Assembly: GCA_021018995.1 (NCBI GenBank)
Contig: CM037598.1
Coordinates: 50,111,185 to 50,175,184 of the forward strand
Length of the DNA stretch: 64,000 nucleotides
Source of the DNA: Chloranthus sessilifolius
Taxonomy: Eukaryota; Streptophyta; Magnoliopsida; Chloranthales; Chloranthaceae
Reading direction: 5' to 3'
Below the pieces are notes generated by a model. It saw only the letters and a program-made list of their open reading frames with translations, was not told the origin of the DNA and ran no database searches. Of this stretch, positions 1-64,000 are shown piece after piece; the stretch's first letter is position 1, and the number at the start of each line of letters is the position of its first letter. A program made the position numbers and the translations under genes.

Positions 1-785
1 GGCGTGTATGTATTGACTACCGGAAGCTTAACTCCATGGCACACAAGGATCATTTTCCATTACCCTTCATTGACCAAATCTTGGAAAAACTTACAAGTCA
101 AGAATATTTCTGCTTTCTAGATAGATATTTAGGGTTCAATCAAGTACCGGTGTATTCAAAGGACTAGGAAAAGACCACCTTCACATGTCCTTTTGGAACG
201 TTTGCTTACCGACGCATGCCCTTTGGGATGTGCAATACACCAGCAACCTTCCAAAGATGCATGATGGCTATCTTTTCTTATATGATAGGTAGGTTTCTAG
301 AAGTATTTATGATGATTTTTTGGTATTTGGCCGAACCTTCGATTCCTACCTTGATCACTTGGCCCTTGTTCTAGAAAGATTTGAAGAAACCAACCTAGTG
401 TTGAGCTAGGAGAAGAGCTACTTTATGGTTCAAGAAGGCATTATTTTAGGACATATCGTCTCCAAAAGAGGAATAGAAGTTGACAGGGCTAAAATTGATG
501 TAATAGCTAATCTACCTCCACCTACCTCGGTGAGACAGATTCGATCTTTCCTTGGCCATGCCGGCTTCTACCGCGTCTTTATTAAAGATTTTTCAAAAAT
601 CTCGAGACCCTTATGCCACCTATTAGTTAATGATGTACTCTTCAATTTTGATGATGCCTGTCTTGACACGTTCAATAAGCTCAAAGGCCTTCTCTCATCC
701 GCACCAATCATATAATCCCCTGATTATTCCCTACCTTTTGAAATAATGTGCGATGCATCCAACTATGCAATAGGCGCCGTCTTAG
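1..785 (+). pseudogene. Element A reverse transcriptase, start of RNase H
   Basis: This is the reverse transcriptase of a Ty3/gypsy pol. Conserved blocks are visible: DYRKLNSM near the start, HFPLPFIDQIL, the FTCPFGTFAYRRMPFG block and the FLGHAGFYR block. It reads into the first strand of RNase H (CDAS) before insertion B cuts it. It is dead. In-frame TAG codons replace Gln near 163 and Trp near 409. One base is lost inside the catalytic MDD box near 310, so the reading becomes MMI. Another TAA lies near 714. The open stretch 425-715 is only the best-preserved part. The 5' half of the gene is outside the window. Confidence 0.9.
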
Positions 786-790
786 GACAG
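786..790. repeat. Target-site duplication of element B (left copy)
   Basis: GACAG lies directly before the TGTTAG start of B, and AACAG (30699-30703) directly after its CCAACA end. The single difference fits an old insertion. Removing B with one copy restores an open RNase H reading frame in element A. Confidence 0.85.
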
Positions 791-1494
791 TGTTAGTCAC
801 TGATTTATATCACTTTTTACCCCTTAAACCTGACTTTTGCTAGGACTTAGAGTGATTAAATAACTAATTTTAATTGTGTTTTATAGCTAGCAATAAATTA
901 CAGTTGTATTACAGAGATCCATCTAAAAGTGCCATGATGGTGTATACTTTTATGGAGCTGATGAGTTCATTTTGAAATTGTCATGATGGTGTATACTTTT
1001 GAAGGCAATCTAGCTTATTCTGGGACCTTTGGAGGCTTGCTAAGAGAGAGAGAGGTGAAAAATGAAGGTTAATGGAGTGGTGCTACAATGCTCTGTCGAG
1101 AAAACTGCACTATATAGCAAGCTAGCATGCATTGCTGAAACAAAGGCCATAAGCACTTTACACTTGAGTAAAGCTCAAAAAATTATGCCACCTGTGCACT
1201 GGAGCAGGTCTCATTGGCAAGAGTATACCCTTCAGCAGCTGCACCCAAGAAGGCATGCATTGCTTCAAGCAGCCCAACATGCAGTTCAACATAAACAGAG
1301 TGCAGCAGCGATATATTCAAGCACATAAGCCAAATAGGACCTTCTACAAGAGAGGCTTCAATTTTCAGCAACTGCAAATTATGCACTTAATCAACTTCAG
1401 CAGCTGTAGCTGTATAGGTGTCAATAGTTGTGGAGCTCGAGCAGATGGTCACAATCAACCACCAAGTCAACCATTCAAGTGATTTAATGGTTGA

Positions 1495-1881
1495 GAAGTG
1501 AACCTCACGAATGAATGCTTGATCCATTCGATAGGTGTTGAAGCTCAGTAGTGAACCATTCGAGCAGTCCAGCTCTCAACCTCTCGAAGTGAACCTGCAT
1601 TCAACCTGTCGAGAGCTTCAATGCACAAACTTGTCGAATGGTCCTTCATTCCAAAAGCCAACCTATCGAATGGAGGGAGCAGGCTTTAGAACCTGTCGAC
1701 TTGGAGTTTCATCCTCTCGAATGAGCCATTTACACCTTCTACCATCCTCGCGAATAGCAGCAAAACACCTTCGCAAGCATGCATTTTCAGCACCCAACAG
1801 AGCCTCGCAAGCTGCTGGTTCTGAAGCCCCATAAATGTTCATCCTCACAAGCTACCCTGTGGTGCATACAATCCATCCTCG
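1495..1881 (+). promoter_or_regulatory. Element B LTR motif array, part 1
   Basis: Short CpG-bearing words recur here: CCTGTCGA, CCTATCGAATGG, CCTCTCGAA, then CATCCTCGCGAA, CTTCGCAAG and CCTCGCAAG. The array continues after insertion C at 28465-28990. It sits upstream of the LTR TATA box at 29171, as in the other elements. Function is inferred from position and repetition only. Confidence 0.5.
1877..1881. repeat. Target-site duplication of element C (left copy)
   Basis: CCTCG at 1877-1881 and CCTCA at 28465-28469 flank element C. The one difference (G to A at a CpG) is what methylation-driven deamination would produce. Confidence 0.85.
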
Positions 1882-3458
1882 TGTTGTCCGGCTATTGGTG
1901 ATGTTTATTGTTTGTTTGGTGGAAATAAATTTAAAGACTAAGTAAAAAAAAAGAATGGATTCAGCACAACCAAAGTAATCTTAGACATGTAAGATACAGG
2001 GCCTATGGTAGCAAGTTTTGATAAGTAAGAGTTTATCCCACAGAGAAATTGATCTAGAACCCAAAATGGGCTATAATAGTAGGCCTCCAAATCTGGCTAC
2101 AAATCTGACAATCCTAAAGAAAGGGAGCTGGGTGTCACGACTACACTAAATTAATCCTAACAACAGAAAATTAAAATGTAGCCCTATCTTAAAGAAAGGG
2201 TTAAGAAGAAGATGGTGATGATGTGTTCCAAAATAAAATATAAAAATTGGTGAGAAGTAAGCAGGTTAAGTTCAGAGTTAAAGCAGTAATGTAACTCAGA
2301 TTTAGTCTGTCTCTGTAGTGTTCCTTGCTGAGACGCTATCAAAAGCCTCAACAAGGTAGAAGTGTCCAACTTAACCCATGCCATTTGGGGTGCTCTTAAA
2401 GATATAGGCTGTCCACTCAAATTTTCACAGCCTATCGTATAGAGTCTATCAAATCCCATTGACCAAGCCAGAAGTTGCCATTCTCATCCAAAGGAGTGGA
2501 TTGATCATTTCCCCAATCACTAGACCAGACTAGGCCATGAATACTATTACAGTACTATGTAATGCCAGTGCTACAAGCTCCCCAGATCTGCACACAGATC
2601 TGACTGGCATCCATAAGTATTCCAACCCATAGAATCCTAAGTGCTTTGCCAAGGCCAACGGCTCACTGGTGCCCACAAAAAGGACCATATAACAGGTTGA
2701 ATAAGGCTCTAAATCCAGCTGGTCATTGCTACAAAAGACCTGTAATGACTCGGCCTCAAGCTTCACCTACTACAGAGATATCAGATCTAACATCTGATAT
2801 CGGTTAGGTAAAACTGAGGGGAGCCAGTTCTTGTACAAACCTCCTCACAAGGCTCTAGAAGCTCATCTGTAGGGGAGAAGAATCTTTCTCAAACATGTGG
2901 CTGGATACCACCTTAGGGCTATATCTGTCAACTCAAATGGTCATAGGGTATCCCATTGGTTTGTCCATACCACAGAGGTCTGAGAAAGAGCATAAAAACT
3001 GCTGCAACTACCATGGTCCACAGGCCTCCGAGCTCCCCAGATCTTACTACAGATCCAGCATTGTTTTCCATGGGGCTATCAAACCAAGGGAAATCAAATG
3101 GTAAATAATAGATCTACTGGAAACTAAATGGGCTCGTCCCAAATGCATGGATCCTATAGACATCAAAAGAAACTATAAGATTTTTATATTCAATAACAGG
3201 GAAACTTATAATGAATTGCCTCCAGGCTGCAGCCTGTACACAACTGCTCATCAAAAATCCTAATGTATACAAAACCTATTACAAACTGAAATAAACTAAA
3301 CCTAACTACTTACAGGAGGATTATCCAGCAAGTGTTGGGCTAAGAGAGAAGAAAAATGGGAAAAAGAGGTGATCAAACCCTAACCCTAGCCTGCTGGAGC
3401 TCTCAGTCGACAGAGGATGCAAAGAAGGGTCGATCCTAAAACTAAACTCTAAGTGTAG

Positions 3459-3466
3459 CTTATATA
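3459..3466 (-). promoter_or_regulatory. TATA box of element C 3' LTR
   Basis: The minus strand reads TATATAAG about 190 bp downstream of the array. The same box is in the partner LTR at 27382-27389. Confidence 0.6.
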
Positions 3467-3649
3467 CTCTATCCATATGGCCTTAGCTCTGAAGAGATTA
3501 ACCCTAATTTTTTTAGCAAACGTGACACTGTTACAACCCTTGAATGCCTTGAGATATGTGTCTTGAAATCTATGCCTCGAGAAGTGTGCCCTAGCCTTGG
3601 GAAATTCCCAAAAGGTCCTTGAGTTAAAACTGAGAAGTGGGGAGCCCGT

Positions 3650-4201
3650 GCATCGCGGGGCTGGCATATGCATTCATTCATTCGCGCAGTTGCAGAGCCT
3701 TCGCGGAGTAGCTTTTGGTTGGTGGGAAGTGGTCACTCATGCAGTGAATCTTCAATTAATCACACAGTTCCTTTGTGCTGCAATTCTATCACGGAGATGA
3801 TCTGGAGTGCCTAGACTTCTCGCGTAGTAGAGCTTCAGAAGCTCTCTCTCATTGGGAACTCGTGCAGGTATGCTCTTGCACTCACATAGTAATTGGTAAA
3901 GCTTCAGAGTGTGCGAGATCTACGCGAGGAGAATTTTGGGTGTCTCTCTCTTCCAGGGCCACGCACAAACTCCGCGAGGTGGAATTTTGTTCACTACACA
4001 CATGGACTCGCTATGTTCTTCGCGCGACTGCTTTAAGGCTTGATCTCCACGAGAGCTTCGCGACCACAAATTCTGAGGATTTTAATCCGCGAGATCTTCA
4101 CGATATCTTTACAGCTCTCCTCTTGACAGCGTGTCCTTTCTACGCGAGAGCATCTTCCACTGCATCCTTTGCTTCGTGAGGGAGCTTCTCAACTCTGCGA
4201 G
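3650..4201 (-). promoter_or_regulatory. Element C LTR motif array (TCGCGNAG type)
   Basis: About 15 related CpG-rich words are scattered over 550 bp, for example TTCGCGCAGTTG, TTCGCGGAGTAG, CTCGCGTAGTAG, TCCGCGAGGT and TACGCGAGAG (plus-strand spelling). The same words recur in the partner LTR (27600-28130) and inside C at 9071-9375. Degenerate copies such as TCGTG and TCACG look like CpG decay. Interpreted as repeated protein-binding sites; this is not proven. Confidence 0.6.
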
Positions 4202-4535
4202 ATCTGTCTTTCTATGCTCTGATGCATTGCACTTGCTATTGTTACAGTTTTTCCATTCTCAGCCAACTTCATCCATCTGCTAGGCTTTTGGTCAATGATG
4301 ACCAATAAATGAGTCACCATGGTGAGCACTACCAGGGTTCTATTAGGCTTTGGCTCAGCTATCATCTTTACATGTCTTCTTCCTCTTCTTTGGGCCAAGA
4401 TGGATGGATTTTATATTAAGCTACACAGATTATTGCTAACTATAAAACACACTTAACAAATGATTATTAGTCTGCTTCAAGGTCTATCAAAGGCTAGGTT
4501 AAGAGGTGAAAAGTGATACTTTTCAGTGAATAACA

Positions 4536-4549
4536 CACCCCCAAACCTA
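4536..4549 (-). promoter_or_regulatory. Polypurine tract of element C
   Basis: The minus strand reads TTAGGTTTGGGGGTG directly before the 3' LTR start. This is the expected site for plus-strand priming, and the same tract is in D (22200-22214) and F (49531-49545). Confidence 0.8.
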
Positions 4550-4618
4550 ATCTTTGCTAGTCCCTGAGCAAAGGAAAATTTAGAACAACTATTCTAAGAA
4601 TTTAAATGCCACATTCAT

Positions 4619-4732
4619 AGGGAGCACAGATACATTTAGCATATGTACCAAGCCTTTTAAACCCTTAGGTGATCCCTAGTGGAGGAGTGAAGTCTCCTGA
4701 GGGTTTTCAGTGAAGATACCCACAAACTTCTC
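4619..4732 (-). ncRNA. Conserved 3' structured block (element C copy)
   Basis: A block of about 110 bp upstream of the polypurine tract is nearly identical in C, D (22030-22143) and F (49602-49716), and its first half is in A (35171-35227). It can form the hairpin AGGAG-loop-CTCCT, enclosed by AAACCC pairing with GGGTTT. No ORF runs through it. It is probably an RNA element in the transcript 3' end; role unknown. Confidence 0.55.
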
Positions 4733-6200
4733 AATAAAATAGTTAACAGAAGTGTAAAATTATCAAGTTAACTGTCAAGAAACAAAGCATTACTTCACCT
4801 TTGATTCAACCAAAGAAAATATATGAGGAATTTGAACATATGATTATGCACAGACATTTACTCATCACAGCTTCTACATAGATGCACATCATTTCCAATT
4901 AGCTCACAGCAGGGGAAAACATCACATGTAGGTCAGTACTGAGTTCATCATTAATTCAAAAATTAGGTTATAGGTCATGCCCAATACATTAAAGATCAGA
5001 CCCAATGCATACCAGGGCATACTTCTCACAAGGAACTTTGAGGGTTTCCATTTTCTCTCAAGCCCAAGAGCAATTACAAACCCCAAATGGGTCTGTAAGC
5101 ATGAGCATAGGCATAGCATCTAAGTTCTGGCATCATTGGCTAATCCATACTATAGATTGGACAGCTCTTTGCTCTGCATGACAACTCATTCAATTTTGGA
5201 TCACAGGGACTTTTAACTGGGTTGTAATGTAGCTTATGGGATAGGTTATAAAGAATGGGTGGTTAAAAAGGGATTCAAAGTTGAGAAATCAGTAGTTGAA
5301 GGCGGTGATTCATGACTTCACCTTCTGTAAATCAACACCATTCATTTTCTTTAAAATTCTTCAGACTTGAAGTGGCCAGCTTCTCCTCTTATTTTTGATT
5401 TTTCAATAAACTTTTCCTCTTTACTCCTCTCTTATTCCTCTTCATTATTATTTTTCTTTCTTTTGGATACATTTTTCTTTTTATTTTTGTTTTTTCTAAC
5501 TTGCCACCTGTCTCCTTAGCTGCTACACTGCTAAGTTTTAAGTACCCCTTCTCCATTCACCCAATGTTGACTATCTTATCCATATTCAGCTCCTTCTCCT
5601 TTACCTTTTGATTTCTCAGAGTGAGGGTAGGTTTGAATCAGGTCCATAGGTTCAGGTACAAGTACTCAGGTGTATTTTGAAGAAAATTAGAAATTAAGGC
5701 TCAAAAAGTATGTGCACAAGGGCAGTTAATTGTGGTTTGGTCTATTTAAGCTCAAACTGTCCAAGAGAAGGCCTTGATCCTTTCCTAAGTGTCATGAGTG
5801 TTGTTAGTTGTTTCAACTTGGAGGTACCTAACTTCTAATGAGGGAACAGACACAGCCAGTTCTTAGGGCTAGAAGAATTGCCTCAGTTACTTCGCAAAGA
5901 AAGGAAAATTTTTTGTAGGCCCAAATCTCACTAGTTATGGTCTTCCATTGAGCTCTTAGGCATTTTCTTACCTTTTTATCTCTTTAATGATTCACTAAGT
6001 ACTGATACAAGTGAGTTTTCTTGGTGTTCACATCATGGAAATACTAAAATTTAAAAGCTTGTGATGCCTCAAGGTCTGCAAAATATTTTTTAAATTTCTC
6101 AAAAAAAATAACTTATGATTCTTAAGTGAACATGGATCCATTTCTATCTTACTCACTTGATTCTGCTACACTTAGGTTAACTGCTTCTTTGGCAGAGCCT
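4733..6200 (-). other. Element C 3' non-coding tail
   Basis: No credible coding region. The stretch contains sequence shared with the tails of D and F, for instance words around the plus-strand equivalent of AAGCCACATTACAACCC (near 5230) and a segment giving GCTCTTGAGC-like text. A pyrimidine-rich run lies at 5395-5520. The conservation suggests a functional 3' untranslated region between the two polypurine tracts. Confidence 0.5.
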
Positions 6201-6220
6201 GCCACACCCCCAAACCTAAG
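6201..6220 (-). promoter_or_regulatory. Internal polypurine-like tract of element C
   Basis: The minus strand carries TTAGGTTTGGGGGTGTG, the same word as the terminal tract, placed just after the extra ORF. It is preceded by CAGTGAGGACACT, which is also found before the internal tract of F. Confidence 0.6.
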
Positions 6221-6499
6221 AGGAATAGTGTCCTCACTGATTCAATGGTGGATGTGAATGTGCAGCAAGCTTAAGACATAGACATTAATAGACCAGAAAC
6301 TACAAGAGAGAAAAACACATAACAAACAATATAAAAACAAACACACAGAAATAAAGAAAGACAGATTGGAAACTAAACAAAATAAAACAAAGAGCAATGT
6401 TATTATAACAACTACAGTATGTACAAAGTAGGTGGAAGTAAACTACAAAAAAAAATGACACACTACTTCCTACCTAAATACATGTGCAAAAATTATTAG

Positions 6500-8678
6500 C
6501 CATCTGAGTCTGTGGCTAAATATCTGCTGGTTCATCTTTAATTTTGACTCCTTTCCCTTTCTCAGACTCCCCAACAGTGGGTGGAGGTATTCTCCCAGCT
6601 GCTAGAGTTAATTGCCTTTCCAGGATTTCAGCTTTTTTTTCGCCAATTCAGCTCCGGATATAAGGAGCTCCCTGACCTCCTTTGAAGCAGTCAACCTCTT
6701 TTCTAATCCATTAGCTCTCAGCTTTTCTATTGTAGCAGCCATTTTCTCTTATTCAGTATTCAGCTTCTCTTGGGAAGCTATCCTCTCTTGAGCTTTATAT
6801 AAACGCAACAGTTGTTTCCACCCTTTTGCGATGTTCTTGAGTTGCATCTCGTTATCCAATTTTATGCAATGGATCCTTTCTTCATAGGGTATCATGATTA
6901 ATGTTCTGATAGTAGTCATCCCTCGAATGACATCCTTTTTTATATAAGGATTAGATTTTATTGCATGAAGGAGGGTGGAGTAGGGGGGGTTGGAAAAAGA
7001 AAAGGCAAGAATCAAAGGCTGGTCCTCACTTGAAGAAGGGCCAGCTAGGAATGAAAAAGGAGTGGGTTGGGAAATTACAAATTAAAGCTCAGGTTAGGGT
7101 TCCAGGTCTGGTTTTGTTTGGATTGACTTGGAAGAAGTGGGTATTAGGTCGTCCACATTTTTTGTAGCATCGGAGGTGGCTACAATAGGGGGAATATTTG
7201 GGTCAGTTGGTGGTAGCCAAAGTTGATTGGATGGCTTGGAGGTAGGTTTCTAGGTAGGCCTGGTTTTGGAGAGTGGAGGTTAGGGATTGAATGTATGTCT
7301 CAATGGAGGCTTGGTTTTGGGTGTTAGCCAGTATTTGGGACTGTAGGGAGAGTAAGAGGTGTAGGATTTGGAATAAGAGGTCAGGTATGGTAGTGGCTGT
7401 GGTTGGGTAGGGGGAACAGGTTAGGGTAGTGGGCTGTGATGTTTGGGTTGAAGGTGGAGTTGAAATGGAGGTAGAGGTAATGGTTGGGGAGGTGATTGTT
7501 GTGCTGGCTGGCATAAGTGAGGTGGAGGTTGCTGTAGCATCAGCAGTAGCAGCTGCAACAACAGCAGTTACTTCATGAATGGTGGGGGATACTTCTCTCA
7601 ATAACTCCTCCCTCTTCTTCTTCTTCTTCTCCATCATGGTGCCACTGATTTCCCATTGTTTCTTCCCACTCTGTTTGGGGTTCAGTGCCACAGTCTCCTC
7701 CTCCATTTTAAATGGGTACTTCCCCCACTTCAGCAATGCAGTAATCAATCTACAATAAGGAAGGGCATGAGGTTTCTTCATTATTTTCACCTTCTCGCAT
7801 AAATCTTTAATCCCCTCAAAAACTAACTTGGCTGCATCCAAGTAGTGGTTTCTGTGAAATGAGAAGAGGGCATCAGCTATGGGGTACCACCTCTCTTGCT
7901 CATGCCCAGAGCAATACACATTTTTCCGCAACATAGCATCTATTAGCCTAAGGTTGGGGTGTAAATCCCTCTTTCTGATTGAGTCACCTGAGGCAGTGAT
8001 CCCTCCAGTTAACTCCCTAGCTATCTCAGTAATGGTGGCAGTCAAAGGAGGACCCAAGCCCCACTCAAGGTTATACCTTGCTGGTATCCCCAACATTTTT
8101 ATAATGTCTGCTTGGGTGAATAGCATCTCGAAATCATCAATTAATACTAGCAGTGCTGGGTTCCCATCATCACCAATTTTTAACTTCATATTCTGATATA
8201 ATAATCTTACTAATCTTGGGAAAACCAACTGCATTGAGGCCCTCAACAAGGGAAGCAGAGATGCCTTTGTTAGATATTCAATGGAGGCAGAAGTCTCAGA
8301 TAGCTCCTCAAAATAGACTTTGTCGAAAATGGTTTCAGCCTCCAGCTGGATTGCGTGCACAAAGTCAGAAGGGACCCTGAGGCATTCAGTAGTCGCTTCC
8401 TCCTCAACCTCAGGGGCCACAACTTTACCCTTTTTTTATCTCTTCTTTGATATTTCAAGGCTCTTAGGCAGTGGGTGCTCTCGGCCCCTCTTCCTTGGGG
8501 TAGATTTCTTCTCTTCTTTTGGAATGGTGGGCTCAACAACAGGTGAGGGTACCTCAGAGGTCTCCAATGTGGAGGCCTCTGCATTCCTTACAGATTTTCT
8601 AGTGGCCACAGGGCTGCCACTGGAGGACGGGTTCAGCATCGCAGTGAGGGAATCTAAAAATTTTGAACCCGTGGCCAT
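6500..8678 (-). pseudogene. Element C extra ORF (conserved Athila 3' ORF)
   Basis: The ORF starts at ATG 8678. It runs in one frame to 7203 apart from one TAA near 8437, then continues in other frames to about 6500. Order: a Lys/Arg-rich start (residues about 40-80, nuclear-signal-like), a conserved core with FPRLVRLLYQNM, a DDFEMLF..LGIP stretch and KRDLHPNLRLIDAML, a Thr/Ser/Pro-rich region, a repeated NTQNQ segment, then SNPYIKKDVIRG and a charged coiled-coil-like tail. The same order is seen in D and F. No signal peptide or clear membrane segment is visible, which argues against an envelope protein. It lies downstream of a TATA box and array at 9051-9375. I do not know its function. Confidence 0.75.
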
Positions 8679-9050
8679 AGGTACTCAGATTATCAAAATT
8701 TGGGCTCACAACTCTGAGAAAATATACATCACACTGAATAAGCACAAAAGCTTCAAATTTTCCCCTTCTTCTCTTCTTTTAAATAAATTAAACACAGGGC
8801 AGAGAAAGAAATAGAGATCATACTAGTTGAGAGCTAAGGTTCCACCTGAAATTGTGCACAGTGGCTCAAATCCCTCCAAACCTTGCTCGAAGTTATCAGA
8901 AGTAGCTGGGGAACAATATGACAAGAGGAAAATGCCTGAGGTGGTGTGGATTACAAAGTAGAGAAGAAAGGAGAGGAAAGGGACGTCAGTTTTTATGCTG
9001 GAAAACTAGGGCAGATAGAGGAAATGAAGAAAATGAGGGGCTTCACTGAG
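8679..9050 (-). other. Leader between internal TATA and extra ORF of C
   Basis: About 370 bp separate the internal TATA box (9056-9051) from the ATG at 8678. No other ORF is supported here. By comparison with D and F it is the 5' leader of a separate transcript. Confidence 0.45.
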
Positions 9051-9056
9051 TTTATA
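9051..9056 (-). promoter_or_regulatory. Internal TATA box before element C extra ORF
   Basis: The minus strand reads TATAAA, 15 bp downstream of the last motif copy and about 370 bp before the ORF start. The equivalent is present in D, E and F. Confidence 0.55.
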
Positions 9057-9070
9057 AAGCAAATCCCACG

Positions 9071-9375
9071 GTTCGCGGAGTTGGCAATAGGAGCTCGCAG
9101 AGTAGAATTCTCGTGCAGTTTGGCATTTAAGTCCGCGAGACATTCTGTCGCGCTGAAGAACAAACTTCCACACATTGAAATTTGTGGAGCTGACTCAGTG
9201 GCTTTGGTGCACGAGGGCTATTACTTTTTAGACTTAATACCTCGCGTAGCAGTTGCACAGAACATTTTTACACTCAGATTGGGCTCGCGGAGCAGAAAGT
9301 AAATCTGTGAGGTACTTTTACAGCCATTACTCAAGTGTTTTAGCGCCCGAGCAAGCCATCTGCTATCTCGCGCAA
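9071..9375 (-). promoter_or_regulatory. Internal motif array of element C
   Basis: At least nine words match those of the C LTR: TTCGCGGAGTT, CTCGCAGAGTAG, CTCGTGCAGTT, TCCGCGAGA, CTCGCGTAGCAG, CTCGCGGAGCAG and CTCGCGCAAC (plus-strand spelling). The LTR has TTCGCGGAGTAG, CTCGCGTAGTAG and TCCGCGAGG. The array lies between gag and the extra ORF, at the site where pol is missing. Confidence 0.6.
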
Positions 9376-9712
9376 CACATTAAAGACTTCTAGAGGTACT
9401 TCATTTCAAGCATGAAAAATATAGACCCATTTTCAATCAATAGTTCATCAACAATGTTGAATCCCAAAAAGAGACTTTAAGCTCAACTTCATGCAAATTA
9501 AGATAAGGCTCCTCAACCATTTGCCAACAAACACATAACCGATTCAGATGACATATATGCACATGTATTCAATCACAAAATGTAAACACAGGCAAAGCAA
9601 CATAAGCAATCCAACAAACTCAAGAAAACACAATAGACAGAATTCTAATGAACCAAAATCAAACAGAATTTTTATACATATTATACACTTATTACCAACC
9701 TTTTGCTTACTA
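9376..9712 (-). other. Element C unassigned stretch where pol is absent
   Basis: I see no protein similarity to protease, RT, RNase H or integrase in either strand. It is AT-rich and probably marks the deletion junction that removed pol. Confidence 0.5.
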
Positions 9713-9806
9713 GGCACTAGCTTCCTCCTGAGTAGAGGATGCATCACCAAGCATATCCTGACCTTTCGGATTTGTCAGGGGCTGACTAGGCAATTTTCTT
9801 TCTTCC
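9713..9806 (-). pseudogene. Element C gag C-terminal fragment
   Basis: The minus strand reads EERKLPSQPLTNPKGQ followed by an acidic stretch. This matches the D gag segment EEGKLPSQPLNNPK near 13195-13240. It is the continuation of the gag at 24068-25498, cut off by insertion D. Confidence 0.75.
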
Positions 9807-9811
9807 CTCCT
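9807..9811. repeat. Target-site duplication of element D (left copy)
   Basis: CTCCT at 9807-9811 is repeated exactly at 24063-24067, directly outside the two ends of D. Confidence 0.93.
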
Positions 9812-10094
9812 TGTTGAGAACTGAAAAATACCATTTTTCACCGCTTAACCTGAGTCTTGATAGACCTTTGAGAGAACTAAATAAGTGTTTTAAGTACTTA
9901 TGTTTCAGCTAACAATAAAGATAGGCTTAACCATAAAAGCAACTTAAAAGTGCCAAAAAGATGACAATCCATGTCGATCCAAAGGAAGAAAGAGAAGAGA
10001 CAACCCCACTAGCTGTTAAAAGGTCCGAACTGAAGAGGCAAAGACCTGGTCTCAACCCAGAAAAGAAGTATGGAGCAATTCGAACAGAAAAATG

Positions 10095-10310
10095 CTTTTC
10101 GCAAAGAACCTGAATTGTTCGCAAAGAACCTAAACTCTGCGAAAAGAACTAAAACTCCAGGCTTAGCTTTCGAAGAGCACCTGAACTCTTCGAAGAGATG
10201 ATTGACCTTTTCGAAAAGAAGAAAACTCAATTCGAACGTAATATTGCGAAAAGAGCTTTAGGAGTTACAACACCTTGCGAAAAGTCTCCTAAGCTATGCG
10301 AAAAGGTATT
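10095..10310 (+). promoter_or_regulatory. Element D LTR motif array (CTTTTCGCAAAG type)
   Basis: About ten copies in both orientations: CTTTTCGCAAAG, GTTCGCAAAG, CTGCGAAAAG, CTTTCGAAGAG, CTTTTCGAAAAG, TTGCGAAAAG and ATGCGAAAAG. The core is close to a palindrome. The same core recurs at 17412-17705 before the extra ORF, and in the 3' LTR at 22510-22710. Confidence 0.65.
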
Positions 10311-10661
10311 CTGGAGATTCCCAGCTTTTGCAAGGGTAATTCAGTAATCTATTTCACGCGTCCCAATGCATTTAAAAACCTAGGGACATTCTAGAGGATT
10401 CTAAGCATGAAGCGAAGGCATATTCCACCCCACGTGAGCACCCAGAGATGAAATAACTTGGCGGAAACTTCTAGAAACTCTAACAGACTTTTAAAATGCA
10501 TAACAGAATTGATACTTTTGTCACCTGATTGGCTGAACCAGATCGATAATTTCTGATTGGCCAGAACAGATCTGGATCCTTGTGCTCGACTACCATTGGT
10601 CGATACAGATCTGAGCACTTCTGATTGGTTGATACACATCTGAGCTGGACTTAGGGAAAAC

Positions 10662-10669
10662 TATAAATA
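10662..10669 (+). promoter_or_regulatory. TATA box of element D 5' LTR
   Basis: TATAAATA lies about 350 bp downstream of the motif array. The partner is at 23063-23070. Confidence 0.7.
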
Positions 10670-11653
10670 GACAAACCATTTGCCCAATTTGGGCATCCAG
10701 ATTTTGAGTTTAATTCCTATTCCCCCATTTCCAAATCAGATAGTTTGTCTGAAATCCCTGTAATAGCCTCACTTTTACTTGCAATTGAGAGCTGTGAGAT
10801 ACTTCTGTAATTCAAAGGAGAGTTATATTCAAGACTACAAATCTGAGAGCTGTTTAAGCTGTGCTCTGTAATTGTAATGGTGAATTTGAAAAGGTTGTCA
10901 GAACTGCATTCTCCATTGGACTCATGTTAAGGGTTCCCTCGATCTCCTTCTGCATTAGACTCCTTTAGATTTACTATTTTTCATGCAATTTCCTTGATTC
11001 ATTAATCACATGAGAGTTAGTGTTTGTAACCTAGTCTCTCACGGCATTTGTAGTGATGTTTCTTGTTCTAAATTAAGGATTTGGATTAAAGACTATTGGA
11101 TGGTTTGTGGCCATTAAAGTGATGGACTATAGCCATAGCTTAAACCTAATCCTTGAATTAGATTTATTTCTCTTACATCTCGCTTGTAGCAGATAAAGAT
11201 TGGATCATCTCTCTTGAGTCATCATTCTCATTATATTTCAAGGACCAAATCAAAGTTAGATATTACTTCTCCATTTTTATAAGTTTACCTCAAACGTTCC
11301 CCCAACTCGGATCTGGATCATTTAGTTTAACTTTTACTTTTATCATTTAGTTAATGTGACAAATTCAACCTCCCATCTTATGTGCTTTCTAGATAGGATA
11401 AGAGGCCAGATCTGGTAGCTCAGATCTGGAGGTTTATCTTGCATTTTAGAAAAATTCTCTATGGACGATCTTTTACTCACTTACATTTAAAACTTGCTAC
11501 AATTGGCCCTGATCTTGCAGGCTAATTCACTTCTATCTATGCTGATACTTCTTTACTCTTTTTAATATTCTAGATTCATTATAGCTTAGCAGTTGCAAAC
11601 CTGTTTTCAAAACACAAATAAATCAAGCACACTTAGAAGCAACAACAAGTTTT

Positions 11654-11671
11654 TAGCGCCGCTGCCGGGGA
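11654..11671 (+). promoter_or_regulatory. Primer-binding site, tRNA-Asp
   Basis: TAGCGCCGCTGCCGGGGA starts 6 nt after the LTR. From known plant tRNA-Asp 3' ends the perfect complement would be TGGCGCCGTTGCCGGGGA, giving two mismatches. tRNA-Asp priming is typical of Athila and related elements. Confidence 0.85.
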
Positions 11672-11816
11672 ATTTGTTCTAAAATAGGTAGACCTAAGTT
11701 TTCACTTTTATTTTTATATCAGTACTAAACTATTCTATTGTTTATACCTGTGCAGTTATTCATATCCAATTTATGAAGAAGGGAAACTACTTAAAAAGGA
11801 ATTCTGAAGATTTGCT

Positions 11817-13500
11817 GTGAATAATCAGATTTTTTTTCTGAGTTGTATGTTTGGTAGGAGGACTCTCAGCCCTGAGATTGTCCCACTGAATTTAGAAGTT
11901 GAAAGGCTACTACGAACCAAACAAACAACACAGAATTCTGCTACTATGGGTGAAGAACCTCGACTTTTGAGGGATTACTTTGCACCTGGTGCTTATAATT
12001 CTCCCTTTTGTATTCAATTTCCAACTGTTGAAGGAAATTATGAGATCAAATCATCGACCATCTAAATGCTTCCTTCCTTCCATGGGTTGAGTAAGGAAGA
12101 TCCATACAAACATGTGGATGAATTCTTGGCTCTTTGCACCACATTCAACATAGTTGGACTTGGTCCAGAAGCAACCAAGCATAGGCTCTTTCCTTTTTCA
12201 TTAAAGGATAAAGCTAGAGCATGGTTATCTATGTTAGCACCAAATGGTATCACTTCTTGGAATGATTTGCAGTGTCAATTTTTAGCCAAATATTTCCCAA
12301 TGTCTAAAACAAGCCAATTGAGATAAAGTATCATTTCTTTCTCACAAAACTCAACTGAAACTTTCCATGAAGCATGGGAACGATTTAAGGAACTTTTAAG
12401 GCAATGTCCTCATCATCAAATTCCCAGATGGCAGCTGGTTCAAAGCTTCTATCAAGGAATTGATCAAAAAACAAAATATGGTGGATGCCTCTGTGGAGGC
12501 ACTTACTTGCAAAAAAAAAGTTGAGGAGGTTTGGGACTTATTTGAAGTAATTGGTGAAAACTCAACTCAACAGGAATCTCTCAAGAGATATTGAAAATCT
12601 GCTAGGTTGAACAATCAAGAACCCACCGAAGATTTATGAGGTGAATGAGTTGGAAAGAAAGATGGAAAATTTAACCACAAAGTTTGATAGATTGATGGAC
12701 TCACTTAAAAATCCAAATGGTGCAAGAGTAGAGGAGGCATGTCTGATATGCCAGTCCCCTACTCATTCAATTGACCAATGTCCTGCTTTGCTGCAGTTCC
12801 CAGATTTAATGGTGGAACAAGCTCATGCTGCTCAATCATTTGGACAGATGCAGTCAAATGAATATCCATGGAGAGGGCACCCCAATTTGAGGTGGAACCA
12901 AGGGAATTATCAATCACAACAGCAGCAACAACCAAAGAACCAAATGCCTTTCAAAATTGCACAGCCTTATCAACAGAATTTTTATGCCAAACCAAATTTT
13001 CAGCAGCCCATTCCACAACAACACGTAGCGAATCGCCGATTCAAACCCCTTCCAGGTACCCTTCTTTTGAAGATCAAGTCCTAAATTCACTCCATAATTT
13101 AGGATCTTTAACTCAGACTATGAATTTTCATAGCCAGAGCATAAAGAAGATTGAAGAAACATTGGGACAGCTTTCAAATACTTTGGCCAAAAGAGAGGAA
13201 GGAAAGTTACCCAGCCAACCTTTGAACAATCCCAAATGACAGTTCATGGTTGGAGAAGCTTCTAATTCACATGAAGAAGAAAAAACTGTCACAACTTTGA
13301 GAAGTGGAAGAATTATAAATAACAAAGTGGGTACTGAAGAAGAAAAAAATGAGGAAAATGATAAAGATATGCAAAGAGACAAGATAATGATAGCAAAGTA
13401 AAATATGGACCTCAGAAAAATCAAAGGAAAAACAAAAAATTCAAAAAATTTCTGAAAATGCTTCCAAAGCTGTAGATGAAGGACTAGTTCCTCATTTACC
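11817..13500 (+). pseudogene. Element D gag
   Basis: Nucleocapsid and capsid precursor. The likely start is the ATG at 11946 (MGEEPRLL) or an upstream one. Recognisable parts are the SPFCIQFP..EGNYEIKSS block, the capsid-like segment KEDPYKHVDEFLALC...FPFSLKDKARAWL (12066-12326), a later WERFKELLRQCPHHQIP segment, a CLICQSPTHSIDQC zinc knuckle near 12750, and a Gln-rich stretch (12890-13020). A TAA interrupts near 12062 and frameshifts occur near 12325-12640 and 13030. C and F carry homologous gag. The protein ends near the TLRSGR segment before protease. Confidence 0.85.
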
Positions 13501-13513
13501 ATTTCCTCATGCA

Positions 13514-14328
13514 ATGAAATTTGTCTCCCCTTTTGATAAAGGGAACACAAAAATAGATGAAATGATGGAGACTTTCAAGCAAGTCAAGATAAATCTACCT
13601 TTGCTTGAGGCAATCAAACAAATTCCAGCATATGCAAAATTTTTGAAAAATGTTTGCATTCACAAAAGACAGTCTAGGATACAGTTATCCAAGAAGGTCT
13701 TTGCTGTGGAAAGAGTTAATCAGGTGTTATCCATTGCCACACCTCCTAAACTTCAAGATCCTGGAATCCCCACAATCCCTTGCATTATTGGGGAACATAC
13801 CATTGAAAAGGCTTTAATAGATCTGGGTGCTAGTGTCAACCTACTTCCATATTCTGTATATGAGAAACTAGGTTTGGGAGAATTAAAACCCACTCATGTG
13901 GTGTTACAACTAGCGCATGATCCGAAAGGAAGCCAGTTGGGATGATTGAAGATGTGTTGGTGGGAGTAGATAAATTTTTCTATCCTGCTGATTTTCTAGT
14001 TTTGGACATGGAACCTACCAAAAGCAAAACTTCCATCCCTGTCATTTTGGGAAGACCATTCCTGGCTAGAGTAAATGCTTGCATTCAATGCAGGTCTGGT
14101 ATTATGGAAGTCTCTTTTGAAAACATGAAGGTAAAATTAAATGTTTATAATGTAGTCACACAGCCTCAATTCAGCTCTGAAGAATGTTTTCATGTTGATC
14201 TATTGGATGAACTGGTAGAAGGGACTTTACAACAGTTTCTGCAATGTGAAGATTTCACCACAGATGTTAAAGATGCTTGGGGAATTCTGAGGAAGAAACA
14301 GTTTGTATCTCAAATTCTGAGGAAATAA
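13514..14328 (+). pseudogene. Element D aspartic protease region
   Basis: Two frames, 13514-13945 and 13942-14328, together hold the retroviral-type aspartic protease. The active site reads DLGAS (residues 103-107 of the first frame) within EKALIDLGASVNLLPYSVYE. The later conserved strand reads VILGRPFLA in the second frame. DLGA in place of DTGA or DSGA is the usual Athila form rather than a defect. A frameshift near 13930-13945 splits it. It cleaves Gag-Pol in an active element. Confidence 0.85.
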
Positions 14329-16219
14329 ATGTTGTGCAAGGAACTCATAATCAATCAGCAAGTTTCTCTTCTTGGAAACCTGCTACTCTTCCCCTTCCAC
14401 AAACAGCTAAGGTACCTTTGTTACCTTCTTTTCTTAGCCCACCTGAATTAGAACTGAAGCAGCTGCCAGAAATTTTGAAATATGTGTTTTTAAGAGATCA
14501 TAAATCATTGCCTGCAATTATTTCTTCCTCCCTCACAAAGGAGCAAGAGGAAGAGCTGTTGATTGTTTTGAAAGAACATAGAAGGGCAATGGGCTGGACT
14601 ATTGCTGATTTGGGAGGAATCAGTCCAGCTGTTTGCATGCACAAAATCCATTTGGAAGAAGATGCAAAGCCTTCTAGGGAAATGCAAAGGAGGCTGAACC
14701 CTCGTATGCAAGAAGTGGTCATGAAAGAGGTTGTTAAGTTGTTGGATGCAGGGGTCATTTACCCCATTTCAGATTCAGCTTGGGTGGCACCTACACAGGT
14801 GGTACCTAAGAAATCTGGGATCACTGTTGTAACCTCAGATTCTGGTGAGCTTATGTCAACCAGACAAACAACTGGGTGGAGGGTCTGTATTGATTACAGA
14901 AAATTAAATTCAATGACCAGAAAAGACCATTTCCCCCTCCCATTCATTGATCAGATTTTAGATAAGCTAGCAGGAAAAGCTTATTACTATTTTCTTGATG
15001 GTTACTCTGGTTACAACCAGATCCCTGTGTACCCACAAGATCAGGAAAAGACCACATTCACTTGCCCTTTTGGCACTTTTGCCTATAGGAGAATGCCTTT
15101 TGGTCTTTGTAATGCTCCTGCTACCTTTCAAAGATGCATGTATTCTATTTTCTCTGATATGATTGACCAATTTATGGAGATTTTTATGGATGATTTTTCA
15201 ATCTACGGAGACAGTTTTTCCCAGTGTTTACATCATCTCAAATTGGTATTACAGAGATGTGAAGAAACCAATCTAATTTTGAGCTGGGAAAAGAGCCATT
15301 TCATGGTCACCCAAGGCATTGTCCTTGGCCATGTTGTTTCCCACAAGGGCATTGAGGTGGACAGAGTAAAAATTGATTTGCACATTTACCACCTCCCAAA
15401 ACTGTTAAACAAATCAGAAGTTTTTTGGGACATGCTGGATTTTACAGAAGGTTCATTAAGGACTTCAGTAAAATAATCAACCCTCTTTGTCATTTGTTGT
15501 GCCAAGATGTCCCTTTTGTTTTCAATAATGAATGCATGAAGGCTTTTGAATTCTTAAAAAATTGTTTGATTTCAGCTCCAATATTGCAGTCTCCAGATTA
15601 TTCACTACCTTTTGAACTGATGTGTGATGCATCAGATTATGCTTTGGGAGCTGTCCTTGGACAGAGAAAGGAAAAGCTGCCTCATGTCATAGCTTATGCC
15701 AGTAGATCAATGATTGATGCACAGCTCAATTACACAACAACTGAGAAGGAGCTGCTGGCAATTGTTTTTGCTTTAGAGAAATTCAGGTCATATGTCTTGG
15801 GTTCACAAATAGTGGTGTTCACTGACCACTCTCCCTTGAAATACCTTCTGTCTAAGGACACCAAACCAAGATTAATCAGGTGGATTCTCCTATTACAGGA
15901 ATTTGATTTACAGATCAAAGATAAAAAGGGGGTGGAGAATGTGGTGGCTGATCACCTGTCTAGAATTTTAACTGCTAAGATTGATAGGCTGCCTATCAAT
16001 GAATCTTTCCCTGATGAGCAACTTTTTGCCATTAGTGTACACACTCCTTGGTTTGCAAACATAGTCAACTTTTTGGCTACTGGAAGAATTCCTCAACATT
16101 GGAATAAAATGGATAAAGATCTTTTCTTCTCAAAGGTTAAACATTTCATTTGGGAAGATCCTTATCTGTTTAAGAGTTGTACAGACCAAATAATAAGAAG
16201 ATGTGTCCCTGACCAATAA
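14277..16219 (+). pseudogene. Element D reverse transcriptase and RNase H
   Basis: RT starts with a linker (14277-14700), then the WVAPTQVVPKK, VCIDYRKLNSM, FLDGYSGYNQIPV and TFTCPFGTFAYRRMPFG blocks and the catalytic FMDDF near 15184-15197. A frameshift near 15400-15430 joins it to 15425-16219, which carries FYRRFIKDFSK and the RNase H. RNase H acidic residues appear in CDASDYALG, TEKELLA, FTDHS and VADHLSR. Together they copy the element RNA into DNA and remove the template. Apart from the frameshift this is the best-preserved pol in the window. Confidence 0.92.
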
Positions 16220-17332
16220 TTTCATAGAATACTTTCGATGTGTCATGAACAGGCCTGTGGAGGTCATTTTAGTGGAAACAAAACTGCTGCAAAGGTTTTG
16301 CAGTGTGGATTTTATTGGCCTACACTTTTCAAAGATGCTCTGCAGCATTGTAAGTCTTAGCGGTAATCCGAGAAATTGGGCAAGATTTCAAGAGAAACTC
16401 AATGCCTTCTGACCCTATTTTGGTAGTTGAGTTGTTTGATGTTTGGGGGATAGACTTCATGGGTCCCTTTCCTCCTTCCAATGGGTATAATTTCATTTTA
16501 GTAGCTATGGATTATGTATCCAAATGGATTGAAGCCACAGCCACTAAAACAAACGATCACAAAGTGGTTCTTAAATTTCTTAAGGATCACATTTTTTCCA
16601 GGTTTGGTTTTCCCAGAGCCATTATCAGTGATGGGGGAAGCCATTTTTGTAATAAATATTTTGAAACTTTATTAAAAAAATACTTTGTGACTCATAGAGT
16701 AGCCACTCCATATCATCCACAAACCAGTGGACAAGTGAAGATTTCCAATAGAGAAATCAAACATATCCTGGAAAAGACTGTGAAGAAGGACAGAAAGGAT
16801 TGGTCCTTTAAGCTGAATGATACATTGTGGGCATACAGGACAGCCTATAAAACCCCAATTGGCATGTCCCCATTCAGGTTGGTCTATGGCAAAGCATTCC
16901 ATTTACCAGTGGAGTTAGAATATAAAGCCTTTTGGGCCATTAAAACATTGAACATGGATCTAATTACTGCTGGTAATCACAGGAAACTGCAACTTGCTGA
17001 GTTGGAGGAGCTGAGAATGGATGCATACACAAATTCAAGATTTTACAAAGAGAAAATCAAAACTTTCCATGATAAAAATTTATTGAGAAAAGAGTTCACA
17101 GCTGGCTCTAAGGTATGGTTATTTAACTCAAAACTCAAGTTTTTTTCGGGAAAGCTGAGATCCAGATGGGAAGGGCCATATCATCGTTCATTCGAGGCGG
17201 CTCCTTACTGACATCCTTGATCCAAGTAATGGAAGAATCTTGAAAGTAAATGGTCAGAGGCTCAAACCATGCATTGAAAATACCCAGGAGCCTGTGCTGC
17301 CCATCTATCATCACGAACCTCCCCAAATCTGA
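16220..17332 (+). pseudogene. Element D integrase
   Basis: The zinc-binding region lies at 16220-16380 but is out of frame with the core. The core at 16402-17211 has [11 protein letters not shown] (Asp18), IISDGGSHF (Asp77) and [10 protein letters not shown]. The DDE catalytic Glu is expected 36 residues after the second Asp, but Lys113 (AAG, 16738-16740) is present, so this integrase should be dead even apart from frameshifts. The C-terminal part continues out of frame from about 17190 to a TGA at 17330 with the LKVNGQRLKP segment. No chromodomain is seen. Confidence 0.88.
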
Positions 17333-17411
17333 TGGTAGATAACTGTACATTATGTTTTTATTTCATAGTTTTTGCTTAGTTTCTTTGTTTCTATTTTTAT
17401 TCATGAGTTGT
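17333..17411 (+). other. Short spacer after element D pol
   Basis: About 80 bp of T-rich sequence with no coding potential, between the integrase stop and the internal array. Confidence 0.4.
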
Positions 17412-17710
17412 CTCTTTTCGCATGGTTTAAATATGTGAAAAGTTAAGTCGCAAAGTAATAATTATCTTTTCGCAAAGTTCAATTTACTTTTCGAAAAGAC
17501 TCTGAATTTGTAATGAACTGCTCGAAAGCAAGGATTTGCTTTTCGAATAGTTGGTTCTGAAGCTATTTTCTTTTCGAATGGTACGGATGCCATTCACAGT
17601 TATCAAAAGGTCTATTTTGGAACTTTTCAAAAACTTAAAAAGGACTTTGTGAAATTAACTCTGAGCATATTTAAACCCTTTCGAAGCAAGGGTTTCATAT
17701 TCGAAAGCTT
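17412..17710 (+). promoter_or_regulatory. Internal motif array and TATA-like box of element D
   Basis: About ten copies of the LTR motif: TCTTTTCGCAT, AGTCGCAAAG, TCTTTTCGCAAAG (17465-17477), CTTTTCGAAAAG, GCTTTTCGAATAG, TCTTTTCGAATGG, CCTTTCGAAG and TTCGAAAG. TGTGAAAAG at about 17434 looks like a CpG-decayed copy. A TATTTAAA box is at 17668-17675, about 310 bp before the extra ORF start. Confidence 0.65.
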
Positions 17711-17983
17711 TCTAAAGAACGACCTGTTCCACAGAAACCCTATTTCTTTCTTTCCTTGCGTGATTTGAGAATCTTGCCACACTTTTCTTCACCTTTGTTC
17801 GATGATTTGAGTTTTCAAAGAAGGATTTTAGCTTCTGGTCTGGGGGATTTCAGCAAGCAACCAACACATTCAATCAAAAACCCTAGATCTCGGTATTTCT
17901 CTGCGCATTCTCTCTGTTTATCATTTGAAAATTTTGATTTTGTGTCAGTATCTGTTGTGGGCATTTTCATACATCAATTTAGA

Positions 17984-20443
17984 ATGGGAAAAGTGGAGAA
18001 ATGGTTGGCTGCCATGTTCCCAAAATCCTCTGCTAAGAAAGTTAGCAAACCTACCCCAAATGGAAAAACCAAAACTTTAGCCAAAAGAAAACTATCAATG
18101 GATAAAGCGGATAGGGTGGAGAAAGGAAAGAAAGTGAGACATGAGGAACCCATCCCTGCAGCGGCTAGTCCTGAGCCTGAGCTTTCGCCTCTGCCTATAC
18201 ATTTGGTACTACCAAATCCATTTATTGAAGCTCAGAAGCTAATTCCTAAGCTGATTGTGGACGAAACTTTTTTCGTCGACAAACCAGATTGTCTGCTATC
18301 TCTAAGATACATGAGAGATGCCTCACTAAGCAATATCCTTACCCCTCTGCCAGAGAAAATTTACCCGCGAATGGTGAAGTTATGGTACCAAAACCTGGTA
18401 AAGGTCACTGAAAGAGATGCTGATGTCCCTACCCTGGTTAACTTTATTGATGATTGCAATCTAACTGTCACATTTGAAGACATAGGGAATGATTTGGGGA
18501 TACCCTTCCAATTTGATCCTTCTGGTCCATTGGCTGCTTCAGAAATAGCCTCCTTTAGAGAAATGGCTGCACATTTAACCCAAGGAATTGTTGGCACTGG
18601 ACAGTCCATCATGAGGAGAGACCTAGCCCCCCAATTTTTATTGATGGATTCCATTCTGAGGGGAAGTTTTTATGTCACCGGGCACAGCCAAGAGAGAAGA
18701 ACACCAATTCTAGAGGCTCTCTTTCATTTTTCTAAGGCGGTTTTCAATGCCCCTATGTTAATTTTGAAGCCATGGTGATATTAGTGCCAAGTTGAAAAAG
18801 GAGCGTAAATTAGTCGGCCTCCCATTTGGTAGATTGATCTGCCCTCCTCGAGCCAAGTTTGACATTGATAACCAAGAGCCATTTGAAGTCATTGCTCACA
18901 ATTTTGGGAAAAAGGCTTGGACTACAAGCCAAGCCATCTTGAGAAGGCGAGAGAGGAAGGTGAACTTGCACCGCACTGCGTTGTTAATGAACTTGCACAC
19001 CGCACTGCACCTCAAATGTTAATGAACCTGCCCCTGCAGCTCCCTTAGAACCGGTTTTGCCAGATCCTGAGGTGACCAGCTCTTTAGCTGCACCACTTCT
19101 TGAAGCAGCTCTGCCAGACCCTGTGGTGACCAGCTCTTTAGCTGCACCCATTTTTGAAGAAACTATCCTTCCCATGGTGACCAGCTCTTCAGCTGCACCA
19201 ATTCTTGAGGAAGTTGGCCTTTTACCCTCCTCCCCTAGTCCAGCCCCTGCCACTTCACCTATCCCAGTTGTCCCATCTCCCATACCCTCCATTATTCCAA
19301 TTGTAGATTTCCCCTCTACACCAACCACTCCAACCATACTCACACCACCAATTTCTCCCACCAATGCCCATGTTTTGGCTGCAGACTTTATTGCCCAATC
19401 TCCCTGCACTCCTCTACTCCAAAGCCCCTCAAATTCACCTGCTCATTCAGCCCACACACCTGAAGTATCCCATACACCTGAACCTGAGCCTTTCACTACA
19501 GAGGCTTATTCCTCCTTAATGGGATCTATTTTTGAAACCGTGGGGCTTGAACCTATCCCTATACCTGACCCTCATCATTTCACTCACTTACCTACTTCTC
19601 CCTTTACAGCCATTGCACTCCACCCTCCACTTCAGTTGTACCAGTCCCTACTATGCTCACCTCTCCCCCACCTGCATCTATTAACCAAATACTTGCCTAC
19701 CTCCAATCCATCCAAGCCCAACTACAACTCAACACAGAAAACCAGTCTGTGACCAATGAACTTCTCCAAACCTTAGCCTCCACATCCCACACAACCACCA
19801 TTACCCCTGTACCTACTGTTGATTCCCATCTACCCAAACTGAACCTGAAGTCCCTCTGGTTGCGTCCCCTTCACCACTCCTCACTTTCTCTAAGCAAGCC
19901 ACTCAGACCGACCCTGAAGTCCTCCTTCTGGACACTTCTTCTCCCCCTCCCACAGCTGGGACACCTTTGGTCCCCTACCATTCCATTCCCCTTCCCAGAT
20001 TTGCCACCCTCAGAAGAGCCATGGAAGAAAATCCTTATATCTGTAGAGATGTTCTAAAGGGATTAGCTGATTTACAAGCCTACATTAGAACCCCTTATGA
20101 AAACCAGATTCGGAAATTGGAGCTATTTATGATATTTGAGAGAGAGAAAATGAAGGACTTACTGGGTCAAACCTTTCAGATGGTTCGGAGTGAGCAGCAC
20201 AAGGTGACCATGTTGCAAGCACAGCTTGACCAGGAAAAACTGAAGACCACTAGACTTGGCAAGTACATTGGCCTCACCAAAAAGATCAAATCAGAGGAGT
20301 ACACTGAGCTGCAAAACACAATCCAGGAGAAAGCTCAATCAAGTTCAGACTCCAATACTGATTCTAGTTCTGATTCTGACAGTGACTCCAGTTCTGAGCC
20401 AATTGAACCAACTTATGATACAGATTTTGACCCCAGTTATTAA
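17984..20443 (+). pseudogene. Element D extra ORF (conserved Athila 3' ORF)
   Basis: I choose ATG 17984 (MGKVEKWLAA) because the 76 codons before it match no other copy. Residues 1-55 are Lys-rich. The core, about 70-262, has YPRMVKLWYQNL (127-138), FIDDCNLTVTFEDIGNDLGIP (154-174), MRRDLAPQFLLMDSIL (210-225) and VTGHSQERRTPILEAL. Frameshifts near 18745-18780 lead to 18792-19022. A Pro/Ser/Thr-rich region (19057-19650) contains three copies of an 18-residue unit starting VTSS. Then follow an IQAQLQLNTENQ segment, NPYICRDVLKG with a coiled coil, and a Ser/Asp-rich acidic tail to the stop at 20443. There is no signal peptide or membrane segment. Athila 3' ORFs are often called env-like; the layout here looks nuclear. 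Function unknown. Confidence 0.8.
19069..19222 (+). repeat. Triplicated unit in element D extra ORF
   Basis: Three consecutive units of about 54 bp begin GTGACCAGCTCTT and encode VTSS(L/S)AAP followed by a Glu-rich piece. Just upstream (18960-19035) another short duplication carries CTTGCACCGCACTGC-like text. The low-complexity linker of this protein is expanding by tandem duplication. Confidence 0.75.
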
Positions 20444-20598
20444 AGCACTTTGTACTTATCTGCGGTATAAGTTTGTAATATAAATTCTGGTTTTTCTTGT
20501 GAAATTACTGTGCATTTCTGTCTGTCCTCTTGGCATCATGATTTTTTTTCTTGCTTATGTCTCTTCTCTGCTTTGGACCAATGTGGACCCTGCTCCCC

Positions 20599-20615
20599 TT
20601 TGGTTTGGGGGTGTG
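20599..20615 (+). promoter_or_regulatory. Internal polypurine-like tract of element D
   Basis: TTTGGTTTGGGGGTGTG lies about 160 bp after the extra ORF and matches the terminal tract at 22200-22216 except for the first bases. Confidence 0.55.
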
Positions 20616-22029
20616 ACTGAAAATAAAGTACAGCTTATGATCAGTGGAATTTTTGAAAATAAAGTAATTTCACACCTGCTGTTTTGAAAAAAAAAAAAAA
20701 GAAAAATATGAAGAAGTTAAAAACTTTTTGAAATTAATTTCTAGTGTAATTCTAATACTTTCATGAAGTGAATGTTAGGAAATTTCCAAAAGAAAATTGA
20801 TGTTTTAGTAAACCTAAAAAGAAGGAAAACAGTGATGATACACCTCAGGAATTTGATAAAAAAACCACACCCAGTGAGGTTTGGGCCTGAAATGTATTCT
20901 TTGGAGGTATGAATTGGCAATTTTTTCTGCTTTTGGGACTGATTGAACCTGCTTACTTGCACTAGAAGTTACACATATCCAAATTGAAATAATTTGATAG
21001 CACTCGTGATATTAAAGACATGATGTAAGGCCTCCTTTTGAACAGTTTGAACCTTACAAAGCCCCACCTTTTGAAACTGCCCTTGATACACACCATTTGA
21101 GCTTTACAAATCTAAGATTCCTTTAAAACCTCATCTAATCACCTCATCAACTTCATTTAGCCTAACCCTCACTCCGAGAAGTCAGAAGATAAAGGGAAGG
21201 AAGCTGAAGAAAGGAGAATTGAGTAACAATTTGACAACAAAAGAAGAGTACAAGTTGAAGGCAATGATGTAACAGCAGAGGAAATGTGGCATTCCAGTCA
21301 ATGCTAATTTGAAAAAAATAAATAAATAAATAAAAATATTTGAGCAAAACAAAAAGAGAGAAGGCATTTCATTGGAAGTTTGAAAAAGAAAGAGAAAAAG
21401 ATGGCCACTTTGGCTCTGGAAATTCAAAGAAGAAAATGAAAATATGCTGAAGTAAAGAAGGTTTGTGTATCACCTCCTTACCTTGACTGACTTCTCAAAT
21501 TTGAACACCATTCCACCCCTTTATTCTTGAGAAATTTCACCCATAAGCCACATTACAACCCCAATAAAGTCCTTACTGATCAATGATGGATTGAGCTATT
21601 ACATGGAGATAAGAATTTGTGTAATCTATGGTGAAAAGAGCAGTGAATTCCGAACTAAAAGCAATGCCTATGCTCATGCTTACAGTCCTATTTGAGGGCT
21701 GTAACTGCTCTTGAGCCGTGTAAAATAGTACAACCCTCTTACTTGCATGTTGAGTGAAAATCCTAGTGAGAGTTGGGTTTGAAATCAACTCATTGGGGTA
21801 ACATCAAAGCCGGATTCCTAAATAGAAGGCAAGCAGTTCATTAATTTTTCTTGTAAATAACGTTTGACATAAATTGACTGAGTAGTAACAAGAATTACAG
21901 CAGAATTTTAGTTTTGAACTTATGTTTTTTGAAAAATCTTCTTACAACATGACTGATGCAGGTGTGAATAAACAGATTGGATGAAAGTTCGCTATAACAG
22001 AACTACTGTAATCTTAACTGATTCATTAG
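20616..22029 (+). other. Element D 3' non-coding tail
   Basis: No supported gene. A poly-A run is at 20687-20700. Segments around 21500-21800 (AAGCCACATTACAACCCC, and TGTAACTGCTCTTGAGC) have counterparts in the tails of C and F, which argues for a conserved untranslated region rather than filler. Confidence 0.5.
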
Positions 22030-22143
22030 AGAAGTTTGTGGGTACCTTCACTGAAAACCCTCAGGAGACTTCACTCCTCCACTAGGGATCACCTAGGGGT
22101 TTAAAAGGCTTGTTGCATATGCTAAATGCAACTGTGCTCCCTA
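22030..22143 (+). ncRNA. Conserved 3' structured block (element D copy)
   Basis: The stem AGGAG (22063-22067) pairs with CTCCT (22074-22078) over a 6-nt loop. AAACCC (22055-22060) can pair with GGGTTT (22097-22102). GCATATGC follows. Shared with C and F in full and with A in part. Confidence 0.55.
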
Positions 22144-22199
22144 CAAAAGTGGTTGTATACTTTGTTTTTATTTTGTCTTTGCTCAGGGACTAGCAAAGC

Positions 22200-22214
22200 T
22201 TAGGTTTGGGGGTG
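22200..22214 (+). promoter_or_regulatory. Polypurine tract of element D
   Basis: TTAGGTTTGGGGGTG abuts the 3' LTR start TGTTGAGAAC. It is preceded by CTCAGGGACTAGCAAAG, also conserved in C and F. Confidence 0.88.
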
Positions 22215-24062
22215 TGTTGAGAACTAAAAAATACCATTTTTCACCCCTTAACCTGAGTCTTGATAGACCTTTGAGAGAACTAAATAAGTGTTTTAAGTGC
22301 TTATGTTTCAGCTAACAATAAAGATAGGCTTAACCATAAAAGCAGCTTAAAAGTGCCAAAAAGATGACAATCCATGTCGATCCAAAGGAAGAAAGAGAAG
22401 AGACAACCTCACTAGCTGTTAAAAGGTCCGAACTGAAGAGGCAAAGACCTGGTCTCAACCCAGAAAAGAAGTATGGAGCAATTCGAACAGAAAAATACAC
22501 TATAGAGTACTTTTCGCAAAGAACCTAAACTCTGCGAAAGGAACTAAAACTCCAGGCTTAGCTTTCGAAGAACACCTGAACTCTTCGAAGAGATGATTGA
22601 CCTTTTCGAAAAGAAGAAAACTCAATTCAATGTAACTGCGAACATTGTGAAAAGAGCTTCAGGAGTTACAACAGCTTGCAAAAAGTCCCCTAAGCTATGC
22701 GAAAAGGTATTCTGGAGATTCCCAGCTTTTGCAAGGGCAATTCTGTAATCTGTTTCATGCGTCCCAATGCATTTAAAAACCTAGGGACATTCCAGAGGAT
22801 TCTAAGCATGAAGCGAAGGCATATTCCACCCCACGTGAGCACCCAGAGATGAAATAACTTGGCGGGAACTTCTAGAAACTCTAACAGACTTTCAAAATGC
22901 ATAACAGAATTGATGCTTTTATCACCTGATTGGCTGAACCAAATCGAGAAATTTTGATTGGCCAGAACAGATCTGGATCCTTGTGCTCGACTACCATTGG
23001 TCGATACAGATCTGAGCACTTCTGATTGGTTGATACACATCTGAGCTGGACTTAGGGAAAACTATAAATAGACGAACCATTTGCCCAATTTGGGCATCTA
23101 GATTTTGAGTTTCATTCCTATTCCCCCATTTCCAAATCAGATAGTTTGTCTGAAATCCCTGTAATAGCCTCACTTTTACTTGCAATTGAGAGCTGTGAGA
23201 TACTTCTGTAATTCAAAGGAGAGTTGTATTCAAGACTACAAATCTGAGAGCTGTTAAGCTGTGCTCTGTAATTGTAATGGTGAATTTGAAAAGGTTGCTG
23301 TAAACCGTGCATTCTCCATTGGACTCATGTTAAGGGTTCCCTCTGATCTCCTTACTGCATTAGACTCCTTTAGATTTACTGTTTTTCATGCAATTTCCCT
23401 TCATTCATTAATCCTGTGAGAGTTAGTGTTTGTAACCTAGTCTCTCACGACATTTGTAGTGATGTTTCTTGTTCTAAATTAAGGATTTCGATTAAAGACT
23501 ATTGGATGGTTTGTGGCCATTAAAGTGGACAGACCATAGCCATAAGCTTAAACCTAATCCTTGAATTAGATTTATTTCTCTTACATCAGCGCTTGTAGCT
23601 AGATAAAGATTGGATCATCTCTTAGTTAAGCTGCAGTCATTCTCATTATATTTCAAGGACCAAATCAAAGTTAGATATTACTTCTCCATTTTTATAAGTT
23701 TACCTCAAATGTTCCCCCAACTCGGATCTGGATCATTTAGTTTAACTTTTACTTTTATCATTTAGTTAATGTGGCAAATTTAACCTCCCATCTTATGTGC
23801 TTTCTAGATAGGATAAGAGGCTAGATCTGGTAGCTCAGATCTGGAGGTTTATCTTGCATTTTAGACAAATTCTATGTGGACGATCTTTTACTCACTTACA
23901 TTTAAAACTTGCTACAATTGGCCCTGATCTTGCAGGCTAATTCACTTCTATCTGTGCTGATACTTCTTTACTCTTTTTAATATTCTAGATTCATTATAAC
24001 TTAGCAGTTGCAAACCTGTTTTCAAAACACAAATAAATCAAGCACACTTAGAAGCAACAACA
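22215..24062 (+). repeat. Element D 3' LTR
   Basis: 1848 bp, partner of 9812-11647. The array at 22510-22710 differs from the 5' LTR by a small indel that replaces one motif copy. TATAAATA is at 23063-23070 and the end block at 23872-23936. It ends AGCAACAACA, followed by CTCCT. Confidence 0.95.
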
Positions 24063-24067
24063 CTCCT

Positions 24068-25498
24068 ATTCAGAGCATTACAAATTTGGCCCAGCTAGTC
24101 CTTAATCTTCTTGATGCTCTATCCATGAGAATTGACAGTCTGCACTAAGCTCTCCAAGTTTTACATTGAAGCCAGCATCTGCTTTTCAAATAAAGAGGAT
24201 CTAGGCTATTGTGGGGGCAGGGCCAACTGGTTGGACGGTGGGGCAGGTAACAGAAAATTTTGCCTTGGTGGGTAACCTTGATTAAACTGGTTTTGGGGTC
24301 TATAAAGAGCTATCATTTGCTGTTGTTAGGGTTGAGGATATGAATCTTATCTCCACCTCATATTTCAGTGGTTCCTCCAAGAATACCCAGCAGCCTGCTG
24401 CCCAAAAGTTTGAGCAGCATTGACTTACTCCATAACAAAATCTGGAAACTGGGTGGCAGATAGACAATCATTAATAGAATGTGTGGGAGATTGGCATATC
24501 AAACATGCCTCCTCAACCTGTGCAACCATTCGGGGCTGCATCACATTCTTCAATTTGTCAAACTTCAAGCTCAGGTTGTCCACCTTCCTCTCCAGATCAC
24601 CTTGCACCTTCACTTCAAATATTCCACCTCTAGGGGTGGCCTCTTTTACCATCTTAGCTAAAGTCCGGCTATCATTGCTTGATAGAGACTCCTGTTGTAT
24701 GGAATTTTCTCCTATTATGTCAAACAACTCCCAAGCTTCCTCAGATGTCTTGTGGAGGTAACTATCACCACAGGAAGCATCCACCATATCCCTGCTCTTG
24801 GAATTAATTCCTTGATAAAATACTTGGACAAGCTCCCACATTGGGATTTGGTGGTGGGGGCATTGTTTTAACATCCCCTGAAATATTTTCCAATCTTCAT
24901 AAAAATCCTTAGTGGAGAACTGAGTGAATGACAAAATATTTGTCCTCATCTAGCTGGTTTTATTCATGGGAAAGAATTGGGCCAGAAATTTGGTTTGAAG
25001 GTCACTCCATGACTGTATGTTATTGGCTGAGAGCTTTGACAGCCATATGCTAGCTTTGTCTTTTAGTGAGAAAGGAAAAGGCCTCAGTTTGGTGGCCTCA
25101 GGCCCCAAGCCAGTAATATTGAAGGTAGTGCAAAGTGCTAAAAATTGGTCTATATGCTTATAGGGATCTTCTTTACTAAGCTCATAAAATAAAGGCAGCA
25201 TATTGATGGTGGAGGATTTAATCTCATAAGTCCCTTCAACAGAGGGGAATTGAATGCAGAAGGGAGAGGTGTACTCCCAAGGTGCATTGTACTCCTTTAA
25301 TGTTCTCTGCCTCTTAGCCATGATAGCTGGTTCAGTTTCAATAGCAGAGCCCTGTGGGATGCGTCTAGGTTTAAGGATTCTTTTAACCTCTAGATTTGGA
25401 AGTTCTAGCCCATGGTTTAAAGACCTTCTACCATACATATACTCACACCCATAGGAAGTACAGAAAATGCTCACAAGCGCACACAAAGAATATTTCAA
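24068..25498 (-). pseudogene. Element C gag
   Basis: Two in-frame open stretches on the minus strand (25498-24950 and 24949-24425) are separated by one TAG that replaces Gln in the KTSQLR context seen in D. The capsid-like block KEDPYKHIDQFLALC..FPFSLKDKASIWL, the segment QCPHHQIPMWELVQVFYQGI and a CLICQSPTHSINDC zinc knuckle are present. A damaged Gln/Pro-rich tail runs to 24068, where insertion D cuts it; the last codons are at 9713-9806. No protease or RT follows in the rejoined element. Confidence 0.85.
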
Positions 25499-25759
25499 AC
25501 AAAAATTAATAACTACACAGATTTACACTAAATAAACAACAGGGAAGTAAACATAAATGGACTGAGATTTAGGGGAAAGTCAGTGCAAACAGAGCTAGCT
25601 TCACTCCAACTGTAGCTCTAACTTTTTCCTTCTTCTGCTGTCCATTTCTGCAAAATTCCATAAAGAATCAGTAGTACTTTTATTCTAGTTTAGGTACAGC
25701 TACAAAGAATTTGGAAATCTAAATTATAGTACAACTCAGGTGTACTAAAAAGATCAATA

Positions 25760-25777
25760 TCCTCGGCAACGGCGCCA
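25760..25777 (-). promoter_or_regulatory. Primer-binding site of element C, tRNA-Asp
   Basis: The minus strand reads TGGCGCCGTTGCCGAGGA, one mismatch from the complement of plant tRNA-Asp, 6 nt inside the 5' LTR end. Confidence 0.88.
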
Positions 25778-25783
25778 AAAACT

Positions 25784-28464
25784 TGTTGTTGGACTACTGG
25801 TGCTGTTTATTGTTTGTTTGGTGGAAACAAATTTAAAGACAAAGTAAAATAAAAGAATGGATTCAGCACAACCAAGGTAATCCTAGACCTGCAAGATACA
25901 GGGCCTATTATAGCAAGTTTTAATAAGTAAGAGTTTGTCCCACAGATAAATTGATCTAGAACCCAAAATGGGCTATAGCCTCCAGATCTGGCTACAGATC
26001 TGACAATCCTAAAGAAAGGGAGCTGGGTGTCACGACTATACTAAATTAATCCTAACAATAGAAAAATAAAATATAGCCCTATCCTAAAGAAAGGGTTAAG
26101 AAGAAGATGGTGATGGTGTGTTCTAAAACAAAATATAAAAATTGGTGAGAAGTAAGCAGGTTAAGTTCAGAGTTAAAGCAGTAATGTAACTCAAATTTAG
26201 TCTGTCTCTACAGTGCTCCTTGCTGAGACGCTATCAAAAGCCTCAACAAGGTAGAAGTGTCCAACTTAACCCATGCCATTTGGGGTGCTCTTAAGGCTAT
26301 AGGCTGTCCACTCAAATGGTCACAACCTATTCGATAGAGTTTATCAAATCCCATTGATCAAGCTAAAAGTTGCTAATCTAATCCAGAGGAGTGGACTGAT
26401 CATTTCCCCAACCACTGGACTACATCAGGCCATGAATACTATTGTAGCACTATGTAATGCCAGTGCTACAATCTACACAGACCTGTGCACAGATCTGACT
26501 GACATCCATAGGTATTCCAACCCATAAAATCCTAAGTGCTTTGCCAAGGGCAACGACTCACTAGTGCCCATAAAAAGAACCATGTAATAGGTTGAATAAG
26601 GCTCTAGATTCAACTGGTCATTACTACAAAAGGCCTGTAATGACTCAGCCTTAAGCTGTAACTACTACAGAGATATCAGGTCTAACATCTGATATCGGTT
26701 AGGTAAAATAGAGGGGAGTCAGTTCCTGTACAAACCTCCTCACAAGGTTTTAGAAGCTCATGTGCAGCGGAGAAGAATCTTTCTCAAACATGTGGCTGGA
26801 CACCACCTTAGGGCTATGCTCTGTCCACTCAAATAGTCACAAGGTATCCCATTGGTCTGTCCATACCATAGAGGTCTGAGAAAGAGCATGAAAACTACTA
26901 TAACCACCATGGTCCATAGGCCTCCAAGTTCCTCAGATCTCACTACAGATCTAACATTACTTTCCATGGGGCTATCAAACCAAGGGAAATCAGATGGTAA
27001 ACAATAGATCTACTGGAAACTAAATGGGCTCATCCCAAATAGATGGATCCTATAGACATCTAAAGAAACTATAAGATCTTTAGATTCAATTAATCATTAA
27101 AATAATAATCCATTAATAGCAGGAAAACTTATACTGAACTGCCTCCAGGTTGCAACCTGTATGCAACTGCTCATCAAAAATCCCAATGTATGCAAAACCT
27201 ATTACAAACTGAAATAAACTAAACCTAACTGATTACAAGGGGATTAGCCAGCAAGTGTTGGGCTAAGAGAGAAGAAAAATGGGAAAAAGAGGTGATCAAA
27301 CCCTAACCCTAGCCTGCTGGAGCTCTCAGCCGACAGAGAATGAAAAGAAGGGTCAATCCTAAAACTAAACTCTAAGTGTAGCTTATATACTCTGTCCATA
27401 CGGCCTTGGCTCTAAAGAGATTAATCCTAATTTTTCCAGTAGACGTGGCACTATTATAACCCTTGAATGCCTTAAGATGTGCGCCTTGAAATCTATGCCT
27501 CGAGAAGTGTGCCCTAGCCTTGGGAAATTCCTAAAAGGTCCTTGAGTTAAAACTGAGAAGTGGGGAGCCCGTGCTTCACGGGGCTGGCATATGCATTCAT
27601 TCATTCATTCGCGTAGTTGTAGAGCCTTCACGGAGTAACTTTTGGTTGGTGAGAAGTGCTCACTCGCATAGTAAATCTTTAGTTAATCACGTTGTTCCTT
27701 TGCGCTGCAATTCTATCGTAGAGATGATCTGGAGTACCTAGACTTCTCGCGCAGTAGAGCTTTAGAAGCTCTCTCTCGCTGGGTACTCGCGTAGGTATGC
27801 TCCTGCGCTCGCATTGTAATTTGTAAAGCTTTAGAGTGCGTGAGATCTACGCAAGGATAATTCTAGGCATCTCTCTCTTCCAGGGCCATGCACGAACTCT
27901 GTGAGGTGGAATTTTGTTTAGTACACACATGGACTCGCTATGTTCTTCACGCGGCTGCTTTAAGGCTTGATCTCCGCGAGAGCTTTGTGACAACAAATTC
28001 TGAGGATTTTAATCTGTGAGATCTTTGTGATGTCTTTACAGCTCTCCTCTTGACTGCACGTCCTATCTGCGTGAGGGTATCTTCCACTGCATCCTTAGCT
28101 TCGCGAGGGACCTTCTCAACTCTGCGAGATCTGTCTTTCTATGCTCTGATGCATTGCACGTGCTGCTATTACAGTTTCTCCATTCTCAGCCAACTTCATC
28201 CATCTGCTAGGCTTTTGGTCAATGATGACCAGCAAATGAGTCACCATGGTGAGCACTACCAGGGTGTTCCATTAGGCTTTGGCTCAGCTGTCATCTTTGC
28301 ATGTCTTCTTCCTCTTCTTTGGGCCAATAAGGATGGATTTTGTATTAAGCTACACAGATTATTACTAACTACAAAACACACTTAACAAATGATTATTAGT
28401 CTACTTCAACATCTATCAAAGGCTAGGTTAAGAGGTGAAAAGTGGTACTTTTCTGTGAATAACA
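25784..28464 (-). repeat. Element C 5' LTR
   Basis: 2681 bp, partner of 1882-4535. The minus-strand TATATAAG is at 27389-27382 and the array at about 27600-28130. The inner boundary could be 25784 or 25787 because TGTTG is repeated there. Confidence 0.9.
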
Positions 28465-28469
28465 CCTCA

Positions 28470-28990
28470 CGAGTTGGCCTGGAGCAGCTTAAAAGCGACT
28501 ATATTTCTTCAACCCCGCGAACTGGAGCAGGGAGCAACATTGCATGAGAACCACGCGATCTTGAGCTGTGCAAATGAAGAAAGGAATTGAACCCAATGAG
28601 ATCCTTGTGAGTTGGGGTTTCTGAAGCTCCATTTATCTTCATCCAAGCGAGCAAGGAGTTGTTGAAGCGGAGCCCCGCGAGATGCTGGTTCCAGAATGCA
28701 TTAAATGTTCATCCTCGCAAGGAGCTTACAAGCTATTTATACTTCATCCTCCCGAGAAGGAAGAGATGGATTAGCTGAGTATATCCATCCTCGTGAGCAG
28801 CAAAGCTGCTATATTATTTTATGAGGACATCCTCGCAAGCTGAAGTTTCAACAGTTATTTATCCTCGCGAGAAGCTGCTTGGAAGCCCATATATATTCAT
28901 CCTCGCGAGAGCTTAGCGAGGGTAGACCTGAAGCTGCTCCTTGCTATTCACGAGCTGAAGTCTTGGAGCCCAATCTTTGCGAACCTCAAT
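28470..28990 (+). promoter_or_regulatory. Element B LTR motif array, part 2
   Basis: CATCCTCGCGAG-type words recur about every 40-60 bp: CCCGCGAACTGG, CCCGCGAGATGC, ATCCTCGCAAGG, ATCCTCGTGAGC, ATCCTCGCAAGC, ATCCTCGCGAGAAGC and CATCCTCGCGAGAGC. They lie 180-700 bp before the LTR TATA box. Confidence 0.55.
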
Positions 28991-29170
28991 TTCCAGTAGC
29001 AGCACATCCAACTCAAGGATACTTTGGGGTTTTTCACACATTTTTAGGGCACACCTTCCAAGGTGCCCTAACTATTTCACACAACCCAAGGTAATCCAAG
29101 GGTCACGGATGTGCCACTCCAAAGCATCTCAAATCGGATTGGCCAATGTAATTGAGGGTCATGGGTTCTT

Positions 29171-29178
29171 TATATAAG
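29171..29178 (+). promoter_or_regulatory. TATA box of element B LTR
   Basis: TATATAAG downstream of the array; this supports + orientation of the solo LTR. Confidence 0.6.
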
Positions 29179-30500
29179 GGGTTGTTATCTATTTTGTAAG
29201 GCAGCCAGGAATAGCCCGGTTCACTTAGGTTTTCATGTAGGGTTTTATTTTAAGGTTTATGTTAGGATTTCTTTTATTCCTTTCCCTTTCTTCTTACCCT
29301 AGCATAGCAGCAATGCTGGGCTAGGTTCTATGTAATAGTTAGTTTTATTTCATATTTTGCAATCGGTATTGTTTATAAAGAGAGGAGCTGTTTTGAGGAT
29401 TGCACAGGCTGCTGCCTTGTGGCAGATCATTGTAAGCTTTATTTTTATCAATAAATTATTGTTTTTAATGCTTCATTAAATCTCTATTTTCTCTGTGTTT
29501 TCTCATGGAATTTTATGGGTTTAATGCTCCCATGGTTGCCTGCGCTTGTAGCCTTACAACCATGGTGGCAACAGTAGCTTTATTGCTCTGTCTAATCATT
29601 TGTGTGGAAGGGAGCCACTAGGATAGTCTGTGACTATTTGAGTGGACAAACTATAATCTTAAGGAAGGTCTTCCTCACAAATCTGAGATGGATTCTTCTT
29701 CTCTACACATGAGCTTGTATCCTTGTGAGAGATTGTGCAGAGCCAAACTCTCCTCTGTTTTGCATCACCATTATCAAAGGTTAGATCTGAGTTTTATAGT
29801 GATTGCAGACTTGTTAGCTGAGTCATTCCAAGCCTTTTATAGTAATGACCAGCTAAGCTTAAGTCCTCATTCAGTCTGAGATTTCAGGTGGTTCCCACTT
29901 GAAATCCTAGATCTATTTGCCCCTATGAATGCATGAGCTTGTAGCCTTGCAAACATAGTGTCTACAATGGTTTTCATAGTTGATTTGATCCATTGAATGG
30001 AGGAAATCTATTGGATAGTCCGTGACCATTTAAGTGGACGGATTATAGCCTTAAGATCAATCCACTCTCTTGGGTTAGGTCAGATTTCTAAGGTGACCAA
30101 TAGGATTTGACCATCTCTATTGGATAGTTTGTGACCATTTGAGTAGATAGATTATAGCCTTAAGAGTTGTCTAAGTGGCACGGGTTGATTTGGATACTTA
30201 TACCTTGCACTTGTGCTTGTAGCCAAGTGAAGGACTGCTGCATTTCCATTTCTAGATCTGAGTTGCATCACTGATTTAACCCTAGCAGTCTACTTCTTTA
30301 TCACTTTATGTTATTTTCTCACACCACATCCATCCTATTTTCCCTTTTTCTTTTAGTTGTAGTTTATTTCTGCCTTTAGTTTTAGGTTTATTTTTGTGAC
30401 ACCTAAACTTCCTCTCTTTACCCTTAGGTTTAGAGTTGTCAGATCTGTAGCTAAATCTGGAGGTTACTATACACCCTTAGAGGTTTCAGATCAATACTCC

Positions 30501-30559
30501 CTATGGGACAAACTCTTACTTCGTAAAACTTGCTACAACAAACCCTGGATTCTTACAGG
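30501..30559 (+). other. Shared Athila LTR-end block (element B copy)
   Basis: Words CTATGGGACAAACTCTTACTT, AAAACTTGCTACAA and CCCTGGATTCTTACAGG. The same order occurs near the LTR ends of C (25883-25945, 1986-2045), D (11458-11521, 23872-23936), F (47520-47600) and G (63908-63966), although the LTRs are otherwise unlike. Confidence 0.6.
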
Positions 30560-30703
30560 TCTGTGGATTTTGGTTTTATGCTTTTGTGTGTTCATTCCAT
30601 CTTTTAATTTTGTTTTATTTTATTTTTTTATGTGTGATTCTTTCCACCTCTTTTTTCAAACTAATAAAAATAAGCACACTACTGAAATTAGTCCAACAAA
30701 CAG

Positions 30704-31070
30704 CGGAAAGAAAAGATTCCCTATGTAGTTTATTATGCGAGTTGTACCTTAATTGAAGCACAAGTTAACTACACCACTACTAAGAAAGAACTTCTCACTA
30801 TCATATTTTCATTAGACAAATTTCGACCATATCTATTGGGATCTAAAACTATCATTTTTTTGGATCACTCTGCACTCAAATATTTATTGGCAAAAAAGGA
30901 TGCCAAACCGAGACTAATCCAGTGGGTCCTACTTTTGTAGGAATTTGACTTCGAAATAAAGGACAAGAAGAGAGTTGAAAATGTAGTGGCGGATCATCTG
31001 TCCAGATTTGAGATGCCTCAGACCATCAGTGAAGAACCTCTCCATGATACCTTTCCCGACGAATAACTTT
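30704..31070 (+). pseudogene. Element A RNase H, second part
   Basis: Continues the RNase H cut at 785: [22 protein letters not shown] and VENVVADHLSRF are visible, holding the Glu and Asp catalytic positions. TAG and TAA codons (about 30940 and 31064) break it. The fit with 1-785 is the main proof that B is an insertion. Confidence 0.9.
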
Positions 31071-32383
31071 TTGTCATACACATAACAGTTCCATGGTATG
31101 CCAATATTGTAAATTATTTGGCAACAGGTAAGATCCCCCCAAACTGGTCCAATCAAGACATATATTTTCTTTTCCAATGCTAAATATTATATTTGGGAGG
31201 ACCCAGACCTATTTAAAATATGCTCAGACCAAATAATTCGAAAATATGTACCCGACAGTGACACCTATAATATCCTACAATTTTGTCACACATATGCTTG
31301 TGGGGGCCACTTCGGTGATAAGAAAATGGTTGCCAAGGTACTACAATCAGAATTTTTTTGGCCATCATTATTCAAGGATGCTCAGCAATTTTGTCAGGCC
31401 TACGATCGATGCCAGAAATCAGGTTCCATGTCCCGAAGGAATATGATGCCCTTACATCCGATTTTGGTCGCAGAACCCTTTGATGTATGGGGCATAGACT
31501 TTATGGGCCCATTCCCACCCTCATACGATTTTATTTATATACTTGTAGCCATTGACCACGTATCCAAATGGGTCGAAGCATCAGCCACAAGGACTAATGA
31601 TCATAAGGTAGTACTCTCTTTTATCAAAGAAAATATATTTGCACGATTTGGTACCCCATGGGTTATTATAAGTGACGGGGGCAGTCATTTTTGCAACAGG
31701 TATTTCGACAGTCTACTAAAAAAATATGGGGTTACACATAAGATCGCAACCCCTATCACCCTCAGATCAGTGGTCAAATAGAATTTTCTAACCATGAAAT
31801 AAAGAAAATTTTAGAAAGAACCATTAGACCTGATAGAAAGGATTGGTCCCTAAGACTACATGATGCTCTATGGGCATACAGAACTGCCTACAAAACCTCC
31901 ATTGGTATGTAACCTTTTAGACTAGTATACGATAAGGCTTGTCATTTACCTGTCGAATTAGAGCATAAAGCTTTCTGGGTAATTAAGACACTTAATTTCG
32001 AACTACTTACATCCGGAGAACAACGAAAGCTTGAACTTAATGAGTTCGAAGAAATTCGAAATGATGCTCATCATAATGCTCGAATTTATAAGGCAAAAAC
32101 TAAAGCATTTCACGATAAAAACATTTTACGAAAGAGTTTTGAGTCAGGACAATAAGTCTGGCTATACAAATCAAGGTTAAAGTTGTTCCCTGAAAAATTA
32201 CGAAGTCGTTGGGACGGACCCTATAATATCATAGAAATATTTCCTCACGAGGCTGTCACTATTCAGGATCCCAAGGATAATCGTACATTTAAGGTTAATG
32301 GGCAAAGACTTAAACTAATGGTAACCTTACAAGAAAAAGACGCAGTGGTCATAATGTCACTAAAAGACCCAGAGTATGTCTAA
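31071..32383 (+). pseudogene. Element A integrase
   Basis: A zinc-binding region (HAYACGGHFGDKK..RCQKSG across frames, 31280-31420), then the core [32 protein letters not shown] and an out-of-frame HPQISGQIE, so the catalytic Glu codon is retained in A, unlike D. The C-terminal part, to the stop at 32381-32383, has FPEKLRSRWDGPYNI and KVNGQRLK. A deletion near 31757, TAG near 31780, TAA near 31911 and TAA near 32152 disable it. Confidence 0.88.
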
Positions 32384-32481
32384 TATACTCTTAGGCGATT
32401 GTCATGCTGCCGACTCATCCGTAGTAATTTTGTAAACTTGTAGATGTACCATAAGAATTTTTAATAAGAAGATACGAAAAA

Positions 32482-33000
32482 TTGTAGTGATTACAATTTC
32501 TCGTACCTATTATACAATCGTAGCGATTACGAATAATTAATGCAAGCGTGAATTTAACCGAATACCTAGCTATCGCATGGACACAACTTTCGATAACAAA
32601 GTGTCGCCTCAATTCACGTTGCGCAGACACGTCTTTCACCATTAATAGATATACCAACTGGTTACACTCCTCAATGCCAACCATAACTTCCATTAATAGC
32701 GACTGTTCACATTCCGAATTCACTATAAATAAAGCCCTACATATCTAGTACCATCATTCCATTCCATTTACATCTTCAACATATTCACAATGGCAAACCC
32801 ATCAAATTGGTCTAATTCACCAGAGCATTCACTCACCTCCTCCTACGCCACGAGGAGGAACTCTCAAAGATCCTCGAGGAAAGGAGGCAAATAATTAATG
32901 AAATCATCAACCACTTCTCCTCCCTAGCACCTCCTCCACCCCCCACTTCATCTTCATATTCCCCACCGCAACCTCCTAAATCCTCCTAAATCCTCCTAAC
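32482..33000 (+). pseudogene. Element A internal TATA box and small damaged ORF
   Basis: After integrase there are two inverted-repeat words, TTGTA-N5-TACAA (32482-32496) and TCGTA-N5-TACGA (32518-32532), then TATAAATA (32723-32730), then an ATG at 32790 (MANPSNWSNSPEH). With one frameshift the reading continues as HEEELSKILEERRQIINEI and a short Pro-rich end near 32985. This matches the position of array, TATA and extra ORF in C, D and F, but the product would be only about 65 residues. It could be a remnant or a reduced ORF. Confidence 0.4.
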
Positions 33001-33522
33001 CGCCCTTTTCCCTTTTCTATTAGATGCACCTACTTCTAGGGCGTGTTCCTATCTTTTGTTATGGGCGACAATATTTTGAAATCCGAGGATCGAACTTTAT
33101 CGAAGACGAATCCTTCTCTCGAACGTTGCTACCAGTGTCTAAAATAGTGTGTGTCTAGATTTTTCTAGGAATTTCTTTGATGTAATTAGTTTTCTTGTCA
33201 TATGACTATAATTAGTTTCTTTATAGAAATAGTTTTTTATATAATTGTTGATTCAAATGTTTATGTTTCATTATTTTTATATATTTTTTTTACTAACAGC
33301 GTGTGTTACTAACATTACTAACAATTTTTTTACTAACATCAAACATTTAACTTTATAAAATTGGAAGTATTTTTCTCCTAAGTTTGGGGGAAGAATATTT
33401 GATTTTTTTTTCAGATTATATACCCGGTTACTAACATAGCAGTAAAGTAATAGGTAACTTTTCCTGTATGTCCCCTATTTTGCATAATGAGGACATTGTC
33501 CTATTTAAGTTTGGCAGGGATA

Positions 33523-33600
33523 CAACACCTTTGTATAGAATAGTTTAGTTTTCTTTTTAGTCAACACCTTTGTATAGAATAGTTTAGTTTTCTTTTTAGT
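33523..33600 (+). repeat. Perfect 39-bp tandem duplication
   Basis: The unit beginning CAACACCTTTGTATAG occurs at 33523-33561 and again at 33562-33600 without visible difference, so it is recent relative to the decayed host element. Confidence 0.85.
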
Positions 33601-33691
33601 TTTTTTTTTTGTAGAAATTTTAAATTTTTAATTTCTTTTCTTTTTTTAATTTATTTTTTTTAGATAAGTTAATCATTATATGCAAATTATG

Positions 33692-33695
33692 AAAA

Positions 33696-33736
<41 letters not shown>
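33692..33736. repeat. Poly-A plus (TA)n microsatellite
   Basis: A run of A followed by about 15 TA units. Confidence 0.95.
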
Positions 33737-33737
<1 letters not shown>

Positions 33738-35170
33738 CTGAAGTTTTTAGCAAACCATCATAGTAGTAGTTCAAAAATCAAAATAAAAATAGTTACAATT
33801 CAAAGTAAAGCATCTCTAGAACACTATATCAGAAGAATGTTTGAAACTATACGATTGATTTGAACTATAAAATATTTTAGAGTATAGTTTCAAAATCATA
33901 TAATCAGTGAGCTATAGAGCCTATTCCTTTTTATTCTGAGAGAAAGAGAGATTGTTTCTATTCATGCTTAATTTTCTTCGAACAGCTCTACTATTGCTGT
34001 CAAAATGAAATCTCATAATATTGAACTTAGAATCGATATAATCTATAATTATGATAATTTATTTGTTTAGAACTATCTATTAAATATATCAAAGCAATAA
34101 GACATTATATTAGTAAATCGTGAAGATGACCGAAGGCCATCTTTTTTTAACCAAGGCCAAAAAGCCAAAATCTCATAATATTTTACCATTTGAACCCATA
34201 TTAATAGCCTAAAGACTAAATTTCTTTATACTAGAATTTTATAAACCCTTAATCATATGTACTGCCCAAAACTTTCTATCCTTAACCCTTACAATTTCTG
34301 AGAGTTTAGAATGTAAAAGAAGGAAACAAAAGGGAGTGAAAGGAGTATGAGTTAATAGATAAGGGATCAACTGAAAAGGGTACAACTGAAAAAGAAATAC
34401 AAATATATGAAAATATGGGAAAAGGAAAGAAAAAGAATGAAAAATCGTAAAAGACGATTTTGTGAAAAAAGAAGCAAAAAGCTTTCAAACTGAAAAAGAA
34501 GAAAAAAATGAGATTTACACAAAGAAAAAGAAATGAGAAGAAGCTATCCAAAATAAGGATACTTTCTGAAGCTGAAAAATAAAAGAAGAAGAGAAGGAAG
34601 AGCTAAACTCTTGGAAATAATTTTAAATCCTCTTTACCTTTTTCTTTGACACCTTCTAAAAACCCAAAGCCCGATTACAAGCCGAAGGGAAGTCCTTTGT
34701 GATTTATGATTTGTAAAAATATGAGTCTAATAGAGATATATGAAATAGATACTATAAATAAATAAAGAAATTATATGAAAAGAATTGATTATCCTTTCTA
34801 TGAAATTTATCTTTTTAGTTGATTGTCCTTTGAATTTATCACGAACATATCATATTATAAGAACCCAAAATTTCAATTATTTTTTAGAGTATACCAATAA
34901 GTGAGAGTTTGGATGAAAATATTTTCTAAAAACTGCAGTTTAGAAAAATCTATGATAAATAAACTTTTCACTAATATCCACACACTCCACACTATACAAG
35001 AATTGAAATTAGTGAGTTCTGATCAAGGATAATTGCTATGATGGGAAGCTAAGGATAAAAGATTTAAAATATTTTAAAATAATAAACATATAATGACTAA
35101 TGAATAATTAGTAGTGTACAAAAATTAGTTTATATTTTGAATATTTAGTTTTAAAAAATTTAAAAATATT

Positions 35171-35229
35171 TGAAGTTTGTAGGTAACTTCACTAAAAACC
35201 TTCAGGAGACTACAACTCCTACACTAGAG
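35171..35229 (+). ncRNA. Conserved 3' block of element A, truncated by E
   Basis: Matches the first half of the block in C, D and F, including the AGGAG/CTCCT hairpin with a 7-nt loop. It stops at about 35229 where the E LTR begins, giving the insertion point of E. Confidence 0.6.
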
Positions 35230-35634
35230 TAGACACCCAAATTTGGCCCCAGGCCCGATCGAAACACATTTAAAGAAGGGCGCACTCCTGAGCTTTTGGA
35301 TAGTATGTATTCGAACCTTTAGGAACTACCCCAACCCTTAGGAATTGTCCTAGACCCCCTTAGGAACCCACCCCGAACCTTGAAAAACCAATCCCAACCC
35401 TTAGAACCCATTCCAAACCCTAAAAACAAACCTTACCAGGCTATGGATGAAGAGTGGTGCACCGGAACTGTCTACAGCCCTCTACTATGATCGAGTCTTA
35501 TACCATTGAAGAGTAGAGGTCGTCAGCTTTCCAACGGTCTAAGAATCGCCCCAATCGGAGGTATACGTCAAAAGATATGGCAAACCAAATCTGAAGGGCA
35601 AAAAGTTAAGGTCATGTGGGCCCCCTTTGGGACT

Positions 35635-35841
35635 TGGCGCAACTAATAGTTGCGCTAGTAATAAACTTTACCTGGCACAACTATTTAGTTGCGCCAGGCC
35701 AATTCTCCCTTATTTTAAGCCTGACGCAACTAATAGTTACGCCAGATTCGAATGTGGGCCTCATCCTCGCGGCCTGACTTTCAAGCACTGTTCTGCACGA
35801 TTTTACCGTGCATTTGCATGACGCAACTATTAGTTGCGCCA
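35635..35841. repeat. Palindrome cluster 1 (four copies) in element E LTR
   Basis: Half-site TGGCGCAACTA followed after one or two bases by its reverse complement TAGTTGCGCCA. Copies at 35635-35657, 35673-35696, 35722-35744 and 35819-35841, each with 0-2 changes, mostly at CpG. The sequences between copies are unrelated, so this is not a simple tandem repeat. Confidence 0.85.
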
Positions 35842-36124
35842 GATATATAAACAGTAACTGTTAGATTTTGCCTCAAAAACCATGATTAGGGGTTTGACAT
35901 ATTGACCACCTTGACCTTTGGGGTGTGTTTTACTAGTTATGTTGCCCCCTTTTGAAGCCTATTTGCACCCCTTTAAGTGGCTTAAGGCCTCACCCCATCA
36001 TCCACCATTGGAGGACCTTCTCACACATTTCAAGGCTCCAAAAACCCTAGGAAACCTTAGATGTTGGATTACCTAATTCTTGACCATGTTTAGCATCTAA
36101 ACACCCTCCTAATCCACCCTTTTC

Positions 36125-36132
36125 TATAAATA
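36125..36132 (+). promoter_or_regulatory. TATA box of element E LTR
   Basis: TATAAATA about 285 bp after the last palindrome of cluster 1. Confidence 0.65.
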
Positions 36133-36858
36133 GAGCCCCCCTCCCCTTAGTTTAAGGGTTGAGAATTTCTACCTGAGAGAGAAAGAGCTTAAAGTGAGAA
36201 GATCTTTCTCCCTTTGGTGCACACCCCCCATACAAATTCCAGAATTCACAAAACTCCTTTAAACCTTAGCATTTCATAGAAAACCCTTAGGTTAGGTGTG
36301 TGTGATCCCATAGCCTCCCTTCCCTACCTCTTAGCTTCAAGCCTTAAGAGTTAGAACCCTACTTTCCACCATACAAAGCCTTCAAAAGCTCATTAAAGCA
36401 AGCCATGCAAGGCTCTCCTACGGTGCCACAAAGGCCCGAGGGCTCTGGCTTTCCCCTTTCTTCTCCTATCTCTTTCTAGCTCCCTCCATCCTCCCATTTG
36501 TGATGTTACGCCGTCGACTTTTCGGTAGGAACGAAGGGGTACAAATAGGATTCTAAGCCCTTTTGGGCAAGAGGAAGCTATTTTCTTGTTTTTTTACTTC
36601 ATTTTATTTTTGGCCATTAGTAGAGACCGCGTTAAGTGGGTTGATCGGGTGCCTAACACCTTCCCGATCGATAACCGAAGCCCCTACCTAAGAGCCTTTG
36701 GTGTGGACCAGATTTAGAGTCATATTTTTAGCACTTAGGTGCTCATAAAAATGAACTAGGTTTCCCGGGACACCGAAAGCTCTGGGTGGCGACTCTATAT
36801 TTTTGTTAGAGAGCGCATCGTCGCCACGGGATCGTCTCGATTCCCACAGTTGCACAGA

Positions 36859-36876
36859 TGGCGACTCTGCTGGGGA
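36859..36876 (+). promoter_or_regulatory. Primer-binding site of element E, tRNA-Arg
   Basis: TGGCGACTCTGCTGGGGA. The complement of plant tRNA-Arg(ACG), from memory of its 3' end, is TGGCGACTCCACTGGGGA, giving two mismatches. tRNA-Arg priming is described for Ogre. Confidence 0.7.
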
Positions 36877-36988
36877 TTTGCTTGTAGAGCTTCGCCTTGA
36901 ACTTGGCTTTTTTTTTATTTTTACTAACCATTTATTGCTATTTTTTAATTTTTCTCTTTTTTTCACCCCTACGTTTCCGTCTTTTACA

Positions 36989-37165
36989 TGCCTTAGCCGA
37001 TCGGCGGGCTTACTTGCGCATTTCTCTTTCATTTTCCTTACTATTCTGTCATTTTAGTGTCTTAGACGATTGGCGGGCCTACTTGAGCATTGTCTTTCAA
37101 TTCCTTTAAATTTTCGTCATTTAAAGTGCCTTAGCCGATTGGCGGGCCTACTTGCGCACTCATAT
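36989..37165 (+). repeat. Three 69-bp tandem repeats in element E leader
   Basis: Units start at 36989, 37058 and 37127 with TG(C/T)CTTAG(C/A)CGAT and GGCGGGC(C/T)TACTTG. Exact 69-bp spacing is kept while the T-rich part varies. Overlapping ORFs here are products of the repeat, not genes. Confidence 0.8.
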
Positions 37166-38319
37166 CCCAATAGTGGACTCCGGCCCGTAGTGGCGGCACG
37201 GGATAATCACCCCCGGTCTTTGAACTAAAGAAAACTTCTAAAAAAAGAAAATCTTTGAAAAAAATTAAAATTGAACCAAGTTAGGAGCTTAATTAATCTA
37301 TTTTTACGGGGTAGATTTTAAAAAGGGTGGGGATTAGGCAAACACACAAACACCGGGGTCTTAGTATGGCAGCAGCCCCTAGTGGTGATGATCCAGAAAA
37401 GTCCCAGCCCACCTAGTATCTGAGAAGGCGCTTGCGCCAGAGGTATATCGGGTGAGTTTCCATTCCGAAGCATAAAACCCTTGGGGAGCGCGTTAGCGAG
37501 TTATACCGGACTCAATCCCTTTAGGTGCGGTGAGGAGAGAATCGATCACCAAAAAATAGCTTAGTTCCTGAAAGCCTAGCTTCCACAAAAAACCAAAAAA
37601 AGTGACTCATTTCGAGTATTTGTGGTTGCTATCATTAGTTCTGGAGCATCAATTTTTGCCTGGCGCAAGTATTAGTTGTGCCAATGCAAAAAACTGAAAT
37701 TTATAACTAGCGCAACTAATAGTTGCCCCAGCTTTAAAATTCACATTTTTACCTTCGTGCAACTAATAGTTGCGCCAGTGTAAAAATAATCCCCTACAAC
37801 CTGGGCGCATGTATTAGTTGTGCCAGGCCTGTTTATCAGCCCACCAGCCCGAATCCTTGGCCCTTTCCACATCCCGAGTTCCCCGATTAGTGTGCTTAGT
37901 GCCTTGTTTGGGCCTCGCCATCTCTGACACCCAATACGCCCCCGCCGGTCAAAAGAAGGCAACTTCTTTTTAGCTCATCTGAAGGGATCGAGTTGTTTGC
38001 CTCGGTTTCTGTGCCTTTAATAGATCGAAGGTTCTCCTTCGATTCTTTCGAAGTGCATCAGAATCGTAGTCGCGGGTCTTCAATTAAGGTACGAGAGCCA
38101 CCTGAAAAGGCAATTCCAAGGCCTCAAAATCTTTATTTTTCAAAACTTTTTCCAAAAAATAATAATAAAGAGCAAATCAAAAGCCAAAAAAGTATATATA
38201 TAGTAGTTTGTGGTGCCGGCCCAACGACATCATCTTGCCCTCCATCATCCCGTAGGGGAAGAAGGAGGAAATATTTTGGGCCTTATCCAAGGCCCCCGTA
38301 CCCAACCCAATACTGAGAC
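37166..38319 (+). other. Element E 5' leader
   Basis: Untranslated region before gag. It holds palindrome cluster 2 (listed separately). No other gene is supported. Confidence 0.5.
37661..37825. repeat. Palindrome cluster 2 (four copies) in element E leader
   Basis: Copies at 37661-37683, 37708-37730, 37755-37777 and 37802-37825 with the same half-sites as cluster 1. Starts are spaced exactly 47 bp (37661, 37708, 37755, 37802), although the sequence between them differs. Confidence 0.85.
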
Positions 38320-39466
38320 ATGTCGTGGGTAGTGGACCCGGCTTACGCCGATCCCAACTCATCCCCACAATATTCTCCAACCCACTCCCATTCGGGAGAA
38401 GTCTTTTCCACCATCCCCCTCACCCAACCCCCCTTTACCGTCACTGGCCCATTTGGCGCCCCCATATTCCCAACCATTACCCCCCAAAATATCCAAAATC
38501 CAACCCCCCATTCCCCATCTTTTGCCCAAGTCATGCCCATGCCAAGTCCAACTCATCTCCCATCCACATCCATACAAAACCCAAACCCGTTCTCCCAATC
38601 CACATCCATGCCCCAATTCCCATCATCCCCCTATAGACCCGATCCACCCACATTCACATATACCACTTCCGCCCTATCCAACCCCCCACAAATCCCCCCA
38701 TCTACCCGGGTCATGCCTATTGTTATCGGGGCCATGCCTGGTTTTTCCCAAACAACTACACCTAACCTTTCATCATCCCCACACATACACCATACCTTCC
38801 CTTCTCATCCACCCCATATCCCACCTCTTACCATGGCCATGCCCGATCGTACCAGGGCCACGCCCAATTTCCCCTCCATCCTCTTAAATCCACCATCCAC
38901 ATCCGATCCCCCTTCCATGGCCATGATGGAAGAGATGTTCCAAGCCTACTCCTCATGGAAGGCTTTCCAAAATACCTCTCCTCCACACCCCATGCCCCTG
39001 AACCCATCCCATACCCTAGCCAATCTTCATGCCTCACTCCCTCATGACCCCCATCAACTCCTCATAATCCACACCACCCAAACCCCCATTACCCACTTAC
39101 CCCAAGGCCCATTGGCCCAAACCCTCTTTTCTCACATATCCTAGGGGCCCATGGCCCAATACCCCACCACCCAAGCTACCCATGGCCCAGACCCACCAAG
39201 GACCCATGGCCCAAACCCACCAAGGCCCACAGGGCTAAACCCACCAAGGGCCCATGGCCCATACCCATCAAGGCCCACTGGGCCAGTCCCATCAAGGGCC
39301 CATGGCCCATACCATCAAGGCCCATTGGGCCAGACCACCAAGGGCCCATAGCCGAGACCCATCAAGGCCCATTAGCCCAAACCCATCAAGGGCCCGTGGC
39401 CCAAACCTACCAAGGGTCCATGGCCCAAACCTATCAGTGGCCCATGACCCAAAATGACCAGAGTTC
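38320..39466 (+). pseudogene. Element E gag N-terminal Pro-rich region
   Basis: An open frame 38320-39144 from ATG (MSWVVDPAYADPN) encodes about 270 residues rich in Pro, Ser, Thr and His, then a stop. The following 39151-39466 is a repeat with coding in two frames, so a frameshift within the repeat links it to the gag core frame starting at 39467. Long low-complexity gag extensions are common in Ogre-type elements. No fold can be assigned. Confidence 0.6.
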
Positions 39467-39470
39467 ATGG
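39151..39470 (+). repeat. 24-bp minisatellite encoding GPMAQTHQ-like octads
   Basis: About 13 units built on CCATGGCCCAAACCCACCAAGG, with variants such as CCCATTGGGCCAG. The period of 24 keeps an 8-residue repeat (GPMAQTHQ type). Unit variants and indels break the frame. Confidence 0.8.
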
Positions 39471-41227
39471 CCCAAACCCAAACCCCACACTCACACCTTC
39501 CACAATACCCCCAACATTTAACCCAACCTTCACAGCTGGGTCAAACCCATGCCATCCCCCAAACCCAATTTTCCAATGGCCCCACACCCCAAGGCCATCT
39601 CCAAACCTTCCCCCATACCCAATGGCCCCACCAGGCCCCACCTCAAAACCAAATCCCCATCACCCAACATGTCTTTCCTCACCCCCAATGGTCTCACCCA
39701 ACCCCCACTCATGTCATTCCCATCCAACCCGTACAACAACAACAGGAGAATCCCGCCCTCGCTGCACATTATACCGACCAGCAGTATGAAGAGGACGAGA
39801 TTAGGAATAGCGGGACCTATGCTGGGGCATTGACCAACCTTAACCCTCCTCCAGTAATTGCCCATCCCCTGGTAGCCCAAAGTGAAGTCCAACTGACGGC
39901 CGAGAAAGCGGCCCCTGTATCGAAACAGTCAGAGTAGCTGAAAGAACAGTTGGACAAAATACAAAAGCAGCTGATGAAAATGGGTGGTGCTGAAATCCAC
40001 GCCACGGACTTCACAGATTTATGTCTGTTCGCTGAGGTCCCCCTGCCCCCTAAGTTTAAAATGTCAGCCTTCGACAAATATAATGGCATTGGCAATCATA
40101 TTGCACACCTGAAGTCCTACTGTGGGGGCATGTGCCAATACGGAGGGGATAAAAGGCTACTAATAAAAGTCTTTCAAAAGAGTCTGACCGGTCTGGCTTT
40201 GAGAAGGTTCACATCATTAGAGCCATCCATGATGAAAATGTGGAGGGACTTAATGCACCTCTTTCAAGAACAATATGTCTACAATATAGACATTGAGCCG
40301 CGTAAGTACGACTTGGCCCGTTTGAAGCAGAACCAAAACAAGGCCTTCAGCGACTACTTGGGGTGATGGAGAGCATTGGTAGCTCAGGTCAGGAATAGAA
40401 TACCTGATGATGAATAGATAGAGATGATTTTGAAGAATACTCTGCCAGTGATTTCAGACTTTTTGGTATACCAACAGCAGTCCAACTTTGCTGACTTGGT
40501 AAGGAATGCTAATTGATGTGAGGATGCCATCAGGGAGGGGTGTCTGAATAAAAACATGCCGAGTGGACCCAGTGGAGTTAGAAGATTTTTAGAGCAGAGG
40601 AACGAGAAGAGAACAGGGGGCGATGTCCAGAAAATAGTCAATACCAAGCCCAATAATAATACTACCCTGTTTCAATTTCAGGCAGCCCCAATAGCACCCG
40701 TTAGGCTTGAGCAGATGCAGAGAATGGGGAATGGGCAAGGAATGCAAATGACCCCGGAGCAGAGGAGAGCCCGCTATGATCGAGTTTTTATGCCTCTGGG
40801 GCAATCTTTGAGTGTACTTCTGCCTCTGTTAGTGGAAAAGGGATTAGTCACTATCCGCCAACCGCAACCTCCTCTTCACCCAATCCCAAGGAACTATGAC
40901 TTGAATACCCACTGCAATTTCCATCAGGGTCTGGGTCACCCTACTGATCGCTGCTTCCCATTGAAGCACGCCATCCAGGACTTGATCGATGCTGGGAAAA
41001 TTATTTCCCCTACACCTTCCCAGCATGCTAATATCTACCAAGTGCCACTACCCCCACATCCCACCAGAGGAGCAGGTCTCAGACCCACCGTCAGAATGAT
41101 AGAAGATGAGGAGGAGTTCGAATTTGACCCTTCCAACTATATGAGTGACCGGGAGAGTTATATAGCACCCTCGTCGAGAAATATGGAAGAAGGGAACGTA
41201 GGGGTAATTGAACCCCTAAATTTGTAA
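39467..41227 (+). pseudogene. Element E gag core
   Basis: In frame from MAQTQTPHSH: Pro/Gln-rich, then FTDLCLFAEVPLPPKFKMSAFDKYNG, a capsid-like region (RFTSLEPSMMKMWRDLMHLFQEQY) and, after stops near 40365-40515, the later part (40556-41227). There is a knuckle-like CNFHQGLGHPTDRC near 40915 followed by FPLKHAIQDLIDAGKI, which is typical for Tat/Ogre gag. In-frame stops at about 39935, 40364, 40414 and 40515 make it inactive. Confidence 0.82.
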
Positions 41228-41253
41228 TAATATTCCCCAACCCAACCCCACAA

Positions 41254-41859
41254 TTGGAACCCTTGGATCTCAGGGCGTACTTTCTGTCCACCACACTCGT
41301 CAATTATGTAAATATCAATGCATACCAACCATACACCACAACCCCCATCAATTACCCTATAAGCCACCAGGCCCCCAATCCCACACCCACACCCGGCAAT
41401 TACCCATGGCCTACACCCATCTCATCACCCCATGTTCCGTCAGTACCCGCAAGCTCCACCACCCTGGTCAATCACCTAATAGCCCATCAGACCCCCCATC
41501 TTCCGCCAGTACCCACCAGCTATCAATGGCCTACTTTTACCGCCTTCCCTCCAATACCACCACCCTCAAGCTTCACCACCCCCATTTGGCCCAATCTTTC
41601 CACCCAACCCGCTACCACCCAGGTGAATCAGGTATTGCCCACACCTCCTGAGCCGACAACACAAGTGCCTCCAGAACTGGCAACCATACCTTTCAAGCTC
41701 TCGGGACCCACATATGATCCTCATCAGGTCTCGCTCAGCTACGAACAAATAAATGTCAATGCTAGCAGCAGCAGTAGCAGAGAAGGGGCGGTGGACTTTG
41801 TCACCAGGTCAGGAAGGATATCGAAGCAGCCAAAAGCACTGACAGCACTGCAGGCCTAA
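41254..41859 (+). pseudogene. Element E gag-protease linker
   Basis: An open stretch of 201 residues, Pro/Thr-rich, ending with VTRSGRISKQPKALTALQA just before protease. It probably belongs to one gag-pro polyprotein with a frame change around 41228-41254. Confidence 0.65.
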
Positions 41860-41973
41860 CCAGAGGGGAAGAAACATAGTGTTGTGAACCCTTTCGAAAA
41901 AATGAGTCGGGAACATATACTAGAGACTCAGCTGAGAAGGATGCCCGCCCATATAACCGTCTGAGATCTATTA

Positions 41974-42807
41974 ATGACGTCCCCACTCCATTTTCAAGCA
42001 TTAATGGGGGCATTAAAAAATGCACATTTGTCACTCCAAGTTAGCCCAGATGAAGTCAGGCAGATAATCGGGCAAGTGATGGCTCCAAATGCCATTTCAT
42101 TCTCTGATGCTGATTTACCTGAAGAAGGGTGTAGCCACTCCAAGTCATTAAATATAACCGTTGAGTCTGGAAATATGGTCATTCCCCTGGTTTTAATTGA
42201 TAACGGGTCCGCATTGAGCATATGCCCATTAAGAACCACCACCAAGATCAGGGTCCATTCGTGCATGTTAAGGCCCACCAGAAGCAGCGCTAGAGGGTTT
42301 GACAATACTAGGAGAGAAATAATGGGAGAAGTTGATCTTGAACTGTTGATAGGGCCAATGACCTTTTCCATCTTGTTTCAAGTCATGGATATCAAATCTT
42401 CATTTAACCTATTGTTGGGATGCCCATGGCTGCACGAGGTCAGAGCTATACCATCCACCTTGCACCAGACACTCAAGTTCATGTCTGGGCACAAGATTGT
42501 TACAATCATCGGCGAGGGGCACAGCGAGAAAGAGAAGGCCACCAACAGTGTGGAGAAACCCAATACGTTTGATATACCGCACACCGCTGAGGATGTCGAC
42601 CTCCACAGTTTTGAATATGAGGTATCAGCAATACTCCCAGAACCCATTGAAAACATCATGTCTAAAACAGGAGGCAGTATGGTAGTGGCAGTGGAAATGC
42701 TCCAAAAGTGGGGCTATCAGAAAGGAAGGGGTCTGGGACCCAGATTACAAGGAAGGAAAGAAAAGAGCCAGTTGTCGCCAAGGGGCAGAAGGTTCGATTT
42801 GGGTTAG
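41974..42807 (+). pseudogene. Element E aspartic protease with downstream G-patch
   Basis: The protease domain (about residues 55-165) has active site VLIDNGSALSICPL (DNGS in place of DTGS) and the later FNLLLGCPWLHEV strand. About 65 residues further, the segment MLQKWGYQKGRGLGPRLQG (near 42697-42753) matches a G-patch consensus (aromatic-Gly, GxGLG, Gln-Gly). A frameshift near 42750-42800 leads to 42708-43346, where GLGYKP follows. The protease matures Gag-Pol; G-patches bind nucleic acids or RNA helicases. A G-patch after protease recalls betaretroviruses. Confidence 0.75.
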
Positions 42808-43346
42808 GATACAAGCCCATAGAGCAAGAGGTCCGAGAGGCCAAAGAAAAAGCCAGGGTCGCCACAGCGGCCAGAGCTCGAGGAGTCAACATAGAAGAAA
42901 AACCTCGCCCTAGGCCGCACATCAGGGAATCCTTTGTCAGCGCTGGGGTCGTAAAGATCGACCTGAATGGGGTCACCCATTTGGCCCCACACAAACCCAC
43001 AATCCCAATACATCCCACCAATCCCCAGATCTCCCTTCCCTGCTTGGAGATAGATCTGGTTGCGTTGTCCCTTTTCGAGGAGCGACGATCGGTACCTGAA
43101 CAAACCCCCCTTGTGGTGAATCACCACAAAACTGAGTTATCGTTTGAGGACATGATCTCAGATGAAATGGGGATCAATATGATGGAGGCTGACTCCAATG
43201 AGCCATATCAGTCAGCACCCTCCATCCCAACAGGTAAAGAAGCGGCCCCTCAGGTACTCAACTGGGCGTCTTTGCCCCAAACTCTGGAAGCAGGGAGTGG
43301 CCTAAAGTTTGGCACATGTTTCCCAAAAAAAAAAAACTACCTATAA
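42790..43346 (+). pseudogene. Element E protease-RT linker
   Basis: The continuation in the third frame, from about VAKGQKVRFGLGYKP to residue 213 of the frame opening at 42708. It is acidic towards the end, with no catalytic motif. It ends at a run of 12 A and a TAA, directly before the candidate intron. Confidence 0.5.
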
Positions 43347-43349
43347 AAA

Positions 43350-43541
43350 GTGAGATAAGCCCTTGGTAGGCAATACCTTATGTATACAGCAACCCGCCTT
43401 GCCAAGGGTTCGTCTCCGAAGAAAACAAAAATCTCAAAAAAATGGAAAAAATACAAAATCTCAAAAACATGAAAAAAATACAAAATCCCAAAAACATTGA
43501 AAAAATCTAAAGTATAAAAATATTGTCATTTAAAATTTCAG
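43350..43541 (+). other. Candidate intron between protease and RT in element E
   Basis: GTGAGATAAG at 43350 fits a donor and TTTAAAATTTCAG ending at 43541 fits an acceptor (192 bp). The segment is A-rich, has no ORF and contains 27-bp repeats. Ogre elements are known to splice an intron between protease and RT. Position and composition agree; splicing itself is inferred. Confidence 0.4.
43443..43515 (+). repeat. 27-bp A-rich tandem repeat
   Basis: Units of the form TGAAAAAAATACAAAATC with CAAAAACA repeat two to three times within the candidate intron. Confidence 0.65.
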
Positions 43542-44680
43542 AAAATGTCCCACAAAAGGATGCCTTAATCAAAATGTCCGTCCCACATGAAATCGGCCCC
43601 TTCCCTGTAGGAATATAAGAAGAGGTAGGGATCACGAGTTTGGACAAGGATGTCCCCTTCGAGGAGCCCCCCAATGAGCTCCTTGACCGATTTGCCGACT
43701 TTGAGTATGGCCCTACCCCCATTGTCGAAGAGATCGAAGACGTCAATCTAGGAACTGAGGAGGTTCTCAAGATAACCAAAATCGAAACGTCACTGTCTCC
43801 TGAAGAAAGAAAAAGCATGATCGACTTCCTCTGGTCATACCAAGACGTTTTTGCCTGGTCATACAAGGGCATGCCTGGTCTGAATACCGACTTGGTTGAG
43901 CATGAGTTACCTCTCTACCTTGATATGAAGCCAGTCAAACAGAAGCTGAGATGTCTCCGACCCAAGTGGATGTTGAAAGTCAAAGACGAGGTCATCAAGC
44001 AGTATGATGTGGGGTTTCTCATGGTATCCAAATACCCGCAATGGCTAGCCAATTTCATACCTATGCCGAAGAAGGATGAAAAGGTCCGCATGGGTATCGA
44101 TTTCTATAATTTGAATAGAGTAAGCCCAAAGGATGGCTTCCCATTGCCACACATCAACATCTTGGTTGATAACACAGCTAAGCACGGGATGCTTTCTTTT
44201 ATGGATGGAGTCTCAGGATATAATCAGATCAAAATGGCAGAGGTTGATCATGAGAAGACAGCATTCATTATCCCCTGGGAACCTTTTGCTATCGAGTCAT
44301 GCCATTCGGGCTGAAGAATGCCGGTGCAACGTACCAGAGAGCTATGACTGCACTATTTCATGACATGATGCACCGAGAGATTGAAGTGTATGTCGACGAC
44401 ATGATAGCCAAATCACCGGAGTGAGGCGACCATCTGGTAAACCTTCAGAAGCTATTTGAAAGGCTGAGGAAGTATCAACTACGACTGAATCCATAAAAGT
44501 GCACATTTGGTGTTATGTCAGGGAAACTTCTAGGGTTCATCGTCAGCAGGAGGGGGATCGAGGTCGACCCAATCAAAGTCAAACTCATCACTGAAATGCC
44601 ATCATTGTCTATTGAGAAAGAGGTTAGAGGGTTTCTGGGGAGAATACAGTATATCAGTCGGTTCATTGCATAGCTAACTC
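43542..44680 (+). pseudogene. Element E reverse transcriptase
   Basis: Reads EERKSMIDFLWSYQDVFAWSYKGMPGL, then KDEVIKQYDVGFL, WLANFIPMPKKDEKVRMGIDF, LSFMDGVSGYNQIKM, the MPFGLKNAGATYQRAM block (after a frameshift near 44290) and the catalytic YVDD at 44389-44400. Stops include TAA at about 43617, TGA near 44422 and TAA near 44493. The YQDVFAWS and PFGLKNAGATYQR blocks are the usual Tat/Ogre forms. Confidence 0.88.
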
Positions 44681-44688
44681 CAATCTGC

Positions 44689-45306
44689 ATGCCGATCTTC
44701 AAGTTACTAAGGAAGAATTCACCCGTTGAATGGAACGACGATTGTCAAGCAGCGTTTGAAAAAATCAAAAGCTACCTCCTTAATCCACATGTTTTAGTAC
44801 GACCTGAGTCGGGGAGATCACTCTTGATGTATCTCTCCACGACAGAAGTTTTAATGGGATGTGTCTTAGGGCAGCATGATAAAATGGGGAGAAGAGAGCA
44901 AGCCATCTACTACCTAAACAAGAAGTTTACTGATTACGAGACGCGCTACTCTCATCTGGAGAAAGCATGCCTAGCTCTTGTATGGGCTACTTAGAGGCTT
45001 CGCCACTACTTGCTATCTCAAGCGATTCTGCTCTTGGCCTGAATGGACCCATTGAAATACCTATTTGAAAAGCCAGCTCTCACTGGACGAACATACCTGT
45101 TCGAGAAGCCGACTCTCACTGGGCGAACTGCACGATGGTAGCTTTTATTATCTAAGTTTGACATCATGTACGTCACTCAGAAATCGATCAAGGGGCAAGC
45201 GCTTGCTGATAATCCTTTACCTGACTATGAGCCATTGAGAATTGAGTTCCCCGATGAGGACATCCTATTCATGACAGAAGACGATACAGAAGAGCAGAAG
45301 AATCAT
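44689..45306 (+). pseudogene. Element E degenerate native RNase H
   Basis: Starts with FKLLRKNSPVEWNDDCQAAFEKIK, then LLMYLSTTEVLMGCVLGQ (the first catalytic Asp is Ser or Thr here), YYLNKKFTDYETRYSHLEKACLALVWA, PLKYLFEKPALTGRT and QALADNP. Loss of the first Asp and change of ADH to ADN fit the degenerate native RNase H that Tat elements keep beside a second RNase H. Stops lie near 44993, 45040 and 45138. It contains a 36-bp duplication. Confidence 0.8.
45058..45129 (+). repeat. 36-bp in-frame tandem duplication in RNase H
   Basis: Units 45058-45093 and 45094-45129 encode YLFEKPALTGRT and YLFEKPTLTGRT. Related elements have the 12-residue unit once. Confidence 0.85.
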
Positions 45307-45866
45307 GGGTAATGCACTTTGATGAGACAGCAAATGTCGAGGGCCAAGGAGTTGGCACCATCCTGATTTCATCAAAAGGATCCCATGTACCGGTCTCTAT
45401 CAAGCTCAACTTCCCTTGCACTAACAATATGGCTGAGTATGAAGCTTGCGTCGCTGATCTGCAGGCGGCTCTCGATCTGAATGTAACTCACCTTCGAGTA
45501 TTTGGCGATTTACAGTTAATCATATGCCAGACGAATGGTGATTGGAAGATGAAAGGCGAGAAACTGATCCCCTATCATGAACACCTTGAGGATCTGATAG
45601 CTTGCTTCTAAGATGTGACTTTCTCATACGTCCCCCTGATAAGGAATAGCTTTGCCGACGCATTAGCAACTTTGGTGTCAATGATTGAGATCCCCTATGG
45701 TGTTGAGATGAAGCCGATCATGATCGAGCAGAGGAATGAGCCAGCCTTCTGCCTCCAGATTAAGGAACCTACAAAGCCTGATGATGAGCCACCTTGGTTC
45801 TCAGATATCAAGAATTTTCTCGAGGCCCTAACTTTCCCAAAGGGTACATCCAAGACAGACCGATGA
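45307..45866 (+). pseudogene. Element E second, archaeal-type RNase H and tether
   Basis: 45312-45611 has HFDETANVEGQGVGTIL, NNMAEYEACVADLQAAL and LRVFGDLQLIICQ, giving the Asp, Glu and Asp catalytic positions. This is the additional RNase H known from Tat-group elements. A TAA at about 45609 precedes a segment in the same frame, SFADALATLVSMI, with the last Asp. It then leads to the integrase N-terminus. One of the more intact domains of E. Confidence 0.85.
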
Positions 45867-47042
45867 ACCATTCAACGTTTAGTAGCAGGTTATGTCATTT
45901 GCGGGGAATGCCTCTACAAGCGATCATACAATAACATCTTACTTAGGTGCCTCACTGAAAGTGAAGAGGTCAATATTATGAAAGAAATCCATGAGGGAGT
46001 ATGCCGAGCCCACGTCAGTGGTCACATGCTCGCTAAGAAAATCCTAGGACAGGGATACTTTTGGACCACCATGGAATCGAATTGTTGCAAACATGTTCAA
46101 AAATGCTAAATGTGTCAAGAACGCTCCAATCTGATACACGCTCCTGCCATTGATCTTCACTACATGACCACTCCTTGCCCGTTTGCTACCTGGGGCCTTG
46201 ATATTGTCGAAATGATTAATCCGAAAGCATCAAACGGACATCGGTTCATCCTCGTCGCCATTGAATACTTCACCAAGTGGATAGAAGCGGCATCATATGC
46301 CAACATCACGGCCAGTCACTTTGAGAAGTTTCTTAAGAACAATATTGTGTGCCGATTTGCCGTACCCAAAGATATCATCACGGATAATGGCACAAACTTC
46401 ATGAATAAGTGCATCCGAGACTTCTGTGAGCAATACAAGATCAAGCACCATTGCTCATCCCCTTATCGACCTCAAACTAATGGAGCCATGGAAGCTGCGA
46501 CCAAGACAGTCGTCCGTATCCTTGAGAAAATGATCGTCACTTATCGAGATTGGAGCGAAATGCTACCATTTACTTTGTGGGCCTACCGAACATTGATCCG
46601 TACTGCTACAGGGGCAACACCATTCTCCCTTGTGTATGGAACCGAGGCCGTCCTCCTGGTAGAGGTTGAAGTACCCTCGCTCCGAATCCTCATGGAATCA
46701 GGCTTACCCAAAGCAGAGAAAGAGATCCCGCTTTGAACAATTAAACTTATTGGATGAGAAGAGACTCCTAGCCTTGTGTCACACTCAGGTTTACCAGGGG
46801 CGAATCACACGCGCTTATAATAAACGTGTCCGCGGTCGAGATCTAAAGGTAGGAGACACTATGCTGAAGAAGATCTTCCCATCCCTCCATGCCGATCCGA
46901 GAGGAAAGTTTATGCCAAATTGGGAAGGACCTTACGTCATCCGAGAAGTGCTGCCGGGATATGCCATCCACATCACCACCATGGACGGAGATCATCTTCC
47001 TGAGCCCATCAATGTTGGATACGTCCGACGGTTCTATTCTTA
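45867..47042 (+). pseudogene. Element E integrase
   Basis: The zinc-binding part has HEGVCRAHVSGHMLAKKIL and a damaged CC pair near 46100 (TAA). The core 46110-46736 has WGLDIVEM, IITDNGTNF and PQTNGAMEA, so all three DDE residues are kept at the D-X35-E spacing. A frameshift near 46670-46735 leads to 46740-47042, with EQLNLLDEKRLLALCHTQVYQ, AYNKRVRGRDLKVGD and FMPNWEGPYVIREVLPG, ending VGYVRRFYS at a TAG. There is no chromodomain. Confidence 0.88.
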
Positions 47043-47454
47043 GTCTATCGCGATAAGGTAAGTAGTGATGAAGCAGATATATGACTGCTTAAGAACCACC
47101 CAAAAGAGGCCATCATTCCAAGCCCAATAGCCAAAAAGCATTCCTAAAAATGATGACATCCTTTGCTGCCCAATTTTGAGCCTTAGCCTTTCTTTCAATA
47201 AACCCCTTCCCCAAAAAAATGTGTGCGTGTATACATATACAAACAAAAAAGAAAAAAAATGAAGTAGAGTTACTATCAAAATCCAAAAAAATTGGAAAAG
47301 CAAAACCTCAAAAAGAGATTACCTGAAATGGAGCAAAAAAAAGGAAAAAAAAGAGAGAAAAAATAGAAGAATCATGGGGCATGTACATTAAAACCCCCAA
47401 GAAAGAAAGTATGTTAAGAAAATTGAAGCCGTATCAAGGAAACCCTTTTGGCCT
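47043..47454 (+). other. Element E region after integrase, left of F
   Basis: Non-coding and A-rich, with text near 47430 that may continue at 59913 after F. No gene seen. Confidence 0.5.
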
Positions 47455-48579
47455 TGTTGGGATGTTTGCCTACCCTCAAATGAGGGTTTAAAATCATTAA
47501 TAAAACTAGGCAGACATACTCATACAGACCTGCAAGTATTCAGGATCTGTTGTAGCAAGCTTTAAAAGAATGGGAAGTAAGGGAATGTCCATAGGGAGGC
47601 TGGTTAGAAATATAATAAATCTCCAGATCTGTAAGAGATCTGGCACCCTAGCTATCTCTACTATAGTTAAAAGACGGGGGAGATGTTTGAAATGAGTTAT
47701 CACTTAAACTAAACTACAATTAAAAATGTAGATTGTCTTAGATCGAATCTGGAGCCTCAGATCTTGCAGATGGCTGGTTTAAAAACTTAGAAAATGGAGA
47801 AGAACAGCTTGGAGGTTGTCTTCACTGCAATCAGGTTGAGCTAAGCATATCACAGGGGTTCAAAAGCACGCAAGTCCCTCAGCTGGCCACAAGCACAGCT
47901 GCAGGGTATAAATTCCACTCCAAATCATAGGATCCACCTGGTCTTAAGGCTATGATCTATCCACTTTAATGGTCACAGACCATCCTAGAGACTTTATCGA
48001 ATCCATTGATTACAATGGATGAATCCAATTGAGGCCTGAGCTTAGATTTACCTTAAGGTTATGATCTGCTCACTTTAATGGTCACAGACCATCCTAGAGA
48101 TCTCCTACGAAGCTAGAACCTTAAAAAGAATAATTAAAACCACTACAGATGCTGCAATTTCTAGGTCACAGACACAGGAAATTACAGGGATATCAGATCC
48201 AGGGAATTCAGATGATATCTAAGAGGTCTACCAGTTAAGTGGGTGAGCTGATCAAGCAACTCCTCTACACAAATCCGATCGAGCACTGAAAGGAATCAAA
48301 AGAGCTTTAGATCTAATTAAAACATTGAAAACAACATTTACATTATAAACAAGGTCACTCTTACAATGGAATGCTCTCAGATCCGTAGTCTGTGCAGCAA
48401 TCAACCCCAGCAACACTCTTAACCTTACCCAATTACAGATCTAACTCACTCCTTGCTGCTCCTAGGGATTTAGCCAACTATGGTTGGGCTAAAGGAGGGA
48501 AATGGAATCTCGCTACAAGCTCTGAACTCTGAAAAATTTCTCAGAATTTTGATCCCCCCCAACGGCAATTGTGGATCTC

Positions 48580-48587
48580 TATATATA
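48580..48587 (-). promoter_or_regulatory. TATA box of element F 3' LTR
   Basis: TATATATA about 210 bp downstream of the array on the minus strand; partner at 58961-58968. Confidence 0.6.
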
Positions 48588-48797
48588 GCTTTCTCCTCTA
48601 TTTTTCCCGCTAAAAATCCCTTCTAGAAGGTCGTCAGAGTTTGTTAGAGCTCTGTCAAAGCACGTGGGTCGGATAGGGCTTTCTAGGGCATCTTCTAGAA
48701 TGTCACGCCGGTCACTAAAGTGCCTCAGTTTACGTGTAACAGGTCACCAAGTCTCAGCGTGTGCATAGCATAGTTTCTGAGAAGTTTAGCACACGAT

Positions 48798-49316
48798 TTC
48801 GACAGGTTGGAGAAGCTTTCGACAGGTTAAAAGTAAGCTTGTAGTTTCTTTCGATAGGTTCCCTGGTCTCTTCGATAGGTTGGCTGAGTAGTTCGATAGG
48901 TCCAGGGGTCCTTTTCGACAGGTTCAGCTCTGTGTGTCGTCATCCCGATAGGTTGGCTCTCATTCCTATTGAAAGGCTTAAGCATCCTTCGATAGGTTCA
49001 ATTCCAGCATCTTCATTTTGATAGGTTCAGGGAGCCTTCAACGGGTTGGAATCGACCATTTTAGTCCTTTCGCTAGGTTCTCAGATCCGTTCGATAGGTT
49101 CCTTTGACACTTCAAGCAAGTTTTCAATAGGATAGTTTCTTCTTTCCTTTCTTTGCTCGATAGGTTCTGAAATCCTATCGAACTCCTCAATCCATACGAA
49201 TTCATCCTTCTTCTGCCTTGGATCCTATCGAACCCTTCTCCAACTGCACGAATTCTTTCCTTTTAATCCTTAGCTCCTATCGAAGTCTTCAGACATCTTC
49301 TCGATAGGATGTTTTG
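48798..49316 (-). promoter_or_regulatory. Element F LTR motif array (TTCGATAGGTT type)
   Basis: About 17 copies of TTCGATAGGTT or its reverse (AACCTATCGAA, plus ATCCTATCGAA variants) in both orientations over 520 bp, with different sequence between them. Variants TCGACAGG and TTGATAGG occur. The partner array is at 59080-59690. Confidence 0.75.
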
Positions 49317-49530
49317 AACCTATCTTCACTTCTTCCCCCTTGTTCTGTTGCTGGGTCTGCATGGTGCTGAGAGATGGCTTCTTTTTGGGCATTCTTAAGT
49401 GGTTTGCTGCATTATTACCAGCTTTCCCTGCTATCTACAAAATGCACTCAACAGAGGCTTATTAGTGTACTCACAGGTCCATGAAAGGTCAGGTTAAAGG
49501 GTGCAAAGTGGCATTTTTCACCACTTAACA

Positions 49531-49545
49531 CACCCCCAAACCTAA
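49531..49545 (-). promoter_or_regulatory. Polypurine tract of element F
   Basis: The minus strand TTAGGTTTGGGGGTG abuts the 3' LTR. Confidence 0.85.
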
Positions 49546-49601
49546 TCTTTGCTAGTCCCTGAGCGAAGGAGAATTCAAAGAAAAATAAAATGCCACTTTC
49601 G

Positions 49602-49716
49602 TAGGGAGCACGGATGCATTTAGCGCATGCACCAAGCCTTTTAATCCCCTAGGTGATCCCTAGTGGAGGAGTGAAGTCTCCTGAGGGTTTTCAATGAAGG
49701 TACCCACAAACTTCTC
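49602..49716 (-). ncRNA. Conserved 3' structured block (element F copy)
   Basis: Near-identical to the blocks of C and D, with the AGGAG/CTCCT hairpin. The outer stem is weaker here because GGGTTT is GGGATT. Confidence 0.55.
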
Positions 49717-51080
49717 CAATATAACTTAGTTAATAATAGTGCAACCTGTTAAAGCAGAATTTAAGCAAATCAAATAACTTCACATCATTCCCATTCATTA
49801 AAGGAATCTCAACAGAAAAACATCCATTTGAAAATATGAAAGTCTGCTGAATTCTCTTCATCATCATTCAGTTTGTGTCAAGGCATTTCTCCTAAAATTT
49901 GATGCAAAACTCATCATTACTTTGAGGATCCTGCTCAGATACTTCCCCCATCAACTGGATTTCAGACCCAAGTCTCACCAGGGTTGTTCACTCATTAGTA
50001 CAGAGGAGGGGTAAATCATACCACTCAGCTCAAGAGCAATTACAGCCCTCAAATAGGACTGCAGGCAGGAGCATAGGCATTGCTTGAATTTCTGACTTTT
50101 CCAGCTCTTTACACCATAGGTTAAGCAAATTCTCATCTCCACATGACAGCTCAATCCACTTTCAGATCAGTAAGGTCTTTTTATTGGGTTGTAATGTGGC
50201 TTAGGGGGGAGGTTTGTGGAGGAACAAAAGGGCTAACAGAGTTTAAAATTGAGAAATCAGTAAAGGTAAGGAGGTGATTCATGACTTCACCTTCTTTAAT
50301 TCAGAACCTCTATACTATCTTTTTGAATCTTCAGAGCCAAAATGGCCAGCTTCTTCTCTTCCTTTTGCTTCATTTATTTTTCTTTCTCTCTCTCTTTTTT
50401 TTTTTTTTTATGCGCAATACAACAAATACCACCAACTGTGTTTTTCTTTCTTTCAACCTGATTTAGGACCTTGCTCCTCTAACCTTTCTCCTCCTTCCTC
50501 TTCCTGATTTCTCAGTTGAGGGTGAACTGAAATAGGTTAAGAGGTTTTGGGTTTAGAATTTCTGGTTTTCATCAAAGAAAATTGGGGCTTTTAAGGCTCA
50601 AGTGGTGTGCATCAAGGGCAATTCAAAGGTGGGGAATTTCAGGCTCAAACTATCCAAAGGATGGCCTTACTTCACATCTTCAATGTCCTGAGTGCTGTCA
50701 AGTTGTTTCAACTTGGATTTGCCTAACTTCTACTGATCCAGATTAGGTCCAGTCAGCTTTCAAAGTAGAAGAAGTTGCCAAGACACTCTTCAAAGAAAGT
50801 TTTCAGGCCCAATTCTCACTGGGTATGGCCTTCCATCTAATTTCTGAGGAGTATCTTAACAGTCTCTTCTCATTGCTGGTTTGTCACACATAAGAAACTT
50901 TCTTCAAAAATTCTTGACATTTTCTTCATGAAAAATGTTAAAACTTCAGCTTACTTTAGTTGCAAATGATTTTTAAAGTTTCCTTAACAACAAATATGAG
51001 GTGAATTCATTCTTTTTTTTTTTTCAATTATTCCTTTTTAACTTGGCTACACTAAAATTAACTAATTTATTGGCATACAT
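49717..51080 (-). other. Element F 3' non-coding tail
   Basis: No gene supported. It shares AAGCCACATTACAACCC-like text (plus strand near 50195) and GAGCAATTACAGCCCTC (50030) with C and D. Pyrimidine-rich run at 50370-50410. Confidence 0.5.
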
Positions 51081-51097
51081 GCCACACCCCCAAACCT
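51081..51097 (-). promoter_or_regulatory. Internal polypurine-like tract of element F
   Basis: The minus strand AGGTTTGGGGGTGTGGC follows CAGTGAGGACACTG, as in C. Confidence 0.6.
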
Positions 51098-51256
51098 AAA
51101 CCAAACAGTGTCCTCACTGTTTCGAGAAAATGCAATTAAGGTAGAGACAGGGTAAAAAGATATCTATAGAATAGCACAACAAAAATGTCCAATATATACA
51201 AGAGATAAATGAAAAAGACACTAAAATGGCCACATTCATATACAGCTTGGTGCCAG

Positions 51257-54163
51257 CTACTGCTTAGATGCAGGGGCTTTGCCCTTGGATTTGGATTGCT
51301 TAGGTTATTTTACGAGTGCCTCCTCAGACTGGGCAGCAGGCTTTTTACCTTTAGGATCAACACCAGGCACAGAATCTGATTCCGAATCAGAAGGGAAAAG
51401 TTAAATGGGGCCCAATCCTAGAGTCGCAGTAGCCTTCCTTCTTTCATCCCTAGAGAGTAGGGTGTCATGGGGGTCAGATTGAGCAGAGGACCTGGTGTGC
51501 TTAGCGGCTTTGGATGAGGCAGCAGGTCATTTTCCTTTTTTGATAGAGGCAGCAGAAGAAGCAGATCTCTTGGCTGTGGCGGTTCTTTTGAAGGCAGTCC
51601 TCTTTAGTTTGGAAGGGATAGGTTGGTCAAAGGGAGGTACCTGGGTAGGAGGAGGGGGAGGAGGTGGCGATACAAGAGGTGCTAAGGGAGGGGCAGTGGC
51701 AGGAGGGGGAACATCCACAGGTGGGGTCACTGAAGTAATAGTTGTAGAGGGGGGACATGGGGGAGGGGCAGGAGGTGCTGTAGCAAGAGGGGTAGGCTCA
51801 AAGGGTTGAGACAACAATGAAGCGGCCTTTTTTTCCAAAATATCAATCTTTTTGGCAGCATAGAGGAGGTTAGCATCTGAGAGCTCCTTGGTGGCCTTGA
51901 TGATCTCCTGAGCATTGGCTAACTTTTTCTTGAGGAGTTCAGAATTCTTCTTCTCATATTTGGCAATGAGACTCTCAGATGCTGCCAACTGTTTGGCTGA
52001 GCTATAATGAGTCAAAATCTCACACCACCCCTCAGAGATATCTCAGAGCTTGATGCGGTGCTCCAATTCGATGTTGGCAATCCGGGGCTCTGTGGAAGCT
52101 TCGGGCAAGCTATACCTCTCAAGACATCCTTGTGGATGTAAGGGTTGTCCCTCATTGCATACAGGAGGGTGAGGTAGGGGGGTATGTACATGGATTGGTG
52201 AAGGATAAGAGGCAAGGACAAGGGTGGAGTGGATGAAGAGGAGGGGGTGGAAAGAATCAGATCCTCCCATGGATCAGTTTAGGTGGAGGCATCCTGGAAA
52301 ACAGGTGGGGAGGAAAAGGGGAAATGGGTGGTGGGTATCTCAAAGAATACAGTAAATAGGTGCGGTGGGGATGAAGGTAGAACAAAATGGGGGAAGGTGG
52401 GGGTAAAGATGGAGCGACTAACTCTACAAAAAGGATATCAGTAGGGATGGGGGAGGCTATGGGTGAAAAGGGGGGAGGAAAATTGAAAAGTGAGAGATCA
52501 GGGGGGAGGGGAGAAGTGGAAAGGGGTAGGGAAACTGAAGTGGGGGGAGTAAGGGTGGATTGAATTGATTGGAGGCATGAGCTCATGAGGGCCTGGTTGT
52601 CAGTGTTAATGGCTAATTGGGCTTGAATGAGTTGTAGGAGGGAGAGTAATTGGGTGAAAGTATCAGGCAGGGTGGAAGTAGAGGGGACGGGTGTTTGGAT
52701 GGGATGGAAAGGAGAGGATGGGGCATGGGTAAAATGAGGAGTGGGTTGGGTGGAGTCAGGCAGTGGGGTGTACTCATGAGCAACATCCTCCATAATTGAA
52801 GAAATGAGGACAGTGAAACCAATGGAAGTGAACTGGTCCAAACCCTGTGTATGTATAGGTAGTGGTGAAGGGGGGGAGTCAGGAAGGGGTTGGAGGGAGG
52901 GTGGGGAGGACATGGTGGGGATAGGCTCGGAGAAGGTGGGGGGTTCCAGGACCCCAGGTCAGAATTCCTGAGTGGTGGGTGTAAGGGGAACGGAGACAGA
53001 TGTGAAAAGCAAGGTGGGTGGAGGTGTGGGTGATGGTGTAGGTAAGGTGGATGAAAAAATGGGTGCAGTAGGAGGAATGGTGGATGGGGGAATGTCAGCA
53101 GCATGATCTGCTGCTGAGGTAGTGGGCATCTCCTCCTCTGCCTCAACCGGCTTAGTCTTTTGAATCAGGGTTAAACTTGTAGACCATGCCCTCTTTCCAA
53201 AAACCTTGAGAGCCATTTTCTCCTCTGGCTCAGCCTCCTTCATCCTAAACTTTCTAGCTTTGATCAGATAGGTGATGAGTCTGTTGAAGGGTAGGCTCCT
53301 CCCTTAGTAAAAGCCTGTCTTTTTAGCACCTTGTCATTTATATCCACCATAGTTTCAAAGATCAGCTTAGGTGCATTCACGAACTACCCCTTGGAACAAT
53401 AGAATAAAGCATCCACTAATGGGGACCTTCTCTCCTGTAAATATCCTGTAACATAGACATTTCTCCTTAAGATGGTATCCATGAATCTGAGACTAGGATG
53501 GATGTCTCTTCTCATCAAGGATTCTCAAGAACCCACAATCCCATTGGTTAGCTGCTTGGCCATATCCTTAAATGTAGCTCCAACAGGTACACCCTCAGTG
53601 CGGTTGGAGTCACATTGGTATGGGACCCCTAAAGCCATTCCTATGTCTTTGTGATTGATAGTCAGTTGCCAATCATCAACCGAAATCTTTAGTACATCAT
53701 CAGTCCCCTGTGAGACCTTCTTCAGATTTTGGTACCATAACTTCACCAGCCTGGGATACACTGATTCTTTCAATGGCGACAGTAGGGGCAGCAAGCCTTC
53801 TTTCTTCAAATAGCTCAGTATTTCCTGGCACTCACCAATGTTGGTAAAATATGCCAAATCAAATTCAGTCTTAGGGACAAGGCTCAACATGTCTACAAAT
53901 GCATTGGGGGTGGTCAGTATAGCCGAAAGCTCTACAGCAATGGGTATGTCAGGGGTAGCTCTCTTTAAGGGTGTTTCTACCACAGGTTCCTGAATTTCAA
54001 CAGCTTTGGCTTTCTTAGCTTTAGGACTCTTTTTGGGTGTCCCCTCAGCGAGCTTCCTCTTTACAGGTGGTTTGGTAGCAGGTAGCACTTTCTTGGAGGA
54101 TTTCGGGGTGGATGCAGTTGATTTCCGGCGTATGCTGGCTAGCGTTTCCTCAGGCTCATCCAT
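51257..54163 (-). pseudogene. Element F extra ORF (conserved Athila 3' ORF)
   Basis: ATG 54163 (MDEPEETLAS). Residues 15-55 are very Lys-rich (KKSPKAKKAK). The core has YPRLVKLWYQNL, DDWQLTINHKDIGMALGVP, then, after a TGA at about 53526, MRRDIHPSLRFMDTIL and VTGYLQERRSPLVDAL. A Pro/Ser/Thr-rich region is split over frames (53243-52959, 52913-52257) with IQAQLAINTDNQ. Then follow DNPYIHKDVLRG, a Lys/Ala coiled coil (AEKYEKKNSEL-like, near 51950-51830), a Pro-rich part and an acidic SDSESDS end before the TAG at 51259-51257. Same order as C and D. No membrane segment. Confidence 0.78.
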
Positions 54164-54460
54164 TGTAATCTCAGAGAGTAATTTCTCACCAACTTGGAAA
54201 GAGAAAACTTATAAAGACAACATAGTGAGGGTAGGAAGGCAACTCACCTCCAAGTACCTAGGGTTTCATAGGGCTAGCGATGCACCGCTCCAATTTCTCC
54301 AAAATCAGGAGCAAAATGCTCCTCTACGCAAGCTAAATGTATTGACAAGATGGAACACTAAATAGTAGAAGATTCCGTGAGGATTTAGTAGAGAAAGAGG
54401 GAGGCAAAAAATGAGGAAGAGAGCTAGGGTTTTTCAGAGAGTGAGGAATGAAGCACAAAT
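54164..54460 (-). other. Leader between internal TATA and extra ORF of F
   Basis: About 300 bp without other coding support, matching the leader lengths in C and D. Confidence 0.45.
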
Positions 54461-54462
54461 GA

Positions 54463-54665
54463 CTTATCGACAGGTATATAAAGGTGGAAATGCGATTCTT
54501 ATAGGATGAATGGAATGGTTTCGATAGGTTGATACGTCCTATCGAAAGCTTGAACATCAAAACTTTCAAAAGGGATGATTTTTAAGGATTTCGATAGGTG
54601 CGACCATCCTATCGAAATCACCAAGAAACCTAAGGAAAGGTAGATTTGGCCTATCGAAGGCTCCA
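54463..54665 (-). promoter_or_regulatory. Internal motif array and TATA of element F
   Basis: Six copies of the LTR motif: TTATCGACAGG, TTTCGATAGGTTG, CCTATCGAAAG, TTTCGATAGGTG, CCTATCGAAAT and CCTATCGAAGG (plus-strand spelling). TATATA (54475-54480) lies at the downstream side on the minus strand, about 310 bp before the ATG. Confidence 0.7.
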
Positions 54666-54905
54666 AAACCCAGATAAAACTATCTTTCTGGGCACCCTTA
54701 GCTTCAGTACTTATCAGGCTCTACTACTGTGCAGCCCTACGGTTGGATTCTTTTGTGGATGAGCTCCCAGTATTTTAGAGCAGCTGGTAAATTTGAAATG
54801 TCGACCCACTAGAGAACATGGTATGTTTATTGTAAAAGAATCCTACTAGAAATGCAAAGTAAAAAATCTAAAACAAAAGCAAAGTATGGTACATATGATA
54901 CATAC
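54666..54905 (-). other. Element F junction region where RT-INT is missing
   Basis: About 240 bp with no pol similarity between protease and array. Confidence 0.5.
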
Positions 54906-55793
54906 TCAACTGCCGGTGCTAATCTGGAGGATCTGGAAGGTTAACGGCCTCCCCATGTTCCTCGAACTTGTCATCCTTTTTGGATCCATTCCCCAGCAAT
55001 TTTTTAACCCTTGGTTGCTTTCTTGTCTCCATAGGCCAATCATTGCTCTGCAGCAGCTGTTGAGGATTATCATGCAGAGCCTCCTCCAGCCCTGCAATGG
55101 AAAAATAGGTTTCATCAAAAGGGGGTTGAGAGCTGGTGCTGTACACATGCAACTTCACTTTCATGTTGCCAAAGGAGACCTCCATGATTCTGGATCTGCA
55201 CTAAATGCAGGCATTGGCAGTGGCCAAAAAGAGCCTGCCCAGAATCACAGGGATGGAGGAAATACCTTTACTTGGCTCCATATCTAATACCACAAAGTCA
55301 GCAGGGTAAAAAAACTTGTCAACTCCCACCAGGACATCCTTAATGACCCCATAGGCTTCCTTTCGAACCTATCAGCCAGTTGCAGAACCACAAGTGTGGG
55401 TTTCAAGTCTCCCAGGCCTAAATTTTCATAGATTGCATAGGGCAGCAAGTTCACACTGGCTCCTAGGTCTAATAGGGCCTTCTCAATTTTATGATCCCCA
55501 ATGATGTAGGGGATAGTGGGCACTCCAGGGTCTTAAAGTTTGGTGGGAGTTGCAATGGACAGAATGTGTTTTACCTTCTCTGTTGAAAAGACCTTCTTGG
55601 ACAAGTATGTCCTAGACTGTCTTTTGTGGGTGCATAATTCCTTCAGAAATTTGGCGTAGGCTGGGACTTGTTTGATGGCATCCAGTAAAGGCAAATTAAT
55701 TTTAACTTGCTTGAAAGTCTCCATCATTTCCTCAACTTTACTCTGCCCTTTGTCAAAAGGGGAGGATCTTTGCAATGCCTTGGGAAATGGCAA
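54906..55793 (-). pseudogene. Element F aspartic protease region
   Basis: Frames 55793-55533, 55523-55284 and 55185-54919. The active site reads LLDLGASVNLLPYAIYE; the later part has MEVSFGNMKVKLHVY. A stop near 55531 and frameshifts near 55360 and 55270 break it. The retained portion is the protease and a short piece beyond; RT is not present. Confidence 0.82.
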
Positions 55794-57406
55794 CTAGGGG
55801 ATTGCTCCCTCATTTGCAGCCTTAGCCAAAGGGGCTTCTTTCTTTTTGATTTTTTCTTTACCTTGAGGATCCATATCATCCTCTTTATTGACACTGCATG
55901 GTTCTGCCAGGTCCACCACTGGTGGCCTTTGTTGTGTTCTTGGAAAACTCATTCCATTTTCTTCCTTCAAACTTCTCACAGGCTCACAGCCCACTTGATT
56001 GTCCACTAGCCTACCACTCCTCAAAGTTGTCACAGATTTGGCTTCCTCATAGGTGGAGGAAACTTCACCCACTACAAACTGTCTTCATGGATTATCCTGT
56101 GGTTGGCTAGGTAACCTTCCTCCCTCTCTCCTAGTCAGAGCATCAGACAGCTGACCAAGCTGGTCCTCTATCTTTTTTATGCTCTAGTTGTGAGAGTGCA
56201 CAGTTTGGGTTAAGGTGTTTAAGTTCTGTAATGAAGATAGAACTTGTTCCTCAAAAGATGGTGTTCTCACAGCTGGAGTAGGTGCAGCTTGCTGCACAGG
56301 AGGAGGTACATGTTGGGCCAAGGGTTGCTGATATTGAGGTCTTGGAGCATAACCTTCTCGATAGGGCTGAGCATTTCTATAGGGCATGGGCTGCTGGGGC
56401 TGCTGCTGCTGCTGGTTGGGGTATCCATCTTATCTCCACCTCAGATTAGGGTGGTTTCTCCATTGATACCTAGCAACAGGTTGCTGCCCATAGGCTTGAG
56501 TTGCAGCCACATGCTCTGTTACAAAATCAAGAAATTGGTCAGCAGATGGGCATTCTTTCAAGGGATGAGCAGGGGACTGACATATGGTACATGCCTCCTC
56601 CACTCTTGCAGCCATAGGTGACTGCATTGTTCCCATCAGCCTATAAAATTTCAGAGTTAAGCTGTCCACTTTCCTTTCCAACTCACTTGGCACACTCACT
56701 TCATATATCTTTCCCCTTGAGGTGTTCTCTTTCATCAATTTAGGAGGCTCTAGATCTCTTGCTAAGGTTTCCCTTTGCATAGAGTTCTCACTGATAATGT
56801 CAAACAGCTCCCATGCCTCCTCAGCAGTTTTATGGAGATAGGTGCCACCACAGGAGGCATCTATCATATCTCTGCTTTTAGCATCAATTCCCTAGTAAAA
56901 GCTTTGAACCAATTGCCATTCAGGGATTTGATGGTGGGGGAATTTCTTGAGAAGCCCTTTAAATCTCTCCCAAGATTGATGAAAGTCTTAAGTTGGATCT
57001 TGGGTAAAAGAGATGATACCCTTCCTCAACTGACTAGTCTTTGGCATAGGAAAGAATTTGGCTAAAAACTGACATTGGAGATCACTCCAGGACTGAATAC
57101 TGTTGGGTGGAAGCAGGACAACCAGGTCCTGGCTCTGTCTTTTAATGAAAAAGGAAAGAGTCTCATCCTAGTTGCCTCCTCCCCCAAACCTGTGATGTTG
57201 AAGCTAGTGCACAGTCCTAAGAATTCGTCTATATGCTTATATGGGTCCTCCTTGGTCAGGCCGTGAAATGAGGGCAGCATCTGAATGATGGAAGATTTGA
57301 TTTCATAGTTTCCTTGAGCAGTAGGGAACTGAATGCAGAAGGGGGAGTTGTAGACCCCTGGTGCATTGAATTCCTTGAGAGTTCGAGGCTGCTGCTGCTC
57401 ACCCAT
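55794..57406 (-). pseudogene. Element F gag
   Basis: Starts MGEQQQPRTLKEFNAPGVYNSPFCIQFP at 57406. Capsid-like KEDPYKHIDEFLGLC..FPFSLKDRARTWL, a frameshift near 57090, then 56867-56430 with a CTICQSPAHPLKEC zinc knuckle, a Gln/Pro-rich region (56430-56190) and the TLRSGR linker (56072-55794). Homologous to the gag of C and D. Confidence 0.85.
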
Positions 57407-57811
57407 TTCAACAGATTCAAATTCAACAGCTGTGGATGTAGTTGGTCTGGATCTGAGAAGTCTTTCAACCTCTGGATTTAGTGGAATAATCTAAGGTTAA
57501 AGAGTTCTCCTACCAAACATACAACACTCATAAACTGAAAAGAGAATAAATCCTCACACAACTGAAAGAAGCAGCACAACTGACTAATATTCTGAAAGAT
57601 AAAATCAGTAGATCTGAAAATAAACAGGGGAGAAGGGATGCAAACTATAGAGCAGCCTTCAGCACAGCTCTCCTCTCACTCTGTACTCAGATCAGGTGAA
57701 ATGGATACAAAAATACTGAAAAACATAAAAACTCACAAATGCAGTTAGTAAAATCAAACAAAAACTATAAATCTATGATCAAAACTTAGATCTATCAATT
57801 TCTAAACTGCC

Positions 57812-57829
57812 TCCCCGGCAGCGGCGCCT
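57812..57829 (-). promoter_or_regulatory. Primer-binding site of element F, tRNA-Asp
   Basis: The minus strand AGGCGCCGCTGCCGGGGA, two mismatches to the tRNA-Asp complement, 6 nt from the LTR. Confidence 0.85.
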
Positions 57830-57835
57830 AAAACT

Positions 57836-59912
57836 TGTTGGGATGTTTGCCTACCCTCAAATGAGGGTCTAAAATCATCAATAAAACTAGGCAGACATAC
57901 TCATAAAGACCTGCAAGTATTCAGGATCTGTTGTAGCAAGCTTTAAAAGAATGGGAAGTAAGGGAATGTCCACAGGGAGGCTGGTTAGAAATATGATAAA
58001 TCTCCAGATCTGTAAGAGATCTGGCACCCTAGCTATCTCTACTTTAGTTAAAAGACAGAGGAGAGGTTTGAAATGAGTTGTCACTTAAACTAAACTATAA
58101 TTAAAAATTCAGATTGTCTTAGATCGAATCTGGAGCCTCAGATCTTGCAGATGGATGGTTTAAAAACTCAGAAAATAGAGAAGAACAGCTTGGAGGTTGT
58201 CTTCACTGCAATCAGGTTGAGCTAAGCATATCACAGGGGTTCAAAAGGACACAAGTCCCTCAGCTGGCCACAAGCACAACTGCAGGGTATAAATTCCACT
58301 CCAAATCATAGGATCCACCTGGTCTTAAGGCTATGATATGTCCACTTTAAAGGTCACAGACCATCCTAGAGACTTTATCGAATCCATGGATTGCAATGGA
58401 TGAATCCAATTAAGGCCTGAGCTTAGATTTACCTTAAGGTTATGATCTGTCCACTTTAATGGTCACAGACCATCCTAGAGATCTCCTACGAAGCCAGAAC
58501 CTCAATAAGAACAATTAACACTACTACAGATGCTACAATTTCTAGGTCACAGACACAGGAAATTACAGCGATGTCAGATCCAGGGAATTCAAATGATATC
58601 CAAGAGGTCTACCAGTTAAGTGGGTGAGCTGATCAAGCAACTCTTCTACATAAATCCGATCGAGCACCAAAAGGAATCAAAAGAGCTTTAGATCTAATTA
58701 AAACTTTGAAAACAACATTTACATTATAAACAAGGTCACTCTTACAATGGAATGCTCTCAGATCTGTAGTCTGTGCAGCAATTAACCCCAGCAACACTCT
58801 TAACCTTACCCAATTACAGATCTAACTCACTCCTTGCTGCTCCTAGGGATTTAGCCAACCATGGTTGAGCTAAAGGAGGGAAATGGAATCTTACTACAAG
58901 CTCTGATCTCTGGAAAATTGCTCAGAATTTCGATCCCCCCCAATGGCAATTGGGGATCTCTATATATAGCTTTCTCCTCTATTTTTCCCGCCAAAAATCC
59001 CTTCTAGAAGGTCGTCAGAGTTTGTTAGAGCTCTGTCAAAGCACGTGGAGGTTGGAAGCTTAGGCGGTTAAAAGTAAGCTTGTGGTTCCTTTGATAGGTT
59101 CCACTGGTCTCTTGATAGGTACCGATAGGATGAGTTCTCTCTTTGAAGCTTACATAGTTTTAGAAGTTCAAGACATGATTTCGATAAAGTTGGAGAAGCC
59201 CGATGTGTTAAAAGTAAGCTTGTAGTTCCTTTCGATAGGTTCCCTAGTCTCTTCGATAGGTTGGCTGAGTAGTTCAATAGGTCCAGGGGTCCTTTTCGAC
59301 AGGTTCAGCTCTGTGTGCCGTCATCCCGATAGGTTGGCTCTCATTCCTATCGAAAGGCTTAAGAATCCTTTGATACGTTCAATTCCAGCATCTTCATTTT
59401 GATAGGTTCAGGGAGCCTTTGACGGGTTAGAATCGAGCATTTTAGTCCTTTCGCTAGGTTCTCAGATCCGTTCGATAGGTTCCTTTGACACTTTAGGAAA
59501 GTTTTCAATAGGATAGTTTCTTCTTTCCTTTCTTTGCTCGATAGGTTCTGAAATCCTATCGAACTCCTCAATCCATACGAATTCATCCTTCTTCTGCCTT
59601 CGCATCCTGTCGAACCCTTCTCCAACTGCACTAATTCTTTCCTTTTAATCCTCAGCTCCTATTGAAGTCTTCAGACATCTTCTCGATAGGATGTTTTGGA
59701 CCTATCTTCACTTCTTCCCCGTTTTTCTGTTGCTGGGTCTGCATGGTGCTAAGAGATGGCTTCTTTGTGGGCATTCTTAAGTTGTTTGCTACATTATTAC
59801 CAGCTTTCCCTGCTATCTACAAAATGCACTCAACAGAGGCTTATTAGTGTGCTCACAGGTCCATGAAAGGTCAGGTTAAAGGGTGCAAAGTGGCATTTTT
59901 CACCACTTAACA
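57836..59912 (-). repeat. Element F 5' LTR
   Basis: 2077 bp, partner of 47455-49530. The main difference is at 59047-59190, where the right LTR carries a second, altered copy of the GGTTAAAAGTAAGCTTG segment with two motif copies in place of about 100 bp of the left LTR. TATATATA at 58961-58968. Confidence 0.93.
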
Positions 59913-60855
59913 CCAGCATACCTTCAAATCCTAACCTAACCCATGGCCAAGCTACACCCTGAAGGAAGCCCTCTTTGTAGGTTCGCAAGCAGTCATAGTA
60001 TCAGTTAAGTCAACATGGGCCGAGTCGTGAGACGACACCAGAACCCCATCCAGCCGGCTATGACGGAATCGACATCTATGTCATGGCTCTTGAAAAAAAT
60101 AAAAATAATAAAAAATAAAATAAAAATACAAGCTCAAAGCAAGATGTACATAGTGAAAACCTGAAAGGGTATTACAGGTAAAAACAATAGGCTTGTGCGG
60201 ATCAAGTGAAAACCTGAAAGGGCACCACGGGTAAAAAAAAGGAGATAAATAAAAAAATATATAAGAAAAAAAAGAAAAAAGAAGAAAAGTTTGAAATGAT
60301 TGATTGATGTTTTGAGGAACCCTTTTGTCACTCTCCCTGTTACTTATTGTCCGACTGGGCTGCTCATGCTAGTTCGAATTGAGTCCTGATCAGAATTGTC
60401 TTTGTGAAACCCGCACCGTCAAACGTATGACCCGAGGCAAGGAGAAAGGTTTAACTCAATCCAAAGGGATCAATGTTTCAGCCTCGACAACATTCGGAAA
60501 CCCACCCGGGTTCGACTTCAAAGGAAGGGTTCGACCATGCTCAAAGGTGGACCCAGGGTTTCCCAAAGTTTCACCCAGTGATTAAGGCATAAAAAAAAAT
60601 ACACAAAATAAAACCAAAAGGCCAATAGATCTGTATAGATGTATATAATAAACTGCCTTTTGCACCACTTACACCACGTCCCAAAAAAAAAAATAGTCGG
60701 TGTGATGACTAACGTGTTTTCCTTTTTACAAGTATAAATAAAAACAACCAAAACATAATGAAAATATGTATACCAAATAATATGTGTGTATCTATAAAGG
60801 GGTTTTTTACGGCCCTTTTCTATATATCTGATTTGTGCAAAAAGTTCTGTGTGCA
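59913..60855 (+). other. Element E region after integrase, right of F
   Basis: Non-coding. A short repeat GTGAAAACCTGAAAGGG occurs at about 60156 and 60206. A-rich runs. No gene supported. Confidence 0.5.
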
Positions 60856-60863
60856 AGAAGGAG

Positions 60864-62246
60864 TTAGCGACCCAGCTCGCGCTTCAAAGCGCTAATCTCA
60901 ACATGAAGGTCATCTTCCCGGACATTCCATTCAGTCAGCCAAAGACCATGCAGGCTCTTAAACCTCTTCCGAGAAGAATCAGTGACTCCAAAAGCGACGC
61001 TCAGTGATCCCTTCAAACGGAGGACCTTACTCTCTGTTGTTTCTGCTCTAACCTTTTCATATGCCAAAAGTTCTTGTCTTCTCATCCACCAGTAACTCGA
61101 TGCGGGCACGGAGTGCCGTCTCTTTCTTTGATCAGGGGCCTCCAGTATTAATAATCTCTGACAAATCTGGACCATCCAAGAAGCAGCCAGCCAACAATAC
61201 CAGTGCTCGTACTCGGAGAAGTCCTAACCGAGTCTCCTATTCAATATCATACATCGTTGTCGATCGACGCGCCTCCCAAAGAGCAAGAATCCGATCTATG
61301 TCCCTGTGAGGACCCCTAGAAAAATCAAATCACATAAAGGGGATCGGCCTCACAAGGCAATCACGAGGGCAATGAACGGACGCAACACTCGGAATGAAAA
61401 GTAAAAGGTGCTGCCCGTCAATCCTAAGAGGGTGATGCACTCGTGATCTCTACTATAAATTATCGGGAAGGTCCGGTCCAGCCAAGGAAGCCTCCATGTC
61501 AGCTCGGCATTGAACAACCAAAGTTTAAGAGCTGACATATCACCCTGGGGGAGCAAGTGGCATCTACCCTAAAAACATTGGGCCACCTCGCCTCGGGCAA
61601 TATAAAAGCGGGGCACGGGCCCCAAAATAGTAAAATGCTCACCCAACCAGACCTGAAGCAACAAGGGGCATCCCCGAAGGCCCTCCACCTTACCCAAAGC
61701 AAAGGAATCAAGGCATCGGTACAGCTCGGCAAGCACTAAACGCATCATGGACCGGCCCGCCTCCAGCTCCGTCAAAATATCACAAACTGCCAATGAGAAG
61801 CTCTCTCCCCCGGTGAAGAAAAGGATTTCAGAGATGAGACTGAGTGCTAGAACTTTCACATTAAAAACATTCCTAACCGACAATTTTCTGAGGCTTTCGT
61901 CACCGAAAAGTTCTTTGAGGAATTTTAGAGAACACCTTGTGGGCCCCCCAATGAGACTTTTCTCATATTTAGATTTCTTCAAACCGAGAGTAAGGTGAAC
62001 GGATTTAGAATAGCCCGGCTCAGGCATGACCCTTGCAAGTCCCCTGTGAAGCTTCAGGCCAAACAGATTAGATAGCTCCTCAAGGGTTGGGGTTAGCTCC
62101 CGCTTCCCAAAATGAAATATGTGGAAGTTCACATCCCAAAATGAAGCGACGGCATGAAGAAGTTCCCACCAAAGAGGAACCTCTAGGAAGGAAGGAAGGC
62201 GGGATAGCCTAAGGCACTCCAAGTCGGCGAGCTCACTCTCATTCAA
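60864..62246 (-). pseudogene. Element E antisense ORF with plant-mobile-domain similarity
   Basis: Antisense to pol. The main open frame 62246-61569 (225 residues, MNESELADLECL) has LPSFLEVPLWWELLHAVASF, FHIFHFGKRELTPTLEELSNLFGL and later LWLFNAELTWRLPW (61556-61350, another frame). The Trp-rich start followed by FHF..ELTPTLEE..LFGL resembles the plant mobile domain (PMD) of MAIN-like proteins. The coiled-coil-like segment 61175-60864 may be its C-terminal end. Antisense ORFs between pol and the 3' LTR occur in Retand-type elements. Frame breaks could be mutations or introns. Confidence 0.6.
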
Positions 62247-62490
62247 GCTCCCGAATCAGGCCGTTAAAAATTTGGGCCCCAAACCCAACAAGGGGCGAAA
62301 ATTGGCTCCGGGCCCTCCGTGTTAGGGAGGGCTAGAAAGCGTGTCCATGAACGTACAAGGATCTTTTGAGAAGATAAAATCGATGTATGATGATGGACCC
62401 ACCTTGAAAAAGCAAGGGCAAAAAGAACCAATCAAAGAGACCAAGTCAAATAAAAAAGAACTAACTTTTGGACTAACTCGGGTATATAAG

Positions 62491-62498
62491 GACCCACT
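62491..62498 (-). promoter_or_regulatory. TATA-like box before antisense ORF of E
   Basis: The minus strand CTTATATACC lies about 20 bp after palindrome cluster 3 and about 245 bp before the ATG at 62246. The box can be read on both strands, so direction is inferred from the ORF. Confidence 0.45.
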
Positions 62499-62515
62499 GC
62501 TTCCCAGGTTAAACC

Positions 62516-62634
62516 TGGCACAACTAATAGTTACGCCAGTGCATTTTGGCCCCCTTTCTTGCTTGGCGCAACTATTAGTTTCCCCAGCACAGATTGGCTG
62601 AGATTTTGACCTGGCGCAACTAATAGTTGCGCCA
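62516..62634. repeat. Palindrome cluster 3 (three copies) before antisense ORF
   Basis: Copies at 62516-62538, 62564-62586 and 62612-62634. Starts are exactly 48 bp apart. The last copy is a full match to both half-sites. Same motif as in the E LTR and leader. Confidence 0.85.
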
Positions 62635-63011
62635 CACTCCAAACTCCCCCTCTTCAGCCATTTCAGGACCTAACTGAGGGACTTACACCCCTTTTTGTTT
62701 GTTTCACACACCCTGTTCATTTAACAACTTGGTAATTGTTTTGTTTATTTATGTGTAGGATTGATCCTACATCAAGGCATGCAACCCAAGGGGTCACTTT
62801 CTGACAACATTTTAGACCAACACATCCTGCAGAGAAACGGATCCGATACCAAGAAATCGGGGCATAAAAGCAAAGTGGAACTATCTTCCAAAAAAAATAT
62901 ATAATAATAATAATTTGTTTCCAAAACTATCACATCGACCATCCCCCAAATTGTTTAAACAGATCCAAATCAAATTCCAAAAAGTACTGAGTTTTTCAAA
63001 AAACTAAAGGC
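62635..63011 (-). other. Unassigned region right of cluster 3
   Basis: No coding support; an A/T-rich stretch at 62890-62920. Confidence 0.4.
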
Positions 63012-63800
63012 CTATCCCTGGTTTGCGCCCTTTGACTTCTTGTGGCGGCGAGAAGAACTCTGAAAAGTTCGCATGTCCCCCACCCTAGACCATGCCTGCG
63101 AGATCTTGTTGAGTAAGGAGCGTGATTCCTTAGCACGAGCACGTTGCGAAGCACAAACCAAAGTCATGAGTCAGGATCAGTTAAAGGGAAAATGATGATA
63201 AAATGAATAAAGAGGAATAGAACAGCAAGGCACTCACCATCTCTACCTCCCTAAGCTCCTCCAGGTGACGATGGTATGCCGCATACTCCATGGCCGAGTT
63301 GAAGTCCTATATTCTGAACAATGCAATATCAAAGGTCAGGACAATCCTGAAAGCGTGTGTAGAAAGAAACCAAAATGGAGAGAGATTGGGCCATCAGAGG
63401 GCTTACCCCTGGGACCACCTCAGGAGGGGGAACGCGAGCCGCTTCGGTAGAGAGTCGTGCCTGTCGATCTACATCAATGCTGAGGCTCGAAAGGAAGCTA
63501 TCATCAAGGCACCGAAAGGTCCCATAGACTACGGAGGGATCACCAACAGGGATACCAGCGTGAGAAGTCCCCTACAGACTAGCACCCGACGGACCAACAC
63601 TAGAGGGATCCACCCCTGACATATCAGCCGCACTGGGTTCGCCTTCACCATCCGAATCATCCCCTGGGGCGAACTATGAATGAAATAAAGATCCACTTAG
63701 AGGGGAGAAAAAGCCAAACAAAAGCAGAAAGGAACTAATCCAAGCCGAGACAAATTACCTGACCGAGCGGGCCGCCAAATACCAGAAAATTGGCGCTGGG
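63012..63800 (-). pseudogene. Antisense spliced-looking gene fragment in element E
   Basis: Three candidate exons on the minus strand. One at 63673-63407 (89 codons, FAPGDDSDGEGEPSAADMSG, one internal TAG) begins after TTCATTCATAG and ends at GGG before GTAAGC. One at 63306-63238 is exactly 69 bp (DFNSAMEYAAYHRHLEELR) after AATATAG and before GTGAGT. The last ends at the TAG at 63014-63012 (SQRARAKESRSLLNKISQAW). A further donor GTCAG/GTAAT is at 63759. Reading frames join in phase across the first two. It may be the C-terminal part of another antisense ORF; its N-terminus would lie beyond insertion G. Confidence 0.45.
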
Positions 63801-64000
63801 TGTTAGGATATTTTAAGTACTTGCTGCTAACTTTATTGGGAATGGTGATAAGAATGGGGTTAGTGAAAATTAAAGGTGGATTACAGAGCAGCAAGCCTAA
63901 AAATACATAGTCCTGCAAGATACAGGGCCCGTTGTAGAAAGTTTTAATAAGAGTTTGTCCCACAGGGAAAGTTTATCTAAAGCTCCAAGGGAGCTATCTT
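63801..64000 (-). mobile_element. Element G: LTR end of another Athila-like insertion
   Basis: Starts TGTTAGGATATTTT and carries the shared LTR-end block (63908-63966, CCTGCAAGATACAGGGCCCG and GTTTGTCCCACAGG), as in element C. Minus orientation. Only 200 bp are in the window. Confidence 0.7.

Follow-up and report, generated by a model that had tools for sequence, protein, structure and literature searches.

Many plant retrotransposons retain a gene downstream of pol, and why they do so has been an open question since env-like open reading frames (ORFs) were described. It is posed again by a 64-kb stretch of the Chloranthus sessilifolius genome (the window), the source of the whole evidence base considered here, in which each of four nested retrotransposons (C, D, F, and E) carries its own short motif, repeated before the LTR promoter and again before the likely promoter of an extra ORF. 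All four arrays lie where a sequence-only reading of this DNA had placed them, and every internal array is upstream of a TATA-like box situated 240–380 bp before the extra ORF (4/4 elements). The second TATA box that had been proposed at 200–400 bp is thereby recovered, with the reservation that the box of D, TATTTAAA, does not match TATAWA. In the LTRs, the arrays are followed by a TATAWA at ~125–365 bp downstream in C, D, and F, and at ~14 bp in E. Further TATAWA matches are present in some LTRs.

The elements belong to two classes (Table 1). C, D, and F are Athila elements, with the pol order RT-RNaseH-integrase and the extra ORF downstream of pol; the pol domains identified in D are RVT_1, RT_RNaseH, and rve, and C and F were placed in Athila by DNA similarity to D. 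The stretches that follow their 5′ LTRs, TGGCGCCGTTGCCGAGGA in C, TAGCGCCGCTGCCGGGGA in D, and AGGCGCCGCTGCCGGGGA in F, resemble primer-binding sites (PBSs) and presumably correspond to the tRNA-Asp PBS used by Athila. E is a Tat element, carrying RVT_3 (45258–45608) besides RT_RNaseH, together with an extra ORF containing a plant mobile domain (PMD); its LTR start was set at 34300 by assumption, and its 3′ LTR lies outside the window. We infer that E belongs to the Ogre branch of Tat, in which PMDs have been found in 57% of elements (PMC6317226).

Table 1. Positions in the window of the LTRs, motif arrays, putative internal promoters, and extra ORFs; solo LTR G is split in two by element C
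Feature	Position	Strand	Details
Element C 3′ LTR	1882..4536	-	CTCCGCGAG-type array ~4146–3684, next TATAWA ~3466
Element C 5′ LTR	25784..28465	-	Array ~28105–27611, TATAWA ~27389
Element C internal promoter (putative)	9056..9390	-	5 core sites (9370–9075), TATAAA ~9056
Element C extra ORF	7203..8678	-	ATG 8678; one in-frame stop between basic N-terminus and frame 7206–8435
Element D 5′ LTR	9812..11647	+	CTTTTCGCAAAG-type array 10081–10299, TATAWA ~10662
Element D 3′ LTR	22215..24062	+	Array 22484–22700
Element D internal promoter (putative)	17412..17710	+	Array 17419–17575 and weaker sites, TATTTAAA ~17668
Element D extra ORF	17984..18778	+	264 aa, K/R-rich N-terminus
Element F 3′ LTR	47453..49531	-	AACCTATCGAA array 49303–48801, TATAWA ~48587
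Element F 5′ LTR	57834..59913	-	Array 59685–59093, TATAWA ~58968
Element F internal promoter (putative)	54463..54660	-	6–7 sites including two inverted pairs, 9-bp spacer; TATATA ~54480
Element F extra ORF	53525..54163	-	212 aa, K/R-rich N-terminus
Element E 5′ LTR array	35630..35845	+	GCGCAACTAWTAGTTGCGC palindrome, TATATA ~35844; LTR end ~36855 inferred from PBS-like stretch
Element E second array, 5′ leader	37663..37823	+	4 palindromes, 47–48 bp spacing; missed in the earlier reading
Element E internal promoter (putative)	62488..62634	-	3 palindromes at 48 bp, TATATA ~62488
Element E antisense extra ORF	61572..62246	-	225 aa; plant mobile domain and DUF7745
Solo LTR G, first piece	1500..1881 (LTR piece 791–1881)	+	CCTNTCGAA sites (F-like) followed by CATCCTCGCRAG sites
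Solo LTR G, second piece beyond element C	28466..28960 (LTR piece 28466–30690)	+	CATCCTCGCRAG array

The motifs were recovered by blind discovery, in which 8-mers were taken from one LTR per element and the best 300-bp window outside the element's own LTRs was sought. This enrichment test, run in the present window, returned the motif as the first-ranked word in C (CTCCGCGA), F (CCTATCGA), and E (GGCGCAAC), but in D only as words of rank 2 and 3; the first-ranked word of D, CAGATCTG, points elsewhere, which counts against self-recognition, and in the D 3′ LTR the rank-2 word alone points to the extra ORF. The best window falls upstream of the element's own extra ORF in C (9073) and D (17413); in F, that window (54463) is tied with one in another Athila LTR (1528), and in E, the 5′ leader of the element itself comes first (37662) and the extra-ORF array second (62517). 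Words drawn blindly from an LTR thus cluster again before the extra ORF of the same element, as had been claimed. The rarity-weighted cluster scores, for which the best of three words was kept in controls and elements alike, are 8.2 for C (7.9 from the other LTR), 8.1 for D (rank-3 word), 7.4 for F (at 1528), and 8.9 for E (at 37662), compared with a 95th percentile of 6.5 and a maximum of 11.0 among 120 control segments. This score performs better than raw window counts, which lack discrimination (25/120 control segments also reach at least 5), and loose sharing of 10-mers is too weak a measure, placing the own internal promoter among the top eight listed for D, F, and E (z ~3), not for C.

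With PWMs built from one LTR, the own internal promoter contains 6.7 (C), 13.2 (D), 11.7 (F), and 13.2 (E) matches per kb, whereas the window outside all LTRs and internal promoters contains 0.05–0.19 per kb; the PWM seed of D is the third-ranked word, picked for its agreement with the motif reported earlier. In the matrix of families by internal promoters, 13/16 cells conform to a diagonal pattern, the exceptions being C in D (2), F in E (1), and E in C (1). The claim that the motif differs between families accordingly stands in the main, but not where C cross-matches D (seven sites in the D LTRs, two in its internal promoter) or where F meets G, a solo LTR with ~6 F-like copies as well as C-like ones. 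Strict privacy of each motif is rejected on the same grounds.

It may be asked whether such arrays need have any function, since a random word could have spread through expansion of tandem repeats and through exchange of LTR and internal sequence. Arrays do expand in tandem, as in the 20-bp array detected by TRF in D, and the 21-bp spacings of F could stem from duplication. On the other hand, alignments of LTR to internal array consist of motifs joined by gapped and mostly dissimilar spacers, with a few bases flanking the palindrome also aligned in E, and the C alignment does not exceed shuffles. Moreover, the array stands directly before a TATA-like box and extra ORF in 4/4 elements, and 5 of the 120 controls score as high as the lowest-scoring element (7.4): three lie in gag-side ORFs of E (38.3–39.1 kb), and the other two coincide with LTR arrays, those of D and F. 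Spread without function is therefore considered very improbable. Bulk duplication of the LTR promoter block is likewise rejected, because the two arrays align mainly through their motifs and are not a plain copied block. With LTR and internal intervals pooled, a post hoc test detected a 10.5-bp helical phase for the sites of two elements, D (n = 14, R = 0.79, p ~1.6e-4) and F (n = 22, R = 0.70, p ~2.4e-5), and none in C (p 0.42) or G (p 0.71); the phase loses significance when the internal array of F is taken by itself (p 0.14, n = 5), and a 12.5–13 bp period fits the D LTR alone better than 10.5. An identical 9-bp inverted spacing occurs in the LTR and the internal promoter of F.

The proteins vary along with the motifs. 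The extra ORFs of C, D, and F are homologous, with 31–43% amino acid identity by region (37–43% between F and D), and their codon positions 1 and 2 are more alike than position 3. That of C has a weak match to Transposase_32 (PF20167, E 2.3e-6, 28.1 bits; curated cutoff 45), and those of D and F have no Pfam match in a search to E 10 from which most matches above 0.1 were filtered. The ORF of E encodes a different protein, with a PMD (PF10536, E 1.1e-12) and DUF7745 (PF24924, E 7.6e-9). No further relatives emerged from protein databases searched with the ORF of E and alignment A2 (no matches at E 0.001), from viral contigs searched with the RT of D and the ORF of E, from solved structures searched with both, or from plasmids searched with the ORF of E; a profile comparison of alignment A2 with the ORF of E was not significant (probability 0.3%, E 0.2), and the structure model of A2 was unusable (mean pLDDT 36.4). 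The K/R-rich N-termini of the D and F proteins count in favor of self-recognition. The highest 19-residue hydropathy is 1.25–1.36 in the C, D, and F proteins, and a single window averaging 1.78 in the E protein counts against a nuclear regulator. Among the Athila motifs of C, D, F, and G, 5/6 pairs resemble each other (p up to 0.017; C–F p 0.16), in a comparison that used hand-chosen seeds and 300 column permutations, counted both strands of the G near-palindromes, and gained some likeness from the CpG in every Athila motif; the E palindrome resembles none of them (4/4 pairs p ≥ 0.44). Thus, the C, D, and F motifs appear to vary around a single core, and the predicted covariation of motif and ORF holds: homologous proteins accompany related motifs, and a different protein accompanies an unrelated palindrome.

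The layout is not peculiar to Ty3/gypsy elements, given that repeated motifs in this arrangement were published in 2010 for Ty1/copia Sireviruses by Bousios et al. (PMC2829016). As in C, D, F, and E, Sirevirus arrays of CpG-bearing motifs lie upstream of the LTR TATA, and of 13 motif-bearing elements, the nine with env all have further copies in the linker, 77/79 of these copies being upstream of env, while the four without env have none there (PMC2829016). The correspondence is imperfect, in that 4/4 RM-bearing elements without env have LTR motifs and six env-bearing elements have no motif boxes (PMC2829016). Sireviruses also differ in their palindromes with a CGG-CCG core, except in Tnd-1, a type not found among the Ty3/gypsy motifs described here (CTCCGCGAG, CTTTTCGCAAAG, AACCTATCGAA, and GCGCAACTAWTAGTTGCGC). 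Their motifs were read as host-factor or stress sites on the basis of PLACE matches to stress factors, and in the available text of that report, no internal promoter is conclusively identified and no self-encoded reader is proposed (PMC2829016). Applied to the present elements, that reading would make the arrays binding sites of host transcription factors, with both promoters firing in one tissue or stress and the families having adopted different factors; the retention of LTR motifs by env-less Sireviruses and the symmetrical activator boxes of other retrotransposons, such as Tnt1 box I, agree with it (PMC2829016). However, a conserved host factor should fix its site, whereas the Athila motifs appear to drift, matched between LTR and interior within each element; joint drift of all sites would not be expected under a fixed factor, and motif class tracks protein class. 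We regard host factors as an unlikely explanation, albeit one that deserves weight.

Self-recognition thus remains the preferred reading, and two systems offer precedents. In foamy viruses, Tas (Bel-1) is encoded by a 3′ accessory ORF with an internal promoter, and its response elements lie there and in the LTR U3 (PMC3798896). The same anatomy, an accessory ORF with a putative internal promoter and LTR-like sites, is present here at the sequence level; the foamy virus differs in being an animal retrovirus in which binding and activation by Tas are proven (PMC3798896). In VANDAL elements, as here, an element-encoded protein, VANC, is paired with family-specific motif arrays in the element's own non-coding DNA, and related proteins have different motifs; VANDALs are, however, DNA transposons with DUF1985 proteins, and binding and demethylation by VANC21 are proven (PMC5735166, PMC10398659). 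The comparison with VANC made in the sequence-only reading therefore holds for the arrays (cross-matches of C with D and F with G aside) but not for the proteins, as DUF1985 was not found in any of the four extra ORFs (Pfam to E 10, most matches above 0.1 filtered). The anatomy is closer to that expected of a transactivator of the foamy-virus type, expressed from an internal promoter of its own, than to VANC. Other plant cases are partial: a sunflower Athila ORF resembling Transposase_32 has a predicted NLS (PMC11728184), and gene23 of Grande has a promoter of its own and is nuclear (PMC7264820), although for gene23 and the Retand TRP28 antisense ORFs, the available text reports no motif common to the LTR and the extra-ORF promoter (PMC11963269, PMC7264820). 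Arabidopsis MAIN and MAIL1 are host PMD proteins with relatives in gypsy elements, and their dependent genes have the promoter motif DOWN in common; they act in both silencing and expression, and direct binding of the motif is hypothesized (PMC7156037, PMC5418596).

On balance, each element probably, if by no wide measure, encodes a Tas-like nuclear DNA-binding regulator of its own internal promoter and LTR. We infer from the arrays and boxes that each element has two active Pol II promoters, the LTR for gag-pol and the internal one for the extra ORF, both preceded by an array of one family-specific site that the extra-ORF product would bind. A small amount of this protein made from the internal promoter would raise its own expression and then switch on the LTR, and activation would be limited to the element itself and its close kin, as with Tas. 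The protein might instead repress, serving self-limiting control of copy number or latency, since all the evidence for self-recognition fits a repressor equally and the PMD proteins MAIN and MAIL1 have a role in silencing (PMC5418596); against this stand two weak arguments, that the main array lies upstream of the TATA-like box in 4/4 internal promoters, as for an activator (two sites fall just past the box, at 54469 in F and, a weak one, at 17677 in D), and that multiplied sites fit cooperative activation better. Repression is accordingly judged improbable. With regard to activation, a bound protein may in addition counteract methylation in the manner of VANC, given the CpGs within the sites and the CpG richness of the arrays. 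The anti-silencing part of the original proposal is nevertheless unsupported: the decay of CpGs is no lower within the LTR arrays than elsewhere (35/75 versus 15/43, P = 0.25), so that these copies show no sign of protection, and methylation protection of them is rejected. Its self-recognition part remains the best reading of the tracking of protein class by motif class, the match of LTR and internal sites within each element, and the basic N-termini of D and F.

More tentatively, and somewhat short of probable, the extra ORFs of plant LTR retrotransposons, often termed "env-like," may be convergent self-recognizing DNA-binding regulators, not envelopes, of at least two unrelated types (Transposase_32 in Athila and PMD in Tat/Ogre, and by extension Retand TRP28 and Sirevirus env), which would have arrived at one two-promoter circuit with their own evolving sites, as in foamy viruses; our confidence is reduced by the six env-bearing Sireviruses without motif boxes. 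In pol-less Athilas, the gag and env ORFs are under purifying selection (PMC2410132), although that env may not be a homolog of the C, D, and F ORFs. If the extra genes are readers of their own promoter arrays, the idea is directly testable, as the protein and its predicted sites are both named. If true, it would give plant retrotransposons a family-specific switch, provide a reason for the env ORF kept by pol-less Athilas, tie VANC, foamy-virus Tas, and the Sirevirus motifs to one design, and make the host PMD proteins MAIN and MAIL1 kin of sequence-specific regulators.

The window is occupied by plant Ty3/gypsy elements nested in one another. Element D, whose ends carry a CTCCT duplication, sits within C, and F, at whose ends no clean target duplication was found, lies between the pol of E and the plant mobile domain (PMD) ORF on E's opposite strand. 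E has an additional RNase H and is probably an Ogre. G is read as a solo LTR split by C because its ends resemble other LTRs in DNA; C apparently inserted within a CATCCTCGCRAG motif copy of G (1881/28466), flanked by the 5-mers CCTCG and CCTCA. LTR pairs are identical at 0.906 (C), 0.966 (D) and 0.939 (F) of ungapped columns, with an excess of transitions (196 vs 52 in C), a pattern that fits copies undergoing methylation and decay.

Elements of the window, with motifs and putative internal promoters
Element	Type	Strand	LTRs	Motif	TATA-like box	Extra ORF (strand)
C	Athila-like	-	1882-4536, 25784-28465	CTCCGCGAG	TATAAA, ~9056	7203-8678 (-)
D	Athila-like	+	9812-11647, 22215-24062	CTTTTCGCAAAG, or perfect palindrome CTTTTCGAAAAG	TATTTAAA, ~17668	17984-18778 (+)
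F	Athila-like	-	47453-49531, 57834-59913	AACCTATCGAA	TATATA, ~54480	53525-54163 (-)
E	Tat-like	+	start 34300 (by assumption), end ~36855 (inferred from PBS-like stretch)	19-bp palindrome	TATATA, ~62488	61572-62246 (-)
G	Putative solo LTR		791-1881 + 28466-30690			

Motifs were discovered blind, as over-represented 8-mers (one mismatch allowed) in one LTR per element and then by their clustering elsewhere, the motifs of the sequence-only reading being left unused. For C, F and E, it is the rank-1 word that clusters before the element's own extra ORF; for D, the rank-2 and rank-3 words do so, and the rank-1 word leads elsewhere. This region is the strongest outside the own LTRs for C and D, ties with G for F, and ranks second for E, after E's own 5' leader. 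PWMs, each built from one LTR (that of D seeded with the rank-3 word), find own sites in the internal promoters, i.e., the putative promoters before the extra ORFs, of C (5 in 742 bp), D (9 in 684 bp), F (7 in 597 bp) and E (6 in 454 bp, with 7 more in its 401-bp leader); the remaining 42 kb of the window holds 2, 8, 7 and 6, respectively. Rarity-weighted cluster scores are 8.2 (C), 8.1 (D), 7.4 (F, at G) and 8.9 (E, at its leader), and 120 control segments have a 95th percentile of 6.5 and a maximum of 11.0; the five controls scoring at least 7.4 lie in E's gag-side ORFs (three) or fall on D's and F's LTR arrays (two). The arrays of all four elements are real, and words and PWM counts agree with the earlier claim that the LTR motif recurs before the same element's extra ORF. 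That the motif differs by family holds for a near-diagonal table of PWMs and locations, but is weakened by cross-matches: in internal promoters, C in D (2), F in E (1) and E in C (1); in LTRs, C in D (7) and G (4), F in G (6) and in C, D and E (2 each), D in F (2), and E in C and G (1 each).

In E, a third palindrome array (37663-37823) falls in the 5' leader, after the PBS-like stretch and before the first gag-side ORF. Near 38193, ahead of the ORF at 38317, is a TATATATATA stretch, and a Pro-rich 24/48-bp tandem repeat occupies 39179-39480 in the gag-side ORFs. The array of G (1500-1881, 28466-28960) is composite, with sites that shift gradually from F-like CCTNTCGAA to C-like CTCGCGAG, and may show an intermediate step in the evolution of the motifs.

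In form, the motifs look like protein sites. Neighbouring sites of D and F hold a 10.5-bp phase when LTR and internal intervals are pooled; none is seen in C or G, the phase is not significant in F's internal array alone, and D's LTR alone favours 12.5-13 bp. F has inverted pairs with 9-bp spacers of differing sequence (two in the internal promoter, one in the LTR), and E's palindromes recur every 47-48 bp in both leader and internal promoter. LTR and internal promoter align through motifs linked by gapped, dissimilar spacers; the alignment of C is no better than shuffles, and in E a few bases beside the palindrome are also common to both.

The arrays before the extra ORFs also look like promoters. 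The order array, TATA-like box, ATG is found in 4/4 elements, with the box 240-380 bp before the ATG, in line with the 200-400 bp read from sequence. In three of four, TATAWA and the last site upstream of it are no more than ~45 bp apart, which is unlikely by chance given a background of 1.15 per kb per strand; a single site in F and a weak one in D fall slightly beyond the box. LTR arrays, too, have a TATAWA downstream, at a distance of 125-365 bp in C, D and F and of 14 bp in E.

C, D and F have homologous extra ORFs (31-43% identity by region). That of C matches Pfam Transposase_32 (E 2.3e-6, under the curated cutoff), those of D and F have no Pfam match of their own, and that of E is a PMD (E 1e-12). 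No relatives were found in protein databases, and the single structure model was unusable. Further pieces shared by C, D and F past these ORFs (6752-7081, 18991-20440, 51530-53303; frames broken) are Pro/Ser/Thr-rich and coiled-coil-like by eye, which suggests that the full protein is longer and includes a region for oligomerisation. Motif class goes with protein class: 5/6 pairs among C, D, F and G are alike, and E's motif is like none. The proposed covariation of motif and ORF stands at class level, but not as strict privacy, given the cross-matches. The simplest family-changing reader of the sites would be a protein encoded by the element, because sites agree at two or three separate locations per element, differ from family to family, and remain recognisably alike among elements whose proteins are related. 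This claim is based on four elements and one solo LTR in the window, plus published parallels.

The closest precedent in the literature seen is the Ty1/copia Sirevirus layout described in PMC2829016. Thirteen Sireviruses have a palindromic LTR motif, mostly CGG-CCG; the nine with env carry extra linker copies, nearly all upstream of env, the four without env have no further linker copies, and six env-bearing Sireviruses have no motif boxes. The motifs were proposed to serve in regulation by nuclear or stress factors; the authors also favoured an internal promoter, but could not identify one (PMC2829016). Retand elements have antisense TRP28 ORFs, whose products are predicted to bind DNA, and family-specific tandem arrays; regulation has been suggested (PMC11963269). 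In addition, Grande gene23 has its own promoter (PMC7264820), an anti-silencing role has been speculated for PMDs captured by MULEs (PMC5418596), and MAIN/MAIL1 are linked to a promoter motif (PMC7156037). No paper among the matches listed (titles and abstract openings, few subscription journals) describes, for Ty3/gypsy elements, motif arrays that match between LTR and extra ORF, which leaves absence unproven.

The element's own protein might also oppose methylation, as VANC21 and VANC6 do (PMC5735166). The arrays are CpG-rich (observed/expected 0.45-1.20 vs 0.36 window-wide), and CpG decay between paired LTRs (35/75 within arrays vs 15/43 outside, P = 0.25) gives no sign that these copies were protected after insertion; therefore, the CpG-rich arrays must presumably be renewed in active lineages. 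Most likely, the system is a self-boosting regulator circuit, in which the internal promoter would drive an element-encoded nuclear regulator; this protein would bind its own array, raise its own expression and then boost the LTR. Such a circuit would equal that of foamy-virus Tas as described in PMC3798896.
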